NCBI RefSeq assembly: GCF_000971135.1
Contig: NZ_BBLW01000006.1
Span: forward strand, 1 to 64,000
Direction of reading: 5' to 3'
DNA length: 64,000 nucleotides
Source of the DNA: Demequina phytophila
GTDB taxonomy: Bacteria; Actinomycetota; Actinomycetes; Actinomycetales; Demequinaceae
The position numbers and the translations under genes are program-made. Positions 1-64,000 of the stretch are shown one piece after another (the first letter of the stretch is position 1; each line of letters begins with the position of its first letter). The notes beneath the pieces were generated by a model. That model made no database searches. It was not told where the DNA came from and was given only the letters and a program-made list of their open reading frames with translations.

Positions 1-51
1 CATCGTCCCGCGCACCACCGCGTGTCGGGGCTGAAACCGTGCGGAGCGAAC
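1..51. repeat. Family A palindrome, right part only
   Basis: The window opens inside an intergenic palindrome. The arm TGAAACCGTGCGGAGCGAA at about 32-50 is the right arm of the same family seen complete at 13421, 15194 and 45408. It is preceded by a GTGTCG segment and a truncated CATCGTCCC. The left arm lies outside the window. Confidence 0.7.
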
Positions 52-58
52 TCCGGAG

Positions 59-1021
59 CTACGCGGTGAGCGCCTTCGACGCCTCGTAGAGCGCGATCGA
101 GGCCGCGACGGAGGCGTTGAGGCTCTCCGTGGTCGCGGCGATCGGGATGGACGCGACCTGGTCGCAGGTCTCGCGCACCAGGCGGGACAGGCCCTCGCCC
201 TCGGCGCCGACCAAGATCACGAGCGGGCCGTCGAGCAGGCTGGACTCGTGCAGCGAGACGTCGCCGTCACCCGCGAGACCCAGCACGAAGAGCCCGGCCT
301 TCTTGTACTCCTCGAGCGTGCGGACCATGTTGGTGGCACGCGCGACGGGGATGCGCGAGGCGGCGCCAGCGGACACCTTCCACGCGGCCACGGTCATGCC
401 GGCCGCGCGGCGCTCCGGGATGAGCACGCCGGACGCGCCGAACGCGGCCGCGGAACGCACGATCGCGCCCAGGTTGCGCGGGTCCTGGATGCCGTCGAGC
501 GCGATGATGCGCACCGGCGAAGGGGCCTCGAGCAGGTCGGACGGGTGCGCGTACTCGTACGGCGGCACCTCGAGCGCGACGCCCTGGTGCGGCGAGCCGT
601 CCGCGAGCGCGTCGAGCGTGGCCTTGGTGACCTCGCGGACCGCGACGCCCTGCTCGACGGCGAGGGAGACGATCTCGGTGACGCGGTCGTCCGCGTCGAT
701 CCGGTTGAACACGCTCAGCAGCGTCGCGCTCATGCCCTCGCGCAGCGCCTCGAGCACGCTGTTGCGGCCCACCACCAGGTCGACGGCGCGCGAGGTGCGG
801 TCGCGCGGGGTGGTCCGTCCGGCGGTCGGGGGCCGCTTGGCGGCCTCCTTCTCGGCGCGCGCCTTGGCCTTGTACGCCTTGTGGTTGGGCCGCTCCTCCG
901 CCTTGGGCGTAGGACCCTTGCCCTCGAGCGCCTTGCGGCCGTGGCCGCCGGTGCCGACCTTCGCGCCCTTCTTGGATCCCGCAGTTCGGGTCGCGCCGCG
1001 GCGCTTCGAGTTACCAGCCAT
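59..1021 (-). CDS. rlmB: 23S rRNA (guanosine-2'-O)-methyltransferase RlmB (SpoU family)
   Basis: This 320-residue protein is a TrmH/SpoU-family 2'-O-methyltransferase that would methylate a guanosine of 23S rRNA using S-adenosylmethionine. Residues 1-80 form a very basic Lys/Arg/Gly-rich tail typical of actinobacterial RlmB. They are followed by the substrate-binding domain (starting near VVGRNSVLEAL) and the knotted SpoU domain with ALDGIQDPRNLGAIVRSA, ILVGAEGEGLS and the closing SLNASVAASIALYEA. I chose the ATG at 1021 (MAGNSKRRG); the upstream in-frame extension lacks family similarity. It lies downstream of cysS on the same strand, as is usual in actinobacteria, with a palindrome in the gap. 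Confidence 0.93.
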   Translation of the reverse strand: MAGNSKRRGATRTAGSKKGAKVGTGGHGRKALEGKGPTPKAEERPNHKAYKAKARAEKEAAKRPPTAGRTTPRDRTSRAVDLVVGRNSVLEALREGMSATLLSVFNRIDADDRVTEIVSLAVEQGVAVREVTKATLDALADGSPHQGVALEVPPYEYAHPSDLLEAPSPVRIIALDGIQDPRNLGAIVRSAAAFGASGVLIPERRAAGMTVAAWKVSAGAASRIPVARATNMVRTLEEYKKAGLFVLGLAGDGDVSLHESSLLDGPLVILVGAEGEGLSRLVRETCDQVASIPIAATTESLNASVAASIALYEASKALTA

Positions 1022-1075
1022 GGCTACAAGGGTACGGGGCGCGCGGCGCCGCGCGCGTCCCGGGCGTCTCACCGT

Positions 1076-1180
1076 GCACCTCTCCACCCGAGACGATGCG
1101 AAAGTCGCCTCCCGCGGACGTGTGCCCGTTCACATCGGGGCACCTGTGTGGATCAGTGCCGAATCGGTGTGGAGAGGTGC
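1076..1180. repeat. Family B/C palindrome (GTGTGGAGAGGTGC arms)
   Basis: The left arm GCACCTCTCCAC (1076-1087) pairs with the right arm GTGGAGAGGTGC (1169-1180). A second right-arm-like unit, TGTGTGGATCAGTGCC, precedes the outer arm by about 20 bp, as in the copy at 46656. The element fills the rlmB-cysS gap and contains no reading frame. A near-match of the dispersed motif, AGACGATGC, lies inside. Confidence 0.75.
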
Positions 1181-1193
1181 CCGTGGGGCGGGC

Positions 1194-2618
1194 TCAGGAG
1201 TCCGCGGCGAGCGACCAGCGGGCGCCGTCGGCGGCGTCCGCGATGACGATCCCCGCGCCGGCCAGCCGGTCGCGGATCGCGTCCGCCGTGCCCCAGTCCT
1301 TCGCGGCCCGGGCGGCGGCGCGCGCCTCGATATCCGCCTTGACCAGGAAGTCGAGCGCGCCCATCGCGGAGCTCGAGGCCCCGGCCCTCTCCCCCGCCCA
1401 CTCGGGCGCGGCGGGGTCCAGCCCCAGGACGTCGAGCATCGCCCGGGCGGCCAGGAGCGCGGAGGCGACCGCGGCATCGTCCCCCGCGGTGAGCGCGGCG
1501 TTGCCGGCCCGCACCGTCTCGTGGATCACCGCGAGGGCGCGCGGGACGCCCAGGTCGTCGTCCATGGCCTCGACGAACGCGTCGGGCAGCGCCGCGGCCG
1601 CGACGTCCGCGGAGGACACCGCGCCCACCTTCTCCGACGCGCGCGCCACGAAGCTCTGGAAGCGCGCCCACTGCGCGGACGCCTCGTCGAGCGTGGACGG
1701 CGAGTACTCGAGCATCGAGCGGTAGTGGACGGCGGCGAGCGCGAGGCGCAGGGCGGCGGGCTCGTGCGCGGCGAGCACCTCGGAGACCAGCAGGCCGTTG
1801 CCGAGCGACTTCGACATCTTCGCGCCGGACTGCGTCACCCACGCGGAGTGCATCCACAGGTGAGCGAAGCCGTAGCCGGCGGCGCGGGACTGCGCCTGCT
1901 CGTTCTCGTGGTGCGGGAAGCGCAGGTCGAGGCCGCCGCCGTGGATGTCGAACTCGTCGCCCAGGTAGCGCTGCGACATCGCCGAGCACTCGATGTGCCA
2001 GCCCGGACGCCCCGGACCCCACGGGGAGTCCCAGGACGCGGTGTCGGGCTCGCCGTCCTTGCGGGCCTTCCACAGCGCGAAGTCGTGAGGGTCGCGCTTG
2101 TCCTCGGTGGGCGAGTCCGTGGCCGGCGAGAGGTCGTCGAGCGCCTGGCGCGTGAGCGTGCCGTAGTCCGCGTAGGAGCGCACGTCGAAGTACACCGAGC
2201 CGGCCTTCTCATATGCGTGGCCGGCGTCGATGAGGCGCGAGATGATCGCGACGATCTCCGGGATGTGCCCCGTCGCGCGCGGCTCCGCGGCCGGCGGCTT
2301 CACGCCCACCGCGGCGTACGCGGCCTGGAACTCGCGCTCGTGCTTGAGGGCCCAGGCCCACCACTCCCAGCCGGCGTCGGCGGCCTTCGCGAGGGTCTTG
2401 TCGTCGATGTCGGTGACGTTGCGCACCAGGGTCACCTGGTAGCCGGAGCGCTCGAGCCAGCGCTGCAGCACGTCGAACGCGACGGCGCTGCGCAGGTGGC
2501 CCACGTGCGGCGCGCTCTGCACCGTGGGACCGCACAGGTAGATGCCCACCTTGCCGGGGGTGAGCGGCGTGAAGGCGCGCTCGTCGCGGGTGGCGGTGTC
2601 GTACAGGTGCAGGGTCAC
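1194..2618 (-). CDS. cysS: Cysteinyl-tRNA synthetase
   Basis: The 474-residue class I aminoacyl-tRNA synthetase charges tRNA-Cys. The HIGH-type motif appears as HVGH around residue 38-41, the KMSKS loop as [10 protein letters not shown] around residue 270, and the zinc-site elements LCGPTVQ (near 30) and ECSAMS are present. Full length matches the family. The upstream neighbours on the same strand are ispF, ispD and carD, a standard actinobacterial block. A copy of the dispersed motif at 1474 encodes GDDA in the C-terminal helical domain. Confidence 0.96.
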
Positions 2619-2696
2619 GCGCCCAGGCTACCGGTCGGGTGCCTGGAGGGACGATGCGGTGGTCCCGTTCGCGCCGTGGCGCGCGCGGCCGCGGTG

Positions 2697-3170
2697 TCAG
2701 CCCGCGACGATGAGCGCCGTTGCGATGGCCGCGATGCCCTCGCCGCGGCCCGTGAGCCCGAGCCCGTCGGTGGTGGTGCCGGCCACCGTCACGGGCGCCC
2801 CGCACGCGGCGGACAGCGCCGCCTCCGCCTCCGCGCGCCGGGGCGCGAGCTTGGGCCGGTTGCCGATCACCTGGACGCCCACGTTCCCGATCTCGAAGCC
2901 CGCCTCACGCACCAGCCGCGCCGACTCCGCGAGCAGCGCGACCCCGGCGGCGCCCGCCCACTCGGGACGCGAGGTCCCGAAGTTCGAGCCCAGGTCTCCC
3001 AGGCCCGCGGCGGACAGCAGCGCGTCGCAGGCGGCGTGCGCCGCGACGTCCGCGTCCGAGTGCCCCTCGAGGCCCGGCTCGCCCGGCCACTCCAGCCCCG
3101 CGACCATGAGGGGGCGGTCGCCGCCGAACGCGTGCACGTCCACGCCGATGCCGGTCCGGGGCAGGTTCAC
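2697..3170 (-). CDS. ispF: 2-C-methyl-D-erythritol 2,4-cyclodiphosphate synthase
   Basis: The 157-residue IspF catalyses the cyclodiphosphate step of the MEP isoprenoid pathway. The metal-binding start GIGVDVHAF and the segment [17 protein letters not shown] are visible, and the length is normal for the family. The GTG start at 3170 overlaps the ispD stop by 4 bp (GTGA), which indicates translational coupling; the longer frame upstream is only overlap with ispD. Confidence 0.95.
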
Positions 3171-3853
3171 ACGGTCTCCTCTGCGGGCGCGGACCGAACC
3201 GCGATGTGCTCGGCCAGCGCGAGGTCGCCGGCGTGGGTGATCTTGACGCCCCACTCGTGCCCGTCGATGGCGACCACGCGGTAGCCGAGGGCACGCGCGA
3301 GGGTGGCGTCGTCGGTCGCCTCGGCGCCGCCGCGCGCGTGCGCGTCGAGCAGCACGGACGCGCGGAACGCCTGCGGGGTCTGGACGATGCGGAACCCGGC
3401 ACGGTCGACCGGGTCGCCGAGCGCGCCGTCGGGGCCGGGCGCGGTCACGAGGGTGTCGACCACCGGGACCACGGGGATGGCGCCGTCCGCGCCGTCCTCC
3501 ACCGCCGCGGCGACCGCCCGCATGGTGGCCTCGGGCTGGAAGGCCCGCGCGGCATCGTGCACCAGGACCACGTCGTCGGGTGCCGGCGCGAGGGCCGCGA
3601 GGCCCGCCGACACGGACCCCTGGCGCGTGTCCGCGCCGGGGACGATGCTCGCGTCGAGTCCCTCGAGCGCCTCACGGAAGGCGTCGAGATGGGTGGGCGG
3701 CGCCGTCACCACCACGCGCGAGGCGACCCCCAGCGCGCGCCGCACGGCGTGCGTCACCAGGGGTTCGCCCGCGACGCGCACGAGCGCCTTGGGAAGGTCG
3801 GAACCCAGCCGGGTCCCGTAGCCGGCGGCCGTGACCACGGCCGCGACGGTCAC
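3167..3853 (-). CDS. ispD: 2-C-methyl-D-erythritol 4-phosphate cytidylyltransferase
   Basis: The 228-residue IspD transfers CMP to methylerythritol phosphate, the reaction two steps before IspF. The nucleotide-binding loop [16 protein letters not shown] is at residues 7-22, [10 protein letters not shown] marks the metal and substrate site, and [10 protein letters not shown] matches the family. The GTG start at 3853 overlaps the carD stop by 4 bp, so carD, ispD and ispF look like one coupled transcript. A dispersed-motif copy at 3640 encodes the SIVPG segment. Confidence 0.95.
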
Positions 3854-4332
3854 GAGGCGAGGACCTCGTCGAGACGGGCCTCGGCGGCCTGCTCGTCGCA
3901 CTTCTCGGCGAGCGCGAGCTCCGAGACGAGGATCTGGCGCGCCTTGTGCAGCATGCGCTTCTCGCCGGCGGACAGGCCCTTGTCGGTGTCGCGGCGGGAC
4001 AGGTCGCGGACCACCTCGGCCACGCGGATCACGTCGCCGGATGCGAGCTTCTCGACGTTGGCCTTGTAGCGGCGCGACCAGTTGGTGGGCTCCTCGATGT
4101 AGGGCTCGCGCAGCACGCCGAACACCTTCTCGAGACCCGCCTGGTCGACGACGTCGCGGACACCCACCAGGTCGACGTTCTCGGCCGGCACCTCGATGGT
4201 CAGGTCACCCTGCGCTACCTTGAGCTTGAGGTAGGTCTTCTCCTCGCCGCGGATGATGCGCTTCTTGATGTCCTGGATCTGGGCCGCCCCATGGTGGGGG
4301 TAGACGACGGTCTCGCCAACGACGAAGTTCAT
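3850..4332 (-). CDS. carD: CarD-type RNA polymerase-binding regulator
   Basis: The 160-residue protein begins [15 protein letters not shown], the start of the CarD/TRCF RNA-polymerase interaction domain, which stabilises open complexes at rRNA and other promoters. The length equals mycobacterial CarD. The ATG at 4332 has an AAGGGGA ribosome-binding site at the right distance; longer in-frame starts read into the promoter region and are not family-like. Its 4333-4562 upstream region is shared with the divergent lipoprotein gene and is locally AT-richer than its surroundings. Confidence 0.95.
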
Positions 4333-4562
4333 GGTGGAGTAATCCCCTTCTCGACGGAACTCCATTCTACCATTTGGCATTTCCCCAATAACAGGCGCAT
4401 TCCGCCTGGCAGTGGGCCGATGGTCCCCGAAACGGCGTTTTGGCAGCATTCTGTGCCACAAATGGGGCGCGGGCGCGTCGCCGCGGCGCCCGGCACGCGG
4501 TGGCCGCGCGACACGCCGAGCCACTATCCTTTCGGTGACTGTCACCCCGGAAAGGTCCCGCC

Positions 4563-5027
4563 GTGAAGCACCCCGTTCGCGTCCTCTCGCTCGCCGCCGC
4601 CGTCGCCCTCGCGACGGCCGGCTGCTCCGCCGTCAACCCGATCACCACGCAGCAGGCGTACGACGCCTCGGACGGCATGAGCGTGGAGGTGGGCGACGTC
4701 AAGGGCCTCAACCTCCTGGTCATCACCGAGGGCGAGGGCGAGCCGGCCGTGCTCATCGGCTCGCTGCACAACTACGGCGAGGAGCCCATCGAGGTCTCCG
4801 TGGGGCTCGGCACCGGCGAGGCCGTCGCCGTCGAGGTGCCCGCTGGCACGTCCGTCCAGCTGGGCGGCGAGGAGGACGAGACGCACGTCACCGGCACGTC
4901 GAGCGCGGCGCCCGGCGGCCTGCAGGACGTGGTCCTCATGTCCGAGCAGGCCGGCACCATCACCGAGACCGTGCCCGTCCTCGACGGCACGCTGCCCGAG
5001 TACGAGCCGGAGCTCGACTCGCTGTAA
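4563..5027 (+). CDS. Small secreted lipoprotein of unknown function
   Basis: The 154-residue product has a lipoprotein signal peptide: a short basic start, a hydrophobic stretch and the lipobox ATAGC with Cys at residue 21. The mature part is acidic, beta-rich and has no catalytic motif I recognise. A lipoprotein divergent from carD is common in actinobacteria, but its role is not established. The GTG start at 4563 follows a GGAAAGG site. A strong hairpin terminator follows at 5117. Confidence 0.8.
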
Positions 5028-5060
5028 CGCGGCGCCGCCGTGCACCCCTCCACACGCGAC

Positions 5061-5167
5061 GTGCACCTCTCCACACAACTGAACCGGAGCATCGTCCCCT
5101 ACCAGGCATGATGCGAAGAAGCGGGGCCGATGCACACGCACCGGCCCCGCTTCTGTGTGGAGAGGTG
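5061..5167. repeat. Family B/C palindrome around a terminator
   Basis: Left arm GTGCACCTCTCCACAC (5061-5076), with a second left-arm-like unit at 5042-5055, and right arm GTGTGGAGAGGTG (5155-5167). The centre holds a dispersed-motif copy (5089) and a perfect hairpin. The element sits between the converging lipoprotein and pstB genes. Confidence 0.75.
5117..5154. terminator. Bidirectional hairpin terminator
   Basis: AGAAGCGGGGCCG (5117-5129) and CGGCCCCGCTTCT (5142-5154) form a perfect 13-bp stem with a 12-nt loop. It lies between two converging genes, so it can end both the lipoprotein transcript and the pst transcript. No long T-run follows, as is common in high-GC actinobacteria. Confidence 0.75.
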
Positions 5168-5178
5168 ATCCCCCGGGT

Positions 5179-5958
5179 TCAGCCGAAGCGGCCCGAGATG
5201 TAGTCCTCGGTGGCCTTCTCCGACGGCGTGGAGAACATGGTCGGGGTGTCGTTCATCTCGATGAGCTTGCCCGGCTTGCCGGTGCCCGCGATGTTGAAGA
5301 ACGCGGTGCGGTCGGAGACGCGCGCGGCCTGCTGCATGTTGTGGGTCACGATCACGATCGTGTACTGCGACTTGAGCTCCTGGATGAGGTCCTCGATCGC
5401 GAGGGTCGAGATGGGGTCCAGGGCGGAGCAGGGCTCGTCCATGAGGAGCACGTCCGGCTTGATCGCGATCGCGCGCGCGATGCACAGGCGCTGCTGCTGC
5501 CCGCCGGAGAGCGAGGAGCCGGGCTTGTCGAGGCGGTCCTTGACCTCCTCCCACAGGTTCGCGCCGCGCAGCGAGGACTCGACCAGGTCGTCGGCGTCCG
5601 CGCGGGAGATGCGCTTGTTGTTGAGCTTGACGCCCGCGAGCACGTTCTCCGCGATCGACATCGTGGGGAACGGGTTGGGGCGCTGGAACACCATGCCCAC
5701 GTGGCGGCGGACCGTCACGGGGTCGACGGCGTCGGCGTAGAGGTTGACGCCGTCCATGAGGACCTCGCCCTCGACGCGCGCGCCGGGGATGACCTCGTGC
5801 ATGCGGTTGAGCGTGCGGAGGAACGTCGACTTGCCGCAGCCGGACGGGCCGATGAACGCCGTCACCGACTTGGGCTCGATCGCGAGCGACACGTCCTCGA
5901 CCGCAAGGAAGTTGCTGTAGTAGACGTTGAGGTTGTTGACGTCGATGCGCTTGGACAC
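5179..5958 (-). CDS. pstB: Phosphate ABC transporter ATP-binding protein PstB
   Basis: The 259-residue ATPase drives high-affinity phosphate import through PstCA. It shows Walker [10 protein letters not shown] near residue 39, signature LSGGQQQRL, Walker B LLMDEP and the switch His region [11 protein letters not shown]. The GTG start at 5958 (VSKRIDVNN) was chosen because the family begins there. It is the last gene of pstSCAB, 17 bp after pstA. Confidence 0.97.
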
Positions 5959-5975
5959 TGAGGCTCCGGTTCTGG

Positions 5976-6947
5976 CTAGCGGCCGGTCTTGGGGGAGAAG
6001 AAGCGTGCGATCAGGCGGGCGATCAGGTTGAGCGCCATCACGATCAGGATGAGGACCAGGGCGGCACCCCACGCGCGGTACTGCGTGATCTCGCCGATGC
6101 AGGTCGCGGTGTTGCAGGGCAGGACGCCCTTCTCGTACTCCGAGATGATGTACACCGGGAGCGACATCATGCGGCCGTCGAAGAGGTTGAAGTTCATCGA
6201 GTCGGTGACGCCCACCGCGACGAGCAGCGGGGCCGTCTCGCCGATCACGCGGGCGATCGCGAGGGTGACGCCGGTGGTGATGCCCGCGATCGCGGTGCGG
6301 ACCACCACCTTGAGGACCGTGAGCCACTTGGGCACGCCGAGCGCGTAGGAGGCCTCGCGCAGCTCGTTGGGCACCAGGCGCAGCATCTCCTCCGAGGAGC
6401 GGACCACCACGGGGATCATGAGGACCGACAGCGCGATCGCACCCACGATGCCCAGCTTGGTGCCCGGGCCCGCGATGACCGCGAACAGCGAGTAGGCGAA
6501 CAGACCGGCGACGATCGACGGGATGCCCGTCATGACGTCCACGAAGAACGTGATCGCCTTCTTGAGCCAGCCGCTGCCGTACTCGACCAGGTAGATCGAG
6601 GTGAGCAGGCCGATCGGCACGGAGATCACGGTGGCCGCGATGGTCATGAGGACGGTGCCCCAGATCGCGTGGAGGATGCCGCCGAACGCCGGCTCCGCGC
6701 CGAACACGCCGCGCATGGACTGCTGGAGGAACTCGAGGTTGAAGCCCGCGTCGAGGCCCTCGGCGTCCGAGATGAAGAAGCGGTCGAGGCCGTTGACCAC
6801 CACGGTGACGGCGAGCCAGACCAGCGGGATCACCGCGAGCGCGAAGGCGCCGTAGATCACCGCGGTCATGCCCGCGTTCTTGAGGCGGCGCGATCGGGAC
6901 AGGCCCATCATGGGGGCCGTGGACGTGAGGGTCGTCGTGGCGGTCAT
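5976..6947 (-). CDS. pstA: Phosphate ABC transporter permease PstA
   Basis: The 323-residue permease has about six predicted membrane helices and the binding-protein-dependent permease motif around [29 protein letters not shown]. With PstC it forms the phosphate channel. The ATG at 6947 overlaps the pstC stop by one base, indicating coupling. The N-terminal 20 residues are Thr-rich and precede the first helix. Confidence 0.95.
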
Positions 6948-7945
6948 CAGTTGGCTCCGGAGAATTCGCTGCGACGGCTGACCACCCAGCGGGCGAGCAT
7001 GTTGACGAGCAGGGTGATCACGAACAGCGCCAGACCCATCGCGATGAGCGAGTTCACGCCGAGCGCGTTGGCCTCGGGGAACTGCAGCGCGATGTAGGCC
7101 GCGATCGTGTTGTGCTGGTTGGGCTGCAGGATGTACGGCGAGAACGTGAGCCCGGGGCTGATGATCATCAGCACGGCCATGGTCTCGCCGAGCGCGCGGC
7201 CCAGTCCCAGCATGGTCGCGCCGATCATGCCGGAACGGCCGAACGGGAACACCGCCATGCGGATCATCTCCCAGCGGGTGGCGCCCATCGCGAGGGCGGC
7301 CTCCTCGTGCAGCTTGGGGGTCTGCAGGAACACCTCGCGCGACACGGCGGAGATGATCGGGATGATCATGATCGCGAGCACGATGCCCGCGGACAGCGCC
7401 ACGCGGCCGGTGAAGACCTCGCCGGACTCCGGCGGCGCGAAGATCGGGATCCAGCCCAGGTAGTCCGCGAGGAACTGGTAGAAGGGCTGGAGGAACGGCA
7501 CCAGCACCGCGACGCCCCACAGGCCGTAGACCACGGAGGGCACGGCCGCGAGCAGGTCGATGAGGTAGCCGAGGCCCTGCGCGAGGCGGCGCGGGGCGAA
7601 GTGCGAGATGAACAGCGCGATGCCGATCGCGACCGGGGTGCCCAGCAGCAGCGCGATCACCGAGATGAGGATGGTCCCGTAGACCAGGTACCCGACGATC
7701 TCGAGGAGGCTCTGCCCGTCCTCCGGCTTGATGAAGGAGACCGCGTCACCGAGCTCCGCGGCCGGCATCGACACCGCGGGCCACGCCTCCATGAGGAGGA
7801 ACGTCGCGACGGCGGCGAGGGTGATGAGGATGAGCGAGCCCGCACCGGTCGACACCCACTTGAACGCGTGGTTCGCGGCTGCGCCGGGGTGGGTGCCGTA
7901 GTCGCTCGGCGGCGTGGTCTCTGGCGACTGCTCTGTGGTCGTCAC
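6947..7945 (-). CDS. pstC: Phosphate ABC transporter permease PstC
   Basis: The 332-residue PstC has an N-terminal cytosolic tail, a first helix near residues 35-55, a periplasmic segment and a five-helix core containing [26 protein letters not shown], the ATPase-coupling loop. The GTG start at 7945 has an upstream GGGAGA site. A perfect hairpin separates it from pstS, which would let PstS be made in excess of the membrane components. Confidence 0.95.
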
Positions 7946-7986
7946 GCGAAGGTCTCCCTTGGTTGCGGCCCCATCGTAATGGGCAA

Positions 7987-8023
7987 GGTGGTGGGCTCAC
8001 CCGTCGAGGGCGAGCCCACCACC
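7987..8023 (-). terminator. pstS-pstC intercistronic hairpin (attenuator)
   Basis: GGTGGTGGGCTC (7987-7998) pairs with GAGCCCACCACC (8012-8023), a perfect 12-bp stem with a 13-nt loop, located between the pstS stop and the pstC start. In many operons such a hairpin causes partial termination or protects the upstream message so that the binding protein exceeds the permease; that role here is inferred from position. Confidence 0.7.
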
Positions 8024-8042
8024 ATCAGGTCCTACGAGCGGG

Positions 8043-9173
8043 TCAGCCCGCCGCGATCTCGTCGAGGATCGACTCGACGTGAGCGGACACGTCCGCGGGC
8101 AGCGGGGCCGAACCGGCGGCCTCGGCGGCAGCGGCCTGGCCCTCCTCCGACGCGACGTACTTCTCGAACGCGGTGACGAGCGCACGCTCGGTCTCGTCGT
8201 CGTACTGCTGGCAGACGATGTGGTACGAGACCAGGGTCAGCGGGTATGCGGTGGAGTCGGTGGTGGTGCGGTCGATCGCGTACGCGAGGTCGTTCTCACC
8301 GTTGGCCGTGTCCGACAGCGGCGACGCGGCGATGATGTTCGCGGCGGCCTCCGGGGAGAAGGGCACGTACTCCTCGCCCACCTTGAGGGCGACGGTGCCG
8401 AGGTCGCCGGCGCGCGAGGCGTCCGCGTAGCCGATGGCGCCATCGGTCGAGGTGACGGTGTCGACCACGGCGGAGGTGCCGTCGGCACCCACCGACTGGC
8501 TCGCGGCGGTCGAGAACTCCTTGGTGGCCTCGTACGGCCACGCGCCACCCGAGGTCTGCTCGAGGTAGTCGGTGAAGTTCTCCGAGGTGCCGGACGAGTC
8601 CGAACGGAACACGACGGTGATGTTCGACGACGGGAGCTCGACGCCCTCGTTCTGCGACGCGATGGCCTCGTCGTCCCAGGTGGTGATCTTGCCGTCGAAG
8701 ATGTTCGCGATGGTCTCGGCGTCGAGGTTGAGGCTGTCCACGCCCTCGAGGTTGAAGATGACCGCGACGGGCGAGATGTACATGGGCAGGTGGATCGCGC
8801 CGGCGTCGCCGTCGCAACGCTCGACGGCGGCGGCGTACTCCGCCTCCTCGAGCAGGCCGTCGGAGCCGGCGAAGGGCACGGCGCCCGCGAGGAACTGCTC
8901 GATTCCGCCGCCCGAGCCGACCGGGTCGTAGCCCACGGTCACGTCGGCGTTGAGGGACTGGAAGCCCGCGCGCCAGGCGTCCATCGCGGACTCCTGCGAC
9001 GAGGCACCGGCGGCCTGGAGGTTGCCCGACAGCTCGACGGCGGTCTCGGAGGTGGCCGCGGCCGAGGCGGTCGCGTCGTCGGCGGCGGGCTCGTTCGAGG
9101 CCGAGCAGGCGGCCAGCGACAGCGAGAGCGCTGCGGCGGTCAGGACGACGCCGCTACGGGTGAAAGCCTTCAC
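8043..9173 (-). CDS. pstS: Phosphate-binding lipoprotein PstS
   Basis: The 376-residue PstS is an extracytoplasmic phosphate receptor anchored by lipidation: signal peptide with lipobox LAAC (Cys near residue 23), then a Ser/Ala/Asp linker. Phosphate-site segments GASSQ, PFAGSD, RSDSSGTSENF and TDGAIGYADA are visible. First gene of pstSCAB, with PHO-box-like repeats upstream. No dispersed-motif copy occurs anywhere in the operon. Confidence 0.96.
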   Translation of the reverse strand: MKAFTRSGVVLTAAALSLSLAACSASNEPAADDATASAAATSETAVELSGNLQAAGASSQESAMDAWRAGFQSLNADVTVGYDPVGSGGGIEQFLAGAVPFAGSDGLLEEAEYAAAVERCDGDAGAIHLPMYISPVAVIFNLEGVDSLNLDAETIANIFDGKITTWDDEAIASQNEGVELPSSNITVVFRSDSSGTSENFTDYLEQTSGGAWPYEATKEFSTAASQSVGADGTSAVVDTVTSTDGAIGYADASRAGDLGTVALKVGEEYVPFSPEAAANIIAASPLSDTANGENDLAYAIDRTTTDSTAYPLTLVSYHIVCQQYDDETERALVTAFEKYVASEEGQAAAAEAAGSAPLPADVSAHVESILDEIAAG

Positions 9174-9282
9174 TTCTGAATCCTCACGTTCATGGGACCC
9201 CGGCGGAGCGCCGGGCAGGGCCGGCTGATTGCCGGATGACCTTCACCGTAGGCACGTCAGGTAACGAGGTGCCGGGGGGATT

Positions 9283-9310
9283 CTGAACTGCGGGTGAACA
9301 TCCGGTGAAC
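9283..9310 (-). promoter_or_regulatory. PHO box upstream of pstS
   Basis: Read on the pstS strand, GTTCAC occurs at 9310-9305 and 9299-9294 and GTTCAG at 9288-9283, three units with an 11-bp period. Streptomyces PhoP and mycobacterial RegX3 bind direct repeats of this kind. The site lies about 110-140 bp before the pstS start and is the likely RegX3 target. Confidence 0.8.
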
Positions 9311-9380
9311 CGGGGCGCTTGTGACCGGATCGTGACGATCCTGGGGTTCGCGCGGGCGCGGCGCGAGGCTTCGTCGGGGC

Positions 9381-9449
9381 CCGCGCGTTCCGTTGATACG
9401 GGAGTGCGGATCCGCGGCGACTTCTCTGCACGGGGCTATCAGCGGAGCG
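9381..9449. repeat. 65-bp palindromic repeat, copy 1 (TCCGTTGATA type)
   Basis: The arms TTCCGTTGATA and TATCAGCGGAGC face each other around GCGGATCCGCGGCGACTTCT. A second, closely similar copy in the same orientation lies at 9734-9802, so the two bracket the family E element between them. No reading frame is supported. Together these repeats fill the 719-bp gap between pstS and regX3. Confidence 0.7.
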
Positions 9450-9526
9450 CCGCGGCGCAGTCACGCGGGTTCCGAGCCCGAGGTTTGTCTCGTTCCGTGC
9501 TCACCGCGCCGGCACACGTCGCGATG

Positions 9527-9693
9527 CTCGCGGTTTTCATGCACTCTGGGCGCCTCCGCGCCTCCACGCGCGTACTCGGATGGCTGCGCGGCGGCCGCTG
9601 CGAAAGCGTCGTGCCTGGTGGTAGCCCTGCGTGATGAAGCGCGGACCGTCCGCGGCGCCCACGACCCTGCCGAAGTTGCATGAAAACGGCGAG
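9527..9693. repeat. Family E palindrome, copy 1
   Basis: The left arm CTCGCGGTTTTCATGCAC (9527-9544) pairs with GTTGCATGAAAACGGCGAG (9675-9693). The same arms occur around 22006 and 22187. The 130-bp interior differs between the two copies. No coding potential is seen. Confidence 0.7.
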
Positions 9694-9733
9694 CGCCGCG
9701 ACCCACACATGCTGGCGTCCGGGCGAGGCGCGC

Positions 9734-9802
9734 CCGCGCGTTCCGTTGAGACGGGAGTACGGATCCGCGGCGGCTTCTCTGCACGGGCTATCAACGGAGC
9801 GT
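9734..9802. repeat. 65-bp palindromic repeat, copy 2
   Basis: This is the second copy of the repeat at 9381-9449, with arms TTCCGTTGAGA and TATCAACGGAGC and a nearly identical centre. It is followed directly by two dispersed-motif copies (9807 and 9841) in tandem. 9803-9892 otherwise holds only GC-rich sequence before the regX3 stop. Confidence 0.7.
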
Positions 9803-9892
9803 CGCGGGACGATGCCCCGGCCGGTTCGGGCGCCGCCGCGGGACGATGCCCGGGCCGAGTCGGGTGGAGGCGCGCACCCCGTCGCGGCGCGC

Positions 9893-10588
9893 CTACCCCT
9901 CGAAGCTGTACCCGACCCCGCGGACGGTGAGGATGAGCTCGGGCTCGGACGGGTCGGCCTCGACGCGGGACCGGATCCGCTTGATGTGCACGTCCAGCGT
10001 CTTGGTGTCACCGAAGTAGTCCGAGCCCCACACGCGGTCGATGATGACCTGGCGAGGCAGCACCCGCCCGGCGTTCTGTGCGAGCAGGTGAAGGAGCGCG
10101 AACTCCTTGGGCGGCAGCGACTGGGTCTCGCCGTCGCGGGTGAGCTGCAGCCGCTCGGGGTCCAGGGTGATCCCGGCGACGGTGAGCCGCTCGGGCTCGT
10201 CGATGATGTCGCGCTGCCCCGCCGCGTACCTGCGCAGCACGGACCGGATGCGCGCGACCAGCTCGCGGCCGGAGTAGGGCTTGGTGACGTAGTCGTCGGC
10301 GCCGAGCTCGAGCCCGATGATCCTGTCGACCTGGTCGTCCTTCGCGGTGACCATGATGACCGGCACGTCGGAGCGCTCGCGCACCGCCTTGAACACCTCG
10401 GGGCCGGACATGCCGGGCAGCATGAGGTCGAGCAGGATCAGGTCCGCGCCGTCGCGGATGAACGCGTCGAGGCCGGCGGTGCCGGTGGCCGCGAGGGCGA
10501 CGGTGAAGCCCTCCCGCTCGAGCAGGAACTGCAGCGAGTCGCGGTACGACTCCTCGTCCTCGACGACGAGGATGCGCGCCTCGGTCAT
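9893..10588 (-). CDS. regX3: Response regulator RegX3/PhoP type (OmpR family)
   Basis: The 231-residue regulator has an N-terminal receiver domain with acidic pocket EDEE, phospho-acceptor Asp in LILLDLMLPG (about residue 52), TAKDD and the KPYSGREL Lys, then a winged-helix DNA-binding domain ending VRGVGYSFEG. It should activate pst and related genes when phosphate is low. Its ATG overlaps the senX3 stop by 4 bp. Pairing with senX3 and phoU nearby supports the RegX3 assignment. Confidence 0.95.
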   Translation of the reverse strand: MTEARILVVEDEESYRDSLQFLLEREGFTVALAATGTAGLDAFIRDGADLILLDLMLPGMSGPEVFKAVRERSDVPVIMVTAKDDQVDRIIGLELGADDYVTKPYSGRELVARIRSVLRRYAAGQRDIIDEPERLTVAGITLDPERLQLTRDGETQSLPPKEFALLHLLAQNAGRVLPRQVIIDRVWGSDYFGDTKTLDVHIKRIRSRVEADPSEPELILTVRGVGYSFEG

Positions 10589-11697
10589 GATGCCTCCTGG
10601 TGAACTGCCAGCTTGAAGGTGAAGGTGGACCCCACACCGGGCTCGGACCATAGCGCGACCGAGCCCGCATGCTGCAGGGCGATGTGCTTGACGATGCTGA
10701 GGCCCAGACCCGTGCCGCCCGTGTCGCGGGCGCGCGCCGGGTCCGCGCGGTAGAAGCGTTCGAAGATCCGCTCGGCGTCCGCGGAGTCGATGCCGATGCC
10801 GCGGTCGATCACGGCGACGGACGCGACGCCGTCGCGCGCGTCCACCGACACGGTGACCGGGCTGCCCTCGTCGGAGTACTGGACGGCGTTGTCGACGAGG
10901 TTGCGGAACGCCATCACCAGCAGGTCGCGGTCGCCGTAGACGGAGGGATGCGCGCGCACGTCGGTCACCAGGCGGATCCCCTTGGCCTCGGCCATCACGC
11001 GCGCGGCCTCGACCGCCTCGTGCACCACGCCGTCGAGGTGCAGCTCCTCCTGGTCGGCCACGGAGCCGCCGGACTGGAGGCGCGTGATCTCGATGATCTC
11101 CTGGATGAGCTTGGTGAGGCGGCGGGCCTCCTTGCGCATCTTCTTGGAGAACTTCCTCACCATCTCCGGGTCGTCGTACGCCTCCTCGATGGTCTCCGCG
11201 AGGAGGCTGATCGCGCCGATCGGCGTCTTGAGCTCGTGGGACACGTTGACCGCGAACTCGCGGCGCGACTGCTCCGCGGCACGCGACTCCGTGTTGTCGT
11301 TGACCAGCGCGAGGCACAGCTCGTCGTCGACGGGGGTGACGCGGGCGTGCACGAACCGGGGCGTCCGGAGCACACCGCGCTGCACCGCGATCTCCGACTC
11401 GATCGCCTCGCCGCGACGCCACGCCTCCTCGGCGAGGTCCGCGAGGTCGGAGTTGAGCGCGCCGTCGGGCCGCGAGACCCCCAGCGCGGCCGCCATCTGA
11501 TTGCTGAACGCGCTGCGTCGGTCACGCCGGATCACCACGGCGCCGGCCTGCAGCACACCCATGAGCTGCCTGGTCCGGTGCGGGACCAGGGTGTTCTCCT
11601 GGATGACCTCCTGGGTCCGGAAGTACTGCAACGCGGCGGTGACGCCGACGCCGATCACCAGGCCTACCAGGGCGGCGATCCATACCTCGGGGCTCAT
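10585..11697 (-). CDS. senX3: Phosphate-sensing histidine kinase SenX3
   Basis: The 370-residue sensor kinase has one or two short membrane segments near residues 5-30, a PAS-like region, the dimerisation box NVSHELKTPIGAI with the phospho-acceptor His near 160, and the ATPase N, G1 and G2 boxes (FRNLVDNAVQYS, DRGIGID, GTGLGLSIVKHI). SenX3 pairs with RegX3 and is held inactive by Pst/PhoU under phosphate excess in relatives. The ATG at 11697 was preferred over an upstream start that would run into the PHO-box region. Confidence 0.95.
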   Translation of the reverse strand: MSPEVWIAALVGLVIGVGVTAALQYFRTQEVIQENTLVPHRTRQLMGVLQAGAVVIRRDRRSAFSNQMAAALGVSRPDGALNSDLADLAEEAWRRGEAIESEIAVQRGVLRTPRFVHARVTPVDDELCLALVNDNTESRAAEQSRREFAVNVSHELKTPIGAISLLAETIEEAYDDPEMVRKFSKKMRKEARRLTKLIQEIIEITRLQSGGSVADQEELHLDGVVHEAVEAARVMAEAKGIRLVTDVRAHPSVYGDRDLLVMAFRNLVDNAVQYSDEGSPVTVSVDARDGVASVAVIDRGIGIDSADAERIFERFYRADPARARDTGGTGLGLSIVKHIALQHAGSVALWSEPGVGSTFTFKLAVHQEAS

Positions 11698-11724
11698 GGC
11701 GCCACAGTATCCACCGCCCCCGGA

Positions 11725-11762
11725 GTTCACCCAATGTTCACGGCGACCACCGATTGTTCACC
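11725..11762. promoter_or_regulatory. Candidate PHO box between senX3 and phoU
   Basis: GTTCAC occurs at 11725-11730 and again 11 bp later at 11736-11741; a third GTTCACC is at 11756-11762. The position between divergent senX3 and phoU suggests autoregulation of the system by RegX3. The third unit is 20 rather than 22 bp from the second, so only the first pair has ideal phasing. Confidence 0.6.
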
Positions 11763-11837
11763 TGCCCGCCCGGGTGACGCGCGCATCGTCCCTCCGCCCG
11801 ATGCCAGACTGGAGCCCTTGAGTCTGTAAGGAGAGTC

Positions 11838-12497
11838 ATGCGCACCCTGTTCAACGCCGAGATGGCGGTCCTGGCCGAGGACCTCGTCGCGATGGCCCGC
11901 CACGTCGAGTCCGCGATCACCAAGGCCTCGGAGGCCATCCTCACCGGCAACCTCGAGCTGGCCCAGAGCGTCATCGCCGACGACGAGGCCCTCGACGAGC
12001 TCGAGACCCAGGTCGACGAGCGCTGCGTCCTGCTGATCGCCCAGCAGCAGCCCGTGGGCCTCGACCTCCGCACCATCATCTCCGCGCTACGCATCTCCGC
12101 GTCGCTCGAGCGCATGGGCGACCTCGCCGAGCACATCGCGAAGGACGTCCGCCGCTCGTACCCCGAGTCCGCGATCCCCGACTCGCACCGCGCGATCATC
12201 GAGCAGATGTGCTCCGCGGCCACCGAGGCCGCCGGCGAGATCATCCGCCTCCTCGAGACGCGCGACCTCAACGTCGCCGCCGCGATCGTGGAGGACGACG
12301 ACCGCCTCGACGCCCTCCACGAGCGTGCCTACAAGAGCCTCGTGGACGGCACCTACACGGGCTCCGCGCAGAACACCCTCGACGTCGCGCTGCTGTCGCG
12401 CTACTTCGAGCGTTTCGGCGACCACGCGGTGGGGATCTCCCGCCGCATCGTCTACCTGGTCACCGGCGACCACTCGGGCTCCGACGCCAAGATCTGA
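11838..12497 (+). CDS. phoU: Phosphate-signalling protein PhoU
   Basis: The 219-residue all-helical protein contains two PhoU repeats (about residues 10-100 and 115-205) with the acidic metal-site segments SLERMGDLAEHIAKD and YFERFGDHAVGISRR. PhoU couples the Pst transporter to the SenX3 kinase to shut off the regulon. An AAGGAGA site precedes the ATG. It is divergent from senX3-regX3 and ends in a strong terminator. Confidence 0.95.
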   Translation: MRTLFNAEMAVLAEDLVAMARHVESAITKASEAILTGNLELAQSVIADDEALDELETQVDERCVLLIAQQQPVGLDLRTIISALRISASLERMGDLAEHIAKDVRRSYPESAIPDSHRAIIEQMCSAATEAAGEIIRLLETRDLNVAAAIVEDDDRLDALHERAYKSLVDGTYTGSAQNTLDVALLSRYFERFGDHAVGISRRIVYLVTGDHSGSDAKI

Positions 12498-12515
12498 CGC
12501 GTCCCGGACATAGCC

Positions 12516-12545
12516 GAAGCCCCCGACCGGACGGTCGGGGGCTTC
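12516..12545 (+). terminator. phoU terminator
   Basis: GAAGCCCCCGACC (12516-12528) and GGTCGGGGGCTTC (12533-12545) form a perfect 13-bp stem with a GGAC tetraloop, followed by GTCGTT. It lies 18 bp after the phoU stop. Confidence 0.9.
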
Positions 12546-12554
12546 GTCGTTCAG

Positions 12555-12608
12555 GGGGACGATGCGCGGGCCGGGCCTCGTACGAGGCGCAACCGGCGCA
12601 TCGTCCCG
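12555..12608. repeat. Inverted pair of the GGGACGATGCGC motif
   Basis: Two copies of the dispersed motif face each other: GGGACGATGCGC (12556-12567) and GCGCATCGTCCC (12596-12607). The centre contains the smaller palindrome GCCTCGTACGAGGC. The structure sits between the phoU terminator and the gpmA stop and is the cleanest example of the motif acting as the arm of a palindrome. Confidence 0.8.
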
Positions 12609-12612
12609 GCTG

Positions 12613-13359
12613 CTACTTCTTCTTGCCCTGGTTGGCGACGGCCTGGATGGCGGCCGCGGCTGCCTCCGGGTCGAGGTAGGTGCCGCCGGGGTTGGTGGGC
12701 TTCAGGGTCTCCTCGTCGAGGTGGTAGACCAGCGGGATGCCCGTGGGGATGTTGACGCCCACGATCGCGTCGTCCGCGATGTCGTCGAGGTGCTTGACGA
12801 TCGCGCGCAGCGAGTTACCGTGCGCGGCGACCATGACGGTCTTGCCGGCCTTGAGGTCGGGGACCACGGCCTCCTCCCAGTACGGGAGGGCGCGCTCGAG
12901 GACGTCCTTGAGGCACTCGGTCTTCGGGATCGGCTCGCCGGCGTAGCGCGGGTCGCCCTCCTGGGTCCACGGGTTGTCGGCGCTGATCTCCGGCGGCGGC
13001 ACGTCGTACGAACGGCGCCAGATCATGAACTTCTCCTCGCCGAACTGCTCGAGGGTCTCGGCCTTGTTCTTGCCCTGGAGGTCGCCGTAGTGACGCTCGT
13101 TGAGGCGCCAGTTGCGCTTCACGGGGATCCAGTGGCGGTCCGCGGCGTCGAGCGCGAGGTTCGCGGTCATGATCGCGCGGCGCAGGAGCGACGTGTGGAG
13201 CACGTCGGGCAGGATGCCCTCCTCCTTGAGCAGCTCACCGCCGCGCGTGGCCTCGCCCGTGCCCTTCTCGTTGAGCGGGACGTCGACCCAGCCGGTGAAC
13301 AGGTTCTTCTCGTTCCACTCGCTCTCGCCGTGGCGGAGCAGGATCAGTGTGTAGGTCAT
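12613..13359 (-). CDS. gpmA: 2,3-bisphosphoglycerate-dependent phosphoglycerate mutase
   Basis: The 248-residue enzyme interconverts 3- and 2-phosphoglycerate in glycolysis. The catalytic [10 protein letters not shown] (His near residue 10) starts the protein, with [25 protein letters not shown] and [10 protein letters not shown] (second His near 185) as further family segments. Full length. It neighbours phoU/senX3 in many actinobacteria. The C-terminus is Lys-rich. Confidence 0.96.
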
Positions 13360-13420
13360 GCGGTCAGCCTAGTAGGGGCGGGCGGCGGTGCGCGTGGCCA
13401 ACGTCCCGCCCCCTCCCGAG

Positions 13421-13515
13421 TTCGCTCCGCACGGTTTCACGATCGACACGCGGGCCATCTCGGCCGATTCCGGGCGACACGCCGCTGCGCGCCGAGCGAG
13501 ACCGTGCGGAGCGAA
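13421..13515. repeat. Family A palindrome, copy 2
   Basis: The left arm TTCGCTCCGCACGGTTTCA (13421-13439) pairs with ACCGTGCGGAGCGAA (13501-13515). Inner GACACG segments lie on both sides of the centre. It occupies the divergent gap between gpmA and arsR, so here the element is not simply a terminator. Confidence 0.8.
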
Positions 13516-13547
13516 CCAGGGGGCGGGGACCTCGGTCCCGGTGACGC

Positions 13548-13563
13548 ATACCCCCACGGGTAC
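13548..13563. promoter_or_regulatory. CsoR/CstR-like operator before arsR
   Basis: ATACCCCCACGGGTAC matches 13 of 16 positions of the perfect palindrome at 20204-20219. It lies 12 bp before the arsR start, where a bound repressor would block transcription. Whether the local ArsR protein or the CstR-like protein at 19827 uses it cannot be decided from sequence. Confidence 0.5.
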
Positions 13564-13574
13564 ACACTTCAAAC

Positions 13575-13862
13575 GTGGCTGAACTGACCCCCGCCGCGCT
13601 GCTCCAGGCCGCCGCCGACCCGGTCCGCTGGGCCGTGCTCGAGCGCCTCGCCGCGGGGCCGCGTTGCGTGTGCGACCTCCAGGAGCACGCCGACGTCTCG
13701 AGCACCCTGCTCAGCTACCACCTCAAGGTGCTGCGCGAGGCCGGGCTCGTCACCTCGTCGCGCCGCGGCCGCTGGATCGACTACGCCCTGGCGACCGACG
13801 CATCGTCCCGGCTCGCCGCCGCCCTCCCGGTCTCCCGCGCCCTGGTGGAGGCGACGCCGTGA
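13575..13862 (+). CDS. ArsR-family metalloregulator
   Basis: The 95-residue winged-helix repressor carries the CVCDL motif at residues 33-37, the paired Cys site used by ArsR/SmtB proteins to sense As(III) or soft metals on the recognition helix, followed by the helix HADVSSTLLSYHLKVLREAGLV. GTG start with no clear ribosome-binding site, so the message may be nearly leaderless. Its stop overlaps the permease GTG by 4 bp. A dispersed-motif copy (13800) encodes ASS near the C-terminus. Confidence 0.9.
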   Translation: MAELTPAALLQAAADPVRWAVLERLAAGPRCVCDLQEHADVSSTLLSYHLKVLREAGLVTSSRRGRWIDYALATDASSRLAAALPVSRALVEATP

Positions 13863-14914
13863 CCGTCATGGAGCGCGTTCACACGGCCACGCCCATGCAG
13901 CGGCGGGCCGGGCTGGCCGTCGCGGCCGTCGCATGGTGGGTGCTGTACGCGGTCAACCTGCCGTTCTGGGACTGGCTGCTCGGCGACGTCGCGGGGCTCG
14001 ACCTCTCGACTCGGCTGGGCTCCGGCATCCACTTCTTCCTCTACGACACCACCAAGATCCTGCTGCTGCTCACGGGGATCATCTTCGTCGTGACGGTGCT
14101 GCGGTCGTTCATGTCGGTCGAGCGCACGCGCGCGATCCTGGGCGGCAAGCGCGCCGGGGTCGGCAACGTGGTCGCGGCGTCGCTGGGCGTGGTGACGCCG
14201 TTCTGCTCGTGCTCGGCGGTGCCGGCGTTCATCGGCTTCGTGGCCGCGGGCGTGCCGGTCGGGGTGACCATGAGCTTCCTCATCGCGAGCCCCCTGGTCA
14301 ACGAGGTCGCGATCGCGCTGCTGCTGGGCCTGTTCGGGTGGGGGCCGACGCTCCTCTATGTGGCCGCCGGGCTGGTGATCGCGGTGGTCGCGGGGTTCGT
14401 GATCGGGAGGCTGCGGCCGGAGACGTGGGTCGAGCCGTTCGTGTTCGAGACCACCCTGGGCGGGGAGGCCGTGGACCCGGGCTACGCCCTCACGTGGAAC
14501 GACCGCATCCAGATGGGCCTCGAGGAGGTCCGCGACATCCTCAAGAAGATCTGGCCGTACCTCCTGGTAGGCATCGGGATCGGCGCCGCGATCCACGGCT
14601 GGGCGCCCGAGCGGTGGTTCGCCGACCACGCCGGCGCCGACAACCTGCTCGCCGTGCCGCTCGCCGTGCTGCTCGGCGTACCGCTGTACTCCAACGCCGC
14701 CGGGATCCTGCCGATGGTCGAGGCGCTGTCCGACAAGGGCCTGCCCATAGGCACGCTGCTCGCGTTCATGATGGCGACCGTCGCGCTCAGCCTGCCCGAG
14801 ACCATCCTGCTGCGCCGCGTCCTCAAGCCGCGCCTCATCGCGATCTTCATCGCCGTGGTGACCGTGGGGATCATCGCGGTCGGCTACCTCTTCAACGCAG
14901 TGCTGCCTGCTTGA
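13859..14914 (+). CDS. COG0701-type membrane permease
   Basis: The 351-residue protein has 8-10 hydrophobic segments and the family hallmark TPFCSCSAVPAFIGFVAAGVP near residues 110-130, repeated in weaker form as GVPLYSNAAGILPMVEAL. These permeases are often found with an ArsR regulator and a small thioredoxin, as here, and are thought to export a metal(loid) or thiol species; the substrate is not proven. The GTG start overlaps the arsR stop. Confidence 0.85.
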   Translation: MTVMERVHTATPMQRRAGLAVAAVAWWVLYAVNLPFWDWLLGDVAGLDLSTRLGSGIHFFLYDTTKILLLLTGIIFVVTVLRSFMSVERTRAILGGKRAGVGNVVAASLGVVTPFCSCSAVPAFIGFVAAGVPVGVTMSFLIASPLVNEVAIALLLGLFGWGPTLLYVAAGLVIAVVAGFVIGRLRPETWVEPFVFETTLGGEAVDPGYALTWNDRIQMGLEEVRDILKKIWPYLLVGIGIGAAIHGWAPERWFADHAGADNLLAVPLAVLLGVPLYSNAAGILPMVEALSDKGLPIGTLLAFMMATVALSLPETILLRRVLKPRLIAIFIAVVTVGIIAVGYLFNAVLPA

Positions 14915-14940
14915 GTCCCCCGTACCGGAAGGAACCCGCC

Positions 14941-15180
14941 ATGCACATCAAGATCCTCGGCCCCGGATGCGCGAACTGCGCCACCCTCGAGCGCGTGACG
15001 CGCGAGGCCGCCGGCGCGCTGGGCCTCGACGCGACCTTCGAGAAGGTCACCGACTACGGCGCCATCGCCGGCTACGGCGTGATGCGCACGCCGGGCCTCG
15101 TGGTCGACGAGAAGCTGCTGATGTCGGGCCGCGTGCCCACGGCCGCGACGGTCAAGGAGATGCTCGCACCGCTCGCCTGA
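14941..15180 (+). CDS. Small thioredoxin-fold redox protein
   Basis: The 79-residue protein starts MHIKILGPGCANCATLE, with the active-site pair CANC at residues 10-13, and contains the cis-Pro segment VMRTPGLVVDEKLL. It belongs to the thioredoxin_3 (redox-active disulfide protein 2) family. It lies 26 bp after the permease gene and is probably cotranscribed, so it may reduce or deliver the permease substrate. Confidence 0.88.
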   Translation: MHIKILGPGCANCATLERVTREAAGALGLDATFEKVTDYGAIAGYGVMRTPGLVVDEKLLMSGRVPTAATVKEMLAPLA

Positions 15181-15193
15181 CGCGCCCGCCCGA

Positions 15194-15288
15194 TTCGCTG
15201 CGCACGGTTCCACGCGCGACACCCCGGCAACCACGGGCCGGATTCGGCGACACGCCGAGTCTCACCCAGTGAAACCGTGCGGAGCGAA
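15194..15288. repeat. Family A palindrome, copy 3
   Basis: TTCGCTGCGCACGGTTCCA on the left pairs with TGAAACCGTGCGGAGCGAA ending at 15288. The length of 95 bp equals that of copy 2. It lies between the converging thioredoxin and lactonase-fold genes. Confidence 0.8.
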
Positions 15289-15301
15289 CTGGCGGGGCGG
15301 G

Positions 15302-16378
15302 TCAGACCTCGATCACGCAGGCCGGGCTCTCGATCTCGCCCTCCGCGTACGGAAGGTCGACCACGTCGCCGATGCCCTGCTCCGCCGGGAGCCCCAGCAC
15401 GTCCGCGAGCGCGAAGGAGCGGGCGCGATGGCCGCGCTCCTCCCCCACCACCAGCCGGTCGCCCAGGACCGCGAAGTAGCGGGGCCAATGCCCGGCGTCG
15501 AACGCGCCGCGGTACGTGAGCTCACCCTCCGGGGCGACGTCGAACACGCTGATGACGTCCGCGCCGCGCACGCTCACCAGCAGCACGTCGCCGGCCCCGC
15601 GCGAGGCGCCCGGCACCAGCAGCACGTGCGCGTCCTGCAGCTCGGCGCTGCGCGGCGCCGCGAGGGTCGACGGGGCCTCCGCGATCACCTCGGCGGTCGC
15701 GGACTCGGGATCCCAGCGCAGCGTCCGCAGGACGTGGTCCAGCTCGCACGTCACGTAGAGCAGGTGCCCCCGCACGGCCACGTGACGCGGCCCGGCGCCG
15801 GGCGGCAGGATCGCGGCGATGCCGTCGGGGTCGAGCAGCCCGTCGGCGAGCACCTGGTACCGGCGCAGCTCGTCGGTCCCGAGGTCCGCGACGAGCACGT
15901 GCCGCCCGCCCGGTGCGAACAGCGCCGAGTGCGCGTGCGGGCCCTCCTGGCGGTCCTCCACCGGGCCCGAGCCCGCGTGCCCGAGCAGCTGGGCCGGCGC
16001 ATCGTCCCTGGGTAGCCCGTCCATCCCGAGCGGGACGACCGCGAGGTCGCCGCTCGAGTAGTGGCTGACGTAGAGCGTGAGCGCGTCGGGCGCGAGGAGC
16101 AGGTGGCAGGCGTCCGCGCCACCGGTCGCCAGGGTCGCGACGATGCGCGGCGCGTCCGGGCGTCTCACGTCGAGCACCACCACCTGGCTCGCGGGCAGCT
16201 CGCACGCGACGTACACCAGCGGCAGCGTCGGGTGCGCGACCAGGAAGGAGGGCGCGGGCAGCTCGAGGACCCGCTCCGCGTGCGGCGACTCAGGCACCGC
16301 CGACCGGAAGATCCCCTCGCCCAGCCCCGCCGGCGTGCCGAGCCCGGCCGCCGGATACGTGCCCCAGAGGAGCGTCAC
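15302..16378 (-). CDS. Lactonase-family beta-propeller protein
   Basis: The 358-residue protein has the repeated blade pattern of the 6-phosphogluconolactonase/3-carboxymuconate cyclase-like family (PF10282): HPTLPLVYVACEL, LLLAPDALTLYVSHYSSGDLAVV, HSALFAPGGRHVLVADLGTDELRRY and GAGPRHVAVRGHLLYVTCELD. A role in the pentose phosphate pathway is possible but unproven, since many members act on other lactones. There is no signal peptide. The GTG start at 16378 overlaps the lsr2 stop by 4 bp, an unusual pairing. Confidence 0.85.
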   Translation of the reverse strand: MTLLWGTYPAAGLGTPAGLGEGIFRSAVPESPHAERVLELPAPSFLVAHPTLPLVYVACELPASQVVVLDVRRPDAPRIVATLATGGADACHLLLAPDALTLYVSHYSSGDLAVVPLGMDGLPRDDAPAQLLGHAGSGPVEDRQEGPHAHSALFAPGGRHVLVADLGTDELRRYQVLADGLLDPDGIAAILPPGAGPRHVAVRGHLLYVTCELDHVLRTLRWDPESATAEVIAEAPSTLAAPRSAELQDAHVLLVPGASRGAGDVLLVSVRGADVISVFDVAPEGELTYRGAFDAGHWPRYFAVLGDRLVVGEERGHRARSFALADVLGLPAEQGIGDVVDLPYAEGEIESPACVIEV

Positions 16379-16701
16379 TGTGCGGCGTCGTAGGCCTCGC
16401 GGACCTTGGCCGGGATGCGGCCGCGCTCGGGGACGTCCACGCCGTTCTCCTTCGCCCAGGTGCGGATCGCCGCGGCGTCGCCGCCGGACGATGCACGGGT
16501 CGCCTTGCGCGCGGCGGCCTTGCGGGTCGCGGTGCGGCGGCCGGCGGAGATCCACGGCGCGAGCGCGTCGCGGAGGGCGGAGGCGTTGGCCTCGTTGAGG
16601 TCGACCTCGTACGACGAGCCGTCGAGCGAGAATGCGACCGTCTCCGTCGCGACGGAGCCGTCGATGTCATCGACCAGAACGACCTGAACCTTCTGCGCCA
16701 C
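16375..16701 (-). CDS. lsr2: Lsr2-family nucleoid-associated protein
   Basis: The 108-residue Lsr2 has the N-terminal dimerisation domain (VQVVLVDDIDGS, residues 4-15), a basic Ala/Lys/Arg linker and the C-terminal DNA-binding domain ending RGRIPAKVREAYDAA, whose RGR core inserts in the minor groove of AT-rich DNA. I chose the GTG at 16701, which has an AAAGGAAA site; a GTG five codons upstream lacks one. A dispersed-motif copy encodes the linker residues ASS. The 162-bp upstream region is AT-richer than average and holds its promoter. Confidence 0.95.
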   Translation of the reverse strand: MAQKVQVVLVDDIDGSVATETVAFSLDGSSYEVDLNEANASALRDALAPWISAGRRTATRKAAARKATRASSGGDAAAIRTWAKENGVDVPERGRIPAKVREAYDAAQ

Positions 16702-16863
16702 TGCATTTCCTTTCACGGGAGGTGAGGCGATATTCGCATTGCATTGTCATGCGCGTCAATTCGCCTCGCGGAACCGTGGAAAATGCCACACCCGAGGAAA
16801 GTCGGGAATTATCGGTCGCGAGTTTGCCCGAGAGCTCTCTGCGCGCCGATAACCGCGGCTACC

Positions 16864-17079
16864 CTAGGCCTGGCGAGGCTCCTGCGAGGAGCCCGCGGGA
16901 GCATCGTCCCTGGTGTCCGGCGTGCCGGCCTGCTCCGCCGCAGCCCTCGCGTCCTCCTCGGCGAGAGCGGCACGCTCATTTCTGTCCGCACGGATCACGG
17001 AACGCATCGCGAACCAGAAGATCGCGCCCACGCCGATCGACGGGATGATGCCGATCGCGACGGCCTGCCAGGTCTCCAC
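16864..17079 (-). CDS. Small single-pass membrane protein upstream of lsr2
   Basis: The 71-residue protein has one hydrophobic segment (about residues 4-24) followed by a charged, Ala/Glu-rich cytosolic tail. Similar small proteins sit next to lysS in related actinobacteria, without known function. The tail includes the peptide TRDDAPAGSS, encoded by a dispersed-motif copy at 16901. Ten bp separate it from the lysS stop. Confidence 0.8.
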   Translation of the reverse strand: METWQAVAIGIIPSIGVGAIFWFAMRSVIRADRNERAALAEEDARAAAEQAGTPDTRDDAPAGSSQEPRQA

Positions 17080-17089
17080 GCCCGCTCCC

Positions 17090-20096
<3,007 letters not shown>

Positions 20097-20104
20097 GCCG
20101 GCTC

Positions 20105-20155
20105 TCCGGCGGCACCCCGCCGCCGGACCCGGACGGGCCTCGCAGGAGGCCCGTC
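20105..20155 (+). terminator. Double hairpin terminator after the CstR-like gene
   Basis: Two consecutive perfect stems follow the stop codon: TCCGGCGGC with GCCGCCGGA (20105-20127, loop 5 nt), then GACGGGCCTC with GAGGCCCGTC (20132-20155, loop GCAG). A dispersed-motif copy starts 7 bp later. Confidence 0.8.
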
Positions 20156-20203
20156 ACCCGTGCATCGTCCCCGCGAGATGTGATTCGGGACCAAGGTCGG
20201 AAT

Positions 20204-20219
20204 ATACCCCCGGGGGTAT
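20204..20219. promoter_or_regulatory. CsoR/CstR operator before the CoA-disulfide reductase gene
   Basis: ATACCCCCGGGGGTAT is a perfect 16-bp palindrome located 41 bp before the reductase start. It matches the site upstream of the sensor gene, which links the two genes in one regulon. Confidence 0.8.
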
Positions 20220-20260
20220 CTGTTAGCCTGGTTCCCGAAACTTCGACGGAAGGACCTCAC

Positions 20261-21943
20261 ATGCGCATCCTGGTGATCGGTGGAGTGGCAGGCGGCATGA
20301 GCGCCGCGGCCCGCGCGCGCCGCCTCGACGAGCACGCGGAGATCATCGTGCTCGAGAAGGGCAAGTACGTCTCGTTCGCGAACTGCGGCCTGCCCTATCA
20401 CGTGAGCGGCGAGATCGAGCAGGACTCGTACCTGCTGCTGCACACGCCGGAGACCCTCCGCGCGTCGCTCGACCTCGACGTCCGCACCGAGCACGAGGTC
20501 ATCGGAATCGACCGCACCGCGCAGACCGTCCTGGTCGCGACCCCCGCCGGCACCGAGACGCTGTCCTACGACGCGCTGGTGCTCTCCCCCGGTGCTGATG
20601 CGATCGTCCCGCCGATCCCCGGCATGGACCTGCCCGAGGTCACCCACCTGCGCACCGTCGACGAGGCGCGCTCGCTCGCTGCCCGCACCGCCACCGCGAA
20701 GCGCGCGGTCGTGATGGGCGCCGGGTTCATCGGCCTCGAGACCGCCGAGGCGTTCCGCCACCGCGGCCTCGACGTCACCCTGGTCGAGCTGGCCCCGCAG
20801 GTGCTCCCGCCGCTCGCGCCCGAGATGAGCGCGCTCGTCGAGAAGGAGCTGCGCGCGAACGGCGTGGACGTGCGCACGGGCGTCGCGGCGACCGGCGTGC
20901 GCGCCGGCTCCGCCGGGGACGATGCCGCGGTCACCGTCTCGCTCGGCGACGGCACCGAGGTGGCGGCGGACATCGTGGTGGTGTCCGTGGGCGTGCGGCC
21001 GAACTCGTCGCTCGCGGCCGAGGCGGGCCTCGAGGTGACCGACCGCGGCGCGATCGTGGTCGACGAGCTCCAGCGCACCTCGGACGCGCACATCTGGGCC
21101 GCGGGGGACGCGATCGCCGTGCGCCACGGCGTCACCGGCCAGGTGGGCCCGGTGCCGCTCGCCGGCCCCGCGAACCGTCAGGGCCGCCGCGCGGCGGACT
21201 CGATCATGGGTCGCACCGACAAGGCACAGCCGGTGCTCGGGACCGCCATCGTGCGCGCGTTCGGGCTGACGGCCGCCATGACGGGCGCGTCGCCGCGCAT
21301 GCTGGACGCGGCCGGCATCGAGTACTTCGTGGTCCACACGCACCCCGGCAACCACGCGGGCTACTTCCCCGGCTCGCAGATCCTGCACCTCATGGGCGTG
21401 TTCTCTCCCACCGGGGAGCTGCTGGGTGCCCAGGCCGTGGGCCCGGACGGCGCCGACAAGCGCATCGACGTGCTCGCCACGGCGCTGCGGGCGGGCTTCT
21501 CTGCCGACGACATCGCGGAGCTCGAGCTCGCATACGCACCCCCCTTCGGGTCCGCCAAGGACCCCATCAACATGCTGGGCTTCGCCGCGCAGAACGTCAT
21601 CAACGGCACCACCACCCTGTGGACGGCCGCAGACCTCCCGTGGGTCGTGGACAACGCGCTGCTCCTCGACGTGCGCAGCGAGCGCGAGTACGCCGGCGGC
21701 CACCTGCCGACGGCGGTCAACCTGCCGCACACTCACCTGCGCGAGTACATCGAGGGTGTGAAGCAGCTCGCGGCCGGGCGGCCGATCCGCGTGATCTGCG
21801 CCTCGGGCGTGCGCTCGTACTACGCGCACCGCGTCCTGAGCCAGCACGGCTTCGACTCGGCGACGTTCGACGGCGGCATGTTCACGCTGGTCGAGGCCGT
21901 CCCGGGCGTCGAGCTCGCGACGGGTGCGTTCCAGCCCGCCTGA
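20261..21943 (+). CDS. CoA-disulfide reductase with C-terminal rhodanese domain
   Basis: The 560-residue flavoprotein has an N-terminal FAD/NAD(P) disulfide-reductase fold (GGVAGGMSAAARARR at residues 6-20), the single active-site Cys in SFANCGLPYHVSG, a dimerisation domain, and a rhodanese domain from about residue 465 with the Cys loop ICASGVRS. Fusions of this type reduce CoA persulfides and polysulfides. An AAGGACC site precedes the ATG. The promoter carries a CstR-type operator. A dispersed-motif copy encodes AGDDAAV in a surface loop. Confidence 0.93.
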   Translation: MRILVIGGVAGGMSAAARARRLDEHAEIIVLEKGKYVSFANCGLPYHVSGEIEQDSYLLLHTPETLRASLDLDVRTEHEVIGIDRTAQTVLVATPAGTETLSYDALVLSPGADAIVPPIPGMDLPEVTHLRTVDEARSLAARTATAKRAVVMGAGFIGLETAEAFRHRGLDVTLVELAPQVLPPLAPEMSALVEKELRANGVDVRTGVAATGVRAGSAGDDAAVTVSLGDGTEVAADIVVVSVGVRPNSSLAAEAGLEVTDRGAIVVDELQRTSDAHIWAAGDAIAVRHGVTGQVGPVPLAGPANRQGRRAADSIMGRTDKAQPVLGTAIVRAFGLTAAMTGASPRMLDAAGIEYFVVHTHPGNHAGYFPGSQILHLMGVFSPTGELLGAQAVGPDGADKRIDVLATALRAGFSADDIAELELAYAPPFGSAKDPINMLGFAAQNVINGTTTLWTAADLPWVVDNALLLDVRSEREYAGGHLPTAVNLPHTHLREYIEGVKQLAAGRPIRVICASGVRSYYAHRVLSQHGFDSATFDGGMFTLVEAVPGVELATGAFQPA

Positions 21944-21962
21944 TCCGGAGCGCCGGCCCGGC

Positions 21963-22214
21963 GAGAACGGCGAGCGCGCGCGACCGCGCCAGTGGTGCGC
22001 GCACGCTCGCCGTTTTCATGCACTTTCGCGAGCCTGGTGACGCGCGACCGGCCCGCATACGGACGCCATTCGACCCGATCGGCGCCACATCTAGCAGGAA
22101 GATCGGGACAAGCTCCCATCTGGCACCCGATTCAGCACGCCAGCGCGCCGAACGGGCGCTCCCCACTCGCCGGAACCGATCGCGCCCTTCGCGAGAGTGC
22201 ATGAAAACGACGAG
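21963..22214. repeat. Family E palindrome, copy 2, with embedded hairpin
   Basis: Outer arms: CTCGCCGTTTTCATGCAC extended by TTTCGCGAG (22006-22032) and CTTCGCGAGAGTGCATG extended by AAAACGACGAG (22187-22214). The left arm also pairs with GAGAACGGCGAGCG at 21963-21976 to give a strong GC hairpin that can terminate the reductase transcript. 22215-22337 contains no further feature. The whole 394-bp gap lacks a gene. Confidence 0.7.
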
Positions 22215-22337
22215 GGTGGCGGTACGAGCCTCCGCACCCCGAGCGATGCGGGCGTCTCCGGCGTCGCGCGCAACACGGGTCGGTGTGTGCAGCGCGCGCG
22301 GTCGACGCCGGCCCGGCGCGGGTGGAGCATGGCTCCC

Positions 22338-23114
22338 ATGAGCGACGTCACCTCCGCCGACGGCACCCGGATCGGACACGAGAGCCTCGGCACCGGCCCT
22401 GCGATCGTGGTCGTCGACGGGGCCATGTGCTTCCGCGACTCCGGGCCGGCGCGCGGCATCGCGGCCGCCCTCGCGACCCACCTCACCGTCCACGTGTACG
22501 ACCGTCGCGGACGGGGCGCGAGCGGCGACACCGCACCCTTCGCCGTCGAGCGCGAGATCGAGGACATCGCCGCCGTGATCGACGCGGCGGGCGGGACCGC
22601 GGCGCTCCTCGGGATGTCGTCCGGCGGCGCCCTCGCGGCTCGCGCCGCCGCGGCGCTGGGCGACGCGGTGACGCATCTGATCGCCTACGAGCCTCCATTC
22701 ATGCCGCCGCCGGCACGCGACGGAGCGGCGGCGTACACCGCCGCGCTCACCGCGGCGCTCGAGCGGGGCGATCGCGATGGCGCGCTGGCCGCGTTCTTCG
22801 CGCGGGTGGGCGTCCCCGACGCCGCCGTGGAGACGATGCGCCGGTCGCCCGGGTGGGAGGGCAACCTGGCGATCGCGCCGACCTTGGCGTACGACGATGC
22901 GGCGATGGGCGACTCGTCGGTTCCGGACGACCTCGCGGCCATTGGCGCACCCACGCTCGCGCTGGCCGGTTCGGCGACGCCCGACTTCCTGCAGTGGGGC
23001 GCGCGCGAGCTCGCCGCGACCGTCCCCGGCGCGACGTTTGCGCTGGTGGAGGGCCAGGGCCACGCGGTGGATCCCGACGCGCTCGCGCCCCACGTGGTCG
23101 GCCTCGTCGGGTAG
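22338..23114 (+). CDS. Alpha/beta hydrolase
   Basis: The 258-residue protein shows an alpha/beta-hydrolase core: oxyanion strand VVVDGAM, the nucleophile elbow GMSSG (Ser near residue 91) and the catalytic His in GQGHAVD near the C-terminus, with an acid after strand 6 (LALAGSATPDF). The substrate is unknown. The ATG at 22338 was preferred; an ATG three codons upstream (22329) is equally possible. The gene ends 4 bp from the converging nadB stop with no room for a terminator. Confidence 0.82.
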   Translation: MSDVTSADGTRIGHESLGTGPAIVVVDGAMCFRDSGPARGIAAALATHLTVHVYDRRGRGASGDTAPFAVEREIEDIAAVIDAAGGTAALLGMSSGGALAARAAAALGDAVTHLIAYEPPFMPPPARDGAAAYTAALTAALERGDRDGALAAFFARVGVPDAAVETMRRSPGWEGNLAIAPTLAYDDAAMGDSSVPDDLAAIGAPTLALAGSATPDFLQWGARELAATVPGATFALVEGQGHAVDPDALAPHVVGLVG

Positions 23115-23118
23115 CGGC

Positions 23119-24813
23119 CTACTCCCCCAGCTCGAGCGGCGCCTGCGCGAACTCCAGCGTGCCGTCCGGTGAAAGCCGCGCGGCCAGGTGGACCGCCCAC
23201 TCGGGATCGGTCTCGGGGAAGTCCGAGCGCTGGTGGCCACCGCGGGACTCCTCGCGCAGCAGCGCGGCCTCGACCAGCACGGAGGCCGCCGCGACGATGT
23301 TCGTGGTCTCCCACTCCGCCACCTGAGGCACCACGGCCGTCACCGGGTCCGTGTGGAAGCGGGCGCGGATGCGATCCAACCGGGCCACCGCATCGTCCAG
23401 GGTGTCGCCGTCGCGAACCGGCCCCGCGCCCTCGTGGGCGATGGCCTGGACTCGCGGGCGCATCGTCGCCGGTACCAGGGCTGACTCGCCCGACCGCTCG
23501 ACGGGCTCGAGCTGGGTGAGGACCCCGTCCGCCACCATCTCCGCGGCGTCGCGCGCCGCGCGGCGCGCGAACACGAGCCCCTCGAGCAGCGAGTTCGAGG
23601 CGAGGCGGTTGGCGCCATGGACGCCCGTGCACGCGGCCTCGCCGATGGCGTAGAGGCCGCGCTGCGTCGAGCGCCCGTGGAGGTCCGTGAGGATGCCGCC
23701 GGAGTGGAAGTGCTGCGCGGGCGCGACGGGGATGAGGTCGCGCGACATGTCCAGGCCGTGGCCCTCGAGGGAGCGCCAGATGGATGGGAAGCGGCGCTCG
23801 AGGAAGTCCCGGTCGAGGTGGCGGCAGTCGAGGAAGACGGAGTCGGACTCGTCCTCGCGCATCACGTCGACGATGGTGCGGCTCACCACGTCGCGGGGCG
23901 CGAGCTCGGCGAGCTCGTGGCGGCCCACCATGAACCGCTCGCCCGCGCCGTTGAGAAGGTAGGCCCCCTCGCCGCGGACCGCCTCCGAGATGAGCGGCAG
24001 CTGGCCGCGCGCGTTCGCGCCCTGCCACAGCACCGTCGGGTGGAACTGCACGAACTCGACGTCCGCGACCGCGGCGCCCGCGCGCAGCGCCGCCGCGAGG
24101 CCGTCGCCGGTCGACGAGGCGGGGTTGGTCGAGGAGCGGAACACCTGGCCGATGCCGCCCGTCGCGAACACCACGGCCTTCGCGAGCGCCGCGCCCACGC
24201 CGTCGCGCGAGCCCTCACCGATCACGTGGATGGTCGCGCCGCAGACGGGGCCCGGGCGGCCCTCCGCGTCGGGCGCGCCCGTGAGGAGGTCGACCACCAT
24301 GGCGTGCTCGATGACCTCGATGCCGGGGTCGTTGCGGATCGCCTCGAGCTGCTCGACCAGGGCGCGGGAGACCTCGGCGCCGGTGGCGTCGCCGCCCGCG
24401 TGCACGATCCTGTCGCGGTGGTGGCCGCCCTCGCGCGTGAGGGTGAGGTCGCCGTCGGGGCCGGTGTCGAACTGCGCGCCGCGGCGCAGGAGCTTGCGGA
24501 TCGAGTGGGGGCCCTCGGTCACGAGGACCCGGACGGCCTCCTCGGAGCACAGCCCCACGCCGGCGACCAGCGTGTCCTCGAGGTGCTCCTCGGGAGTGTC
24601 CTCGGGGTCCAGCGCCGCCGCGATGCCGCCCTGCGCCCACACCGTGCTGCCCGAGGACAGCAGCCCCTTGGTCACCACGAGCACGCGGTCCACCTTCTCG
24701 CGCAGGTCGAGCGCGGTGGTGAGGCCAGCGATGCCGGAGCCCACCACGATGACGTCGGTCTCGATGGTCCAGCCGGGCTGAGGCGCGGCCAGGCTGCGCA
24801 CGAAGGCGGTCAT
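23119..24813 (-). CDS. nadB: L-aspartate oxidase
   Basis: The 564-residue flavoenzyme oxidises aspartate to iminoaspartate for quinolinate synthesis. FAD site VVGSGIAGLTTALDL at residues 23-37, SSGSTVWAQGGIAAA, REGGHHRDRIVHAGGDATG and HGANRLASNSLLEGLVF are all present, followed by the helical C-terminal domain. nadA is not in the window. The dispersed motif at 23390 encodes LDDAVARL. Confidence 0.94.
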   Translation of the reverse strand: MTAFVRSLAAPQPGWTIETDVIVVGSGIAGLTTALDLREKVDRVLVVTKGLLSSGSTVWAQGGIAAALDPEDTPEEHLEDTLVAGVGLCSEEAVRVLVTEGPHSIRKLLRRGAQFDTGPDGDLTLTREGGHHRDRIVHAGGDATGAEVSRALVEQLEAIRNDPGIEVIEHAMVVDLLTGAPDAEGRPGPVCGATIHVIGEGSRDGVGAALAKAVVFATGGIGQVFRSSTNPASSTGDGLAAALRAGAAVADVEFVQFHPTVLWQGANARGQLPLISEAVRGEGAYLLNGAGERFMVGRHELAELAPRDVVSRTIVDVMREDESDSVFLDCRHLDRDFLERRFPSIWRSLEGHGLDMSRDLIPVAPAQHFHSGGILTDLHGRSTQRGLYAIGEAACTGVHGANRLASNSLLEGLVFARRAARDAAEMVADGVLTQLEPVERSGESALVPATMRPRVQAIAHEGAGPVRDGDTLDDAVARLDRIRARFHTDPVTAVVPQVAEWETTNIVAAASVLVEAALLREESRGGHQRSDFPETDPEWAVHLAARLSPDGTLEFAQAPLELGE

Positions 24814-24860
24814 GAACGCCAGGCTACCGGCGCGGATGCGGGACCCCGACCGGGACCCCG

Positions 24861-24874
24861 ACCGTGCGGAATGG
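24861..24874. repeat. Half copy of the family A arm
   Basis: ACCGTGCGGAATGG between nadB and panD matches the right arm variant at 18744-18757. No left arm is visible; tandem GGGACCCCGACC units precede it. It may be a decayed element. Confidence 0.45.
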
Positions 24875-24888
24875 ATTGGGGGTGGGGC

Positions 24889-25356
24889 TCAGCGCGCCGG
24901 GAACGCGTCCCAGCCGCGCTCGTGGAACGCGTGCACGGGCAGGCCGGACGGCTCGAGCCCGTCGGCGCCCGCGGGGACCAGCCCCGGCTCGTCGGACAGC
25001 TCGACCACGCGGTTGGCGGCGTCGACGAACACGACGTGGGGCTCGAAGGTCCGGGCCTCGGCGTCGGCGAGCATGCCGTAGCCGATGATGATGACCAGGT
25101 CCCCCTGGTGCACCAGGTGCGCCGCCGCGCCGTTGATGCACAGCACCCCCGAGCCGCGCTCCCCCGGGATCGCGTACGTGGTGAGCCGTGCGCCGTTGGT
25201 GATGTCGACGATGTCCACCTGCTGGCCCGGCAGCAGGTCCGCCGCCTCCATGAGGTCGACGTCGATGGTGACGGAGCCCACGTAGTGCAGGTCCGCCTGG
25301 GTGACGGTCGCGCGATGGATCTTGGAGATCATCATCGGGCGCTGGAGCGAGGTCAT
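24889..25356 (-). CDS. panD: Aspartate 1-decarboxylase (PanD proenzyme)
   Basis: The 155-residue pyruvoyl enzyme makes beta-alanine for pantothenate. The self-cleavage site Gly-Ser is in HYVGSVTID (Ser near residue 29), and [20 protein letters not shown] is conserved. The ATG at 25356 has a GGAAGGA site; the product is longer than the usual 120-130 residues because of an 8-residue N-terminal and a C-terminal extension. It follows panC by 55 bp in the same operon. Confidence 0.95.
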
Positions 25357-25411
25357 GAGGGATCCTTCCGACGCGGTGGCACGGGGCGGGCGGGGGCAGG
25401 CGGGCCGGGTG

Positions 25412-26284
25412 TCAGCCGAGCAGGGGCCCGATCCGCGTCACCACGTTGTCGATGAGCCGCGTCTCTCCCACGTGGGCGGCCACGGCGATCACTGCCTCTC
25501 CACGGTAGTCCCCGTCGAGCCCCTCGGCGGTGACGGGATCGAGCGCCGCGAGGTAGTCGAGCTTCACGCCTGGCTCGCGGGCGAGCGCCGCCTGGGCCGC
25601 GGACACGGCCTCGTCGAGGTCGGCACCTGCCCGGGCCGCGGCATCGGCCGCCATGACGGCCTCCGAGAGGATGAGCGCCTGTGCGCGCTGCGGCGCGGTG
25701 AGGAACACGTTGCGGGAGGACAGCGCGAGCCCGTCGGCGTCGCGCACCGTGGGAACGGCGACCACCTCGACCCCCATGGTGAGGTCGCGCACCATGGTGC
25801 GCACGGCGATGAGCTGCTGCGCGTCCTTCTGCCCGAAGAACGCGAGGTCGGGCTGCGTGAGATGCATGAGCTTGCACACCACGGTGAGCACGCCGTCGAG
25901 GTGACCGGGACGATGCGCCCCCTCGAACACCTCGCCGATGCGTCCCGCGTTGACCGTCACCACCGGCGGCCCGCCCGGATAGACCTCCTCGACGCCGGGC
26001 GCGAAGACCACGTCGACGCCCAGTGGCTCGAGGAGCGCGCAGTCCTCGTCCAGCGTGCGGGGGTAGGTGTCGAGGTCCTCGGCGTCGTCGAACTGGAGGG
26101 GGTTGACGAAGATGGTGACCACCACCTCGTCGGCGGCCTCGCGCGCGGCGCGCACCAGCGCGAGGTGGCCCTCGTGCAGCGCGCCCATGGTCATGACCAC
26201 GGCACGCGAGGGCCTGTCCCCGGAGCGCCGGGCCGGCCGCACCGCCGGTCCCCGCAGCTCGCTCGCGGTGTGGACTACACGCAT
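25412..26284 (-). CDS. panC: Pantothenate synthetase
   Basis: The 290-residue ligase joins pantoate and beta-alanine. [13 protein letters not shown] carries the ATP-binding HXGH motif, followed by [17 protein letters not shown] and SSRNVFL. The ATG at 26284 overlaps the upstream stop by one base. The dispersed-motif copy at 25908 encodes the GAHRPGH segment, in a place where families vary. panB is not in the window. Confidence 0.95.
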
Positions 26285-27213
26285 CAGTCCCCCATCCCTT
26301 CCGTGCCGAGCGTCGCGATGAGGTCGGCGTACTGCGCGGGCCCGATCCGGCCGCCGCTGAGTGCCAGGTCGGCCGTCGCGCGCGCCATGGCACGATACGC
26401 GAACAGCGCCTCGGGCTGCCCCTCCAGCGCGCGCAGGTGGGCCGCGACGGTGCCCGCGTCGCCGCGCACCACCGGCCCGGTGAGGGTCGACACGGCGCCG
26501 GGCGCGTCGCGCAGCGCGCCATCCACGGACGCGTGGATGAGCGGCCCCAGCACCCGTGCGGGCTCCTCGATCCCGATCCGCGACAGCACCTGGCTGGCCT
26601 GCGCGACCGCGGTCACCACGTGGTTCGCACCGTGCACCAGGGCCGCGTGATAGAGCGGCCGGTCCCACTCCTCGACCACCACGGGCTCGCCGCCCATCTC
26701 CACCACGAGCGCCTGCGCGATGGGCAGCATCCCGGGCGGCGCGGTGACGGCGAACACGGCGTCGATCAGGCGCGACCGGTCGAGCGACGTGCCGGTGAAT
26801 GTCATGGCGGGGTGGATCGCCAGGGGGACGATGCCCGGGGTAGCGGTCTCGGACAGCACCTGGATCCCGTGGCGCCCGGACGTGTGGACCACCAGCTGCC
26901 CGGGCCTCCAGGCCTCGACCTTGGACAGGCCCGTGGCGACGGGCCCGATCGCGTCGTCCGGGACGGTGAGCAGCACCAGCTCGGCGGCGCGGACCACCTC
27001 GTCGGGGTCGGCGATGGGCACGCCCGGCAGCAGCGCCTCGATGCGGGCGACCGTCGCGTCGGACACGCCGGACGCGGCGACCACGTCGTGGCCCGCCTCC
27101 CGCAGCGCCGCCGCGAGCACGGCGCCCACGCGCCCCGCCCCCACCACGCCGATCCGGAGCCTGCCCGGCCGGCGCGTGTTGCCGTTGACCGCGTGACCGC
27201 GGACGTCATCCAT
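26284..27213 (-). CDS. Rossmann-fold DUF2520 protein
   Basis: The 309-residue protein has an N-terminal NAD(P)-binding site GVVGAGRVGAVLAAAL (residues 22-37) and a C-terminal DUF2520 helical domain beginning near LYHAALVHGANHVVTAV, a layout resembling ketopantoate and 6-phosphogluconate dehydrogenases. Its constant place before panC suggests a pantoate-related reductase role, but this is inference. It overlaps the PH-domain gene stop by 8 bp. Confidence 0.85.
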   Translation of the reverse strand: MDDVRGHAVNGNTRRPGRLRIGVVGAGRVGAVLAAALREAGHDVVAASGVSDATVARIEALLPGVPIADPDEVVRAAELVLLTVPDDAIGPVATGLSKVEAWRPGQLVVHTSGRHGIQVLSETATPGIVPLAIHPAMTFTGTSLDRSRLIDAVFAVTAPPGMLPIAQALVVEMGGEPVVVEEWDRPLYHAALVHGANHVVTAVAQASQVLSRIGIEEPARVLGPLIHASVDGALRDAPGAVSTLTGPVVRGDAGTVAAHLRALEGQPEALFAYRAMARATADLALSGGRIGPAQYADLIATLGTEGMGD

Positions 27214-28756
27214 GAGTCGCCTCCTGCTCGAGCCCGACCGCGCTCATCCACTGCTCCGGGGTCTGCCGGCGCCGGCCCTCCCGCGCCCGCTGGGCCTGGG
27301 CGTCCAGCAGGGCCACCGCATCGTCCACCGCGAGGTGCGCCGCGACGGGCTGCACCGGTCCCTGCGTCGAGTGCACCACCACGTTCGCGAGGCCCAGCGC
27401 GCGGCGCAGCGGGCCCTGCGTGAGGCCCAGGGACTGGGTGCGCTCGTGCGGGACCACGAACAGCTCCTTCTCCCAGCGGCCGCGGCGGATCAGCAGCGCG
27501 CGGTCGGTGGCGCGGACGCCGCGGAACCGCCACTGGAGCGGGTCGACGCGACGCGCGCGCTCGGGGCTGGTGGTGAAGCCGCCCTCGTCGCCACGACCGT
27601 GCAGCGCATGGCCGAGCGTGCCGGACGGGTCCGGGTCCCCCAGGTCGGGCAGCACCAGCCACACCGCGAGCAGCGCCTCCTCGCGCGTCGCGACGGGATG
27701 CAGCACGGACACGGACTCCTGGTCCTCGCCGTAGCCCGCGACGTTGATGGTGATGCGCCACCAGTCCTGACCGCGCCACCACCAGGGCTGATGCAGGCGG
27801 ATCGCGGCGACGCGGCCCGGCGGGACGGTCTGCTTGCGGGTCTCCGTGAGGCCGTGGCGCAGGCGCAGCCCGTCCGCGGAGATGCCCGCCGTGAACCCGA
27901 AGCCGCCGTTGAGCCGCGTCCAGAAGTAGCCGAGCAGTCCCGCGAGCGCCGTCACGATCGCCACCACGCTGGTGCCCAGCACGGCGGCCACCGCGCCCCA
28001 CACGTCATAGTCGAAGCCGAGCACCGCGATCAGCGCGACCACCGGCGTCGCGAGGAGGACAAGCGTCGGGGTGGACAGCGCGATCGAGCCGAGCAGCCGG
28101 CCCGCGGGGAGGCGGTAGACCTCGCGCTCCTCGGCGGCGGCCACGGCCGTGCGGGGACGCTCCAGCGGGTGGCCGATCAGGCCGGGGGACGATGCCGGGG
28201 CGACGTCCTCGCCCGGGGTGACCGGGGCATCGTCCCCGGTATCCGCGGTGCCGCGCACGCCGGCGGCGAGCGCGAGGATCTCGTTGCGGAGGGCCTCGGC
28301 GTCGCCGAGGCGGAGGAACTTGAGCTCGACGCCGGACTTCTGGCCGCCGGCGACCTGGATGGTGATGGCGGCGAAGCCGAAGACCCGGGCGAGGAGCGGC
28401 TGGACCACGTCGACGGCCTGGAGGCGGTCCAGTCGGGCCTGGCGCTGCTGGCGGGTGACGATCCCCTGGCGGAGGTAGACCGCATCGTCGCCGATGCGGA
28501 ACTCGGTGCGGCGCCACTGCCAGTACGAGACCGTGATGGTGAGCGCGAACGCGAGGGTCGCCGCCGCGACCAGGCCCAGCAGCGGGAACTGGTCGAAGAA
28601 GGAGAACTCCTCGTCGCCGCCGTCGACCCAGTCGGGCAGGTACTGGTGGATCCAGTACGCGAGCAGCAGGCCCAGGATCGCCCAGCCGCCCAGGAACGGC
28701 GAGACCGGGTGCAGGCGCGTCCACTCGCGAGGGGCCTGATAGATGTGGCTGTTCAT
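27206..28756 (-). CDS. Membrane protein with bacterial PH domains (YdbT-like)
   Basis: The 516-residue protein has two N-terminal membrane helices (about residues 20-75), a bPH2 domain (EFRIGDDAVYLRQGIVTRQQRQARLDRLQAVD), a low-complexity linker, a second pair of helices, then further bPH2-like regions (ALLIRRGRWEKELFVVPHERTQSL). Function is unknown; such proteins are paired with a small PH-domain protein, as here. The linker contains two facing dispersed-motif copies (28187 and 28227), encoding PASSP and TGDDAPV, and a third copy encodes VDDAVALL. Confidence 0.87.
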   Translation of the reverse strand: MNSHIYQAPREWTRLHPVSPFLGGWAILGLLLAYWIHQYLPDWVDGGDEEFSFFDQFPLLGLVAAATLAFALTITVSYWQWRRTEFRIGDDAVYLRQGIVTRQQRQARLDRLQAVDVVQPLLARVFGFAAITIQVAGGQKSGVELKFLRLGDAEALRNEILALAAGVRGTADTGDDAPVTPGEDVAPASSPGLIGHPLERPRTAVAAAEEREVYRLPAGRLLGSIALSTPTLVLLATPVVALIAVLGFDYDVWGAVAAVLGTSVVAIVTALAGLLGYFWTRLNGGFGFTAGISADGLRLRHGLTETRKQTVPPGRVAAIRLHQPWWWRGQDWWRITINVAGYGEDQESVSVLHPVATREEALLAVWLVLPDLGDPDPSGTLGHALHGRGDEGGFTTSPERARRVDPLQWRFRGVRATDRALLIRRGRWEKELFVVPHERTQSLGLTQGPLRRALGLANVVVHSTQGPVQPVAAHLAVDDAVALLDAQAQRAREGRRRQTPEQWMSAVGLEQEATHG

Positions 28757-28773
28757 GGGTGTTCTTGGCCGGG

Positions 28774-29250
28774 TCAGAGGCCGGCGAGGCGGGCCTCGCC
28801 GCGCGTGGTGAGGCGGTCGCGGAGGCGGGCGGCCTCGTCCGCGGGGACGCCGGCGATCGACGCGTCGGTGCCGGGGCTGGCGGTGTGGAGCTGGACCGTC
28901 GCGATGCCGAGCGCGCGGTCGATCGGGCCGGCTTTCACGTCGACGAACTGCATGCGGCCGTACGGCACCACCGTGACGGAGCGGAACATGCGGCCCTTCT
29001 TCACCATGAGGTCGTCGGTGGTCTCGGCCCAGGCGTGGGCGGTGACCTGGCGGACGACGATCCAGCTCGCCCACGCGCCCGCGACGGCCAGGGCGGCCGG
29101 GGCCGTCCAGACCCAGGCGGCTTGGGTGAGGAGCGCAGTGATCGCGGTCGCGAGGATGAGGACGCCGAGCGTGATCCACAGCGTGATGAGGCGTGCCGTG
29201 ATGAGACGGGGAGACACGGAGATCCACGCGGCGTTGTCGTACCAGCTCAT
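28774..29250 (-). CDS. Small PH-domain membrane protein
   Basis: The 158-residue protein has two transmembrane helices (about residues 20-65) and one bPH2 domain (DLMVKKGRMFRSVTVVPYGRMQFVDV). It is the usual partner of the larger PH protein 17 bp downstream. Start chosen at MSWYDNAAW, the family start; the upstream frame enters the palindromic gap. Confidence 0.87.
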   Translation of the reverse strand: MSWYDNAAWISVSPRLITARLITLWITLGVLILATAITALLTQAAWVWTAPAALAVAGAWASWIVVRQVTAHAWAETTDDLMVKKGRMFRSVTVVPYGRMQFVDVKAGPIDRALGIATVQLHTASPGTDASIAGVPADEAARLRDRLTTRGEARLAGL

Positions 29251-29337
29251 GGTGTCCAGTCTGCCAGTGGTGGGTGTGGGTGCCGGCGCGGCACCCCGCG
29301 CTGCGCTCCGCTGCCCCGGCGCTCCGCCGCCCTCACG

Positions 29338-29527
29338 CGCTATGGGGAACTCAGCGACGGTTCGATGGGATTGCGTGCTGCTGCGGGGAACTGATTGGCG
29401 GTTGAGCTCGCCGAGCGTGCGAGCGCGGGCGTGCGACGGCGGTCCGGCGCCATCCGCGGCCGATCGTCGCTGAGTTCCCCCAGGCAACTCCGGACCGCGC
29501 GAAAGCGTCAGCCAGTTCCCCATAGCG
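29338..29527. repeat. Family F nested palindrome (GGGGAACT arms)
   Basis: The outer arms CGCTATGGGGAACT (29338-29351) and AGTTCCCCATAGCG (29514-29527) are perfect over 14 bp. GGGGAACTCAGCGACG (29344-29359) is also perfectly complementary to CGTCGCTGAGTTCCCC (29465-29480). An extra left-type arm GGGGAACTGATTGGCGG lies near 29382. Two alternative long stems are therefore possible. It fills the 312-bp gap between the small PH gene and the DUF3180 gene. Only one copy is in the window. Confidence 0.8.
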
Positions 29528-29562
29528 TGTGCGGACGGGGGCGGGCGCGGCCGGCGCGCCAG

Positions 29563-30036
29563 CTACGGCGTGGTCTGCGGGGCCTGCTTGCCTTCCTCAG
29601 AGGAGGAGTCGTCCTTGCACCAGTGCTCGGCGATGAGCGCAGCCACCACCATCGCCAGCCCGCCCAGCGCGGCGATGAGCGCGGAGATCGCGACCTCGCG
29701 GCGCGGCGCGTGCGACCACTCGAGCGCGATCGCGAGGCCGTAGCCGGCGAACGCGCCCGCGAGGATCGTGCCCGTGTAGGCGCAGGCCTGCGCGAACACC
29801 GCGGTCCGGGCCGCGCGCAGGCCGCTGAGCCCCGGGTTCTTGCCGCGCCGGTACTGGCGCACGCCCCAGCCGAGCCACAGCGCGACCAGCCCCACGCCCA
29901 CCGCGATCGCGGCGACCGTCCACGGCACCGCCATGGGCGAGGCGCCCGAGTTCACCGCGGTGAGCGACACGCCCCAGGCGACCGCGCCCACGATCACCGC
30001 GAGCACGCCCAGCCTGGCGCGGTTCAGCGGCTCCAT
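29563..30036 (-). CDS. DUF3180 four-helix membrane protein
   Basis: The 157-residue protein has four hydrophobic segments and the sequence RQYRRGKNPGLSGLRAARTAVFAQACAYTG typical of DUF3180, an actinobacterial family encoded directly after folK. Function unknown. The ATG at 30036 was chosen; a GTG two codons upstream is possible. Confidence 0.88.
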   Translation of the reverse strand: MEPLNRARLGVLAVIVGAVAWGVSLTAVNSGASPMAVPWTVAAIAVGVGLVALWLGWGVRQYRRGKNPGLSGLRAARTAVFAQACAYTGTILAGAFAGYGLAIALEWSHAPRREVAISALIAALGGLAMVVAALIAEHWCKDDSSSEEGKQAPQTTP

Positions 30037-30058
30037 CGCGACTCCCGGTGCGGCACGG

Positions 30059-31072
30059 TCACTGCTGCGCGGGCCACTGCGCCTGGACCAGCTCCACGCC
30101 CTCGGTGCCGACGGCCGTCGCGAGCGACTCGACGGTCCCGGCGCCGGGCACGTCGTAGTGCGGCGCGAGGGTCGCCCACGGCTGCAGCACGAACGCACGC
30201 TCGGTGGCGCGCGGGTGCGGCACCACCAGGTCCTCGGCCGCGAAGGCGCGGTCGCCGTACGCGAGGATGTCGAGGTCGAGCGTGCGGGGGCCGTTCTCGA
30301 CGTGACGCTCGCGGCCGTGCAGCACCTCGATGCCCTGGCACGCGGCGAGCAGCTCGCGCGGCGCCATCGCGGTCATGATCTCGACCACCGCGTTGAGGAA
30401 GTCGTCCTGGTCGGGGCCGCCCACGGGACGGGTCCTGAACAGGGAGGATGCGCGCTGGACCATGATGCCGGGGATGCGGTGCAACTCCCACAGCGCCTCA
30501 CGGAAGGTGGTGTCGACGTCGCCGACGTTGCCGCCGAGCGCGAGGTACGCGACCACGGGCTGGACGGGAGGGTTGTCGGCCGGGTCGTCGGAGTGGACGC
30601 GCGGCGCGAACGGGTCGCCCGACAGCCCCGCCGAGGAGCCGATCCGCTTGTCCGCCCACAGCGCCCCCGACCGCAGGTCGCGGCGGATCTTCACCATGAC
30701 GTCGCGGAACTCGACGTGCAGCGGCGCCTGCGGCTTGTGCACCACCACGTCGACGCAGTGGACGCCCTCCATCTCGAGGATCGCGCGCGCGATGTGCTCC
30801 GCGACGGTCTCGAGGAGGTCGTTGGGGTCGCCACCCAGCACCTCGGCGGCGCGGTCGGCGATGTCGGAGTAGTTGACGGTCTTGGCGAGGTCGTCCTTCG
30901 AGGCGGCGCTGCGCGTGGACACGTGCGCGACCACGTCCGCGAGGAACAGCTGCCCGGACTCCTTCTCGGGCTGGTACACGCCGTGGAAGGCGGTCACGCG
31001 GATCCCCTGGACGATGATCTGGTCGAGCTCGACCCCATCCTTGAGGTACGGGCTGATCGTGGGCGTCGTCAT
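30059..31072 (-). CDS. folKB: Bifunctional dihydroneopterin aldolase / HPPK (FolB-FolK)
   Basis: The 337-residue fusion carries FolB (about residues 10-130, with GIRVTAFHGVYQPEKESGQ and KTVNYSDIAD) and FolK (about 165-330, with YLALGGNVGD and GPRTLDLDILAYGD). It converts dihydroneopterin to the pyrophosphorylated pterin used by FolP. The ATG at 31072 has a GGAAGG site; an earlier in-frame ATG at 31081 overlaps the folP stop but has no spacing for the site. Confidence 0.94.
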   Translation of the reverse strand: MTTPTISPYLKDGVELDQIIVQGIRVTAFHGVYQPEKESGQLFLADVVAHVSTRSAASKDDLAKTVNYSDIADRAAEVLGGDPNDLLETVAEHIARAILEMEGVHCVDVVVHKPQAPLHVEFRDVMVKIRRDLRSGALWADKRIGSSAGLSGDPFAPRVHSDDPADNPPVQPVVAYLALGGNVGDVDTTFREALWELHRIPGIMVQRASSLFRTRPVGGPDQDDFLNAVVEIMTAMAPRELLAACQGIEVLHGRERHVENGPRTLDLDILAYGDRAFAAEDLVVPHPRATERAFVLQPWATLAPHYDVPGAGTVESLATAVGTEGVELVQAQWPAQQ

Positions 31073-31077
31073 GCCTG

Positions 31078-31896
31078 TCATCCTTCCGTTCGTGCGGCGT
31101 TCTCCCAAGCCGACACGACGCGCAGGGCGTCGACGGCGGCGCGGGCGTCGTGGACCCGCACCGCCCACGCGCCATGCGCGGCGGCGAGGGTGGTGACGGC
31201 GGTGGTGGCGGCCTCGCGGGCGGTCGGGTCCGCGGCGTCGACGCCCGGGCGGGCGATCGCGGCGCCGAGGAACCGCTTGCGGCTCGCGCCCACGAGGACG
31301 CGGCGGCCGGCGGACCAGTCGCCCATGCGGGCGAGGAGCGGCCAGTTGGATTCGGTCACCTTGGAGAAGCCCAGGCCCGGATCGAGGACGATGCGGTCCT
31401 CGCCCACGCCTGCGGCCACCAGGGCGTCGACGCGCGCCTCGAGCTCGCGGCCCACCTCCGCGACCACGTCCCCGTAGGCGTCGAGCCGGTCCATCTCCGT
31501 GGAATGGGCGCGCCAATGCATGGCGATGAACTCGCAGGCGAGGTCGGCGACCGTCCCGGCCATGGCATCGTCCGCCAGGCCGCCGGAGACGTCGTTGACG
31601 ATGCTCGCGCCGGCCTCGACGGCGGCGCGCGCGGTCGAGGCGTGCATGGTGTCGATACTGGTCGCGACGCCGGCCTCGCTGAGGGTGCGGATGACGGGCA
31701 CCACGCGGCGCTGCTCCTCGTCGGGGCTGACGCGGGCGGCGCCGGGGCGGGTGGACTCGCCGCCCACGTCGACCAGGTCCGCACCGTCGTGCGCGAGCTG
31801 GACGCCGCGGGCGATCGCGACGTCGAGGTCGGCGTACAGGCCGCCGTCGCTGAAGGAGTCGGGCGTGACGTTGAGGATGCCCATGACGAGCGTCAC
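31078..31896 (-). CDS. folP: Dihydropteroate synthase
   Basis: The 272-residue TIM-barrel enzyme condenses the pterin pyrophosphate with p-aminobenzoate. MGILNVTPDSFSDGG, DVGGESTRPGA, VNDVSGG, DPGLGFSK and GASRKRFLG are present. The GTG start at 31896 follows folE by 11 bp. Two dispersed-motif copies (31386, 31565) encode RIVLDPG, which is a conserved active-site strand, and LADDAMAGT. Confidence 0.95.
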   Translation of the reverse strand: MTLVMGILNVTPDSFSDGGLYADLDVAIARGVQLAHDGADLVDVGGESTRPGAARVSPDEEQRRVVPVIRTLSEAGVATSIDTMHASTARAAVEAGASIVNDVSGGLADDAMAGTVADLACEFIAMHWRAHSTEMDRLDAYGDVVAEVGRELEARVDALVAAGVGEDRIVLDPGLGFSKVTESNWPLLARMGDWSAGRRVLVGASRKRFLGAAIARPGVDAADPTAREAATTAVTTLAAAHGAWAVRVHDARAAVDALRVVSAWENAARTEG

Positions 31897-31907
31897 GACG
31901 CCTCCCT

Positions 31908-32474
31908 CTACTTGCCGACGATGAGGCTCATGGCCTCCGCGCGGGTCGCGCCGTCGCGCATGATGCCGCGCACGGCGGAGGTGACGGTGCGGGAGCCGGG
32001 CTTGCGGACGCCGCGCATGGACATGCAGAGGTGCTCGGCCTCGACCACGACGATGACGCCGCGCGCGCCCAGCTCGACGACCAGCGCGTCCGCGACCTGC
32101 GTGGTGAGGCGCTCCTGCACCTGGGGGCGCTTGGCGAACACGTCGACCAGGCGGGCCAGCTTGGACAGGCCGGTGATGCGGCCGTCCGTGCCGGGGATGT
32201 AGGCGACGTGCGCGACGCCGTGGAACGGGACGAGGTGGTGCTCGCACATCGAGTACAGCTCGATGTCCTTGACCAGGATCATCTCCTCGTGACCCAGCTC
32301 GAAGACGGCGCTGAGGACGTCGGCGGGGTCCTGGTGGAGGCCTCCGAAGAACTCCTCGTAGGCGCGCGCCACCCGGCTGGGGGTGTCGCGCAGGCCGTCG
32401 CGGTCGGGGTCCTCGCCCACGGCGGCCAGGATCTCCCTGACCGCCGCCTCGATGCGGGGCTTGTCGACGGTCAC
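31908..32474 (-). CDS. folE: GTP cyclohydrolase I
   Basis: The 188-residue enzyme starts folate synthesis from GTP. The zinc and catalytic residues are in [12 protein letters not shown] and [12 protein letters not shown], with [15 protein letters not shown] near the start. GTG start, two bases after the ftsH stop. The ftsH-folE-folP-folKB order is standard for actinobacteria. Confidence 0.96.
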
Positions 32475-32476
32475 GG

Positions 32477-34531
<2,055 letters not shown>

Positions 34532-34640
34532 CGTGTCCCCGACTCTACGCGGTGGGTCAGACAGTGAGTAAAGGTTTCGCTCAGGGCTTGGTGCACATGT
34601 GGGTAACGCATTAGCGGGGGCTGCAGTTGCGCCTCCCCGC

Positions 34641-34748
34641 GTGCACCTATCCACACCGTTTTCGCACTGATCCACCAGGCAGCCTCGATATGCGGCCTCG
34701 GATGACCGTTTCATCGGCCCATCGGGAATCCATGTGTGGATGGGCACA
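34641..34748. repeat. Family C palindrome, copy 1 (GTGTGGATGGGCAC arm)
   Basis: The left arm GTGCACCTATCCACACCG (34641-34658) and right arm GTGTGGATGGGCAC (34734-34747) face each other, with a second left-type unit GCACTGATCCACCAGGCA after about 20 bp. A dispersed-motif copy follows at 34757, then the stop codon of the DUF559 gene at 34771. The CTATCCACA core is one base from the DnaA box TTATCCACA. Confidence 0.75.
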
Positions 34749-34770
34749 CGGTGGGGGGACGATGCGGCGG

Positions 34771-35598
34771 TCACCTGGGCAGGCCGAGCGTCTCCTTCAC
34801 CGCGGCGACGATCAGGGCGCGATCGCCCATCACGTCCGAGTAGGTGAACCTGAGGAACGGGTATCCACCCCGGGTCGCCACGTTGTTGCGCCGCAGATCC
34901 TCGCGCCATGCCTGCGGGTTGTCGTGGAACTCGGCGCCGTCGGTCTCGACGATGAGAGCGCGGTTCACCATGAGGTCCACATGGCCGAGGCCCGGGATCT
35001 TCACCTGCGACTCGACGTGGAATCCCTCGTCCGCCAAGGCGACCCGCGTCAGGGTCTCGAGGTGCGACTGGGCGCCACCGTCGCATCGTGCCGCGATCCA
35101 GTCGCGACGGGCAGGGTCCGTGTGCACCCACGTCTCGAGCATCTGCTCGGTCATGAGCTCGCGGTGCAGCGCGGCGTCGACCGCGACGATCTGCTGCAGC
35201 CGGCCCGCGCACAGCCCCAACAGGTCGAGGGCTCGGGAGACGTCGTTGCCGAGCGAGCCCTCATCATGCCGATGGAGCACCACGCCCTTGATGGGGCGCC
35301 TGTCGTTGGCGCGCCGCGCGCGATCGCGAGGGATCGATAGGTGGCTGCGTCGGTCGTCCTCGATCACCGGGAGCTCGAGTGCGCGACACGCGCTGAGGCA
35401 GGAGAGGTGAGCGCGGTACGCGGCGCGAAGGATCGCGTCGACCGTCGCATCGGGCAGCGCGTAGACGCCGTACCGCGGTCGGGCGACTCGGCCGTCGCGA
35501 ACCGCGCGCAACAGCCGACCTCGTGTGACGCCCAAGTTCTTCAGGTCCTCGGGGCGCGCGGCACCACCCAGGTCGTCGATGGCGCGGACAGGATCCAT
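34771..35598 (-). CDS. DUF559 nuclease-fold protein with AbiEi-like N-terminus, paralog 1
   Basis: The 275-residue protein has an N-terminal winged-helix AbiEi-antitoxin-type domain ([29 protein letters not shown]) and a C-terminal DUF559 domain, a Vsr-like PD-(D/E)XK fold with [16 protein letters not shown] and REDLRRNN. A paralog of exactly the same length is at 40540; both begin MDPV, which fixes the start at 35598 rather than 12 codons upstream. It is bracketed by family C palindromes. Its function is not known; it could be a nuclease, an antitoxin-like regulator, or linked to the palindromes. Confidence 0.85.
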
Positions 35599-35710
35599 GC
35601 GATCCAGGCTGAACGCGACGCCCGGCACGCGCATCGACGTCGGGCAGATCTGTGGAGCAGCGGCATGCTGCCCGACGGTGGGGACATCACCTTCGCCGGG
35701 AACGCCGCGT

Positions 35711-35812
35711 GCCTATCCACACACGGTCCCCCGAATGGCCCGCGAAACGAGCATCTGGTGCGCGTTGCGGCCGGTCTTGGTGGATAGGCGCCAAACCTGT
35801 GTGGATAGGCGC
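35711..35812. repeat. Family C palindrome, copy 2
   Basis: The left arm GCCTATCCACAC (35711-35722) pairs with GTGTGGATAGGCGC (35799-35812), and a second right-type unit TGGTGGATAGGCGCC lies about 20 bp inward. It lies 112 bp before the DUF559 start and just after the hpt stop. Confidence 0.8.
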
Positions 35813-35826
35813 TCGGGAGGCGGGGG

Positions 35827-36381
35827 TCAGCCGCCGTAGACCTCGGGCTTCAGCACTGCCACGAACGGCAGCGTGCGGTAGTTCTCCGCGAAGTCGAGGC
35901 CGTAGCCGACCACGAAGTCCGGCGGGATGTCGAAGCCGATGTACTTGACCGGCACGTCGACCACCGCGGCCGCGGGCTTGCGCAGCAGCGCCGCCACCTC
36001 CACCGAGGCGGCCCCACGGGTCCGCAGGTTCCCCAGCAGCCACGACAGCGTGACGCCCGAGTCGATGATGTCCTCGACGATCAGCACGTGGCGACCGGTC
36101 AGGTCCGCGTCGAGGTCCTTGAGGATCCGCACCACGCCCGAGGACTTGGTGCCGCTCCCATAAGACGAGACAGCCATCCAGTCCATCTGCACCTGCGGCG
36201 GCATGCGGCGCGCGAGGTCGGCCATCACCATGACCGCGCCCTTGAGCACGCCCACCAAAAGCAGGTCCTTGCCCTCGTAGTCGGCGCGGATGGCGGCGGC
36301 CATCTCGTCGAGCTTGCGCCCGATCGCGTTCTCCGAGACGAGCACCTCCGAGAAGTCGCTCATGTCGTACTGGAAGCTCAC
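35827..36381 (-). CDS. hpt: Hypoxanthine phosphoribosyltransferase
   Basis: The 184-residue purine salvage enzyme converts hypoxanthine or guanine and PRPP to the nucleotide. The PRPP loop is VLIVEDIIDSGVTLSWLL, with LLLVGVLKGAVMVMADL and GFDIPPDFVVGYGLDFAENYR also conserved. The GTG at 36381 has a GAGGAG site; an internal ATG at 36363 is a possible alternative. It follows tilS, the standard actinobacterial arrangement. Confidence 0.95.
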   Translation of the reverse strand: MSFQYDMSDFSEVLVSENAIGRKLDEMAAAIRADYEGKDLLLVGVLKGAVMVMADLARRMPPQVQMDWMAVSSYGSGTKSSGVVRILKDLDADLTGRHVLIVEDIIDSGVTLSWLLGNLRTRGAASVEVAALLRKPAAAVVDVPVKYIGFDIPPDFVVGYGLDFAENYRTLPFVAVLKPEVYGG

Positions 36382-36409
36382 GCTCGGCTCTCCTCGGGAG
36401 TTCGGGCCG

Positions 36410-37432
36410 TCAGGACGGGGTGGGGGCATCGGGATGGCTGATGACCAGCCTGCCATATTCACGCCTGGCCTCGTAGCCGCCGGGGAGCGAGATCGCGCCC
36501 TGGCCCTTCCACGAGGTCACCAGCGAATCCAAGGCCGCCACATGAGTAGCGGTGAGCGGTCCGGCGCCGCGGTTCTCGGCCAGCATCTTGAGCATGCGGG
36601 TCCGGATCGCGTCGGGCAGGGCGGCGAGCATGTCGCAGCGCCACTCGTCCTCGCGCACCGTCGAGACCGAGGACCCCATCGCGGAGCGCGCCTGCCGGTC
36701 GAGCTCGTCCGCGTCCGCCTGCAGCAGCGCCGCCGACCGCGCCAGCCCCGACACCACGCCCGGCCCCAGCACCTCCACCAAGGACGGCATCACGCGGGTC
36801 CGCAGCGCGGACCGCCGGGGCCCATCCTCGGAGAAGTTCGTAGGGTCGTGCCACGGGTCCAGCCCCAGCGCCTGGCACGCCGCCACGGTGTCCTTGCGCC
36901 GCACCGTGAGGAACGGGCGCACGATCCGCCCGCGCCGCGCGGGGATCCCCGACAGCGCCCGCGCCCCGGAGCCCCGCGCGAGCGCCAAGAGAACCGTCTC
37001 CGCCTGGTCATCCATCGTGTGACCCGTCACCAGCAGCGGCGCGAGCCCACCCTCGGCGTCCATGCGCGCCTCGAGCGCCGCGTATCGTGCCTCGCGCGCC
37101 GCGGCCTCCATGCCGCCCGCGCGCCCGACCGTCACCCTCTCGACAAACACCGTCGAGAGACCGGCCCGCTTGACCTCCAGAGCAGCCCGCTCCGCCACCA
37201 CCGCGGAGTCCGGCTGCAGCCCGTGGTCCACGATGATCGCGCCCGCGAACAGCCCCTGCTTCCGGGCGACAAAAGAAACGGCCGCGGCGAGCGCCAGCGA
37301 GTCCGGCCCGCCCGAGACGGCGACCCACACGCGCGTCCCGAGCTCCAGATCGCCGAGCGCGTCGCGCACCGCGACCCTGCACGCGGCTACGGCGGGATGG
37401 GGTCCCGTCAACGGATTGCCCTCATCCCTCAC
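36410..37432 (-). CDS. tilS: tRNA(Ile)-lysidine synthetase
   Basis: The 340-residue enzyme modifies C34 of the CAU-anticodon tRNA-Ile. The PP-loop SGGPDSLALAAAVSF starts near residue 40, and TGHTMDDQAETVLLALARGSG is conserved. The C-terminal domain is short, as in actinobacteria. The GTG start overlaps the dacB end by 11 bp, indicating coupling. Confidence 0.94.
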   Translation of the reverse strand: MRDEGNPLTGPHPAVAACRVAVRDALGDLELGTRVWVAVSGGPDSLALAAAVSFVARKQGLFAGAIIVDHGLQPDSAVVAERAALEVKRAGLSTVFVERVTVGRAGGMEAAAREARYAALEARMDAEGGLAPLLVTGHTMDDQAETVLLALARGSGARALSGIPARRGRIVRPFLTVRRKDTVAACQALGLDPWHDPTNFSEDGPRRSALRTRVMPSLVEVLGPGVVSGLARSAALLQADADELDRQARSAMGSSVSTVREDEWRCDMLAALPDAIRTRMLKMLAENRGAGPLTATHVAALDSLVTSWKGQGAISLPGGYEARREYGRLVISHPDAPTPS

Positions 37433-38894
37433 AGCCGCATTCTGCCAGCGCGCCGAGGAAGTCGTCGAACGCGCCGATGGGCCCCTCCTGCCCGTACCCC
37501 ATGCCGTCCGCGAGGATCGCGACCGCGAGCGGCCGGCCATCCGCGGTCATCAGCACGCCCGCGATCGCGGTCACCCCGGTGAGCGATCCGGTCTTCGCGC
37601 GCCAGTACCCGGCCGGCGGCAGCCCCTCGTATCGGGTCTCCACCGTCCCCTCGAGCCCGGCGAGCGGCAGCCAGTCGAGCAGACCCGCCAGCGACGGCTC
37701 GTCGCGGGCGGCCAGCAGCGCGCTCGTCATGGTCGCGGGCGAGATGAGGTTGCGGTCGGAGAAGCCGGCGCCGTCGTACAGCTCCAGCCCGTCCACCGTG
37801 ACCCCCAGGGCCTCCAACGCCGCGGTGATCGCGCGCGCCTCCCCCGCCGGGGTCGCCCGCTCGCCGCTCGCGAGCGCGAGGTTCCGCGCCACCTGCTCGG
37901 CGACCGTGTTGTCCGACACGGAGAGAAGGTGCCGCGCGACCTCCGCCAGCGGCGCGGATCGCACCGCGGCGACCTCGACCGCCCGCGCACGGGACGATGC
38001 CCGGGTCGCCTCTCCCTGCACCGTCACGCCCCGCTCCTCGAGACGTTCCAGGAAGAGACCCCCGGCATGCAGCGACGGGTCTGCGGCCCGGGCCACGTAG
38101 TTGCCCTCGGTCAGGCGGGCGCCGTTGACCGCGAGACCCGACACGGGACCGGCGTAGCCCAGGTTGAACGCGTACTCGGGCCATTCCTTGGGCCACGCGG
38201 GGCCCGGGAACGCGGTGTCGTCCACGCGCAGCTTCACGGCCCCGCCGCCGGTCACATCCGGACCAAGAGCCGACACCACCTCGTCGGCGAGGTCGCCCAG
38301 CCCGGCCCAGCCGTTCGCGGCGTCCTCCGCGGAGGCGACGTCGCCGTGGTGGCCCTGGTCCGCGGCGAGCATGACGTCGCCGCCGGCGACCAGCGTGAGG
38401 ATGCGCGAGGTCGCGTCCCACGTCACGGTGGTCGAGGTGGTGGAGTCGGCACCCATCTGGGAGACGGCCGCGACGGCGGTGATGAGCTTGGTGGTGGAGG
38501 CCGGGGTCTGCGGGTCCGCGGCGTCGAGGTCCGCGTAGACGGTGCCGTCCAGGTAGTCGACCACCGAGATGTTGGTCGACGTGCCGGTGCGCGAGTCCTC
38601 GCGCACCGCCTCCGCGAGCGCCTGGACCTCCGTCGCCGACGGCCGGGGCGCGTCGGCGGACAACCCGGCCGCCGCATCGTCCCCCTGCACTGGCGCGGGC
38701 GCGACCGGGGATGCCGTGATGAAGGGGGCCTGGGGGATCTCGGCGGGCTGCGCGGTGAGGAAGCCGGGGACCACGTCCTGCGCGTCGAGGTAGAGGTAGC
38801 CCCCGCCCAGCGCCAGCACGCCGACGCCTACCCCTGCGATGATTCCGCGCACCCACGACCTCCGAACATGCGCCAGACTAGTACCGTTCCTCAC
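37422..38894 (-). CDS. dacB: D-Ala-D-Ala carboxypeptidase/endopeptidase (PBP4 type)
   Basis: The 490-residue class C penicillin-binding protein has an N-terminal membrane anchor or signal (residues 12-38), the catalytic STTK (SXXK motif, about residue 133), SDN (SXN motif) and KTG. It trims peptidoglycan crosslinks outside the membrane. The linker after the anchor contains [10 protein letters not shown] and a later surface segment ATRASSRAR; both are dispersed-motif copies (38674, 37992). Divergent from ppa. Confidence 0.93.
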
Positions 38895-38929
38895 CAGGAC
38901 CTCTGACCTATCGCTTAAGGACGCCAGGC

Positions 38930-39454
38930 ATGGAATTCGACGTCACCATCGAGATCCCGAAGGGCTCGCGCAACAAGTACGAGGTGGATCACCACACCGG
39001 CCGCATCGTGCTGGACCGCATGCTGTTCACCTCGACGCGCTACCCGGATGATTATGGCTTCATCGACGGCACGCTCGGCGAGGACGGCGACCCGCTGGAC
39101 GCCCTGGTGCTGCTCGAGGAGCCCACGTTCCCCGGCTGCCAGATCCGCTGCCGCGCGCTCGGCATGTTCCGCATGCGCGACGAGGCCGGCGGTGACGACA
39201 AGGTCCTGTGCGTGCCGGTCGGCGACCAGCGTCAGACGTGGCGCCAGGAGCTCACCGACGTCTCCGACTTCCACCGCCTCGAGGTCCAGCACTTCTTCGA
39301 GGTCTACAAGGACCTCGAGCCCGGCAAGTCCGTCGAGGGCGCCAAGTGGGTGTCGCGCGAGGAGGCCGAGGAGGAGATCCGCTCCTCGTTCGAGCGCGCC
39401 AAGGGCACCCCGTTCGCGCACATGAACCCGCTGTACCCGCCGCAGGAGCACTAG
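38930..39454 (+). CDS. ppa: Inorganic pyrophosphatase
   Basis: The 174-residue soluble family I pyrophosphatase hydrolyses pyrophosphate from biosynthesis. [20 protein letters not shown] and the metal-binding GDPLDALVL are clear, with [15 protein letters not shown] near the C-terminus. It lies opposite dacB-tilS-hpt as in most actinobacteria. Confidence 0.97.
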
Positions 39455-39478
39455 AGGTTCTGCGGCCACCTCGCCAGT

Positions 39479-39569
39479 CTCCACACGGTTTCTGCAGCTG
39501 CCGGCCCGCTGGTCGGGCGTTACGTCGCGAGTTGCAGCGGAATGGACGATGCGGCGGCTGGGTGTGTGG
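39479..39569. repeat. Family D palindrome, copy 1
   Basis: The arms CTCCACACGG and GTGTGTGGA enclose GTCGGGCGTTACGTCGCGAG, then TTGCAGCGGAATGGACGATG. The last 60 bp are nearly identical to the copy at 40317-40413 in the same orientation, so the two copies flank the vapBC pair as direct repeats. Contains a dispersed-motif copy (39543). Confidence 0.8.
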
Positions 39570-39610
39570 AACCTGGCGGCTCAGTGCCTGGGCGGACGGG
39601 TTTCCCCCGC

Positions 39611-39973
39611 TCACCGCGCGAGCACGACGCCCGGAATCCCGTCCCACGCGGTGTCGGTGGTGAGCACGTCGCGACCCAGCCGCTGTCCCAGCGCGAGGCA
39701 CAGCCGGTCGCCCAGCGACAGCCCGGACCCGGCGCGCCACAGCCGCGCGGCCGCCTCACCGTCCGGCCCAGACACGGGCTCGATGTGGAGACCGTAGCTG
39801 AGCAGGAGCTCTCGGGCGAGCGGCCAATCGGCTCCGGCCTGGCCGACCTTCTGCGCCACCTCGGACCAGTTCGCCGCACCACAGACGCCGTCCTCGAGAC
39901 GCGCCGCGACCATCGCCGCCCCCGGCTCTCCCTTGAGGAAGGCGAGCAACGCGCTCGCGTCGAACACCGTCAC
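39611..39973 (-). CDS. vapC: PIN-domain toxin (VapC family)
   Basis: The 120-residue PIN ribonuclease has the acidic residues in FDASALLAFL (Asp near 5), the middle SEV...E region, LSLGDRLCLAL and LTTDTAW. VapC toxins cleave tRNA or rRNA. GTG start; it overlaps the antitoxin stop by 4 bp. The LxDRLC segment matches the type that pairs with AbrB-like antitoxins. Confidence 0.9.
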   Translation of the reverse strand: MTVFDASALLAFLKGEPGAAMVAARLEDGVCGAANWSEVAQKVGQAGADWPLARELLLSYGLHIEPVSGPDGEAAARLWRAGSGLSLGDRLCLALGQRLGRDVLTTDTAWDGIPGVVLAR

Positions 39974-40227
39974 GCGGAAACGTCCTCGCGTGCCGCGGAC
40001 GCCCGGCGCTCGGCCATGAGCTCGCCCACCACGTCATGTCCCGCGAGCTGCGACCGGATGGCAGCCAACGCGGCCTCCTGCGACAGGATGAGCAGCCCAT
40101 CCTGCTCGCGAGCGCCCTCGAGGGCAATGAGCGTGGTCCCCTCCGACCAGCCGAACCGCTGACGCACGTCGGACGGCACCACGGTACGGCCCTTGTCGCC
40201 GATGCGGATCACGTGAGTGGTACTCAT
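39970..40227 (-). CDS. vapB: AbrB/SpoVT-type antitoxin (VapB family)
   Basis: The 85-residue protein has an N-terminal swapped-hairpin AbrB domain (IRIGDKGRTVVPSDVRQRFG, residues 7-26) that binds the operon promoter, and a C-terminal tail that would block the toxin. The ATG at 40227 begins MSTTHVIRIG; the longer frame upstream is not family-like. The pair is compact and bracketed by family D repeats. Confidence 0.9.
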   Translation of the reverse strand: MSTTHVIRIGDKGRTVVPSDVRQRFGWSEGTTLIALEGAREQDGLLILSQEAALAAIRSQLAGHDVVGELMAERRASAAREDVSA

Positions 40228-40316
40228 GTAGGCAGTTTCCCACCGCTCACCATCGATTGCCACTGCCTGTGGAGCGCGGGCAGCACGGTGCCGTGGCGCG
40301 CGCCGCCCCGTCCGCC

Positions 40317-40413
40317 GCGCTCCACACGGATTCTGCACCTGCGGGCCGGGTTGGTCGGGCGTTGCGGCGCGAGTTGCAGCGGAATGGACGATGCGGCGGC
40401 TGGGTGTGTGGAG
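40317..40413. repeat. Family D palindrome, copy 2
   Basis: GCGCTCCACACGGATTCTGC on the left and GTGTGTGGAG on the right. The interior resembles copy 1, and the whole resembles the inverted copies at 41394 and 41566. It contains a dispersed-motif copy (40386). It lies 126 bp before the second DUF559 gene and 90 bp from the vapB start; the remaining part of this 312-bp gap shows no other feature apart from promoter space. Confidence 0.8.
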
Positions 40414-40539
40414 TCTGGCAGGTGGGCGCATGGCTGGGGATGGCGCGATGGATGTCCCCAGCCCGCTCCCACGTGAGCGTTGTCCACGGATCGGTGCCAC
40501 GCGGCTCACCCGCATGGAACTGCCGGACACGCTGTCCGC

Positions 40540-41367
40540 ATGGACCCGGTCATCGAACTGACGAAGCGAGGCGGCGCGGCACGCCGCAAGGACCTGCTCG
40601 CGAAAGGCGTCACCCGCGCGCTGCTGAGCGCGGCGGTAGCGGAGGGCGCGGTGAGGCGCCCCATGTACGGCATCTACGCGCTTCCCGATGCCTCGACCGC
40701 GCAGATCCTCCGCGCTGCCTACCGCGCCGACCTCGCGTGCATGAGCCTGTGCGTGGACGCAGGCTTGCCCACTATGGACGGCGACACCCGCACCCACCTC
40801 TGGGTGCCCCGCAACCGCGCGCGCCGGGCGGACGACAGGCGCCCCGTCAACGGCGTCGTCATCCATCGCCACGACCACGTCGCGACCACCGCCGACGAGA
40901 GGCTCGCGGTGGGACTCGACCTCATGGGCCTGTGCCACGACCGCATGGCGCAGATCGTCGCGATCGATGCGGCGCTCCGGCTCGGCAAGCTCACACCTGC
41001 ACGCATCGAGGCCTTCACCCACACAGACAGGGATCGGCTCCGCTGGCTGCTCGCGCATTGTGACGGGCTATCACAGTCGATCCTCGAGACCATCGCTCGG
41101 GTCACCCTCGTCGCGGCAGGGTTCCGCGTGGTCTCGCAGGCCAAGGTCCCGGGCATCGGACACGTCGATCTGCTGGTGGAGGGGAGGGTGATCGTGGAGC
41201 TCGACGGCAAGGAGCACCACGACAAGCCTGGCGCCTGGGAGGAGGACATCCGCCGCAACAACGCCGCCGCGGCCGCCGGGCTCCATGACCTTCACTTCAC
41301 CTATGCCACGGTGATGTACGACCGGCCCGCGATGGTCCGGATGGTCCGCCAGGCGCTGGAACGCTGA
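40540..41367 (+). CDS. DUF559 nuclease-fold protein with AbiEi-like N-terminus, paralog 2
   Basis: The 275-residue protein is collinear with the one at 34771: RGGAARRKDLLAKGVTRALL and YGIYALPDAS in the N-terminal domain, HRHDHV in the middle, and the nuclease-like GHVDLLVEG, VELDGKEHHDKPGAW and EEDIRRNN at the end. The Asp, Glu and Lys/His positions expected of a Vsr-like PD-(D/E)XK site are kept, so it may be active. It has family D palindromes on both sides, in opposite orientations. Confidence 0.85.
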   Translation: MDPVIELTKRGGAARRKDLLAKGVTRALLSAAVAEGAVRRPMYGIYALPDASTAQILRAAYRADLACMSLCVDAGLPTMDGDTRTHLWVPRNRARRADDRRPVNGVVIHRHDHVATTADERLAVGLDLMGLCHDRMAQIVAIDAALRLGKLTPARIEAFTHTDRDRLRWLLAHCDGLSQSILETIARVTLVAAGFRVVSQAKVPGIGHVDLLVEGRVIVELDGKEHHDKPGAWEEDIRRNNAAAAAGLHDLHFTYATVMYDRPAMVRMVRQALER

Positions 41368-41393
41368 GCGGCCGCGAGCCCGCGCGCAACCGC

Positions 41394-41531
41394 CGCGCCG
41401 CCTGCTCCCCTTGAGCCACCCGCGCCAGGTTCCACACAGGATCCCGGCTCAGCCCGGATTCACATGCAACTCGCGCCGCATCGCCCGACCAGCACGAGCG
41501 CAGTTGCAGAATCCGTGTGGAGCGCGGTCAG
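41394..41531. repeat. Family D palindrome, copy 3 (138-bp tandem unit 1)
   Basis: This 138-bp unit is identical to 41566-41703 by eye. It contains a family D element in inverse orientation to the copy at 40317: TTCCACACAGG on the left and GCAGAATCCGTGTGGAGCGC on the right. It lies 26 bp after the second DUF559 gene. Confidence 0.85.
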
Positions 41532-41565
41532 CGGCGGGCGCGGGGATGCTGATCAGAGGCCCGCT

Positions 41566-41703
41566 CGCGCCGCCTGCTCCCCTTGAGCCACCCGCGCCAG
41601 GTTCCACACAGGATCCCGGCTCAGCCCGGATTCACATGCAACTCGCGCCGCATCGCCCGACCAGCACGAGCGCAGTTGCAGAATCCGTGTGGAGCGCGGT
41701 CAG
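41566..41703. repeat. Family D palindrome, copy 4 (138-bp tandem unit 2)
   Basis: Exact duplicate of 41394-41531, offset by 172 bp. The 34-bp spacer between units is unique. Perfect identity implies a recent duplication. It ends 10 bp before the stop codon of the NlpC/P60 gene; 41368-41713 holds no gene. Confidence 0.85.
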
Positions 41704-41713
41704 GGAGCCGCGC

Positions 41714-43111
41714 TCACGGCCTCCCGATGAAGGGCATCATGTTGCCCGTCATCCAGGCGTACAGCGGGCGGATGCCGGCCGGCTTGGAGTAGTTGACCGC
41801 CTCCATGACCTGCCCGTTGCCGATGTAGATCGCCACGTGGAAGATCGTCGACGGGTCCGAGGTGTCCGTCGCGTAGAACACCAGGTCGCCCTCGCGGATC
41901 TGCGAGTAGGACAGGTGCGTGGTCGCGAGGTACTGGCTGCGCGAGGACCGCGTGATCCACTGCCCCGCCACCGACCAGCTCTCCGACGTCACGCCCGAGC
42001 AGTCGTACTTGGGGCCCGAGCCGCCCAGCAGGTACTCGCGCCCGACCAGCGTGACCGAGTGCTGCGCCGCCGTCACGCCCTGCGCCGCCGTCGAGTTCCA
42101 GCTGGTGCCGGGCGTCTCGGGCTTCGGGGTCGACGTGGTGGTCGGCTTGGGGGTGGAGGTCTTGGTGGGCGTCGGCTCCGGCTCGGACGTCTTGGTCGCG
42201 GTCGGCTTCGGCGTCGAGGTCTTCGTGGGCTTGGGCGTCGAGGTGGACGATGCGCTGGGCTTGGGGGTCGACGTCGGACGGGGCCGCGAGGCCTCCTCCG
42301 CGGCGGCGGCCTCCTCGGCCGCCTTCTGGCGCGCCTCGGCCTCGGCCTGCGCGGCGGCGGCACGCTCGGCCTCGAGGCCGGCCTGGCGCTGCTCCTCGAG
42401 CGCCACCGTCACACCCCGCAGCTCGGCCAGGCGCGACACCGCGTCCGCCCGCGTCTCGTTCGCGACGGCGACGGCCTCGTCGGCGTGGTCGCGGGCGTCC
42501 TGCGCCTCGGCGTACGCGGACTTGGCCTCCTCCGCGGCGGCAGCGGCGGACGTCGCGGCCTCGTCGGCGTAGGTGCGCATGGTCGACGCGACCAGCTCGG
42601 CGGCCTTGACGCGCTGCACCCACATGTCGGCCTCGTCGGAGCCGCGGTCGAACGCCTCGGTGCGGGCGATGACGTCGTCGACGGTCTCGGCGCCCACCAC
42701 GGCGCCGATCTGGCTCATCGAGCCCGAGTCCCGGTAGGCGGCCTGCGCGACGGACGCGAGGTTCCCGCGCGCCTCGGCGAGCTCCTTCCCCGCCTCGGCG
42801 GCGCGCTCGTTGGCGGCGTCCAACGTCTCCTCGGCGGCGTCCGACGCGTCCTGCGCGTCCGAGTAGTCCTCGCCCGCGAGCAGCGCGTTGGCCTCGGCCT
42901 TGTCGCGCGCCTCCGCGAGGGCGGCGATCGCGTTGTCGAGCTCGTCGATGCCGGCGGCGAGGTCGTTGGCGGCCGCGCGGGCCTCATCGATCTCGGCCTG
43001 GCCCGGGTAGTCCTCCGCACGCGCGTGGTTGGTGGGCCCCGCCACCACCACGGCGCCCGCCACCGCGAACATCGCCGCGAGCGCGAGCATGCGCTTCAGC
43101 CCTACCGTCAC
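41714..43111 (-). CDS. Secreted NlpC/P60 peptidoglycan hydrolase with coiled coil
   Basis: The 465-residue protein has a signal peptide (about residues 1-32), a long Ala/Glu-rich coiled coil (about 35-275), a Thr/Pro/Lys linker of repeated STPKP units (about 275-330) and a C-terminal NlpC/P60 domain with catalytic Cys in YDCSGVTS, the His in IFHVAIYIGNG and WMTGNMMPF at the end. It resembles RipA/RipC-type hydrolases that split cells. The GTG at 43111 has an AAGGGCGG site; another GTG six codons upstream (43129) lacks one. The dispersed motif at 42245 encodes SASST in the linker. Confidence 0.9.
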   Translation of the reverse strand: MTVGLKRMLALAAMFAVAGAVVVAGPTNHARAEDYPGQAEIDEARAAANDLAAGIDELDNAIAALAEARDKAEANALLAGEDYSDAQDASDAAEETLDAANERAAEAGKELAEARGNLASVAQAAYRDSGSMSQIGAVVGAETVDDVIARTEAFDRGSDEADMWVQRVKAAELVASTMRTYADEAATSAAAAAEEAKSAYAEAQDARDHADEAVAVANETRADAVSRLAELRGVTVALEEQRQAGLEAERAAAAQAEAEARQKAAEEAAAAEEASRPRPTSTPKPSASSTSTPKPTKTSTPKPTATKTSEPEPTPTKTSTPKPTTTSTPKPETPGTSWNSTAAQGVTAAQHSVTLVGREYLLGGSGPKYDCSGVTSESWSVAGQWITRSSRSQYLATTHLSYSQIREGDLVFYATDTSDPSTIFHVAIYIGNGQVMEAVNYSKPAGIRPLYAWMTGNMMPFIGRP

Positions 43112-43353
43112 GTCTACCGCCCTTGTCACATCAGTTCACATCTGTCACACGAGTCACGTCCGCCCCGATACTAGGCGGAACCCCCCGCATACGTGAAGCC
43201 CCCTGTGCCGCATCTCACGCCGGCGCATGGGGACCTCTCCCCCTGACATCGGCGCGCGTACACGCGGACTTGACCCCCGCATCGTCCACCCTGGACAAAC
43301 CGGGTCTTCCGCCCATCCCGCACCGTGACTACTCTGGCCGCGAGGGGGCAGGC

Positions 43354-44130
43354 ATGGCGCGCAAACGCTCGGGGGGACAGGGCTGGCTCGCCCGCGATCA
43401 TCGCGGGATCTCCGGCTGGGGGCTGCTGGTGGCCGCGTTGGTGGTCATCGGGATCGGCGGCGCGTACGCGTACGCCCAGGCACAACCGGCCGCCACGGCC
43501 GCGCCGGGAGCGAGCACCTCGCCGGTGCCGAGCTTCAGCGCGCCGTCGCACGTCGCGCCGATCGCGCTGTTCATCGGCGACTCGTACACGGCGGGCGTGG
43601 GCGCGACCGAGGAGAAGGACCGCTGGTCCACGCTCGTGTCGCAGGAGATGGGCTGGCGCGAGGTCAACTACGGCCGCTCCGGCACCGGCTACGCGGCCAC
43701 CGCGGGCCTCACCGGCTGCGGGCGGACGTTCTGCGGCGACTACCGCGCGTCCATCTCGGAGGCGGTGGGCGACCAGGTGCGGCCCGACATCGTGGTGATC
43801 TCCGGCGGCTACAACGACGGCTCGCGCTGGAACGACAACGTCGACCAGACCATCGCCGCGATCGACTCGACGTTCCTGGCGGCGCGGCAGGCGTACCCGG
43901 AGGCGGAGATCATCGCGATCGGCCCGCCGTGGCTCGACATCGAGGCGGAGTGGAAGACCGAGTTCGACATGGCCGTCTCCGCCGCGTCCGGCGTGGTCGA
44001 CGGCACGTTCATCTCGCTGGTCCGCCCGCCCGTGCTCGACGACCCGGCGATGGCGCTCGGCGACGGCGCGCACGTCAACGACCTGGGACACCAGGCCATC
44101 GCCGACTGGGTGATCGACCAGCTGTCATAG
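43354..44130 (+). CDS. Membrane-anchored SGNH/GDSL hydrolase, paralog 1
   Basis: The 258-residue protein has a cytosolic start, one membrane segment (about residues 20-42), a Pro/Ser/Ala linker and an extracytoplasmic SGNH domain: block I FIGDSYTAGVGA, block II YGRSGTGYA, block III SGGYNDG and block V GAHVNDLGH. The Ser, Gly, Asn and Asp-x-x-His positions are filled. Two paralogs lie at 46785 and 47555. Likely acts on acylated surface glycans. The stop codon is followed at once by a dispersed-motif copy. Confidence 0.88.
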   Translation: MARKRSGGQGWLARDHRGISGWGLLVAALVVIGIGGAYAYAQAQPAATAAPGASTSPVPSFSAPSHVAPIALFIGDSYTAGVGATEEKDRWSTLVSQEMGWREVNYGRSGTGYAATAGLTGCGRTFCGDYRASISEAVGDQVRPDIVVISGGYNDGSRWNDNVDQTIAAIDSTFLAARQAYPEAEIIAIGPPWLDIEAEWKTEFDMAVSAASGVVDGTFISLVRPPVLDDPAMALGDGAHVNDLGHQAIADWVIDQLS

Positions 44131-44199
44131 GGACGATGCGGCGGTCGGGTCTCCCGGCGTCGCGCCTCGCGCGCACGCGCGCCCTCTAGGCTGAGCGCC

Positions 44200-45396
44200 A
44201 TGGATGACGACGGCATCGAGACCGACGCGCTCGCCGCTGACCAGGGGCCCGGCCCCGGCGCGCCGATCCCCGCGAGCGCCGCGTGGCGCGAGGGCGACCA
44301 CCCGGGACGCCGCATCTTCTTCGCGCTGGGCGACCTGTCGCTCGAGGCCGACCCCATGGGCACGCTTCCCGACGTGGTGCTGGCCTACGAGACCTGGGGC
44401 ACGCTGAACAAGGCGAAGGACAACGCCGTCTACGTCGCGCACGCGCTCACGGGCGACAGCCACGTGTTCGGGCCCGCGGAGCCGGGCCACCACACCGGCG
44501 GCTGGTGGAACGCGATGGTCGGGCCGGGCAAGCCGATCGATCCGGAGCGCCACTTCATCGTCTCCGCGAACGTGGTGGGCGGGTGCCAGGGGTCCACCGG
44601 GCCGGCGTCCGCGCACCCCGAAGACGGGCGGCCGTGGGGCTCGCGCTTCCCCTACGTCACCATGCGCGACATGGCGCGCGCCGAGATCGCCCTCATGGAC
44701 CACCTCGAGATCGACCGCTGGCGGCTCATGACGGGGCCGAGCATGGGCGGCATGCGCGCGCTCGAGTGGATCGCGATGGCGCCGGAGCGCGTGGGCGCGA
44801 TCGCGCCGGTGGGCTCGACGGGCGCGACCACGGCGGACCAGATCGCCTGGTCGACGGCGCAGCTCGCCGCCATCCAGGCGGACCCGAAGTTCCGTGGCGG
44901 CGACTACTACGACGCCGCCGACGGCGACGGCCCGCACGTGGGCATGGGCATCGCGCGCATGATCGCGCACACCACCTACCGTTCCGCCGGCGAGCTCAAC
45001 GAGCGCTTCAACCGCTCCTACCAGGGGGATTCCGACCCGCTCGGCAAGGGCGGGCTGTTCGCCGTGCAGTCCTACCTTGAGCACCACGCGCGCAAGCTCG
45101 CGCGCCGGTTCGACGCCAACACGTACGTGCGGCTCGCGCAGGCGATCCAGTCGCACGACGTGGGCCGCGACCGCGGCGGCGTCGAGACCGCGCTGGCCCG
45201 CTACACGGACCCGGCGCTGGTGATCGCGATCGACTCGGACCGCCTGTACCCGATGGCGAACTCGCAGCGCCTCGACGCGGCGCTGTCCGGCTCGAACGGC
45301 ATCAAGGTGGTCCACTCCCCCGTGGGCCACGACGGCTTCCTGGTCGAGGCCGCCCAGATGATCGCCTTCATGGACGAGTTCGAGCGCTCGCTGTAG
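44200..45396 (+). CDS. metX: Homoserine O-acetyltransferase, copy 1
   Basis: The 398-residue alpha/beta-hydrolase-fold enzyme activates homoserine for methionine synthesis. The nucleophile is in GPSMGGMRALEW, the acid in DSDRLYP and the His in GHDGFLVE. LAYETWGTLN and GGCQGSTGPAS are typical. It is a close paralog of the copy at 52882 but stands alone, 70 bp after the SGNH gene. Whether it uses acetyl- or succinyl-CoA cannot be read safely here. Confidence 0.92.
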   Translation: MDDDGIETDALAADQGPGPGAPIPASAAWREGDHPGRRIFFALGDLSLEADPMGTLPDVVLAYETWGTLNKAKDNAVYVAHALTGDSHVFGPAEPGHHTGGWWNAMVGPGKPIDPERHFIVSANVVGGCQGSTGPASAHPEDGRPWGSRFPYVTMRDMARAEIALMDHLEIDRWRLMTGPSMGGMRALEWIAMAPERVGAIAPVGSTGATTADQIAWSTAQLAAIQADPKFRGGDYYDAADGDGPHVGMGIARMIAHTTYRSAGELNERFNRSYQGDSDPLGKGGLFAVQSYLEHHARKLARRFDANTYVRLAQAIQSHDVGRDRGGVETALARYTDPALVIAIDSDRLYPMANSQRLDAALSGSNGIKVVHSPVGHDGFLVEAAQMIAFMDEFERSL

Positions 45397-45407
45397 CGCC
45401 TCCCGAG

Positions 45408-45501
45408 TTCGCTCCGCACGGTTTCAGTTCCGACACGCCGCCCAGCACGGACGATGCGCGGGCCGGCCCCGCGTGTCGCAGTCCAGACCGTGCGGAGCGA
45501 A
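45408..45501. repeat. Family A palindrome, copy 4
   Basis: The left arm TTCGCTCCGCACGGTTTCAG and right arm GACCGTGCGGAGCGAA span 94 bp. The interior contains a dispersed-motif copy (45449), CCGACACGCC and CCGCGTGTCGC. It follows the metX copy 1 stop by 11 bp. Confidence 0.8.
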
Positions 45502-45603
45502 CCTGGACGGCGGCCCACCCAATACACCCCATTTGCGTGACATGTCCCCCACGCCGGGACTACCGTGCTGGAAGGACCGCGACACGGCTGGAGGGGGCGT
45601 GCC

Positions 45604-46620
45604 ATGGGGGGACGGGATAAGGTCGTCGACTCGCTGCGCGGAATCGCGTGCATCCTGCTGGTGACGTTGCATGTGGCGCAGAACCGGTTCGGTGAGGCCG
45701 ATTGGCTCGAGTGGTACGGCGACACCTTCATCTACATCCGGATGCCGCTGTTCGCGTTCCTGTCGGGAGTGGTCTACGCGTGGCGCCCGCTCACGGACGC
45801 CGCGAAGTACGGCACCTACATGGGCAAGAAGGTCCGCCGGCTGCTGATCCCGTACGTGATCTTCGTGCCGCTGATCGGGCTCGCGCAGGTGCTGCTCGGC
45901 TTCGGCACCCCGCCGCCCGACGCGATCTACAACTGGTTCCTGTACTCGCTGCCGCCGTACTGGTTCCTGCTCGCGACGTTCTGGGTCTACGCGGTGGTCG
46001 CGCTCGCCGACTCGTACAAGCTTCTCGACACCAAGCTCAAGGTCGGGATCCTGTTCGGGGCGCTGCTCGCGGTCAACCTCATCTTCAACATGCAGGACGC
46101 GTCGGGCTTCCTGCAGTTCACCAGCGCCGTCTACCTGGGGCTCTTCTTCGTGGCCGGGCTCGCGGCGACGCGCTTCGGCTGGAAGAACATCGGGCTCACG
46201 GGCGCGTGGATCACCGCCGGCCTCACCGTGGTGCTGTTCGTCTACACGCAGTTCGCGGTGCTGGGCGTGTGGGAGGCCGCGGAGAACCAGCGCCAGGATC
46301 CCTTCGGCATCCTGCTGGGCATCAGCTTCCCGCTGGCGTTCATCGCGTTCGGCTTCAAGAACGACTTCCTCGCCTGGGTGGGCGGCTACTCGTACGGCAT
46401 CTTCCTGCTGCACCCGTTCGCGGTCGCCGCGACGGCCGGCGTGCTCAAGGCGATCGGCATCAATCCGCTCATCCCGTCGCTGATCCTCATGACCGCGGCC
46501 GGCCTGTTCGGCTCGATCCTGGGCGTGATCCTGCTGCGCAAGGTCTCCGTCGGGCGCATCATGCTGGGCGAGCGCGGCAAGAAGCCCGCCGTCCCGGCGA
46601 AGGTGCCCGAGGCCGCGTAG
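45604..46620 (+). CDS. Acyltransferase-3 family membrane protein
   Basis: The 338-residue protein has about ten membrane helices and the family start VDSLRGIACILLVTLHVAQNRFG with the catalytic-type His near residue 23, followed by RMPLFAFLSGVVYAW. Such proteins move acyl groups across the membrane to O-acylate surface glycans. The ATG at 45604 follows a GGAGGGGG site. The three SGNH proteins nearby could be partners, since fused acyltransferase-SGNH proteins perform the same task in other bacteria. Confidence 0.88.
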   Translation: MGGRDKVVDSLRGIACILLVTLHVAQNRFGEADWLEWYGDTFIYIRMPLFAFLSGVVYAWRPLTDAAKYGTYMGKKVRRLLIPYVIFVPLIGLAQVLLGFGTPPPDAIYNWFLYSLPPYWFLLATFWVYAVVALADSYKLLDTKLKVGILFGALLAVNLIFNMQDASGFLQFTSAVYLGLFFVAGLAATRFGWKNIGLTGAWITAGLTVVLFVYTQFAVLGVWEAAENQRQDPFGILLGISFPLAFIAFGFKNDFLAWVGGYSYGIFLLHPFAVAATAGVLKAIGINPLIPSLILMTAAGLFGSILGVILLRKVSVGRIMLGERGKKPAVPAKVPEAA

Positions 46621-46655
46621 GCGCTGCCCCGCCCGCCACCCAGTGACCGGCCGGA

Positions 46656-46757
46656 CGCCTATCCACACGCCCCGGCCCCGATCGACGCACAGGCGAACGC
46701 TTACGTGCAGATTCGGCGCCTCCTGGTGGATCAGCGCCAAATCCGTGTGGATAGGCG
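46656..46757. repeat. Family C palindrome, copy 3
   Basis: The left arm CGCCTATCCACACG (46656-46669) and right arm GTGTGGATAGGCG (46745-46757) are near-perfect. The inner right-type unit TGGTGGATCAGCGCC repeats the double-arm layout. It lies between the converging acyltransferase and SGNH paralog 2 genes. Confidence 0.8.
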
Positions 46758-46784
46758 CGAGGGGGGGGGCACCGCGAGCCAGCC

Positions 46785-47558
46785 TCACCCCAGCTCCTGG
46801 ATCACCCTCTCCGCAATGGCCGCGTGCCCGTCGTCGTTCACATGCTGCCCATCACCCGCGTCGAAGCTCTCATCCAGCACGCGGGGCTCGAGCAGCGAGA
46901 TGTACTCGGCCCCGACGGCCTCGGCCGCGTCGCGCACCGCCTGGTTGAAGTCCCGCTGCCAGGAGTCCTCGGAGAATGGCCACGAGGGTCCGACCGCCAC
47001 GATCCGCGCGTCGGGGAACCGCTCAGCGGCTGCCTCGAACGTCCCCGCGATCGCCTCGGCGACGGCACCCGAGTCCGCGCCCCACGCGTCGGTGTCGCTC
47101 TGCCCGCCGGCGATCACCACCACGTCCGGCTCGACCCCGTCGCGCGCCGCCTCCGCGATCATGTCCGAATAGGGCGGGCAGTCGTCGAGACCGCAGCTGT
47201 CGAACGTGCCGGAGGTGGCGTACCCCGTGCCGCCGCGGCCGTAGTTGGCCTCCTCCCAGCCCTCGTCGACGGCGACCAGCGAGGTCCACCGCTTGGACTC
47301 CGGCGCCGCGCCCACGCCCACCGTGTACGAGTCGCCGATGAACAGCGCCACCTGCACGGACGCCGTCGGCGACGGCGTCGCCACGCCTACCGCCGTGAGG
47401 TCCTCGGTGGAATCGGCGCGGACGGGGGCCCCGGCATCGTCCCCCCGCGCGCTGAGGGCGACCGCCACCACCCCGGCGACCGCCAGCACCACCAACAGCG
47501 CCCCCCACACCGGAAGCCCCGCCCATTCGCGCGTGAAGAACGCGCCCACGCGGCTCAT
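46785..47558 (-). CDS. Membrane-anchored SGNH/GDSL hydrolase, paralog 2
   Basis: The 257-residue protein has one N-terminal membrane segment (about residues 15-37), a linker containing ARGDDAGAP (dispersed motif at 47434), and an SGNH domain with FIGDSYTVGVGA, YGRGGTGYA, AGGQSDTD and GQHVNDDGH. In block III the Asn of the usual GGxND is Ser-Asp here, so the oxyanion Asn may be missing, unlike in both paralogs. The ATG overlaps the upstream paralog's stop by 4 bp. Confidence 0.85.
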   Translation of the reverse strand: MSRVGAFFTREWAGLPVWGALLVVLAVAGVVAVALSARGDDAGAPVRADSTEDLTAVGVATPSPTASVQVALFIGDSYTVGVGAAPESKRWTSLVAVDEGWEEANYGRGGTGYATSGTFDSCGLDDCPPYSDMIAEAARDGVEPDVVVIAGGQSDTDAWGADSGAVAEAIAGTFEAAAERFPDARIVAVGPSWPFSEDSWQRDFNQAVRDAAEAVGAEYISLLEPRVLDESFDAGDGQHVNDDGHAAIAERVIQELG

Positions 47559-48310
47559 TGGATCCCCTCGATCACGCGCTGGGCGATGAGGCGGTGGCCC
47601 TCGTCGTTGACGTGGACGCCGTCGCCGGCGTCGTAGAGGCGGAACTTCACGGCCCGGGGCGCCATGAGGGAGACGAACTCGCCGTCGACGGATTCGGCCG
47701 CCTCCTGCACGGCGTCGTCGAAGTCGAACTTCCAGTGGCCGTAGGGCTGGCCCGGCAGGTGGGGCCCGACGGCGATGATCCGGGCGTGCGGGAACGTCGC
47801 GCGCGCGGCCTGGTAGGTGGCGTCGACGTCGGCGATGACGGCGTCGGAGTCCTGCCACCACAGGCCCGCGTCGTTCTGGCCGCCGGAGATGACCACCACG
47901 TCGGGCTCGACGCCGTCGGCGGCGGCCTGCTCGATGGTGCCGGCGAACTTGTCGCAGAACTCCTCGCCGCAGCCCTTGAACCCCGAGGTCGACGAGTAGC
48001 CCGTGCCGCCGAGCCCGTAGTTGAGCTCCTCCCAGCCCTGGTCGGCGGCGACCAGTGTGCTCCAGCGCGTCGCATCGGAGGAGGCGCCGGTGCCCGCCGT
48101 GTACGAGTCGCCGATGAACAGCGCCCGCACCGCCGTGTCAACGGGGCTCGCGGAGGCGGAGGCCGCGGCGCGGGAGCTCGCCGCCGAGTTCGCCAGCCAC
48201 AGCGCGGCCACCGCGGCCAGGACCAGGGCGAACGCGATCGCGGCCCACACCGGCAGCCCGGCCCACGTGCGCGTGAGCCAGGACTCCCTGCGTCCGCCGA
48301 GTCCGGCCAT
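47555..48310 (-). CDS. Membrane-anchored SGNH/GDSL hydrolase, paralog 3
   Basis: The 251-residue protein repeats the layout of the other two: membrane segment (about residues 18-40), Ala/Ser linker, then FIGDSYTAGTGA, YGLGGTGYS, SGGQNDAG and GVHVNDEGH. It is translationally coupled to paralog 2. WLTRTWAGLPVWAAIAF at the start is shared with paralog 2, pointing to a local duplication. Confidence 0.87.
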   Translation of the reverse strand: MAGLGGRRESWLTRTWAGLPVWAAIAFALVLAAVAALWLANSAASSRAAASASASPVDTAVRALFIGDSYTAGTGASSDATRWSTLVAADQGWEELNYGLGGTGYSSTSGFKGCGEEFCDKFAGTIEQAAADGVEPDVVVISGGQNDAGLWWQDSDAVIADVDATYQAARATFPHARIIAVGPHLPGQPYGHWKFDFDDAVQEAAESVDGEFVSLMAPRAVKFRLYDAGDGVHVNDEGHRLIAQRVIEGIQ

Positions 48311-48458
48311 GGCGTCCCCCTCGCCCCCGCGGCCAGCCTACAAAGCGGATGGGGCTATGCAAATGTCCGATACGTGACAATTTCGTAAGGAATGCCAGGC
48401 AGGGGGACGATGCTCGGGTTGCGTGGCGCTCCCCGTGGCACTCCCAGCGGGGTGAGGC

Positions 48459-49640
48459 CTACGCCACCTTCCAGCCGGCGCTCCACCGGTGCGTGGTGAG
48501 ATAGCCCTCCCGCACGCCGGTCTTGCGGAGCTTCAGGGTCTTCCCGTGGTCCGCCGCGGTGATGGTGTACGACCAGCGGGTGGCGCCCTTGATCTTCACG
48601 CCGTTGCGGAACCACTGGTACCTGTACTTGTCGGGGGTGGGGCTCCAGAAGCCGTAGGAGGCGGCCTCACGCACCGTCGGCTGACCCGTGAAGATGTTCC
48701 TCATCCCCCACTCGAGCTCGGGCCGGCCCGCGATCATGAAGGTCTTCGGGATGTACTTCGACGCGCTCTTCCGGTTGACGGTCTTGAAGCCGTCCTTGCG
48801 CGCGGTCACCTTGACGGAGATGTTGGAGCCTTCGTCGTCCCGCGTCAGCTCGTACTTGCGCTTGGTCGCATACAGGATCGTCGACGAGCCGCGGTACCAC
48901 TGGTAGCTCAGCGTGACGCCCGCGGGCCACTCCCCGGCCGCGGCGCGGAGAATCGCGCCCTCCGTCCGCCCGCCGCGGATGACCGGCGTCGGGGTCTTCG
49001 CGAGCTCCTTGAGGACATACGTCTCGGCGCTGGTGCGGGTGACGGTCGTGTATCCGTCGCGCGAGCCGGTGACCGTGACGCTGAAGCGGTGACCGCGGTC
49101 TTCCTTGACCAGCGTCCGCGTCCTCTGCGTGGCACCCGCGATCGCGACGCCGTCGCGGAACCACTGGTACCGGAGGCTCGCCTCGGGGAACCAGCCGCCC
49201 GGCCTGGCGGTCAGGACGTACCCCGACCGCGGCGTCCCCTTGATCACCGGGGTCGGCGTGGTGGTGAACACGTACGGGATGTAGACGGCGTCGCTCACCG
49301 TGGTCGCGGGCGCGTAGCCCTCGGCGGTGCCGGTCACCTGGACGGAGATCTCCGTGCCGCGGTCGTGCGGCCACAGGTGGAGCGTGGACGTGGAGGGGCC
49401 TCCCATCGGCTCGCCGTCGCGCAGCCACTGGTAGGTGAGCGTGGCCGCGGGTGTCCACTCCGCGACCTCCGCGGACAGGTAGGAACCCGAGATCGGATCG
49501 CCGGTGACGACCGGCGTGGCGGTTGCGGCGAAGTCCGGCAGCGGCTCTTCGGCCGCGGCGGGCTGCGCCGCCACCACGCCGAGCGCGACGGCCACCGCCG
49601 CCACGAATCCGACCAACCGTCGCGACCTCGTCGCCACCAT
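48459..49640 (-). CDS. Secreted protein with four Ig-like repeats
   Basis: The 393-residue protein has a signal peptide ending near AAAEEP and four repeats of roughly 85-95 residues. Each carries a YQWxRxG core (LTYQWLRDGEP, LRYQWFRDGVA, LSYQWYRGSST, YRYQWFRNGVK) followed by a Thr-rich strand and an SVxVTGxxxGY type strand. These modules are common in actinobacterial surface proteins and probably act as adhesive or spacer units. The last repeat is divergent. No sortase signal or membrane anchor is visible, so it is probably released. The start was placed at MVATRSRR; a GTG nine codons upstream is possible. Confidence 0.85.
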   Translation of the reverse strand: MVATRSRRLVGFVAAVAVALGVVAAQPAAAEEPLPDFAATATPVVTGDPISGSYLSAEVAEWTPAATLTYQWLRDGEPMGGPSTSTLHLWPHDRGTEISVQVTGTAEGYAPATTVSDAVYIPYVFTTTPTPVIKGTPRSGYVLTARPGGWFPEASLRYQWFRDGVAIAGATQRTRTLVKEDRGHRFSVTVTGSRDGYTTVTRTSAETYVLKELAKTPTPVIRGGRTEGAILRAAAGEWPAGVTLSYQWYRGSSTILYATKRKYELTRDDEGSNISVKVTARKDGFKTVNRKSASKYIPKTFMIAGRPELEWGMRNIFTGQPTVREAASYGFWSPTPDKYRYQWFRNGVKIKGATRWSYTITAADHGKTLKLRKTGVREGYLTTHRWSAGWKVA

Positions 49641-50085
49641 GCCCACCGCCCCCTTCGCGTGGGTCACACCATGTCAGAACGCGTGCATGCCTGCAAATAA
49701 GCCACTGCGCGGCACACCTGACACTGGCGACGGAGGTCGATCCGGCGCGCCGCCGCTTCGGCACGATGCCCGGGTTCAGCCCCGCGCGTCGCTGCGAGTT
49801 CCGTTCCGGGTGCGGCGAGCGGGAAGGGACTGCGGCGGAGCGTCCCTCAACAGTCCGTCACCTCGGGAGACCTGGATGCCACGACTGCTGCATAGATCGA
49901 CGTTGCCGACGGCGACGTCCCTTGCTCCCACTTCAGGGACCGTGCCGCAGGCGACGCGTCGCCCCGTCGCCCCCGCGCCATGGGTGGCCAAATATCCCAG
50001 CGTGCCCGCGGGACACCAAAGCGAAGCGCCGTGTGGTTTCAACCTGAGGGCTTAAGAGAGCCAGATTCTGCCACACAGGGCAATA
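49641..50085. other. Gene-free stretch with decayed repeat
   Basis: No supported gene. Around 49760 it holds GGCACGATGCCCGGGTTCAG followed by CCCCGCGCGTCGC, a one-mismatch relative of the motif-bearing interior at 18703-18735, without arms. From about 50030 the base composition drops in GC, continuing into the next gene; no tRNA or attachment site could be identified. Confidence 0.5.
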
Positions 50086-51186
50086 ATGGGCCTCGTGGCT
50101 CAGAGTATCCAAGAGCAGGTACTTCAAGCATTTTCGCACCACTCGATCGGTGCGCCCCAGGTGTTCGAGCCCGACCAGTACACGAAGGGCAGCGCGACGC
50201 GGGAACCATGCGATCTGGTCTGGACTGGCCGCGACGTCATCTTCTTGTTTACGATGCGAGATTCGACGCGCAGTTTCGAGAAATCCAATGACCACAATCT
50301 CCGCCAACTCGATGGATGGATGCGCGTCTGGAGCGACTCGCTCCGGCTTCTCGGCTCGAATGAATGGCGGACCTTCAACTTCGCCCCAACAGACTTTCGC
50401 CGAGTCGTACTCGTTTCCGTTGTTGGGGGTGCGAACGCAGGTGCGGAAGCAATCGTCGTGCCACCGTCACAGCGCCGACTCGCGTCAGGAGCGGTGACCT
50501 CGATTCGCGCCACCGTGCCGGACTCGGGACTTATCAAGCTAGCAAGGCGCGGCGGCACAGCGCTGGACCTGCTCGCAATTATCGATGCCGTCCGTGCATC
50601 AGGACGTCGATGGGCGGCGCACGAGTTTGAGGACGCTATCGAGCGCGCGCATACGTCTGCGTTTGCCATCGCCGAGGCATCCGCGCCGAGGCCGCCGGAC
50701 TATGACCTCTACCTCAGCATGCTCGAGCAAATTGCGCGCGGGCTCCGCACGCAGCGGCTCACGACGAATGGTTCAGATCTTGATGTCGCCCACGGGCTCG
50801 CAGCGTTAGGAGACATCAATTGGCAGCAGACCGCGCGGCTCGCACTCTCCGCGACCGAGGTGTATCGAATGGTTCGCGATGTTCCGCAAGGCGAATACGG
50901 CCCCATGCTAGGAATCGTCGAGCAGAAGTTGCCGCCCTATCGGTTCCTGCTCGGAGCGTTTGATCTCGGCAAGCGCGAGGCGTCGGAGGCCTTCAGCCAG
51001 GCGATTATCGACACCGTCAACCGCGTCCGCACCGAGACACCCGAAACCCCCGCGATCGCCCTTACCTGGGGGATGACCGGCAGGCCCGTCGTCGCATTTG
51101 ACACGAGCATGATCATCGCGGAAGCCCAGACCTCGCGGTCCAACGCCTTGCGCTACGTAGTCGCAATCGAACACGCCGCAACCTAG
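50086..51186 (+). CDS. Hypothetical protein, possibly a degenerate nuclease; transferred
   Basis: I do not recognise this 366-residue protein. Its codons use A and T at third positions far more than all neighbours, it has no dispersed-motif copy, and it stands alone, so recent transfer is likely. The N-terminal segment REPCDLVWTGRDVIFLFTMR resembles the E-x-C-D ... F-x-x-K strand pair of PD-(D/E)XK-type nuclease-like proteins, but the Lys is replaced. The rest is helical without known motifs. A defence role is possible but unproven. Confidence 0.65.
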   Translation: MGLVAQSIQEQVLQAFSHHSIGAPQVFEPDQYTKGSATREPCDLVWTGRDVIFLFTMRDSTRSFEKSNDHNLRQLDGWMRVWSDSLRLLGSNEWRTFNFAPTDFRRVVLVSVVGGANAGAEAIVVPPSQRRLASGAVTSIRATVPDSGLIKLARRGGTALDLLAIIDAVRASGRRWAAHEFEDAIERAHTSAFAIAEASAPRPPDYDLYLSMLEQIARGLRTQRLTTNGSDLDVAHGLAALGDINWQQTARLALSATEVYRMVRDVPQGEYGPMLGIVEQKLPPYRFLLGAFDLGKREASEAFSQAIIDTVNRVRTETPETPAIALTWGMTGRPVVAFDTSMIIAEAQTSRSNALRYVVAIEHAAT

Positions 51187-51262
51187 CCATCCTGGTGTCA
51201 GGTGCGGGCTACGCCCTGTTGCCGGACAACCTCGCCGAGCACACAGGTCGGGGGCGCGCGAG

Positions 51263-51292
51263 TTGCGCAATCTCCCGCCGTCCCCCTACAGT
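51263..51292 (+). promoter_or_regulatory. Putative metY promoter
   Basis: TTGCGC (51263-51268) and TACAGT (51287-51292) are spaced by 18 bp and resemble -35 and -10 boxes of the housekeeping sigma factor. Transcription from here would give a leader of about 235 nt before metY. Assigned by eye only. Confidence 0.4.
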
Positions 51293-51532
51293 CACACCCA
51301 TGTTCCGTCGAATGTGCCGCTGACCAGCGCACGTTCGGCGTGCCCCCGCACGGGGGCTGCCTGCGAGTGAGGCCTTGAGAGCCCCCGCAGCACTCACCGC
51401 GCGTGTCGCACCGCATCCCTGAGGGCTGCGGGCGGTCGGCGCGCTTGCACGCCCGACGGCCGGTGCCACCCGACTCCGGGATGCGGATCCGAGTCCCACC
51501 AACGACAAAGATCCAGACACCCAGGAGCCATC
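51293..51532 (+). promoter_or_regulatory. Long structured leader before metY
   Basis: The 240-nt stretch contains several GC hairpins, including GCCCCCG facing CGGGGGC near 51343 and a GTGAG/CTCAC pair around 51370-51400, and no open frame. Leaders of this size before methionine genes are often S-adenosylmethionine riboswitches, but I could not match the SAM-I or SAM-IV core, so it stays unassigned. Confidence 0.4.
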
Positions 51533-52885
51533 ATGACCAACCCCGCCTACGCCTTCGAGACCCTCCAGATCCACGCCGGCCAGACCCCCGACGCGGAGAC
51601 CGGCGCCCGCGCCCTCCCCATCTACCAGACCACGTCCTTCGTCTTCGAGGACACCCACCAGGCCGCGGCCCGCTTCGCGCTCGGCGAGCTCGGCCCGATC
51701 TACACCCGCCTGGGCAACCCCACCACCGAGGCCGTCGAGAACCGCATCGCCGCGCTCGAGGGCGGCGTCGGCGCCCTCCTCGTCGCATCCGGATCCGCCG
51801 CGAACACCCTCGCGATCCAGAACCTCGCGCAGGCCGGCGACCACATCGTCGCTAGCCCCTCCCTCTACGGCGGCTCGTACAACCTGTTCCAGCACACGCT
51901 CCCCCGCTTCGGCATCGAGGTCACCTTCGTCGACAACCCCGACGACCCCGCCGCCTGGGCCCGAGCAATCAAGCCCAATACCAAGGCCTTCTTCGGCGAG
52001 TCCATCTCCAACCCCAAGCAGGACCTCCTCGACATCGAGGCCGTCGCCGCAGTAGCCCACGGACACGGCATCCCCCTCATCGTCGACAACACCGTCGCCA
52101 GCCCGTACCTCATCAACCCCATCGCCTGGGGCGCGGACATCGTCACCCACTCCGCCACCAAGTACCTGGGCGGGCATGGCACCGCGATCGGCGGCGTGAT
52201 CGTCGACGCGGGCACGTTCGACTACGCGCAGCACCCTGACCGCTTCCCCGCCTTCAACTCCCCCGACCCGAGCTACAACGGCCTCGTCTACGCCCGCGAC
52301 CTCGGCGTCGACAGCCCCCTGGGCGCCAACCTCGCCTACATCCTCAAGGCCCGCGTCCAGCTGCTGCGCGACACAGGTGCGTCGATCAGCCCGTTCAACG
52401 CGTTCCTCATCGCCCAGGGCATCGAGACCCTCAGCCTCCGCGTCGAGCGCCACGTCGAGAACGCGAAGAAGGTCGCCGACTTCCTCGAGGGCCACCCCCA
52501 GGTCGAGTCCGTCGCCTACAGCGGCCTGAGCAGCAGCCCGTGGCACCACCTCCAGCGCAAGTACGCCCCCAAGGGCGGCGGCGCGGTCCTCGCCTTCGAC
52601 ATTCGCGGCGGCAAGGAGGCGGGCCAGGCGTTCGTCGACGCGCTCGAGCTGCACTCCCTGGTGGCGAACATCGGCGACGTCCGCTCGCTCGCCATCCACC
52701 CCGCCACCACCACGCATTCGCAGCTCACGGAGTCGCAGCAGCGCGACGCCGGCGTCACCCCCGGCCTGGTCCGCCTCTCGGTGGGCATCGAGCACATCGA
52801 TGACATCCTGGGCGACCTCGGCACCGGCTTCGAGGCCGCGGCGGCCACGGCCGCCACGCGGGACGATGCGGCGGTCGCCTCGTGA
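51533..52885 (+). CDS. metY: O-acetylhomoserine sulfhydrylase
   Basis: The 450-residue PLP enzyme makes homocysteine from O-acetylhomoserine and sulfide. The PLP Lys is in HSATKYLGGHGTAIGG; PIYQTTSFVF, YTRLGNPTTEAVE and SGSAANTLAI are typical of MetY. An AGGAGCC site precedes the ATG. It overlaps metX copy 2 by 4 bp. The last residues TRDDAAVAS come from a dispersed-motif copy (52861). Confidence 0.95.
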   Translation: MTNPAYAFETLQIHAGQTPDAETGARALPIYQTTSFVFEDTHQAAARFALGELGPIYTRLGNPTTEAVENRIAALEGGVGALLVASGSAANTLAIQNLAQAGDHIVASPSLYGGSYNLFQHTLPRFGIEVTFVDNPDDPAAWARAIKPNTKAFFGESISNPKQDLLDIEAVAAVAHGHGIPLIVDNTVASPYLINPIAWGADIVTHSATKYLGGHGTAIGGVIVDAGTFDYAQHPDRFPAFNSPDPSYNGLVYARDLGVDSPLGANLAYILKARVQLLRDTGASISPFNAFLIAQGIETLSLRVERHVENAKKVADFLEGHPQVESVAYSGLSSSPWHHLQRKYAPKGGGAVLAFDIRGGKEAGQAFVDALELHSLVANIGDVRSLAIHPATTTHSQLTESQQRDAGVTPGLVRLSVGIEHIDDILGDLGTGFEAAAATAATRDDAAVAS

Positions 52886-54084
52886 GCGACCACGTCGAGA
52901 CCACCTGGGATCCGGTGGGCCGGACGCCGAAGCCGATCCCGGCATCGTCCGCCTGGCGCCCGGGCGACCACCCCGGGAACCGGAGGTTCGTGGACCTGGG
53001 GTGGCTGCCGCTCGAGGCGGACCCGCGCGGCGGCATCGACGTCACGCTCGCGTACGAGACGTGGGGCACCCTCAACGCCGACGGCACCAACGCCATTTAC
53101 GTGGCGCACGCCTTCACGGGCGACAGCCACGTCGCGGGCGAGCGCGAAGAGGGCCATCTCACGGGCGGCTGGTGGAACGGGCTCGTCGGGCCGGGCAAGC
53201 CGATCGACACGAACCGGTACTTCGTGGTGAGCGCGAACGTGCTGGGTGGATGCCAGGGCTCCACGGGGCCCGCGCACCCGCACCCGGAGGACGGGCGGCC
53301 GTGGGGCTCGCAGTTCCCGTACGTCACGCTGCACGACATGGTGGTCGCCGAGGCCCGCCTCGCCGACCACCTCGGGATCGACGCGTGGGCGCTCGTGATC
53401 GGGCCGTCGATGGGCGGGATGCGTGCGGTCGAGTGGGCGGCGAGCTTCCCGGAGCGGGTACGCGCGATCGGGGCGATCGGCGCGACGGCCGCCACCACCG
53501 CGGACCAGATCGCGTGGCACGCGACGCAGGGCGCGGCCATCCGGCTGGACCCGCACTTCCGCGACGGCGACTACTACGACGCCGCGCCGGGCGAGGGCCC
53601 GCACACGGGGCTCGGGATCGCGCGGGCGATCGCGCACACCACCTACCGTTCGGGGCCGGAGCTCAACGCGCGGTTCGGCCGGGACGCGCAGGACGGCGAC
53701 GTGCTGCGGCCGGAGGGGATCTTCGCTGTGGAGTCCTACCTGGACCATCACGCGGACAAGCTCGCGCGCCGCTTCGACGCGAACACGTACCTGCGGCTGC
53801 TGCACGCGATCAACACGCACGACGTGGGCCGCGGACGCGGCGGCGTCGAGGCCGCGCTCGCGCGCTACGACGGCGAGGCTTTGGTGGTCGCGATCGACTC
53901 CGACCGGCTCTACCCGCTCGCCGACTCGGAGCGGCTCGCGGCGGCGCTCCCCCGCTGCGAGGGCGTCACGCTGCTCCACTCGGAGGTGGGGCACGACGGC
54001 TTCCTGGTCGAGGGATCAGGGTTGGACGATGCGGTGCGCGTCATCCTCGCGAAGGTAGAGGAGGGCGTGAGGGTGGGCCGATAG
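52882..54084 (+). CDS. metX: Homoserine O-acetyltransferase, copy 2
   Basis: The 400-residue enzyme supplies the substrate of MetY and is coupled to it (GTGA overlap). Catalytic residues are in GPSMGGMRAVEW, DSDRLYP and GHDGFLVE. It aligns end to end with copy 1 at 44200, including the leader IPASSAWRPGDHPG against IPASAAWREGDHPG; the extra Ser here comes from a dispersed-motif copy (52942). A second copy encodes LDDAVRVI near the end. Confidence 0.94.
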   Translation: MSDHVETTWDPVGRTPKPIPASSAWRPGDHPGNRRFVDLGWLPLEADPRGGIDVTLAYETWGTLNADGTNAIYVAHAFTGDSHVAGEREEGHLTGGWWNGLVGPGKPIDTNRYFVVSANVLGGCQGSTGPAHPHPEDGRPWGSQFPYVTLHDMVVAEARLADHLGIDAWALVIGPSMGGMRAVEWAASFPERVRAIGAIGATAATTADQIAWHATQGAAIRLDPHFRDGDYYDAAPGEGPHTGLGIARAIAHTTYRSGPELNARFGRDAQDGDVLRPEGIFAVESYLDHHADKLARRFDANTYLRLLHAINTHDVGRGRGGVEAALARYDGEALVVAIDSDRLYPLADSERLAAALPRCEGVTLLHSEVGHDGFLVEGSGLDDAVRVILAKVEEGVRVGR

Positions 54085-54096
54085 CCGCCGGGGGTG

Positions 54097-54128
54097 GCGC
54101 GGCTCCCGTCGCGGGACGAGAGCCGCGC
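54097..54128. terminator. Bidirectional hairpin after metX copy 2
   Basis: GCGCGGCTC (54097-54105) pairs with GAGCCGCGC (54120-54128), 9 bp perfect, with a 14-nt loop, between the converging metX and surface-protein genes. Confidence 0.7.
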
Positions 54129-54133
54129 GGCCG

Positions 54134-55144
54134 TCAGCGAGTCTGCGTGCCGTTGGAGATGAGGTTGACTCCGCCCGACTTCGCCGTGAGCGTGTAGTCG
54201 ACCTTGGTCGCCTTCGCGACATCGGTCTTCACCGCGAACTTGAGGTTCGTCGTGGACCGGTGATCGTTGTCGAGCGGACCCGTGTAGTGGTACTTGACCA
54301 CCCAGTAGTCGCCAACGAGGACGCCGACCTGGTCCGCGACCCAGCCCGCTCCAATGCCCGAGGCGAAAGACTTGTTCGAGCTGTAGGGCATGACGGCGCC
54401 GTCGGATTCGGCATACGGGATGCGGAACTCGACCACGAGGTCGGTGATCGCGGGACCCACCGGCCAGTAGGGACCGGTCCATGCCTGGGACACGTCGAAC
54501 ATCCACGCGTCGACCTTGGGCTTGTTGTCGTACCACTCCTGGAATCGGATGGCCGACCCGTTGGCGAAGCTGGCCGAGTTGGCGGCAAGAGCAGCGCTTT
54601 GGACCGTCGTGGTCGCTGGTAGCACAGTGGATCCTGCGGACGACCCCCGGCCGGTTGCCGAGACGGAGGCCGCAGAGAGATCGCTGGTCTTCGGCACGGT
54701 GACCGTCAGCGCGTTCGTGCTGGGCGAGCTCGACGAGACTCCGGCGAGCTGCCAGGCGAACGTGAAGACGGTGTTGGATCCATCCGCGGCCTTGCCCGAG
54801 TACCCCCAACCCGCGCCGGACGCGATGGTGGGAGCAGCGCCGGTCACGCGCGCTGTCGGCAGCGAGAACTCGAGGGTGACGCCGCTCACGGGCGCTCCAG
54901 CGCCGGACGTGGTCGAACCGCCGTACACGACCGTGCCCTCCACCACGAAGTCGTTGGCATTGATCGCGGCTTTCACTCCGGCGAGCGCGAGGGTGCTCGC
55001 GGGCAATTCCTCCTCACCGGTCGAGGCAGCGGCCGGCGGCGAGGCCGTCGCGACCAGGATGGCGGGCGTGGTCCATGCGATGCCTTGGATGACGCGGCGG
55101 CGTGACAGGGCGCCGGAGGGCGCGCTGGTGTGCTCGATGGTCAT
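54134..55144 (-). CDS. Tat-exported surface protein 1
   Basis: The 336-residue protein begins with a twin-arginine-type signal, SRRRVIQGIAW, and a hydrophobic stretch ending PPAAA. The mature part is Ser/Thr/Ala-rich and beta-rich, with two similar halves of strand repeats and no catalytic motif. Its signal region matches that of the gene at 55272, suggesting common ancestry. Function unknown; a cell-surface structural role is the simplest guess. Confidence 0.75.
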   Translation of the reverse strand: MTIEHTSAPSGALSRRRVIQGIAWTTPAILVATASPPAAASTGEEELPASTLALAGVKAAINANDFVVEGTVVYGGSTTSGAGAPVSGVTLEFSLPTARVTGAAPTIASGAGWGYSGKAADGSNTVFTFAWQLAGVSSSSPSTNALTVTVPKTSDLSAASVSATGRGSSAGSTVLPATTTVQSAALAANSASFANGSAIRFQEWYDNKPKVDAWMFDVSQAWTGPYWPVGPAITDLVVEFRIPYAESDGAVMPYSSNKSFASGIGAGWVADQVGVLVGDYWVVKYHYTGPLDNDHRSTTNLKFAVKTDVAKATKVDYTLTAKSGGVNLISNGTQTR

Positions 55145-55271
55145 GGGGGGCGACCTGTCTTCCTCAACGGGGCGGTACCCCTCAGCGAGTACCGCGGAAG
55201 GTCAGATTACAGTGTCATTCCTGCGCCTCGAAGCACTCGCACGTGCCAACGCGCCGCAACCAACGCACCAC

Positions 55272-56183
55272 CTAGGCGGTGAAGTCGCCGCCTATCGTGA
55301 CCGAACGCTCGAGCGTCGAGCCGTTCGGCACGCCCGTCAGCACCACGACGACATCATCGGCATCAGCGATCGCCACGTGCCCGGTGAAGTTGAGAGTGAT
55401 GGACCCCGAGACTGTGCCGGACGCCTTGAGCGTCGTCGTGTGGACCTTGTTGCTGTCCTTGGAGTCGGAGATCTGGGTGTAGTTCGCAGCGGCAACCGAC
55501 GCGTTGCCGTTGTTGGCGGCCTTCCACGTCACCACAAGCTGCGAGTTCGCGGCCAAAGTGACATCCGCCGGGAGCGTGATCTTCAAGGAGTTCTGCGTGA
55601 ACGACTTCGTCGAAAGGTTGAGGACGTTGGGGTCGCCAGCACGCGTCAGCGGCTTCTGGGCGAAGTTGACCGTTGCCCCCTCCGCAGTAGCCGTGGCGCC
55701 CGACTTCGCCGACCCTGTGAGCGTCGCCGTCACCGGATAGGGAGTGTCACCAGCGGGCGCGAAAACCGCGGTCAGCGCCAGCGACGGAGTCGCCGGTGCG
55801 ATCGCAGCCGCATACGTGGCCGTGTAGAGCCAATTGGTGCCGGAATCGACCGGTCCCGAGAGCACCCAGCCGTTCAGGGTCGAACTCACGAGCGCACCCA
55901 CCTTTGCCTTCGGCAGGGTGATGAACACCTCCACGCTGCTCAGAGACTGGCCGGTCGTCGGCGCTTCGTTTGCCGCGATGAGAGTGAGCGCGCTGTTCAC
56001 CGTCGACGACGCCTCGAACTTTGAACCGGTGAACGTGGGGACACCCAACTCGGGTGAGTTGTTGGCGCCTGCAGGCGCCGACGTCGCCAACAACACCGCG
56101 GGCGTCGCCCACGCGGCCCCCTGCACAATGCGGCGCCGTGAAACACCAGCCGCGTGGTAAGTGTTGGTCGACTCGACAGTCAT
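55272..56183 (-). CDS. Tat-exported surface protein 2
   Basis: The 303-residue protein has the signal VSRRRIVQGAAW followed by a hydrophobic core ending PAGA. The mature part is a Thr/Ser/Ala/Val-rich beta protein ending TIGGDFTA. The ATG at 56183 has a GAGGGG site; an ATG 7 codons upstream is less well placed. GC content is a little lower than in the core genes. It lies 127 bp upstream of surface protein 1 on the same strand. Confidence 0.75.
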   Translation of the reverse strand: MTVESTNTYHAAGVSRRRIVQGAAWATPAVLLATSAPAGANNSPELGVPTFTGSKFEASSTVNSALTLIAANEAPTTGQSLSSVEVFITLPKAKVGALVSSTLNGWVLSGPVDSGTNWLYTATYAAAIAPATPSLALTAVFAPAGDTPYPVTATLTGSAKSGATATAEGATVNFAQKPLTRAGDPNVLNLSTKSFTQNSLKITLPADVTLAANSQLVVTWKAANNGNASVAAANYTQISDSKDSNKVHTTTLKASGTVSGSITLNFTGHVAIADADDVVVVLTGVPNGSTLERSVTIGGDFTA

Positions 56184-56300
56184 GAAGTACCCCTCAGCAA
56201 TCATGAAGGCGCCCCTCAGTGGACGCGTTTGCCCTGAGGGTAGCGGCACTCGCCGCCATTGACCACAGAGTTCACACGGAAGTTACTCAACGCGCAGGAT

Positions 56301-56450
56301 TCATGCGGCGTTCATCGCGGCGTAGGTGAGCATCACCACCACCACCGCAATCGAGGCGATGATCGCCCAGCCCGGCATCCCGCCGTGCTCGCGCAGCAGC
56401 CAATTGCGGTGCCCCATCGGCGTATAGGAGCGATGACGCCGTCTTGCCAT
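56301..56450 (-). CDS. 49-residue single-pass membrane peptide
   Basis: An ATG at 56450, preceded by a GGGG-rich site, opens a 49-codon frame. It has a basic, His/Arg-rich start (MARRRHRSYTPMG), a GGMPGW turn and one hydrophobic helix (about residues 28-47) that ends the protein. It lies 75 bp after the first PqqD-like gene on the same strand and is the last member of that run. It could be a small membrane subunit or, speculatively, a peptide substrate of the PqqD/kinase proteins. Confidence 0.6.
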   Translation of the reverse strand: MARRRHRSYTPMGHRNWLLREHGGMPGWAIIASIAVVVVMLTYAAMNAA

Positions 56451-56525
56451 GAGTGACCCCCCAGTGACCCAAACGCTGTTATGGAGGCTAGCGAGGGTCT
56501 GGCGATCTGTGAAGAGGCGCGCTGG

Positions 56526-56804
56526 TCAGTCTGCAGAGACAAGCCACAACTCCACGAGCGCTGCCACAAACGCCTCGACGTCAGCCGCGATCGTGTCGGC
56601 CTCAACGCCATACGCCTCGGCAACGTCGACCACAATCGCTTCCAAGTCCCGCATCCCATCGATCCGCACCCAGATCTCCAATGAAGAACCCTCGAAAAGG
56701 TGCGGCACCTGCTGCGACTCAATGCGTGCGAGGTTCAGTACCACGGCATAGTCATCGTGGACCACCTCGGCAATCCCTGGCGCCCGGGTGAGCGTGCCGG
56801 TCAT
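56526..56804 (-). CDS. PqqD-like protein 1
   Basis: The 92-residue protein fits the PqqD fold: an N-terminal strand pair (VVHDDYAVVLNLA), a turn, and a helical C-terminal half with AEAYGVEADTIAADVEAFVAALVELWLV, the usual C-terminal coiled-coil-like helix. PqqD proteins bind peptides as recognition elements in peptide-modifying systems. It overlaps the nucleotidyltransferase gene by 4 bp. Confidence 0.82.
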   Translation of the reverse strand: MTGTLTRAPGIAEVVHDDYAVVLNLARIESQQVPHLFEGSSLEIWVRIDGMRDLEAIVVDVAEAYGVEADTIAADVEAFVAALVELWLVSAD

Positions 56805-57754
56805 CGCGGGTCTCCGTCGAGAATCGACGCGTCGGTCACGCCGCGACGCGCCAGCACGCGGCCCCAGAGAGCGCGAGGTGTGGCGCGCACACCCCGGACG
56901 ATGCGCGCCCACCGCCCGCGGATCGCCGCGCCTCGGCCCGCGGGCACCTCGGGATGGACCCGTCGAAACTCGGACTCGCGTGGCCACATCATGCGGACGA
57001 CCATGCCGGGCTTCGCGCGCCAGTTCGCGCGACTGATGAGGACCAGCCACTGAGCTGTCGTTTCACCACGACCGCCCACGCGCGCCCGCCATGCGTCAAG
57101 CGCGGGATCGGCGCCATGAGGCGTCACCGGAGGAAGCGCCACGCACAGACGGTCCAGCACTGGCCGCGCAGTGTCCGCCGCCCCACCCGTAATCGCAAGC
57201 GCCACCACATCCGCGCGAGCGATGTCATTGAGCCGAGGCAACACCTCATCCACCAGACGGCGGATCTCAGCGACGTGCCGCGGCGTCTGCGAGGGCGTCC
57301 TGAGCGCGTGGAGAGCCGCGATGAGGATCGCGCCGGAGCGGTCGACCATGTCGACCTCGACGTCCGCAAGCGCCAAGGGCTGTCGGCGCTGCCACAACTC
57401 GTCGAAGACGTGCTGCGGGGCAGCGAGAAATCCGGGGAACTGGACGTGCGCGTCGATGTCACACGGCCAGCCGTCGTGGATCAGTGTCACCGAGTGGATC
57501 GCCGTGGGGCCCATTCCGTCACCGGCCGGTCGCTCGTGCCAGCCGCACCCCCGAAGCGCGTCGACGTACGCGTCGAATCCGTCTGGAGACACCATCACGT
57601 CGGCGTCGGCGCTGACGCGTTCCGCTCGCAGGCCATGGGCTGCAGCGCTCGGCCCCTTGATGACCAGCGCGCGAATGCCCGCACGCCTCGCGACGTCGAC
57701 CGCGAGCGCGTGCGCGAGCGGCACGGCATCCGCGATCGCGAGCGCGGCGTTCAC
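56801..57754 (-). CDS. Nucleotidyltransferase-family protein (NTP_transf_5 type)
   Basis: The 317-residue protein shows the pol-beta-like core IKGPSAAAHG followed by SADADVMV, the acidic pair expected to hold metal, and a later acidic strand PCDIDAHVQF. Members of this family accompany HPr-kinase-like and PqqD-like proteins in peptide-modification and polysaccharide loci. The GTG start overlaps PqqD-like 2 by 4 bp. The C-terminal part is Arg/Trp-rich; a dispersed-motif copy (56896) encodes IVRG there. Confidence 0.82.
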   Translation of the reverse strand: MNAALAIADAVPLAHALAVDVARRAGIRALVIKGPSAAAHGLRAERVSADADVMVSPDGFDAYVDALRGCGWHERPAGDGMGPTAIHSVTLIHDGWPCDIDAHVQFPGFLAAPQHVFDELWQRRQPLALADVEVDMVDRSGAILIAALHALRTPSQTPRHVAEIRRLVDEVLPRLNDIARADVVALAITGGAADTARPVLDRLCVALPPVTPHGADPALDAWRARVGGRGETTAQWLVLISRANWRAKPGMVVRMMWPRESEFRRVHPEVPAGRGAAIRGRWARIVRGVRATPRALWGRVLARRGVTDASILDGDPR

Positions 57755-58068
57755 TCGGACGCGTCCACCGTCATCACGCCCCGCGAAACGAGCACCGTGA
57801 TGATGTCGCGAGCCATGTCGCCCGCGTCGATCCCCTCGGGTTCACCGAACTCCACCACCAGGCGGCGGCTCAGTTCGCCCACGGCGATTCCGCGGCGTGC
57901 TGCGAGCACGGCCTCGGTGGCAACAGGCGACAGGAGGGTGACGTCGTTGCCGGCCAGCACCAGCATCTCGCCGCCCCGCTCGAGGGCGTCGTCCCACGCG
58001 GACCGGACCACCGCCTCGTCCGGCAGCCGGTACGGATCCAAGGCCGAGTCCACGGCCACGTCGCTCAC
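57751..58068 (-). CDS. PqqD-like protein 2
   Basis: The 105-residue protein has a hydrophobic beta region (MLVLAGNDVTLLSPVATEAVLAARRG), the helical segment GELSRRLVVEFGEPEG and a final helix DMARDIITVLVSRGVMTV, matching PqqD-like recognition proteins. GTG start, 4-bp overlap with the kinase gene. It differs clearly from PqqD-like 1, so the two are not a recent duplication. Confidence 0.75.
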   Translation of the reverse strand: MSDVAVDSALDPYRLPDEAVVRSAWDDALERGGEMLVLAGNDVTLLSPVATEAVLAARRGIAVGELSRRLVVEFGEPEGIDAGDMARDIITVLVSRGVMTVDASE

Positions 58069-59459
58069 CGCGCCCCCTCGAACAGCGACGGCATGAGAGG
58101 AAGCAGGTCACGCGACTCGGCGTACCGAATGCGCACGAGCCCGCCTATCGACTCGACCAGGTCGGCAAGCGTGTGGAGCTGCTGCGGCAAGCGCGAGAGG
58201 TACGACACCTGTTCTGCCAAGCGCGCAAGTCCGTGCAGCAGCGGCAAATCCTCGACCACGGGCGTCGACCCGACGGAGGAGTCTCGCTCGACCAGCGCCA
58301 GGCGCACCAGGCGCAGCCGCCCCGGGGGCGGCGCCATCAGGTCGAGCGACTCGGGCCCCCACTGCTCCTTGGTGGGGCTGACGCCGTCGAGCACCGAGAG
58401 CGGCTTGGGATACGGTAGCACCGTGCGACCCACGTCAATCGCGAGGGTCTCGTCGGTGACGTAGCCGTAGTGCGCGCCCAGGGTGCGCGACAAGGTGGTC
58501 TTGCCGGTGCCGGAGGGGGCGATGAACCCCACCACGTCGCCGTCCGGTGACGCGATCCCGGCGGCGTGCAGCATCACGAGCGAGCCGACGCGCTGCTCGA
58601 TCGCTCGCACCGTGACCGCCGAGGACAGGTAGTGGAGCGCGCGATCCACATCCGGGTAGGCGAGCACACCGCGCGCACGCGCCTCGGCCAGCACCGCGGG
58701 GTCGCTGTCCACCATGACGTCCACCCGGGCATCCGCGTCGCCCGCAGGGACAACGCAACGTCCCCAGGCCCGGTGACCGGCGGCGGCGAGCGCGTCGCGC
58801 TCGGATCCGTCGCAATGGATCGCGACAGTCACGCCGAACGCGTCCACCAGGCACGTCGCAACGTCGTCCGCCGCGCGGGGGGCGGCGGCCTGTGCCGGAG
58901 CCATCGCGGCCCACAGATCGGCGATCCAGACGGTGGCCTCGTTGATGCGCGCGCCCACCGCGCGAGCGCGGTCCTCGAGCCGCTCCCACAGCGGCAGCTC
59001 CCAGTCGGTCGGCAGCTCACGCCGCTTGCGGGTGCGCTCCAGGATCGCGGCGTGCTCGCGCAGCGGCGCGATCAAGCTCAGGCCGTCGTAGAGGTGCGCG
59101 AACTCGGACATGGTGAAGGACCGCCCGAGCGCGCGCGGGTAGCGGCGGACAAGCTCGTCCCGCTCGACGCCGGTACCGACCACGAAGAGGTCGGCCGCCT
59201 CGACCATTGCGTCGCTGAGCGAGCGCGCGGTGAAGCCCTGGATGCTGCCGCCCTGCTCGAGGATGACGTCTCGAGCGAGGTCCTGCATGGTCGCGCCGTC
59301 TTCCGCGTTGAGACCGGCGGAGGTGATGCGGATGCGGTCGGCCCCCACGCCGCGCGCCCACAGGTGCTTGCGGAGAAGGCGCTCCCCCACCACCGAGCGG
59401 CCGGTGTTTGTGGCATCGACGATCAGGACGCGGAACGCGACCCCCGACTCCCAGGGCAT
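58065..59459 (-). CDS. Inactive LMW-phosphatase-like domain fused to HPr-kinase-like domain
   Basis: The 464-residue protein has two parts. Residues 8-130 follow low-molecular-weight tyrosine phosphatases (ITSAGLNAEDGATMQDLARD, ADLFVVGTGVERDELV, FTMSEFAHLY), but the P-loop C-x5-R reads DATNTGR, so the catalytic Cys is gone while Asn and Arg remain. Residues 200-464 are HPrK/P-like, with the nucleotide loop APSGTGKT at 314-321 and DETLAID at 336-342. It sits one base after the BY-kinase gene and overlaps PqqD-like 2. The kinase substrate is unknown. Confidence 0.8.
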   Translation of the reverse strand: MPWESGVAFRVLIVDATNTGRSVVGERLLRKHLWARGVGADRIRITSAGLNAEDGATMQDLARDVILEQGGSIQGFTARSLSDAMVEAADLFVVGTGVERDELVRRYPRALGRSFTMSEFAHLYDGLSLIAPLREHAAILERTRKRRELPTDWELPLWERLEDRARAVGARINEATVWIADLWAAMAPAQAAAPRAADDVATCLVDAFGVTVAIHCDGSERDALAAAGHRAWGRCVVPAGDADARVDVMVDSDPAVLAEARARGVLAYPDVDRALHYLSSAVTVRAIEQRVGSLVMLHAAGIASPDGDVVGFIAPSGTGKTTLSRTLGAHYGYVTDETLAIDVGRTVLPYPKPLSVLDGVSPTKEQWGPESLDLMAPPPGRLRLVRLALVERDSSVGSTPVVEDLPLLHGLARLAEQVSYLSRLPQQLHTLADLVESIGGLVRIRYAESRDLLPLMPSLFEGAR

Positions 59460-59460
59460 G

Positions 59461-60951
59461 TCAGGCGCGCGGTCGCTCGGCGGGCGTGTCGGACCCGATG
59501 ACGTCGTCCCACGGGACTGCGCCACCGGCGCGCGGCGCCGTTGCGGGGGACGATGCGCCGGTGTCGTTCTTGCCTCGCTTGCGGTCGCCCTCGGTCGAGT
59601 AGTCGTAGGCGTACGCGTACGCGTCCTTGTAGGCACCCTTGCGCGGCATGGCGTCGACGATGATGCCGAGCGCGCGGCCGTTGACGCGGTCGAGGTTCTG
59701 CAGCGCACGGTCGAGGACGTCGATGGTCGTGCGTCCCGAGGATGCGACGACGAGCGCGCCGTCGGTGCGCGCGGTGAGCACAGCGGCATCAGTGACGGGG
59801 ATGAGCGGCGGCGTGTCGATGAGGATGAGCGCGTCCTGCGGGAAGCTATGGAGCAGTTTGTGCATCGCGTCCGAGGCAAGGAGCTCCGACGGGTTCGGCG
59901 GGATCGCGCCGGAGGCCAGCACGTAGAAGTGGTCGGTGTCGCCGTAGGGCTGGAGCACGTCTTGGGCGCGCGCACGCCCCACGAGAACGTCCGTCAGGCC
60001 TGCATCTCCGACGAGACCAAGGTTCTTCGCCACCGTGGGCCGACGGAGGTCGGCGTCGATCAAGACCGCGTCGCGACCCGACTCGGCGACGGCCTCGGCG
60101 AGCTTGATGATGGTGGTCGACTTGCCATCGCCGGGAAGCGAAGAAGTGACGACAATCACTCGCGGCGGGTTGTCGACGTCCATGAACTGGAGGTTCGTGC
60201 GAACCTGGCGGATGGCCTCGGTCATCGCGAAATCGGACTTCGCGTTCGCGACGCCTTTCTTGGCGATCGCGTCGTCGTACGGCAAGGCGCCCAGCACCGG
60301 GATGTCGAACTCGCGCTCGACATCCTCAGGCTTTCGCAGCCGGCGGTCGAGCGTGGACTTGATGAGCGCGTAGCCCACGCCGAGCGCCAGACCGACCAGT
60401 AGTCCAAGCGCCACCGCGAGTTTGACGTTCGGGCTGGACGGGGCGCCAGGAAGCACAGCACTGTCGAGAGTTTGAAGGCCAACCACGGACTGGGCGTCAC
60501 CGTCCCCGGCGCCCGAGTTCTCGATGTCTGCGACGGCCTTCGTCATACCGGCGATCCACGCCTCGACGAGGTCGCGGGCCTCCTCGGGGCTGGAGCCGTT
60601 GGCTGCAACGCGAAGGACCGCGGTATCGAGGGGGTTCGACACCGTCACCCGCGCGACGAGTCCGTCGGGGCTCGACGCAAGGCCCAGTTCGTCGATCGCG
60701 TACGCGGCGACCTTGCGAGACTTGGCAATGTCGAGATAGCTCTTGACCCGAGACTTGGCGTAGTTGTCGCCAACTAGCGCGCTACCAAGGTCTTCACTCG
60801 CTCCCGTCGTGATAATGGCCGAGCCTGTCGCGGTGTAGACCTTGGGTTGCGTGAGCGTCCAACCGAATGCGGCAGCGCCGCCGAGGACGGTGATGAGCAC
60901 GATCACCACCCAATGCGCGCGGAACACACGCATGTAGTCCTGGAGTTCCAT
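59461..60951 (-). CDS. Polysaccharide co-polymerase / BY-type tyrosine kinase
   Basis: The 496-residue Wzc-like protein has an N-terminal Wzz domain between two helices (about residues 12-32 and 178-198) and a C-terminal P-loop kinase: Walker A LPGDGKST near 272-279, Walker A' LIDADLRR near 297-304, Walker B ILIDTPP near 377, and a tyrosine cluster at 441-451 (YKDAYAYAYDY) for autophosphorylation. It controls exopolysaccharide chain length and export. The disordered tail carries GASSPATA from a dispersed-motif copy (59548). Confidence 0.92.
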   Translation of the reverse strand: MELQDYMRVFRAHWVVIVLITVLGGAAAFGWTLTQPKVYTATGSAIITTGASEDLGSALVGDNYAKSRVKSYLDIAKSRKVAAYAIDELGLASSPDGLVARVTVSNPLDTAVLRVAANGSSPEEARDLVEAWIAGMTKAVADIENSGAGDGDAQSVVGLQTLDSAVLPGAPSSPNVKLAVALGLLVGLALGVGYALIKSTLDRRLRKPEDVEREFDIPVLGALPYDDAIAKKGVANAKSDFAMTEAIRQVRTNLQFMDVDNPPRVIVVTSSLPGDGKSTTIIKLAEAVAESGRDAVLIDADLRRPTVAKNLGLVGDAGLTDVLVGRARAQDVLQPYGDTDHFYVLASGAIPPNPSELLASDAMHKLLHSFPQDALILIDTPPLIPVTDAAVLTARTDGALVVASSGRTTIDVLDRALQNLDRVNGRALGIIVDAMPRKGAYKDAYAYAYDYSTEGDRKRGKNDTGASSPATAPRAGGAVPWDDVIGSDTPAERPRA

Positions 60952-61056
60952 TCGAGCCCTCAAATCGTTGGCGGTCGCACGCAATTCTACGGATCGCGAC
61001 CATCACCAGGATTCAACTCGCGCGGACTGTGCGGGCGATCTCGCGACAGCACGTCA

Positions 61057-61254
61057 GGACTGCCCCCCCAGATGGGTCACGACCTCGACCTGTCCGACGG
61101 TGCAGCAAGGGCCGCGCTGGCGGATCCGTTCGGTGACGCAGAGGTTGTTGATCGCCTCGGCGCGGGCATTGTCGTGAGAGTCGCCCACGGTCCACGTCGA
61201 CCGCCTCGCCCCAATTTCCGCGACCCAGCGGGTGTAGATCAGCGACTGGTAGTG
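61057..61254 (-). pseudogene. Remnant of an IS3-family transposase (OrfB C-terminal part)
   Basis: A 66-codon minus-strand frame reads YQSLIYTRWVAEIG, then VGDSHDNARAEAIN, then ERIRQRGP and TVGQVEV, which is the end of an IS3-type DDE transposase, including the catalytic Glu region NARAEAIN. It is closed by stops at both ends (TGA at 61255-61257 and 61054-61056) and lacks the catalytic core before it. It differs from the intact IS3 element beside it, so the site has taken insertions more than once. 60952-61056 is the likely promoter region of the BY-kinase gene. Confidence 0.75.
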
Positions 61255-61409
61255 TCAACTGCTCTTTCGGCAAACGAAGGCCTACTACGCTGACCGCGAA
61301 TCACCCCAAGCGGTACCTGCTGGACGGGCAAACTGAGCGGAAGGAGTCTGACCCGCTTCCGTGGACACCTGATCTGAGGCGATGATCGTCTTGGAAGGGA
61401 GTTCCACGA

Positions 61410-61696
61410 ATGCCCGCACCGAAGTCGCCGGAGTTCCGGCGTCGAGCATTGGACCTTGTCGCGCAGGGTGAACCCGTCGCGGCGACCGCCCGCAATCTCG
61501 GGATCAGCGAGTCGTGTCTGCGTCGTTGGATATCGCAGGACGAGATCGACCGTGGCGACCGCGAAGGCCTGACCAGCGCCGAGAAGCGCGAGCTGGTCGA
61601 GCTGCGTCGCAAGAACCGGGTCCTGGAAACCGAGATCGAGATCCTTGGGGCGTCGCCTCGGCGTACTTCGCACGCGAGAACATCCTCCCAAAATAG
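61410..61696 (+). pseudogene. IS3 OrfA, frameshifted
   Basis: The N-terminal helix-turn-helix of OrfA (SPEFRRRALDLVAQGEPVAATARNLGISESCLRRWI) and leucine-zipper region run in one frame to EIEILG near 61650; the expected C-terminus ASAYFARENILPK then appears in a different frame, ending at the TAG at 61694-61696. A 2-nt insertion or 1-nt loss near 61650 explains this. The normal slippery CCCAAAATAG for the OrfA-OrfB shift is intact. Confidence 0.75.
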
Positions 61697-62568
61697 GGTT
61701 CCGGCTCGTCCACGAGCTTGCCGCCGACGGCTTCGACGTCGCGGTGGCGTGCCGGATCCTGAAGGTCTCCCGTACCGGGTACTACGCCTGGCGGACCCGC
61801 CCGCCGTCGGCGCGCGCCGTCGCCGACGACGCGCTCACGACCACGATCGCGCGCATCCATCTGGACTCCCGCGGCACCTACGGCGCACCCCGGGTCCACG
61901 CTGAGCTGCGGCTCGGACTGGGGGTCCGGGTGGGCCGCAAGCGCGTCGCCCGCCTCATGAGACAAGCCGATTTGCAGGGCGTATGCCACCGCAGGAAGCG
62001 TCGAGGCTGGAAGCCGGCCCCGGCCCCGCACGACGACCTCGTCAAACGCCAGTTCCATGCCGACCGCCCCAACCGGCTGTGGTTCTGCGACATCACGCAG
62101 CACCGCGCGAAGGACGGCTGGGTCTACTGCGCCGGCGTCATCGACGCCTACTCCCGACGGATCGTGGGCTGGTCGATCTCGGACCGCATCACCGCGGACA
62201 TCGTCGTCGACGCCCTCGACATGGCCCGCTGGCAACGCCGACCTCAACCAGGCACGATCGTCCACGCCGACCGAGGCGCGCAGTACACGTCGTGGGTATT
62301 CGGGCATCGACTGCGCCAGGCCGGGCTGCTGGGATCGATGGGGCGCGTGGCCTCGAGCGTGGACAACGCCCTGATCGAGTCGTTCTGGTCGACCATGCAA
62401 CGCGAGCTGCTCGACCGCCACGACTGGGAGTCGCGCACCGAGCTCGCATCCGCGATGTTCGAATGGATCGAGGGCTTCTACAACCCCCGCCGCCGGCACA
62501 CCTCGCTCGGCGACCTCAGCCCCGTCGAGTACGAAGCCCTTCACACCCGTGCCGCCATCGCGGCATGA
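61645..62568 (+). CDS. IS3 OrfB transposase (DDE)
   Basis: Recognisable sequence starts at IGFRLVHELAADG (about 61690). HTH_21 (VSRTGYYAWRTRPPS) is followed by the rve integrase core with catalytic Asp in LWFCDITQH, Asp in HADRGAQYTS and Glu in NALIESFWSTMQREL. Normally made as an OrfAB fusion by -1 slippage at CCCAAAATAG; because OrfA is frameshifted, a functional fusion is doubtful. The catalytic domain itself is intact. Confidence 0.88.
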   Translation: MGRRLGVLRTREHPPKIGFRLVHELAADGFDVAVACRILKVSRTGYYAWRTRPPSARAVADDALTTTIARIHLDSRGTYGAPRVHAELRLGLGVRVGRKRVARLMRQADLQGVCHRRKRRGWKPAPAPHDDLVKRQFHADRPNRLWFCDITQHRAKDGWVYCAGVIDAYSRRIVGWSISDRITADIVVDALDMARWQRRPQPGTIVHADRGAQYTSWVFGHRLRQAGLLGSMGRVASSVDNALIESFWSTMQRELLDRHDWESRTELASAMFEWIEGFYNPRRRHTSLGDLSPVEYEALHTRAAIAA

Positions 62569-62637
62569 TCAACACACCACCCGTGTCCACGAGACCGGGT
62601 CAGGCTCCGAACGAGAACTCAGCCGATTCAGACTCCC

Positions 62638-63582
62638 CTACTCCACCGACCGAATCGCCTCGTCCCACGAGGTTGCGAAGCTCAAAGCAGCACCCGAGCC
62701 CCCGAGCCAGGTTCGTGCGTACCGCGAGAGCTTCTGGTTCGCGTTGTCAACAGCTACCACGTGACGCCCCATTTGCAGCGCGATAAGCATGGCGTGGAGG
62801 CGGTCAGTTACCACGACCTCACCCAGCGCGAGCATGCGAATCCCCCGGCGCAGACGCAGGGCAGCGATGCGCTCCCACCGCGCGGGCGATGGATTGAGCT
62901 GACGCTGGCCGGCCGGGCCGAGCCCCGCCGCGCGTTTCCGTGCCCACGTCGTTGCCCTCAGCACGGGACGGTCGACGGGCCAATCAAGCGCACCTGCCCC
63001 AAAACGGGCCGCAGACTCGTCATCCGCACGCCCCAACACCACAAATCGCGCGCGCGGCGCCGGTGCGTCAATCCGACCGAGAAAGTGAACCGCGTCGGGC
63101 GCCAACAGCAATCGTCCGCTCACGAGTTCTCGAACCGCGCTGAACGACTCCTCGTCGCGCACAGCGATCCGTGCCGCGGTCCGTGCACCCAACCCAGCCT
63201 CGAAATTCCTTCGGGCGTGTTCGTCTTCGAAGAACACGGACTGTGGACACTGTATTAGCACCTGGTCGTCGGGCATTTCACGCGCGAGTCTAAACCTGTT
63301 GTCCTCATGGTGGGCGTAGCGGCCGCCGATGTTCCCACCGCCATTGATCGCAACAGCTCGCACCTCCAAGCGCGAGATACCGCGCGGCAACGTCCCGATT
63401 GAATACGCAGAGCCAATATCAATACCGGCTTCGCGCGCAAAAGTCGCTTGACCCAAGAAGATCGCCGAATCGCCAACGTTGGGATAGTCTGGCACGTCAG
63501 CAAAAGACAAACTTGAGATACCCTCAAAGAGCTCGGAGAATCGCTCCATCGCGATGCGATGCATGGTTTCGGTGTACGGCAC
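62638..63582 (-). CDS. Polysaccharide pyruvyl transferase family protein
   Basis: The 314-residue protein has the family features: PDYPNVGDSAIFLGQ near residues 31-45, INGGGNIGG in the first Rossmann half, and a second half with VVVTDRLHAMLIALQMGRHVVAVDN. Such enzymes add ketal pyruvate from phosphoenolpyruvate to exopolysaccharide sugars. The GTG start has an AGAGGAG site 8 bp upstream. It is on the same strand as the BY-kinase gene and was probably adjacent to it before the IS elements arrived. Confidence 0.88.
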   Translation of the reverse strand: MPYTETMHRIAMERFSELFEGISSLSFADVPDYPNVGDSAIFLGQATFAREAGIDIGSAYSIGTLPRGISRLEVRAVAINGGGNIGGRYAHHEDNRFRLAREMPDDQVLIQCPQSVFFEDEHARRNFEAGLGARTAARIAVRDEESFSAVRELVSGRLLLAPDAVHFLGRIDAPAPRARFVVLGRADDESAARFGAGALDWPVDRPVLRATTWARKRAAGLGPAGQRQLNPSPARWERIAALRLRRGIRMLALGEVVVTDRLHAMLIALQMGRHVVAVDNANQKLSRYARTWLGGSGAALSFATSWDEAIRSVE

Positions 63583-64000
63583 GATGTATAACTCCTCTAA
63601 ATGCGGGTGTCAATCAGGTTGCACTGAGCAACAACAAGATCGCGAACCGGATGGATTGCCCCTGGCGACGCACTACCAACACCGGTCCCGCACCTCGATC
63701 AGCAATGCCGCGACGGGATCATACCCCAATAGTCGCTGTCGGCGGCCATGCCGTCGACAGCGCGCCTAATGTATGATCACCCGCCAGTCGAAAGCACGCT
63801 AGACGGGAGCGCGCCCGCTGTCGACCCTGAAGCCCTCTCCCATGCATCCGTGCGGAGAACGAACGGGCGTCCGAGGCCTAATACGTAGGGTTAGAGTGTG
63901 CGCGGTCGGTAGCCATCAACACAATCGGACCTAGTCTGATCCGTTGCAGGGCGCGCAACCCTTCGCTGAGCAGCGTTAGCCCGAGGTCTCGCGGGACTCA
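63583..64000. other. Upstream region of the pyruvyltransferase gene, no gene found
   Basis: The last 418 bp are AT-richer than the core and hold no frame I can support; the longest candidates are short and lack ribosome-binding sites. The region presumably contains the promoter of the pyruvyltransferase gene. No dispersed-motif copy is present. Confidence 0.5.

Follow-up and report, generated by a model that had tools for sequence, protein, structure and literature searches.

A densely dispersed word in Demequina genomes, probably the core of an actinobacterial DNA-uptake signal

To our knowledge, words by which bacteria recognize their own DNA during uptake have so far been reported for two Gram-negative families. 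Molecular drive has been proposed for the words of both, the DUS of the Neisseriaceae and the USS of the Pasteurellaceae, whose marks are set out in the available excerpts of PMC3630211, PMC7371117 and PMC2346458. The Demequina word described here resembles the DUS, as far as those excerpts extend, in being a 10-12-base word with hundreds to thousands of copies and dialects along the phylogeny, with inverted pairs tied to terminators and absence from genomic islands (PMC3630211, PMC7371117). It differs from the DUS, for which the pilin ComP is described as the receptor, in its unrelated sequence, in its GC-rich Gram-positive host with Tad/Flp genes and in having a candidate receptor only, and its copies are fewer than the 2,000-6,000 given as typical of neisserial primary DUS in the excerpt of PMC7371117. 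Likewise, going by excerpts of PMC2346458 and PMC12616744, the word shares with the Pasteurellaceae USS a short, extended core, an orientation that is not generally biased across the genome and one favored orientation in reading frames. Another sequence and another phylum set it apart from the USS, for which the proposed receptor is described as ComN, a type IV minor pilin. Micrococcus luteus is, like Demequina, an actinobacterium with comEA and comEC homologues, and its transformation requires Flp pili, the excerpt of that report mentioning no uptake word (PMC6370729).

In the window, that is, the whole stretch of 64,000 nt that was analysed, exact GGACGATGC occurs 42 times, 25 on the plus and 17 on the minus strand (Table 1), when 100 dinucleotide-preserving shuffles gave a mean of 2.08 and a maximum of 8. 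The 10-mer GGGACGATGC is the most over-represented one in a 464-kb sample of the same genome, with 149 copies against 4.4 expected under a fourth-order Markov model, an excess of more than 30-fold, and the 2.98-Mb assembly holds 903 copies (440 + 463) against 10 of the reversed word. Counts far above Markov expectation and an enrichment reaching beyond the window bear out the earlier note, which had missed a single copy (41, with 24 plus and 17 minus) and had rightly given GGG as the continuation of 28. Its statement that most copies continue as SSSGG is true of 23 of the 42, a bare majority, and its consensus GGGACGATGCSSSGG was right as far as it went, the real motif being the longer R-GGGACGATGC-G-S-S-GG-Y-C-G, in which the extension is looser than the core.

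Table 1. Exact copies of the word (GGACGATGC) and related features in the window; "gene" means within or touching a called gene, and since genes were called with our own codon-usage script, intergenic fractions are approximate.
Feature	Position	Strand	Context
GGACGATGC copy	1474..1482	-	gene
GGACGATGC copy	2649..2657	+	intergenic
GGACGATGC copy	3382..3390	+	gene
GGACGATGC copy	3640..3648	+	gene
GGACGATGC copy	5089..5097	-	intergenic
GGACGATGC copy	9807..9815	+	intergenic
GGACGATGC copy	9841..9849	+	intergenic
GGACGATGC copy	11783..11791	-	intergenic
GGACGATGC copy	12557..12565	+	intergenic; left arm of inverted pair
GGACGATGC copy	12598..12606	-	intergenic; right arm of inverted pair
Hairpin of inverted word pair	12545..12612		between convergent called gene ends, 11838-12497 (+) and 12613-13359 (-)
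GGACGATGC copy	13800..13808	-	gene
GGACGATGC copy	15999..16007	-	gene
GGACGATGC copy	16486..16494	+	gene
GGACGATGC copy	16901..16909	-	intergenic
GGACGATGC copy	18705..18713	+	intergenic
GGACGATGC copy	20162..20170	-	intergenic
GGACGATGC copy	20917..20925	+	gene
GGACGATGC copy	23390..23398	-	gene
GGACGATGC copy	25908..25916	+	gene; exact at aligned site in D. silvatica, lignilytica, pelophila, salsinemoris, soli
GGACGATGC copy	26826..26834	+	gene
GGACGATGC copy	27318..27326	-	gene; GGCCGATGC at aligned site of Demequina sp. NBRC 110051
GGACGATGC copy	28187..28195	+	gene; inward pair with 28227
GGACGATGC copy	28227..28235	-	gene; inward pair with 28187
GGACGATGC copy	31386..31394	+	gene
GGACGATGC copy	31565..31573	-	gene
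GGACGATGC copy	32562..32570	-	gene
GGACGATGC copy	34757..34765	+	intergenic
GGACGATGC copy	37992..38000	+	gene
GGACGATGC copy	38674..38682	-	gene
GGACGATGC copy	39544..39552	+	intergenic; flanks duplicated at 40386
GGACGATGC copy	40386..40394	+	intergenic; flanks duplicated at 39544
GGACGATGC copy	42245..42253	+	gene
GGACGATGC copy	43279..43287	-	intergenic
GGACGATGC copy	44131..44139	+	intergenic
GGACGATGC copy	45449..45457	+	intergenic
GGACGATGC copy	47434..47442	-	gene
GGACGATGC copy	48405..48413	+	intergenic
GGACGATGC copy	52861..52869	+	gene
GGACGATGC copy	52942..52950	-	gene
GGACGATGC copy	54024..54032	+	gene
GGACGATGC copy	56896..56904	+	intergenic
GGACGATGC copy	59548..59556	+	gene; last before word-free island
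Word-free stretch, left part	59557..64000		continues to C7:84328

The copies prefer intergenic DNA. In the 464-kb sample 71 of the 149 are intergenic, in 13-14% of the DNA, and 75 lie inside called genes; the intergenic enrichment claimed earlier thus holds, its count of 16 becoming 18 of 42 under our gene calls, and the preference is not significant in two other genomes (G014, p 0.49; G010, p 0.08). Coding copies mostly use two of the six frames (61 of 75), those read as GDDA/RDDA and ASS dominating, and these are tolerant frames. An origin from a dispersed repeat (REP, MITE), or from a bias of composition or codons, would account for this concentration and for the copies at 39544 and 40386, whose near-identical flanks mark a local duplication, so that not every copy is independent. 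Such an origin is nevertheless highly improbable, given that conservation around the word fades out toward +17 (numbered from the start of the ACGATGC core), that the counts lie far above the Markov and reversed-word controls and that so many copies are intergenic; a dispersed repeat in particular was rejected because flanks are not common to the copies.

In gaps between co-directional genes the sample holds 38 copies, at a median of 24 bp past the upstream stop, and divergent gaps also hold words (1.33 per kb versus 2.02 and 2.07). Close pairs of words point inward in 13 of 19 cases, when 3.5 pairs were expected in all; the inverted arrangement is clear in the window's genome only, since five other genome samples had between 1 and 7 pairs apiece with no clear orientation, and at 13 named loci of the D1 word inward pairs (6) did not exceed same-way ones (7), with 2 further pairs pointing outward. 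The inverted pair of Table 1 folds into a hairpin of -44.1 kcal/mol (z -4.7), a stability reached by 0 of 200 shuffles. The position past stop codons and the hairpins formed by some pairs would suit a word serving chiefly as a transcription terminator or RNA element, which we consider improbable because half of the copies (75/149) lie inside called genes, most stand outside inverted pairs and no Rfam match was found within the window.

As to strand, no bias was seen in the window's genome over 160 kb of contig C4 (38 vs 45) or 144 kb of contig C7 (46 vs 35), nor in the genome G026, with 19 vs 28 copies at positive and 13 vs 20 at negative GC skew. These counts bear on a replichore-polar motif, namely Chi, acting in recombination, or KOPS, on which FtsK is loaded. 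Chi and KOPS are short, dense words biased by replication direction, and Chi words vary between lineages; the Demequina word is alike in density and length, and the D4 word of G009 is weakly heterogeneous in strand between stretches (p 0.04), but the lack of bias in the tested stretches leaves a replichore-polar word unsupported and, in our judgment, most improbable. The earlier suggestion of a chromosome-organizing or recombination protein is therefore not supported in its polar forms, and a strand-neutral protein site is left as the main rival, to which we return. The highly iterated short word HIP1 of cyanobacteria offers a further comparison; HIP1 is palindromic, whereas GGGACGATGC is not, its reverse complement being GCATCGTCCC. 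A restriction-modification or DNA-methylation site kept at high density might be considered in view of the variation of sequence-specific marks between lineages, but we give it very little credence, since such sites are usually avoided in genomes, and a non-palindrome of 10 bases whose extension is long and soft, present in so large an excess, would be atypical.

The word takes different forms across the genus. Among 37 Demequina genomes, 13 have GGGACGATGC, 14 have related words (GGCCGATGCG, GGGCCGATGC, GCCCGACGCT) and 10 are without a strong word, 27 genomes and four related words lying above a carrier line of 250 copies that was set after the counts were seen. Whole-genome maxima are 1,203 for GGCCGATGCG, 656 for GGGCCGATGC and 908 for GCCCGACGCT; samples gave 55 GGCCGATGCG vs 3.1 expected in G034 and 30 vs 2.6 in G014, 19 GGCCGATGCT vs 0.8 in G010, and 30 GCCCGACGCT vs 1.1 in G009. 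A 3' GG-Y block is common to most dialects. In word-poor Demequina the alternatives are weak, with 35 GCCGACGCT vs 8.6 expected in G003 and 36 GGCATCGGC vs 9.9 in G018. The distribution is mostly clade-wise: in a LysS tree the D1 word is found in 13 of 14 rows of one supported clade, the exceptions being SYSU T00b26, which lies inside the clade beside D. salsinemoris with 40 copies, and one MAG outside it that has the word, and a single clade of D1 carriers gave a p-AU of 0.062 on this one-gene tree. Conservation at orthologous sites, a check that the earlier note had proposed, was found: D. soli keeps 9 of 13 copies where 0.9 were expected, and D. silvatica keeps 12 of 15 where 5.5 were expected. 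At aligned sites A3C is the commonest single change of D1 words (29 of 851 pairs, at 10 distinct sites), and for D2 words C3A (31 of 810) comes second after T7C (32); since the pairs depend on one another, and since alignments of the four control 9-mers were too few for comparison, the evidence for conversion between dialects at these sites is only suggestive.

The last copy in the window is followed by a word-free island of 24,780 bp with a GC of 0.644. Its part within the window has matches to Wzz/ATPase, transposase (rve, HTH_21) and polysaccharide pyruvyl transferase, and the part beyond holds transposases and polysaccharide genes. The next largest word-free gaps are 8.8 and 7.6 kb, both on C4; absence from islands was seen in one island.

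The genome of the window contains comEA-comEC-holA, a Tad/Flp cluster, in which one of two TadE-like proteins falls below Pfam's cut-off and a Flp-like protein is without match, and a dprA-family gene. Of 59 genomes searched, this one included, 58 had TadE and 57 had ComEC. Word-poor Demequina also have Tad genes (5 of 5) and comEA/comEC (4 of 4 looked at), in a comparison that included some Tad clusters split or truncated by the stretch, and in which the G012 stretch lacks the orthologous cluster. Gene content thus does not explain the word, and presence or absence of import genes is not supported as the cause of its loss.

The retention of import genes in word-poor species is in line with the main rival, according to which the word is the site of a strand-neutral chromosomal protein (a nucleoid organizer, a repair or mismatch factor, or a global regulator) that co-evolved with its sites into lineage variants. 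Wide spread and strand neutrality fit such a site, and the GATGC-bearing words of a second family, discussed below, would suit an old shared protein. Copies with one mismatch, moreover, number 206 against 149 exact ones (1:1.38) and 105 expected, and nearly all of the excess falls at word position 1 (103 vs 17 expected, the other nine positions together giving 103 vs about 88), so that there is no clear excess of decayed core copies, as would be the case under selection. An essential organizer should persist in close relatives, and yet 10 of 37 genomes are without a strong word, and SYSU T00b26 is without it beside D. salsinemoris; moreover, hairpin pairs near the ends of genes and absence from islands are traits ascribed to uptake words in the excerpts on DUS. 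We therefore regard a chromosomal-protein site as unlikely, if a serious contender.

The dialects, which are distributed mostly by clade, the hairpin pairs, the word-free island and the competence genes together lend strong circumstantial support to the likeness to uptake words drawn in the earlier note, and we consider it probable that GGGACGATGC, with its looser extension, is the core of an actinobacterial DNA-uptake signal, even if the mismatch excess at position 1 and the D1-locus pairs without inward excess slightly weaken this reading. Demequina cells would then be competent, with an uptake that favors the word; no report of competence in Demequina was found among the papers listed. We hypothesize that competent cells bind and import free DNA bearing the word better than word-less DNA, by a route that comprises a pilus of the Tad/Flp type together with ComEA and the channel ComEC, in which a TadE-like minor pilin or ComEA would be the candidate reader of the word. 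Through homologous recombination of the imported strands, molecular drive may then propagate the word and preserve it, and a slow shift in receptor preference could give rise to lineage-specific dialects.

A second actinobacterial family, probably the Microbacteriaceae, has its own related words, which bear GATGC and in G077 occur on both strands. Top 8-mers from single 17-kb loci are mostly noise, and pooled loci of Brevibacterium and Glycomyces, being orthologous copies of a single region, were left out. Uptake of a foreign synthetic plasmid by Microbacterium is reported in the available excerpt of PMC10257627, and DNA uptake is consequently not strictly self-only in a family that has words of this kind. 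Uptake words may be widespread in actinobacteria, occurring in Demequinaceae and this second family at the least, with dialects of an SGATGC-like core and a receptor on the Tad/Flp-ComEA import machine, a proposal that we put forward tentatively.

The actinobacterial system looks like a third, Gram-positive lineage with uptake words. If so, uptake words would have evolved again, with a different type of pilus, and DNA self-recognition in Gram-positive bacteria, should the wider proposal be true, would perhaps predate the split of Demequinaceae and the second family. In these genomes the words are a ready marker of foreign islands. With its four or more dialects and its apparent losses, the genus would provide a test-bed for the co-evolution of word and receptor, and tagged DNA would be predicted to transform these actinobacteria better than untagged DNA.

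The 9-mer GGACGATGC occurs 42 times in the window (25 plus, 17 minus; an earlier note had counted 41), versus a mean of 2.08 and a largest value of 8 in 100 dinucleotide-preserving shuffles. As that note had described, 28 copies carry GGG and most, 23 of 42, continue as SSSGG; the intergenic excess also holds, with 18 copies intergenic by our own gene calls instead of the 16 claimed. In 464 kb, made up of the window and twenty stretches of 20 kb, GGGACGATGC ranks first among 10-mers for excess over a fourth-order Markov model (149 copies versus 4.4 expected), a kind of check that the note had proposed for the complete genome. The excess is not confined to the window, since the assembly (2,984,965 bases, 12 contigs) holds 903 copies of GGGACGATGC (440 + 463), versus 10 of the reversed control.

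In a search with the LysS of the window, 27 Demequina loci rank top among the best 80 matches. Across 37 Demequina genomes (36 relatives plus that of the window), GGGACGATGC (dialect D1) reaches 452-945 copies in 13 and at most 81 in the remaining 24, and its maximum in 22 genomes from other families of the same order is 33. The 27 named Demequina give an agreeing count (13 with 452-945, the others at most 81), but these genomes overlap the set of 37 and are therefore not an independent sample. Markov scans of 100-kb samples from eight of the 24 D1-poor genomes revealed related words in four, namely GGCCGATGCG (55 versus 3.1 expected in G034, 30 versus 2.6 in G014), GGCCGATGCT (19 versus 0.8 in G010) and GCCCGACGCT, dialect D4 (30 versus 1.1 in G009), and no clear word in G001, G003, G018 and G012. 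In whole genomes GGCCGATGCG peaks at 1,203 copies (G034), GCCCGACGCT at 908 and 254 (G009, G012) and GGGCCGATGC at 656 and 572 (G010, G036), with at most 120, 56 and 53, respectively, outside Demequina. At a line of 250 copies, set after the counts were seen, 27 of the 37 genomes are word-bearing (13 D1, 12 D2 or D3, 2 D4) and ten fall below it (G001, G003, G005, which is 85% complete, G007, G013, G018, G021, G027, G032 and G035). D2 words are also numerous in some D1 genomes (G022 483, G002 298, G011 293, G020 258). Aligned on their core, the dialect words are GGGACGATGC, SGGCCGATGC, GGCCGATGCT and GCCCGACGCT; most dialects also have in common a 3' GG block and a pyrimidine, which are less distinct in G010 and G034. 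The base just 3' of the core varies with the species, being mostly G in the window's genome, C in G026 and T in G010 and G009.

In a single-gene tree of LysS DNA, built from the window, the 27 named Demequina loci and four outgroups, a supported 14-row clade (97/94) takes in 13 of the 14 D1 rows, among them the window. The sole non-D1 row of this clade, SYSU T00b26 (L056), carries 40 copies genome-wide versus 689 in its neighbour D. salsinemoris, which looks like a case of natural word loss. The D1 carrier MAG Ww146 stands outside this clade, in an unsettled place; monophyly of all 14 D1 rows is not rejected (p-AU 0.062), and the tree requires at least 6 dialect-state changes.

At sites aligned with the window, the 9-mer is exact in 9/13 cases in D. 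soli (0.9 expected), 12/15 in D. silvatica (5.5), 5/10 in D. lignilytica (1.5), 3/11 in D. pelophila (1.1) and 2/8 in D. salsinemoris (0.3), the expectations being crude values from flank identity and one kept site in the first three tallies, far from lysS, being a match that may be paralogous. No exact copy was found at such sites in T00b26 (0/6) or in two D2 species (0/7 and 0/6). Of 851 D1 words aligned with D2 loci, 4 are identical there, and the most frequent single change, A>C at position 3 (29 pairs, 10 sites), is the D1/D2 dialect difference; of 810 D2 words aligned with D1 loci, 98 are identical, T>C at position 7 ranks first (32) and C>A at position 3 second (31). Since locus pairs share ancestry, this conversion is suggestive only. 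The ratio of exact to one-mismatch copies in the window's genome, 149 : 206 (1:1.38), falls between those of two Neisseriaceae examples taken from PMC3630211 (1:1.15 and 1:1.45). Nevertheless, this mark is weak, because chance alone predicts 105 of the 206, and what exceeds this lies nearly all at position 1 (103 versus 17; the other nine positions, 103 versus about 88).

The 149 copies comprise 71 intergenic, 3 on a gene edge and 75 inside called genes, with intergenic DNA making up 13-14% of the sample. The 38 copies in same-direction gaps have a median distance of 24 bp from the preceding stop codon and 93 bp to the following start; 26 of them are oriented against transcription and 12 along it. 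Word density is 2.02 per kb in such gaps, compared with 2.07 per kb between convergent genes and 1.33 per kb between divergent genes. The coding copies favour two kinds of reading: 40 encode GDDA or RDDA in the sense orientation and 21 encode ASS in the opposite one, with 14 in the other four frames together. Close pairs (9-60 bp apart) are 13 inward, 3 outward and 3 same-way, versus 3.5 expected in total, five inward pairs being spaced by exactly 27 bp. Five other Demequina samples have an intergenic excess of 1.3-2.9 fold, not significant in G014 and G010, and 1-7 close pairs each with no clear orientation; across 13 named D1 loci the pairs divide into 6 inward, 7 same-way and 2 outward. Strand bias is not significant in 160 kb of contig C4 (38 to 45), in 144 kb of C7, the window's contig (46 to 35), or in G026 after partition by GC skew (19 to 28, 13 to 20, 28 to 21). 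For D4 in G009, the strand balance varies weakly from stretch to stretch (p 0.04). This strand evenness would also suit a putative site of a strand-neutral binding protein, a reading we hold to be unlikely. The pattern matches that of uptake words in most features tested, some marks being weaker. We rather favour, with some confidence, the Demequina word as a candidate DNA-uptake signal that would tag self DNA for import.

Absence of the primary DUS, the neisserial uptake word, from islands is presented as an established sign in PMC7371117. In the 144 kb of C7, where copies are spaced about 1.8 kb apart on average, the longest stretch free of the word has a GC of 0.644 versus 0.717 in the sample, and encodes transposases (DDE_Tnp_1, rve/HTH_21), two Wzz-domain proteins and polysaccharide-type functions (GDP-mannose dehydratase, an epimerase-family protein, a sugar transferase and a polysaccharide pyruvyl transferase).

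Coordinates of features (window numbering unless a locus or genome is named)
Feature	Position	Remark
Inverted word pair	12557/12598	between two convergent gene ends; fold -44.1 kcal/mol, z -4.7
Site aligned with GGCCGATGC	27318	GGCCGATGC in one D2 species
Two word copies	39544 and 40386	near-identical flanks; local duplication
Kept site far from lysS	45449	
Word-free stretch	59548 to 84328 (C7)	24,780 bp
Apparent acquired island	59557-64000 and L013	
comEA-comEC region	L181:7882-10963	compared with L200
ComEC match in two pieces	G009:C1:2039413-2040200	single-contig assembly
ComEC match in two pieces	G026:C1:423579-424363	single-contig assembly

As for import machinery, comEA (SLBB and helix-hairpin-helix) adjoins comEC, with holA, in locus L181 of the window's genome, and L182 holds a Tad cluster with a T2SSE ATPase, two T2SSF proteins, a TadE/G-like protein, two TadE-like proteins (one below the Pfam cut-off) and a 54-aa Flp-like protein, so named from position only; a DprA-family protein was also found. 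Of 59 genomes searched, that of the window among them, 57 have a ComEC match and 58 a TadE match. In the actinobacterium Micrococcus luteus, which has comEA and comEC homologues, Flp pili are reported as required for transformation (PMC6370729). Word-poor Demequina keep the Tad genes (5/5) and the com genes (4/4 looked at), so import-gene content does not pin down the specificity factor. Judged by sequence identity between two D1 genomes, ComEA (76.0%) and ComEC (80.8%) are fast-diverging relative to their neighbours HolA (97.4%) and LepA (98.7%), and TadE1 is 84.2% identical versus 97.7% for TadA (L182 versus L185). The split ComEC of G009 and G026 may reflect either a true gene disruption or an error in sequencing.

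Among the literature matches listed (Gram-positive, Demequina, Micrococcus luteus, Microbacterium and Tad/Flp included), none reports an actinobacterial uptake word, and the same holds for those listed for the word sequence itself and for over-represented words. Neisseriaceae and Pasteurellaceae are described in PMC12616744 as the only families known with such words at the binding step. The reported transformation of Microbacterium, grown in mixed culture, with a synthetic plasmid of foreign origin (PMC10257627) favours transformability in that genus and counts against its uptake being strictly limited to self DNA.

Words were also found in G056 and G077, two genomes of one genus (stretches L223-L226 and L229-L248; named loci L107, L111) whose family is probably Microbacteriaceae; the LysS of G056 shares 77% identity with its counterpart in a Microbacterium MAG, and a Leifsonia is equally close. 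CGGATGCCTCG occurs 100 times versus 3.1 expected in 340 kb of G056, and CGGATGCCGCG 52 times versus 2.6 in 140 kb of G077. CGGATGCCNCG totals 2,287 and 2,260 copies in these genomes (controls 11 and 25), 369 in a Microbacterium MAG (control 12), 225 in a Microbacteriaceae MAG (control 6) and 44-82 in six other named genomes (controls 6-40), and CGGATGCCTC reaches at least 70 copies in 25/25 genomes of the G056/G077 genus searched and at most 20 in 15 others. Strands of GGATGCCTC are even in G056 (67 to 69), with 2 of 17 stretches one-sided (5 to 0, 8 to 0), and stand at 11 to 13 in G077, a figure for GGATGCCTC and not for the main word CGGATGCCGCG. In G056 just 1 close pair points inward against 7 same-way, and the intergenic excess is only 1.7 fold, so that the hairpin mark is lacking. 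In single 17-kb loci, the 8-mers GGATGCGC (19 versus 3.1; L112, Leifsonia sp. Root227) and GAGGGATC (17 versus 1.7; L094, Leucobacter ruminantium) may be further words or noise. GATGC is common to the Demequina words and those of the second family and, as G056 and G077 have words of their own, dialect-bearing words are not confined to Demequina.
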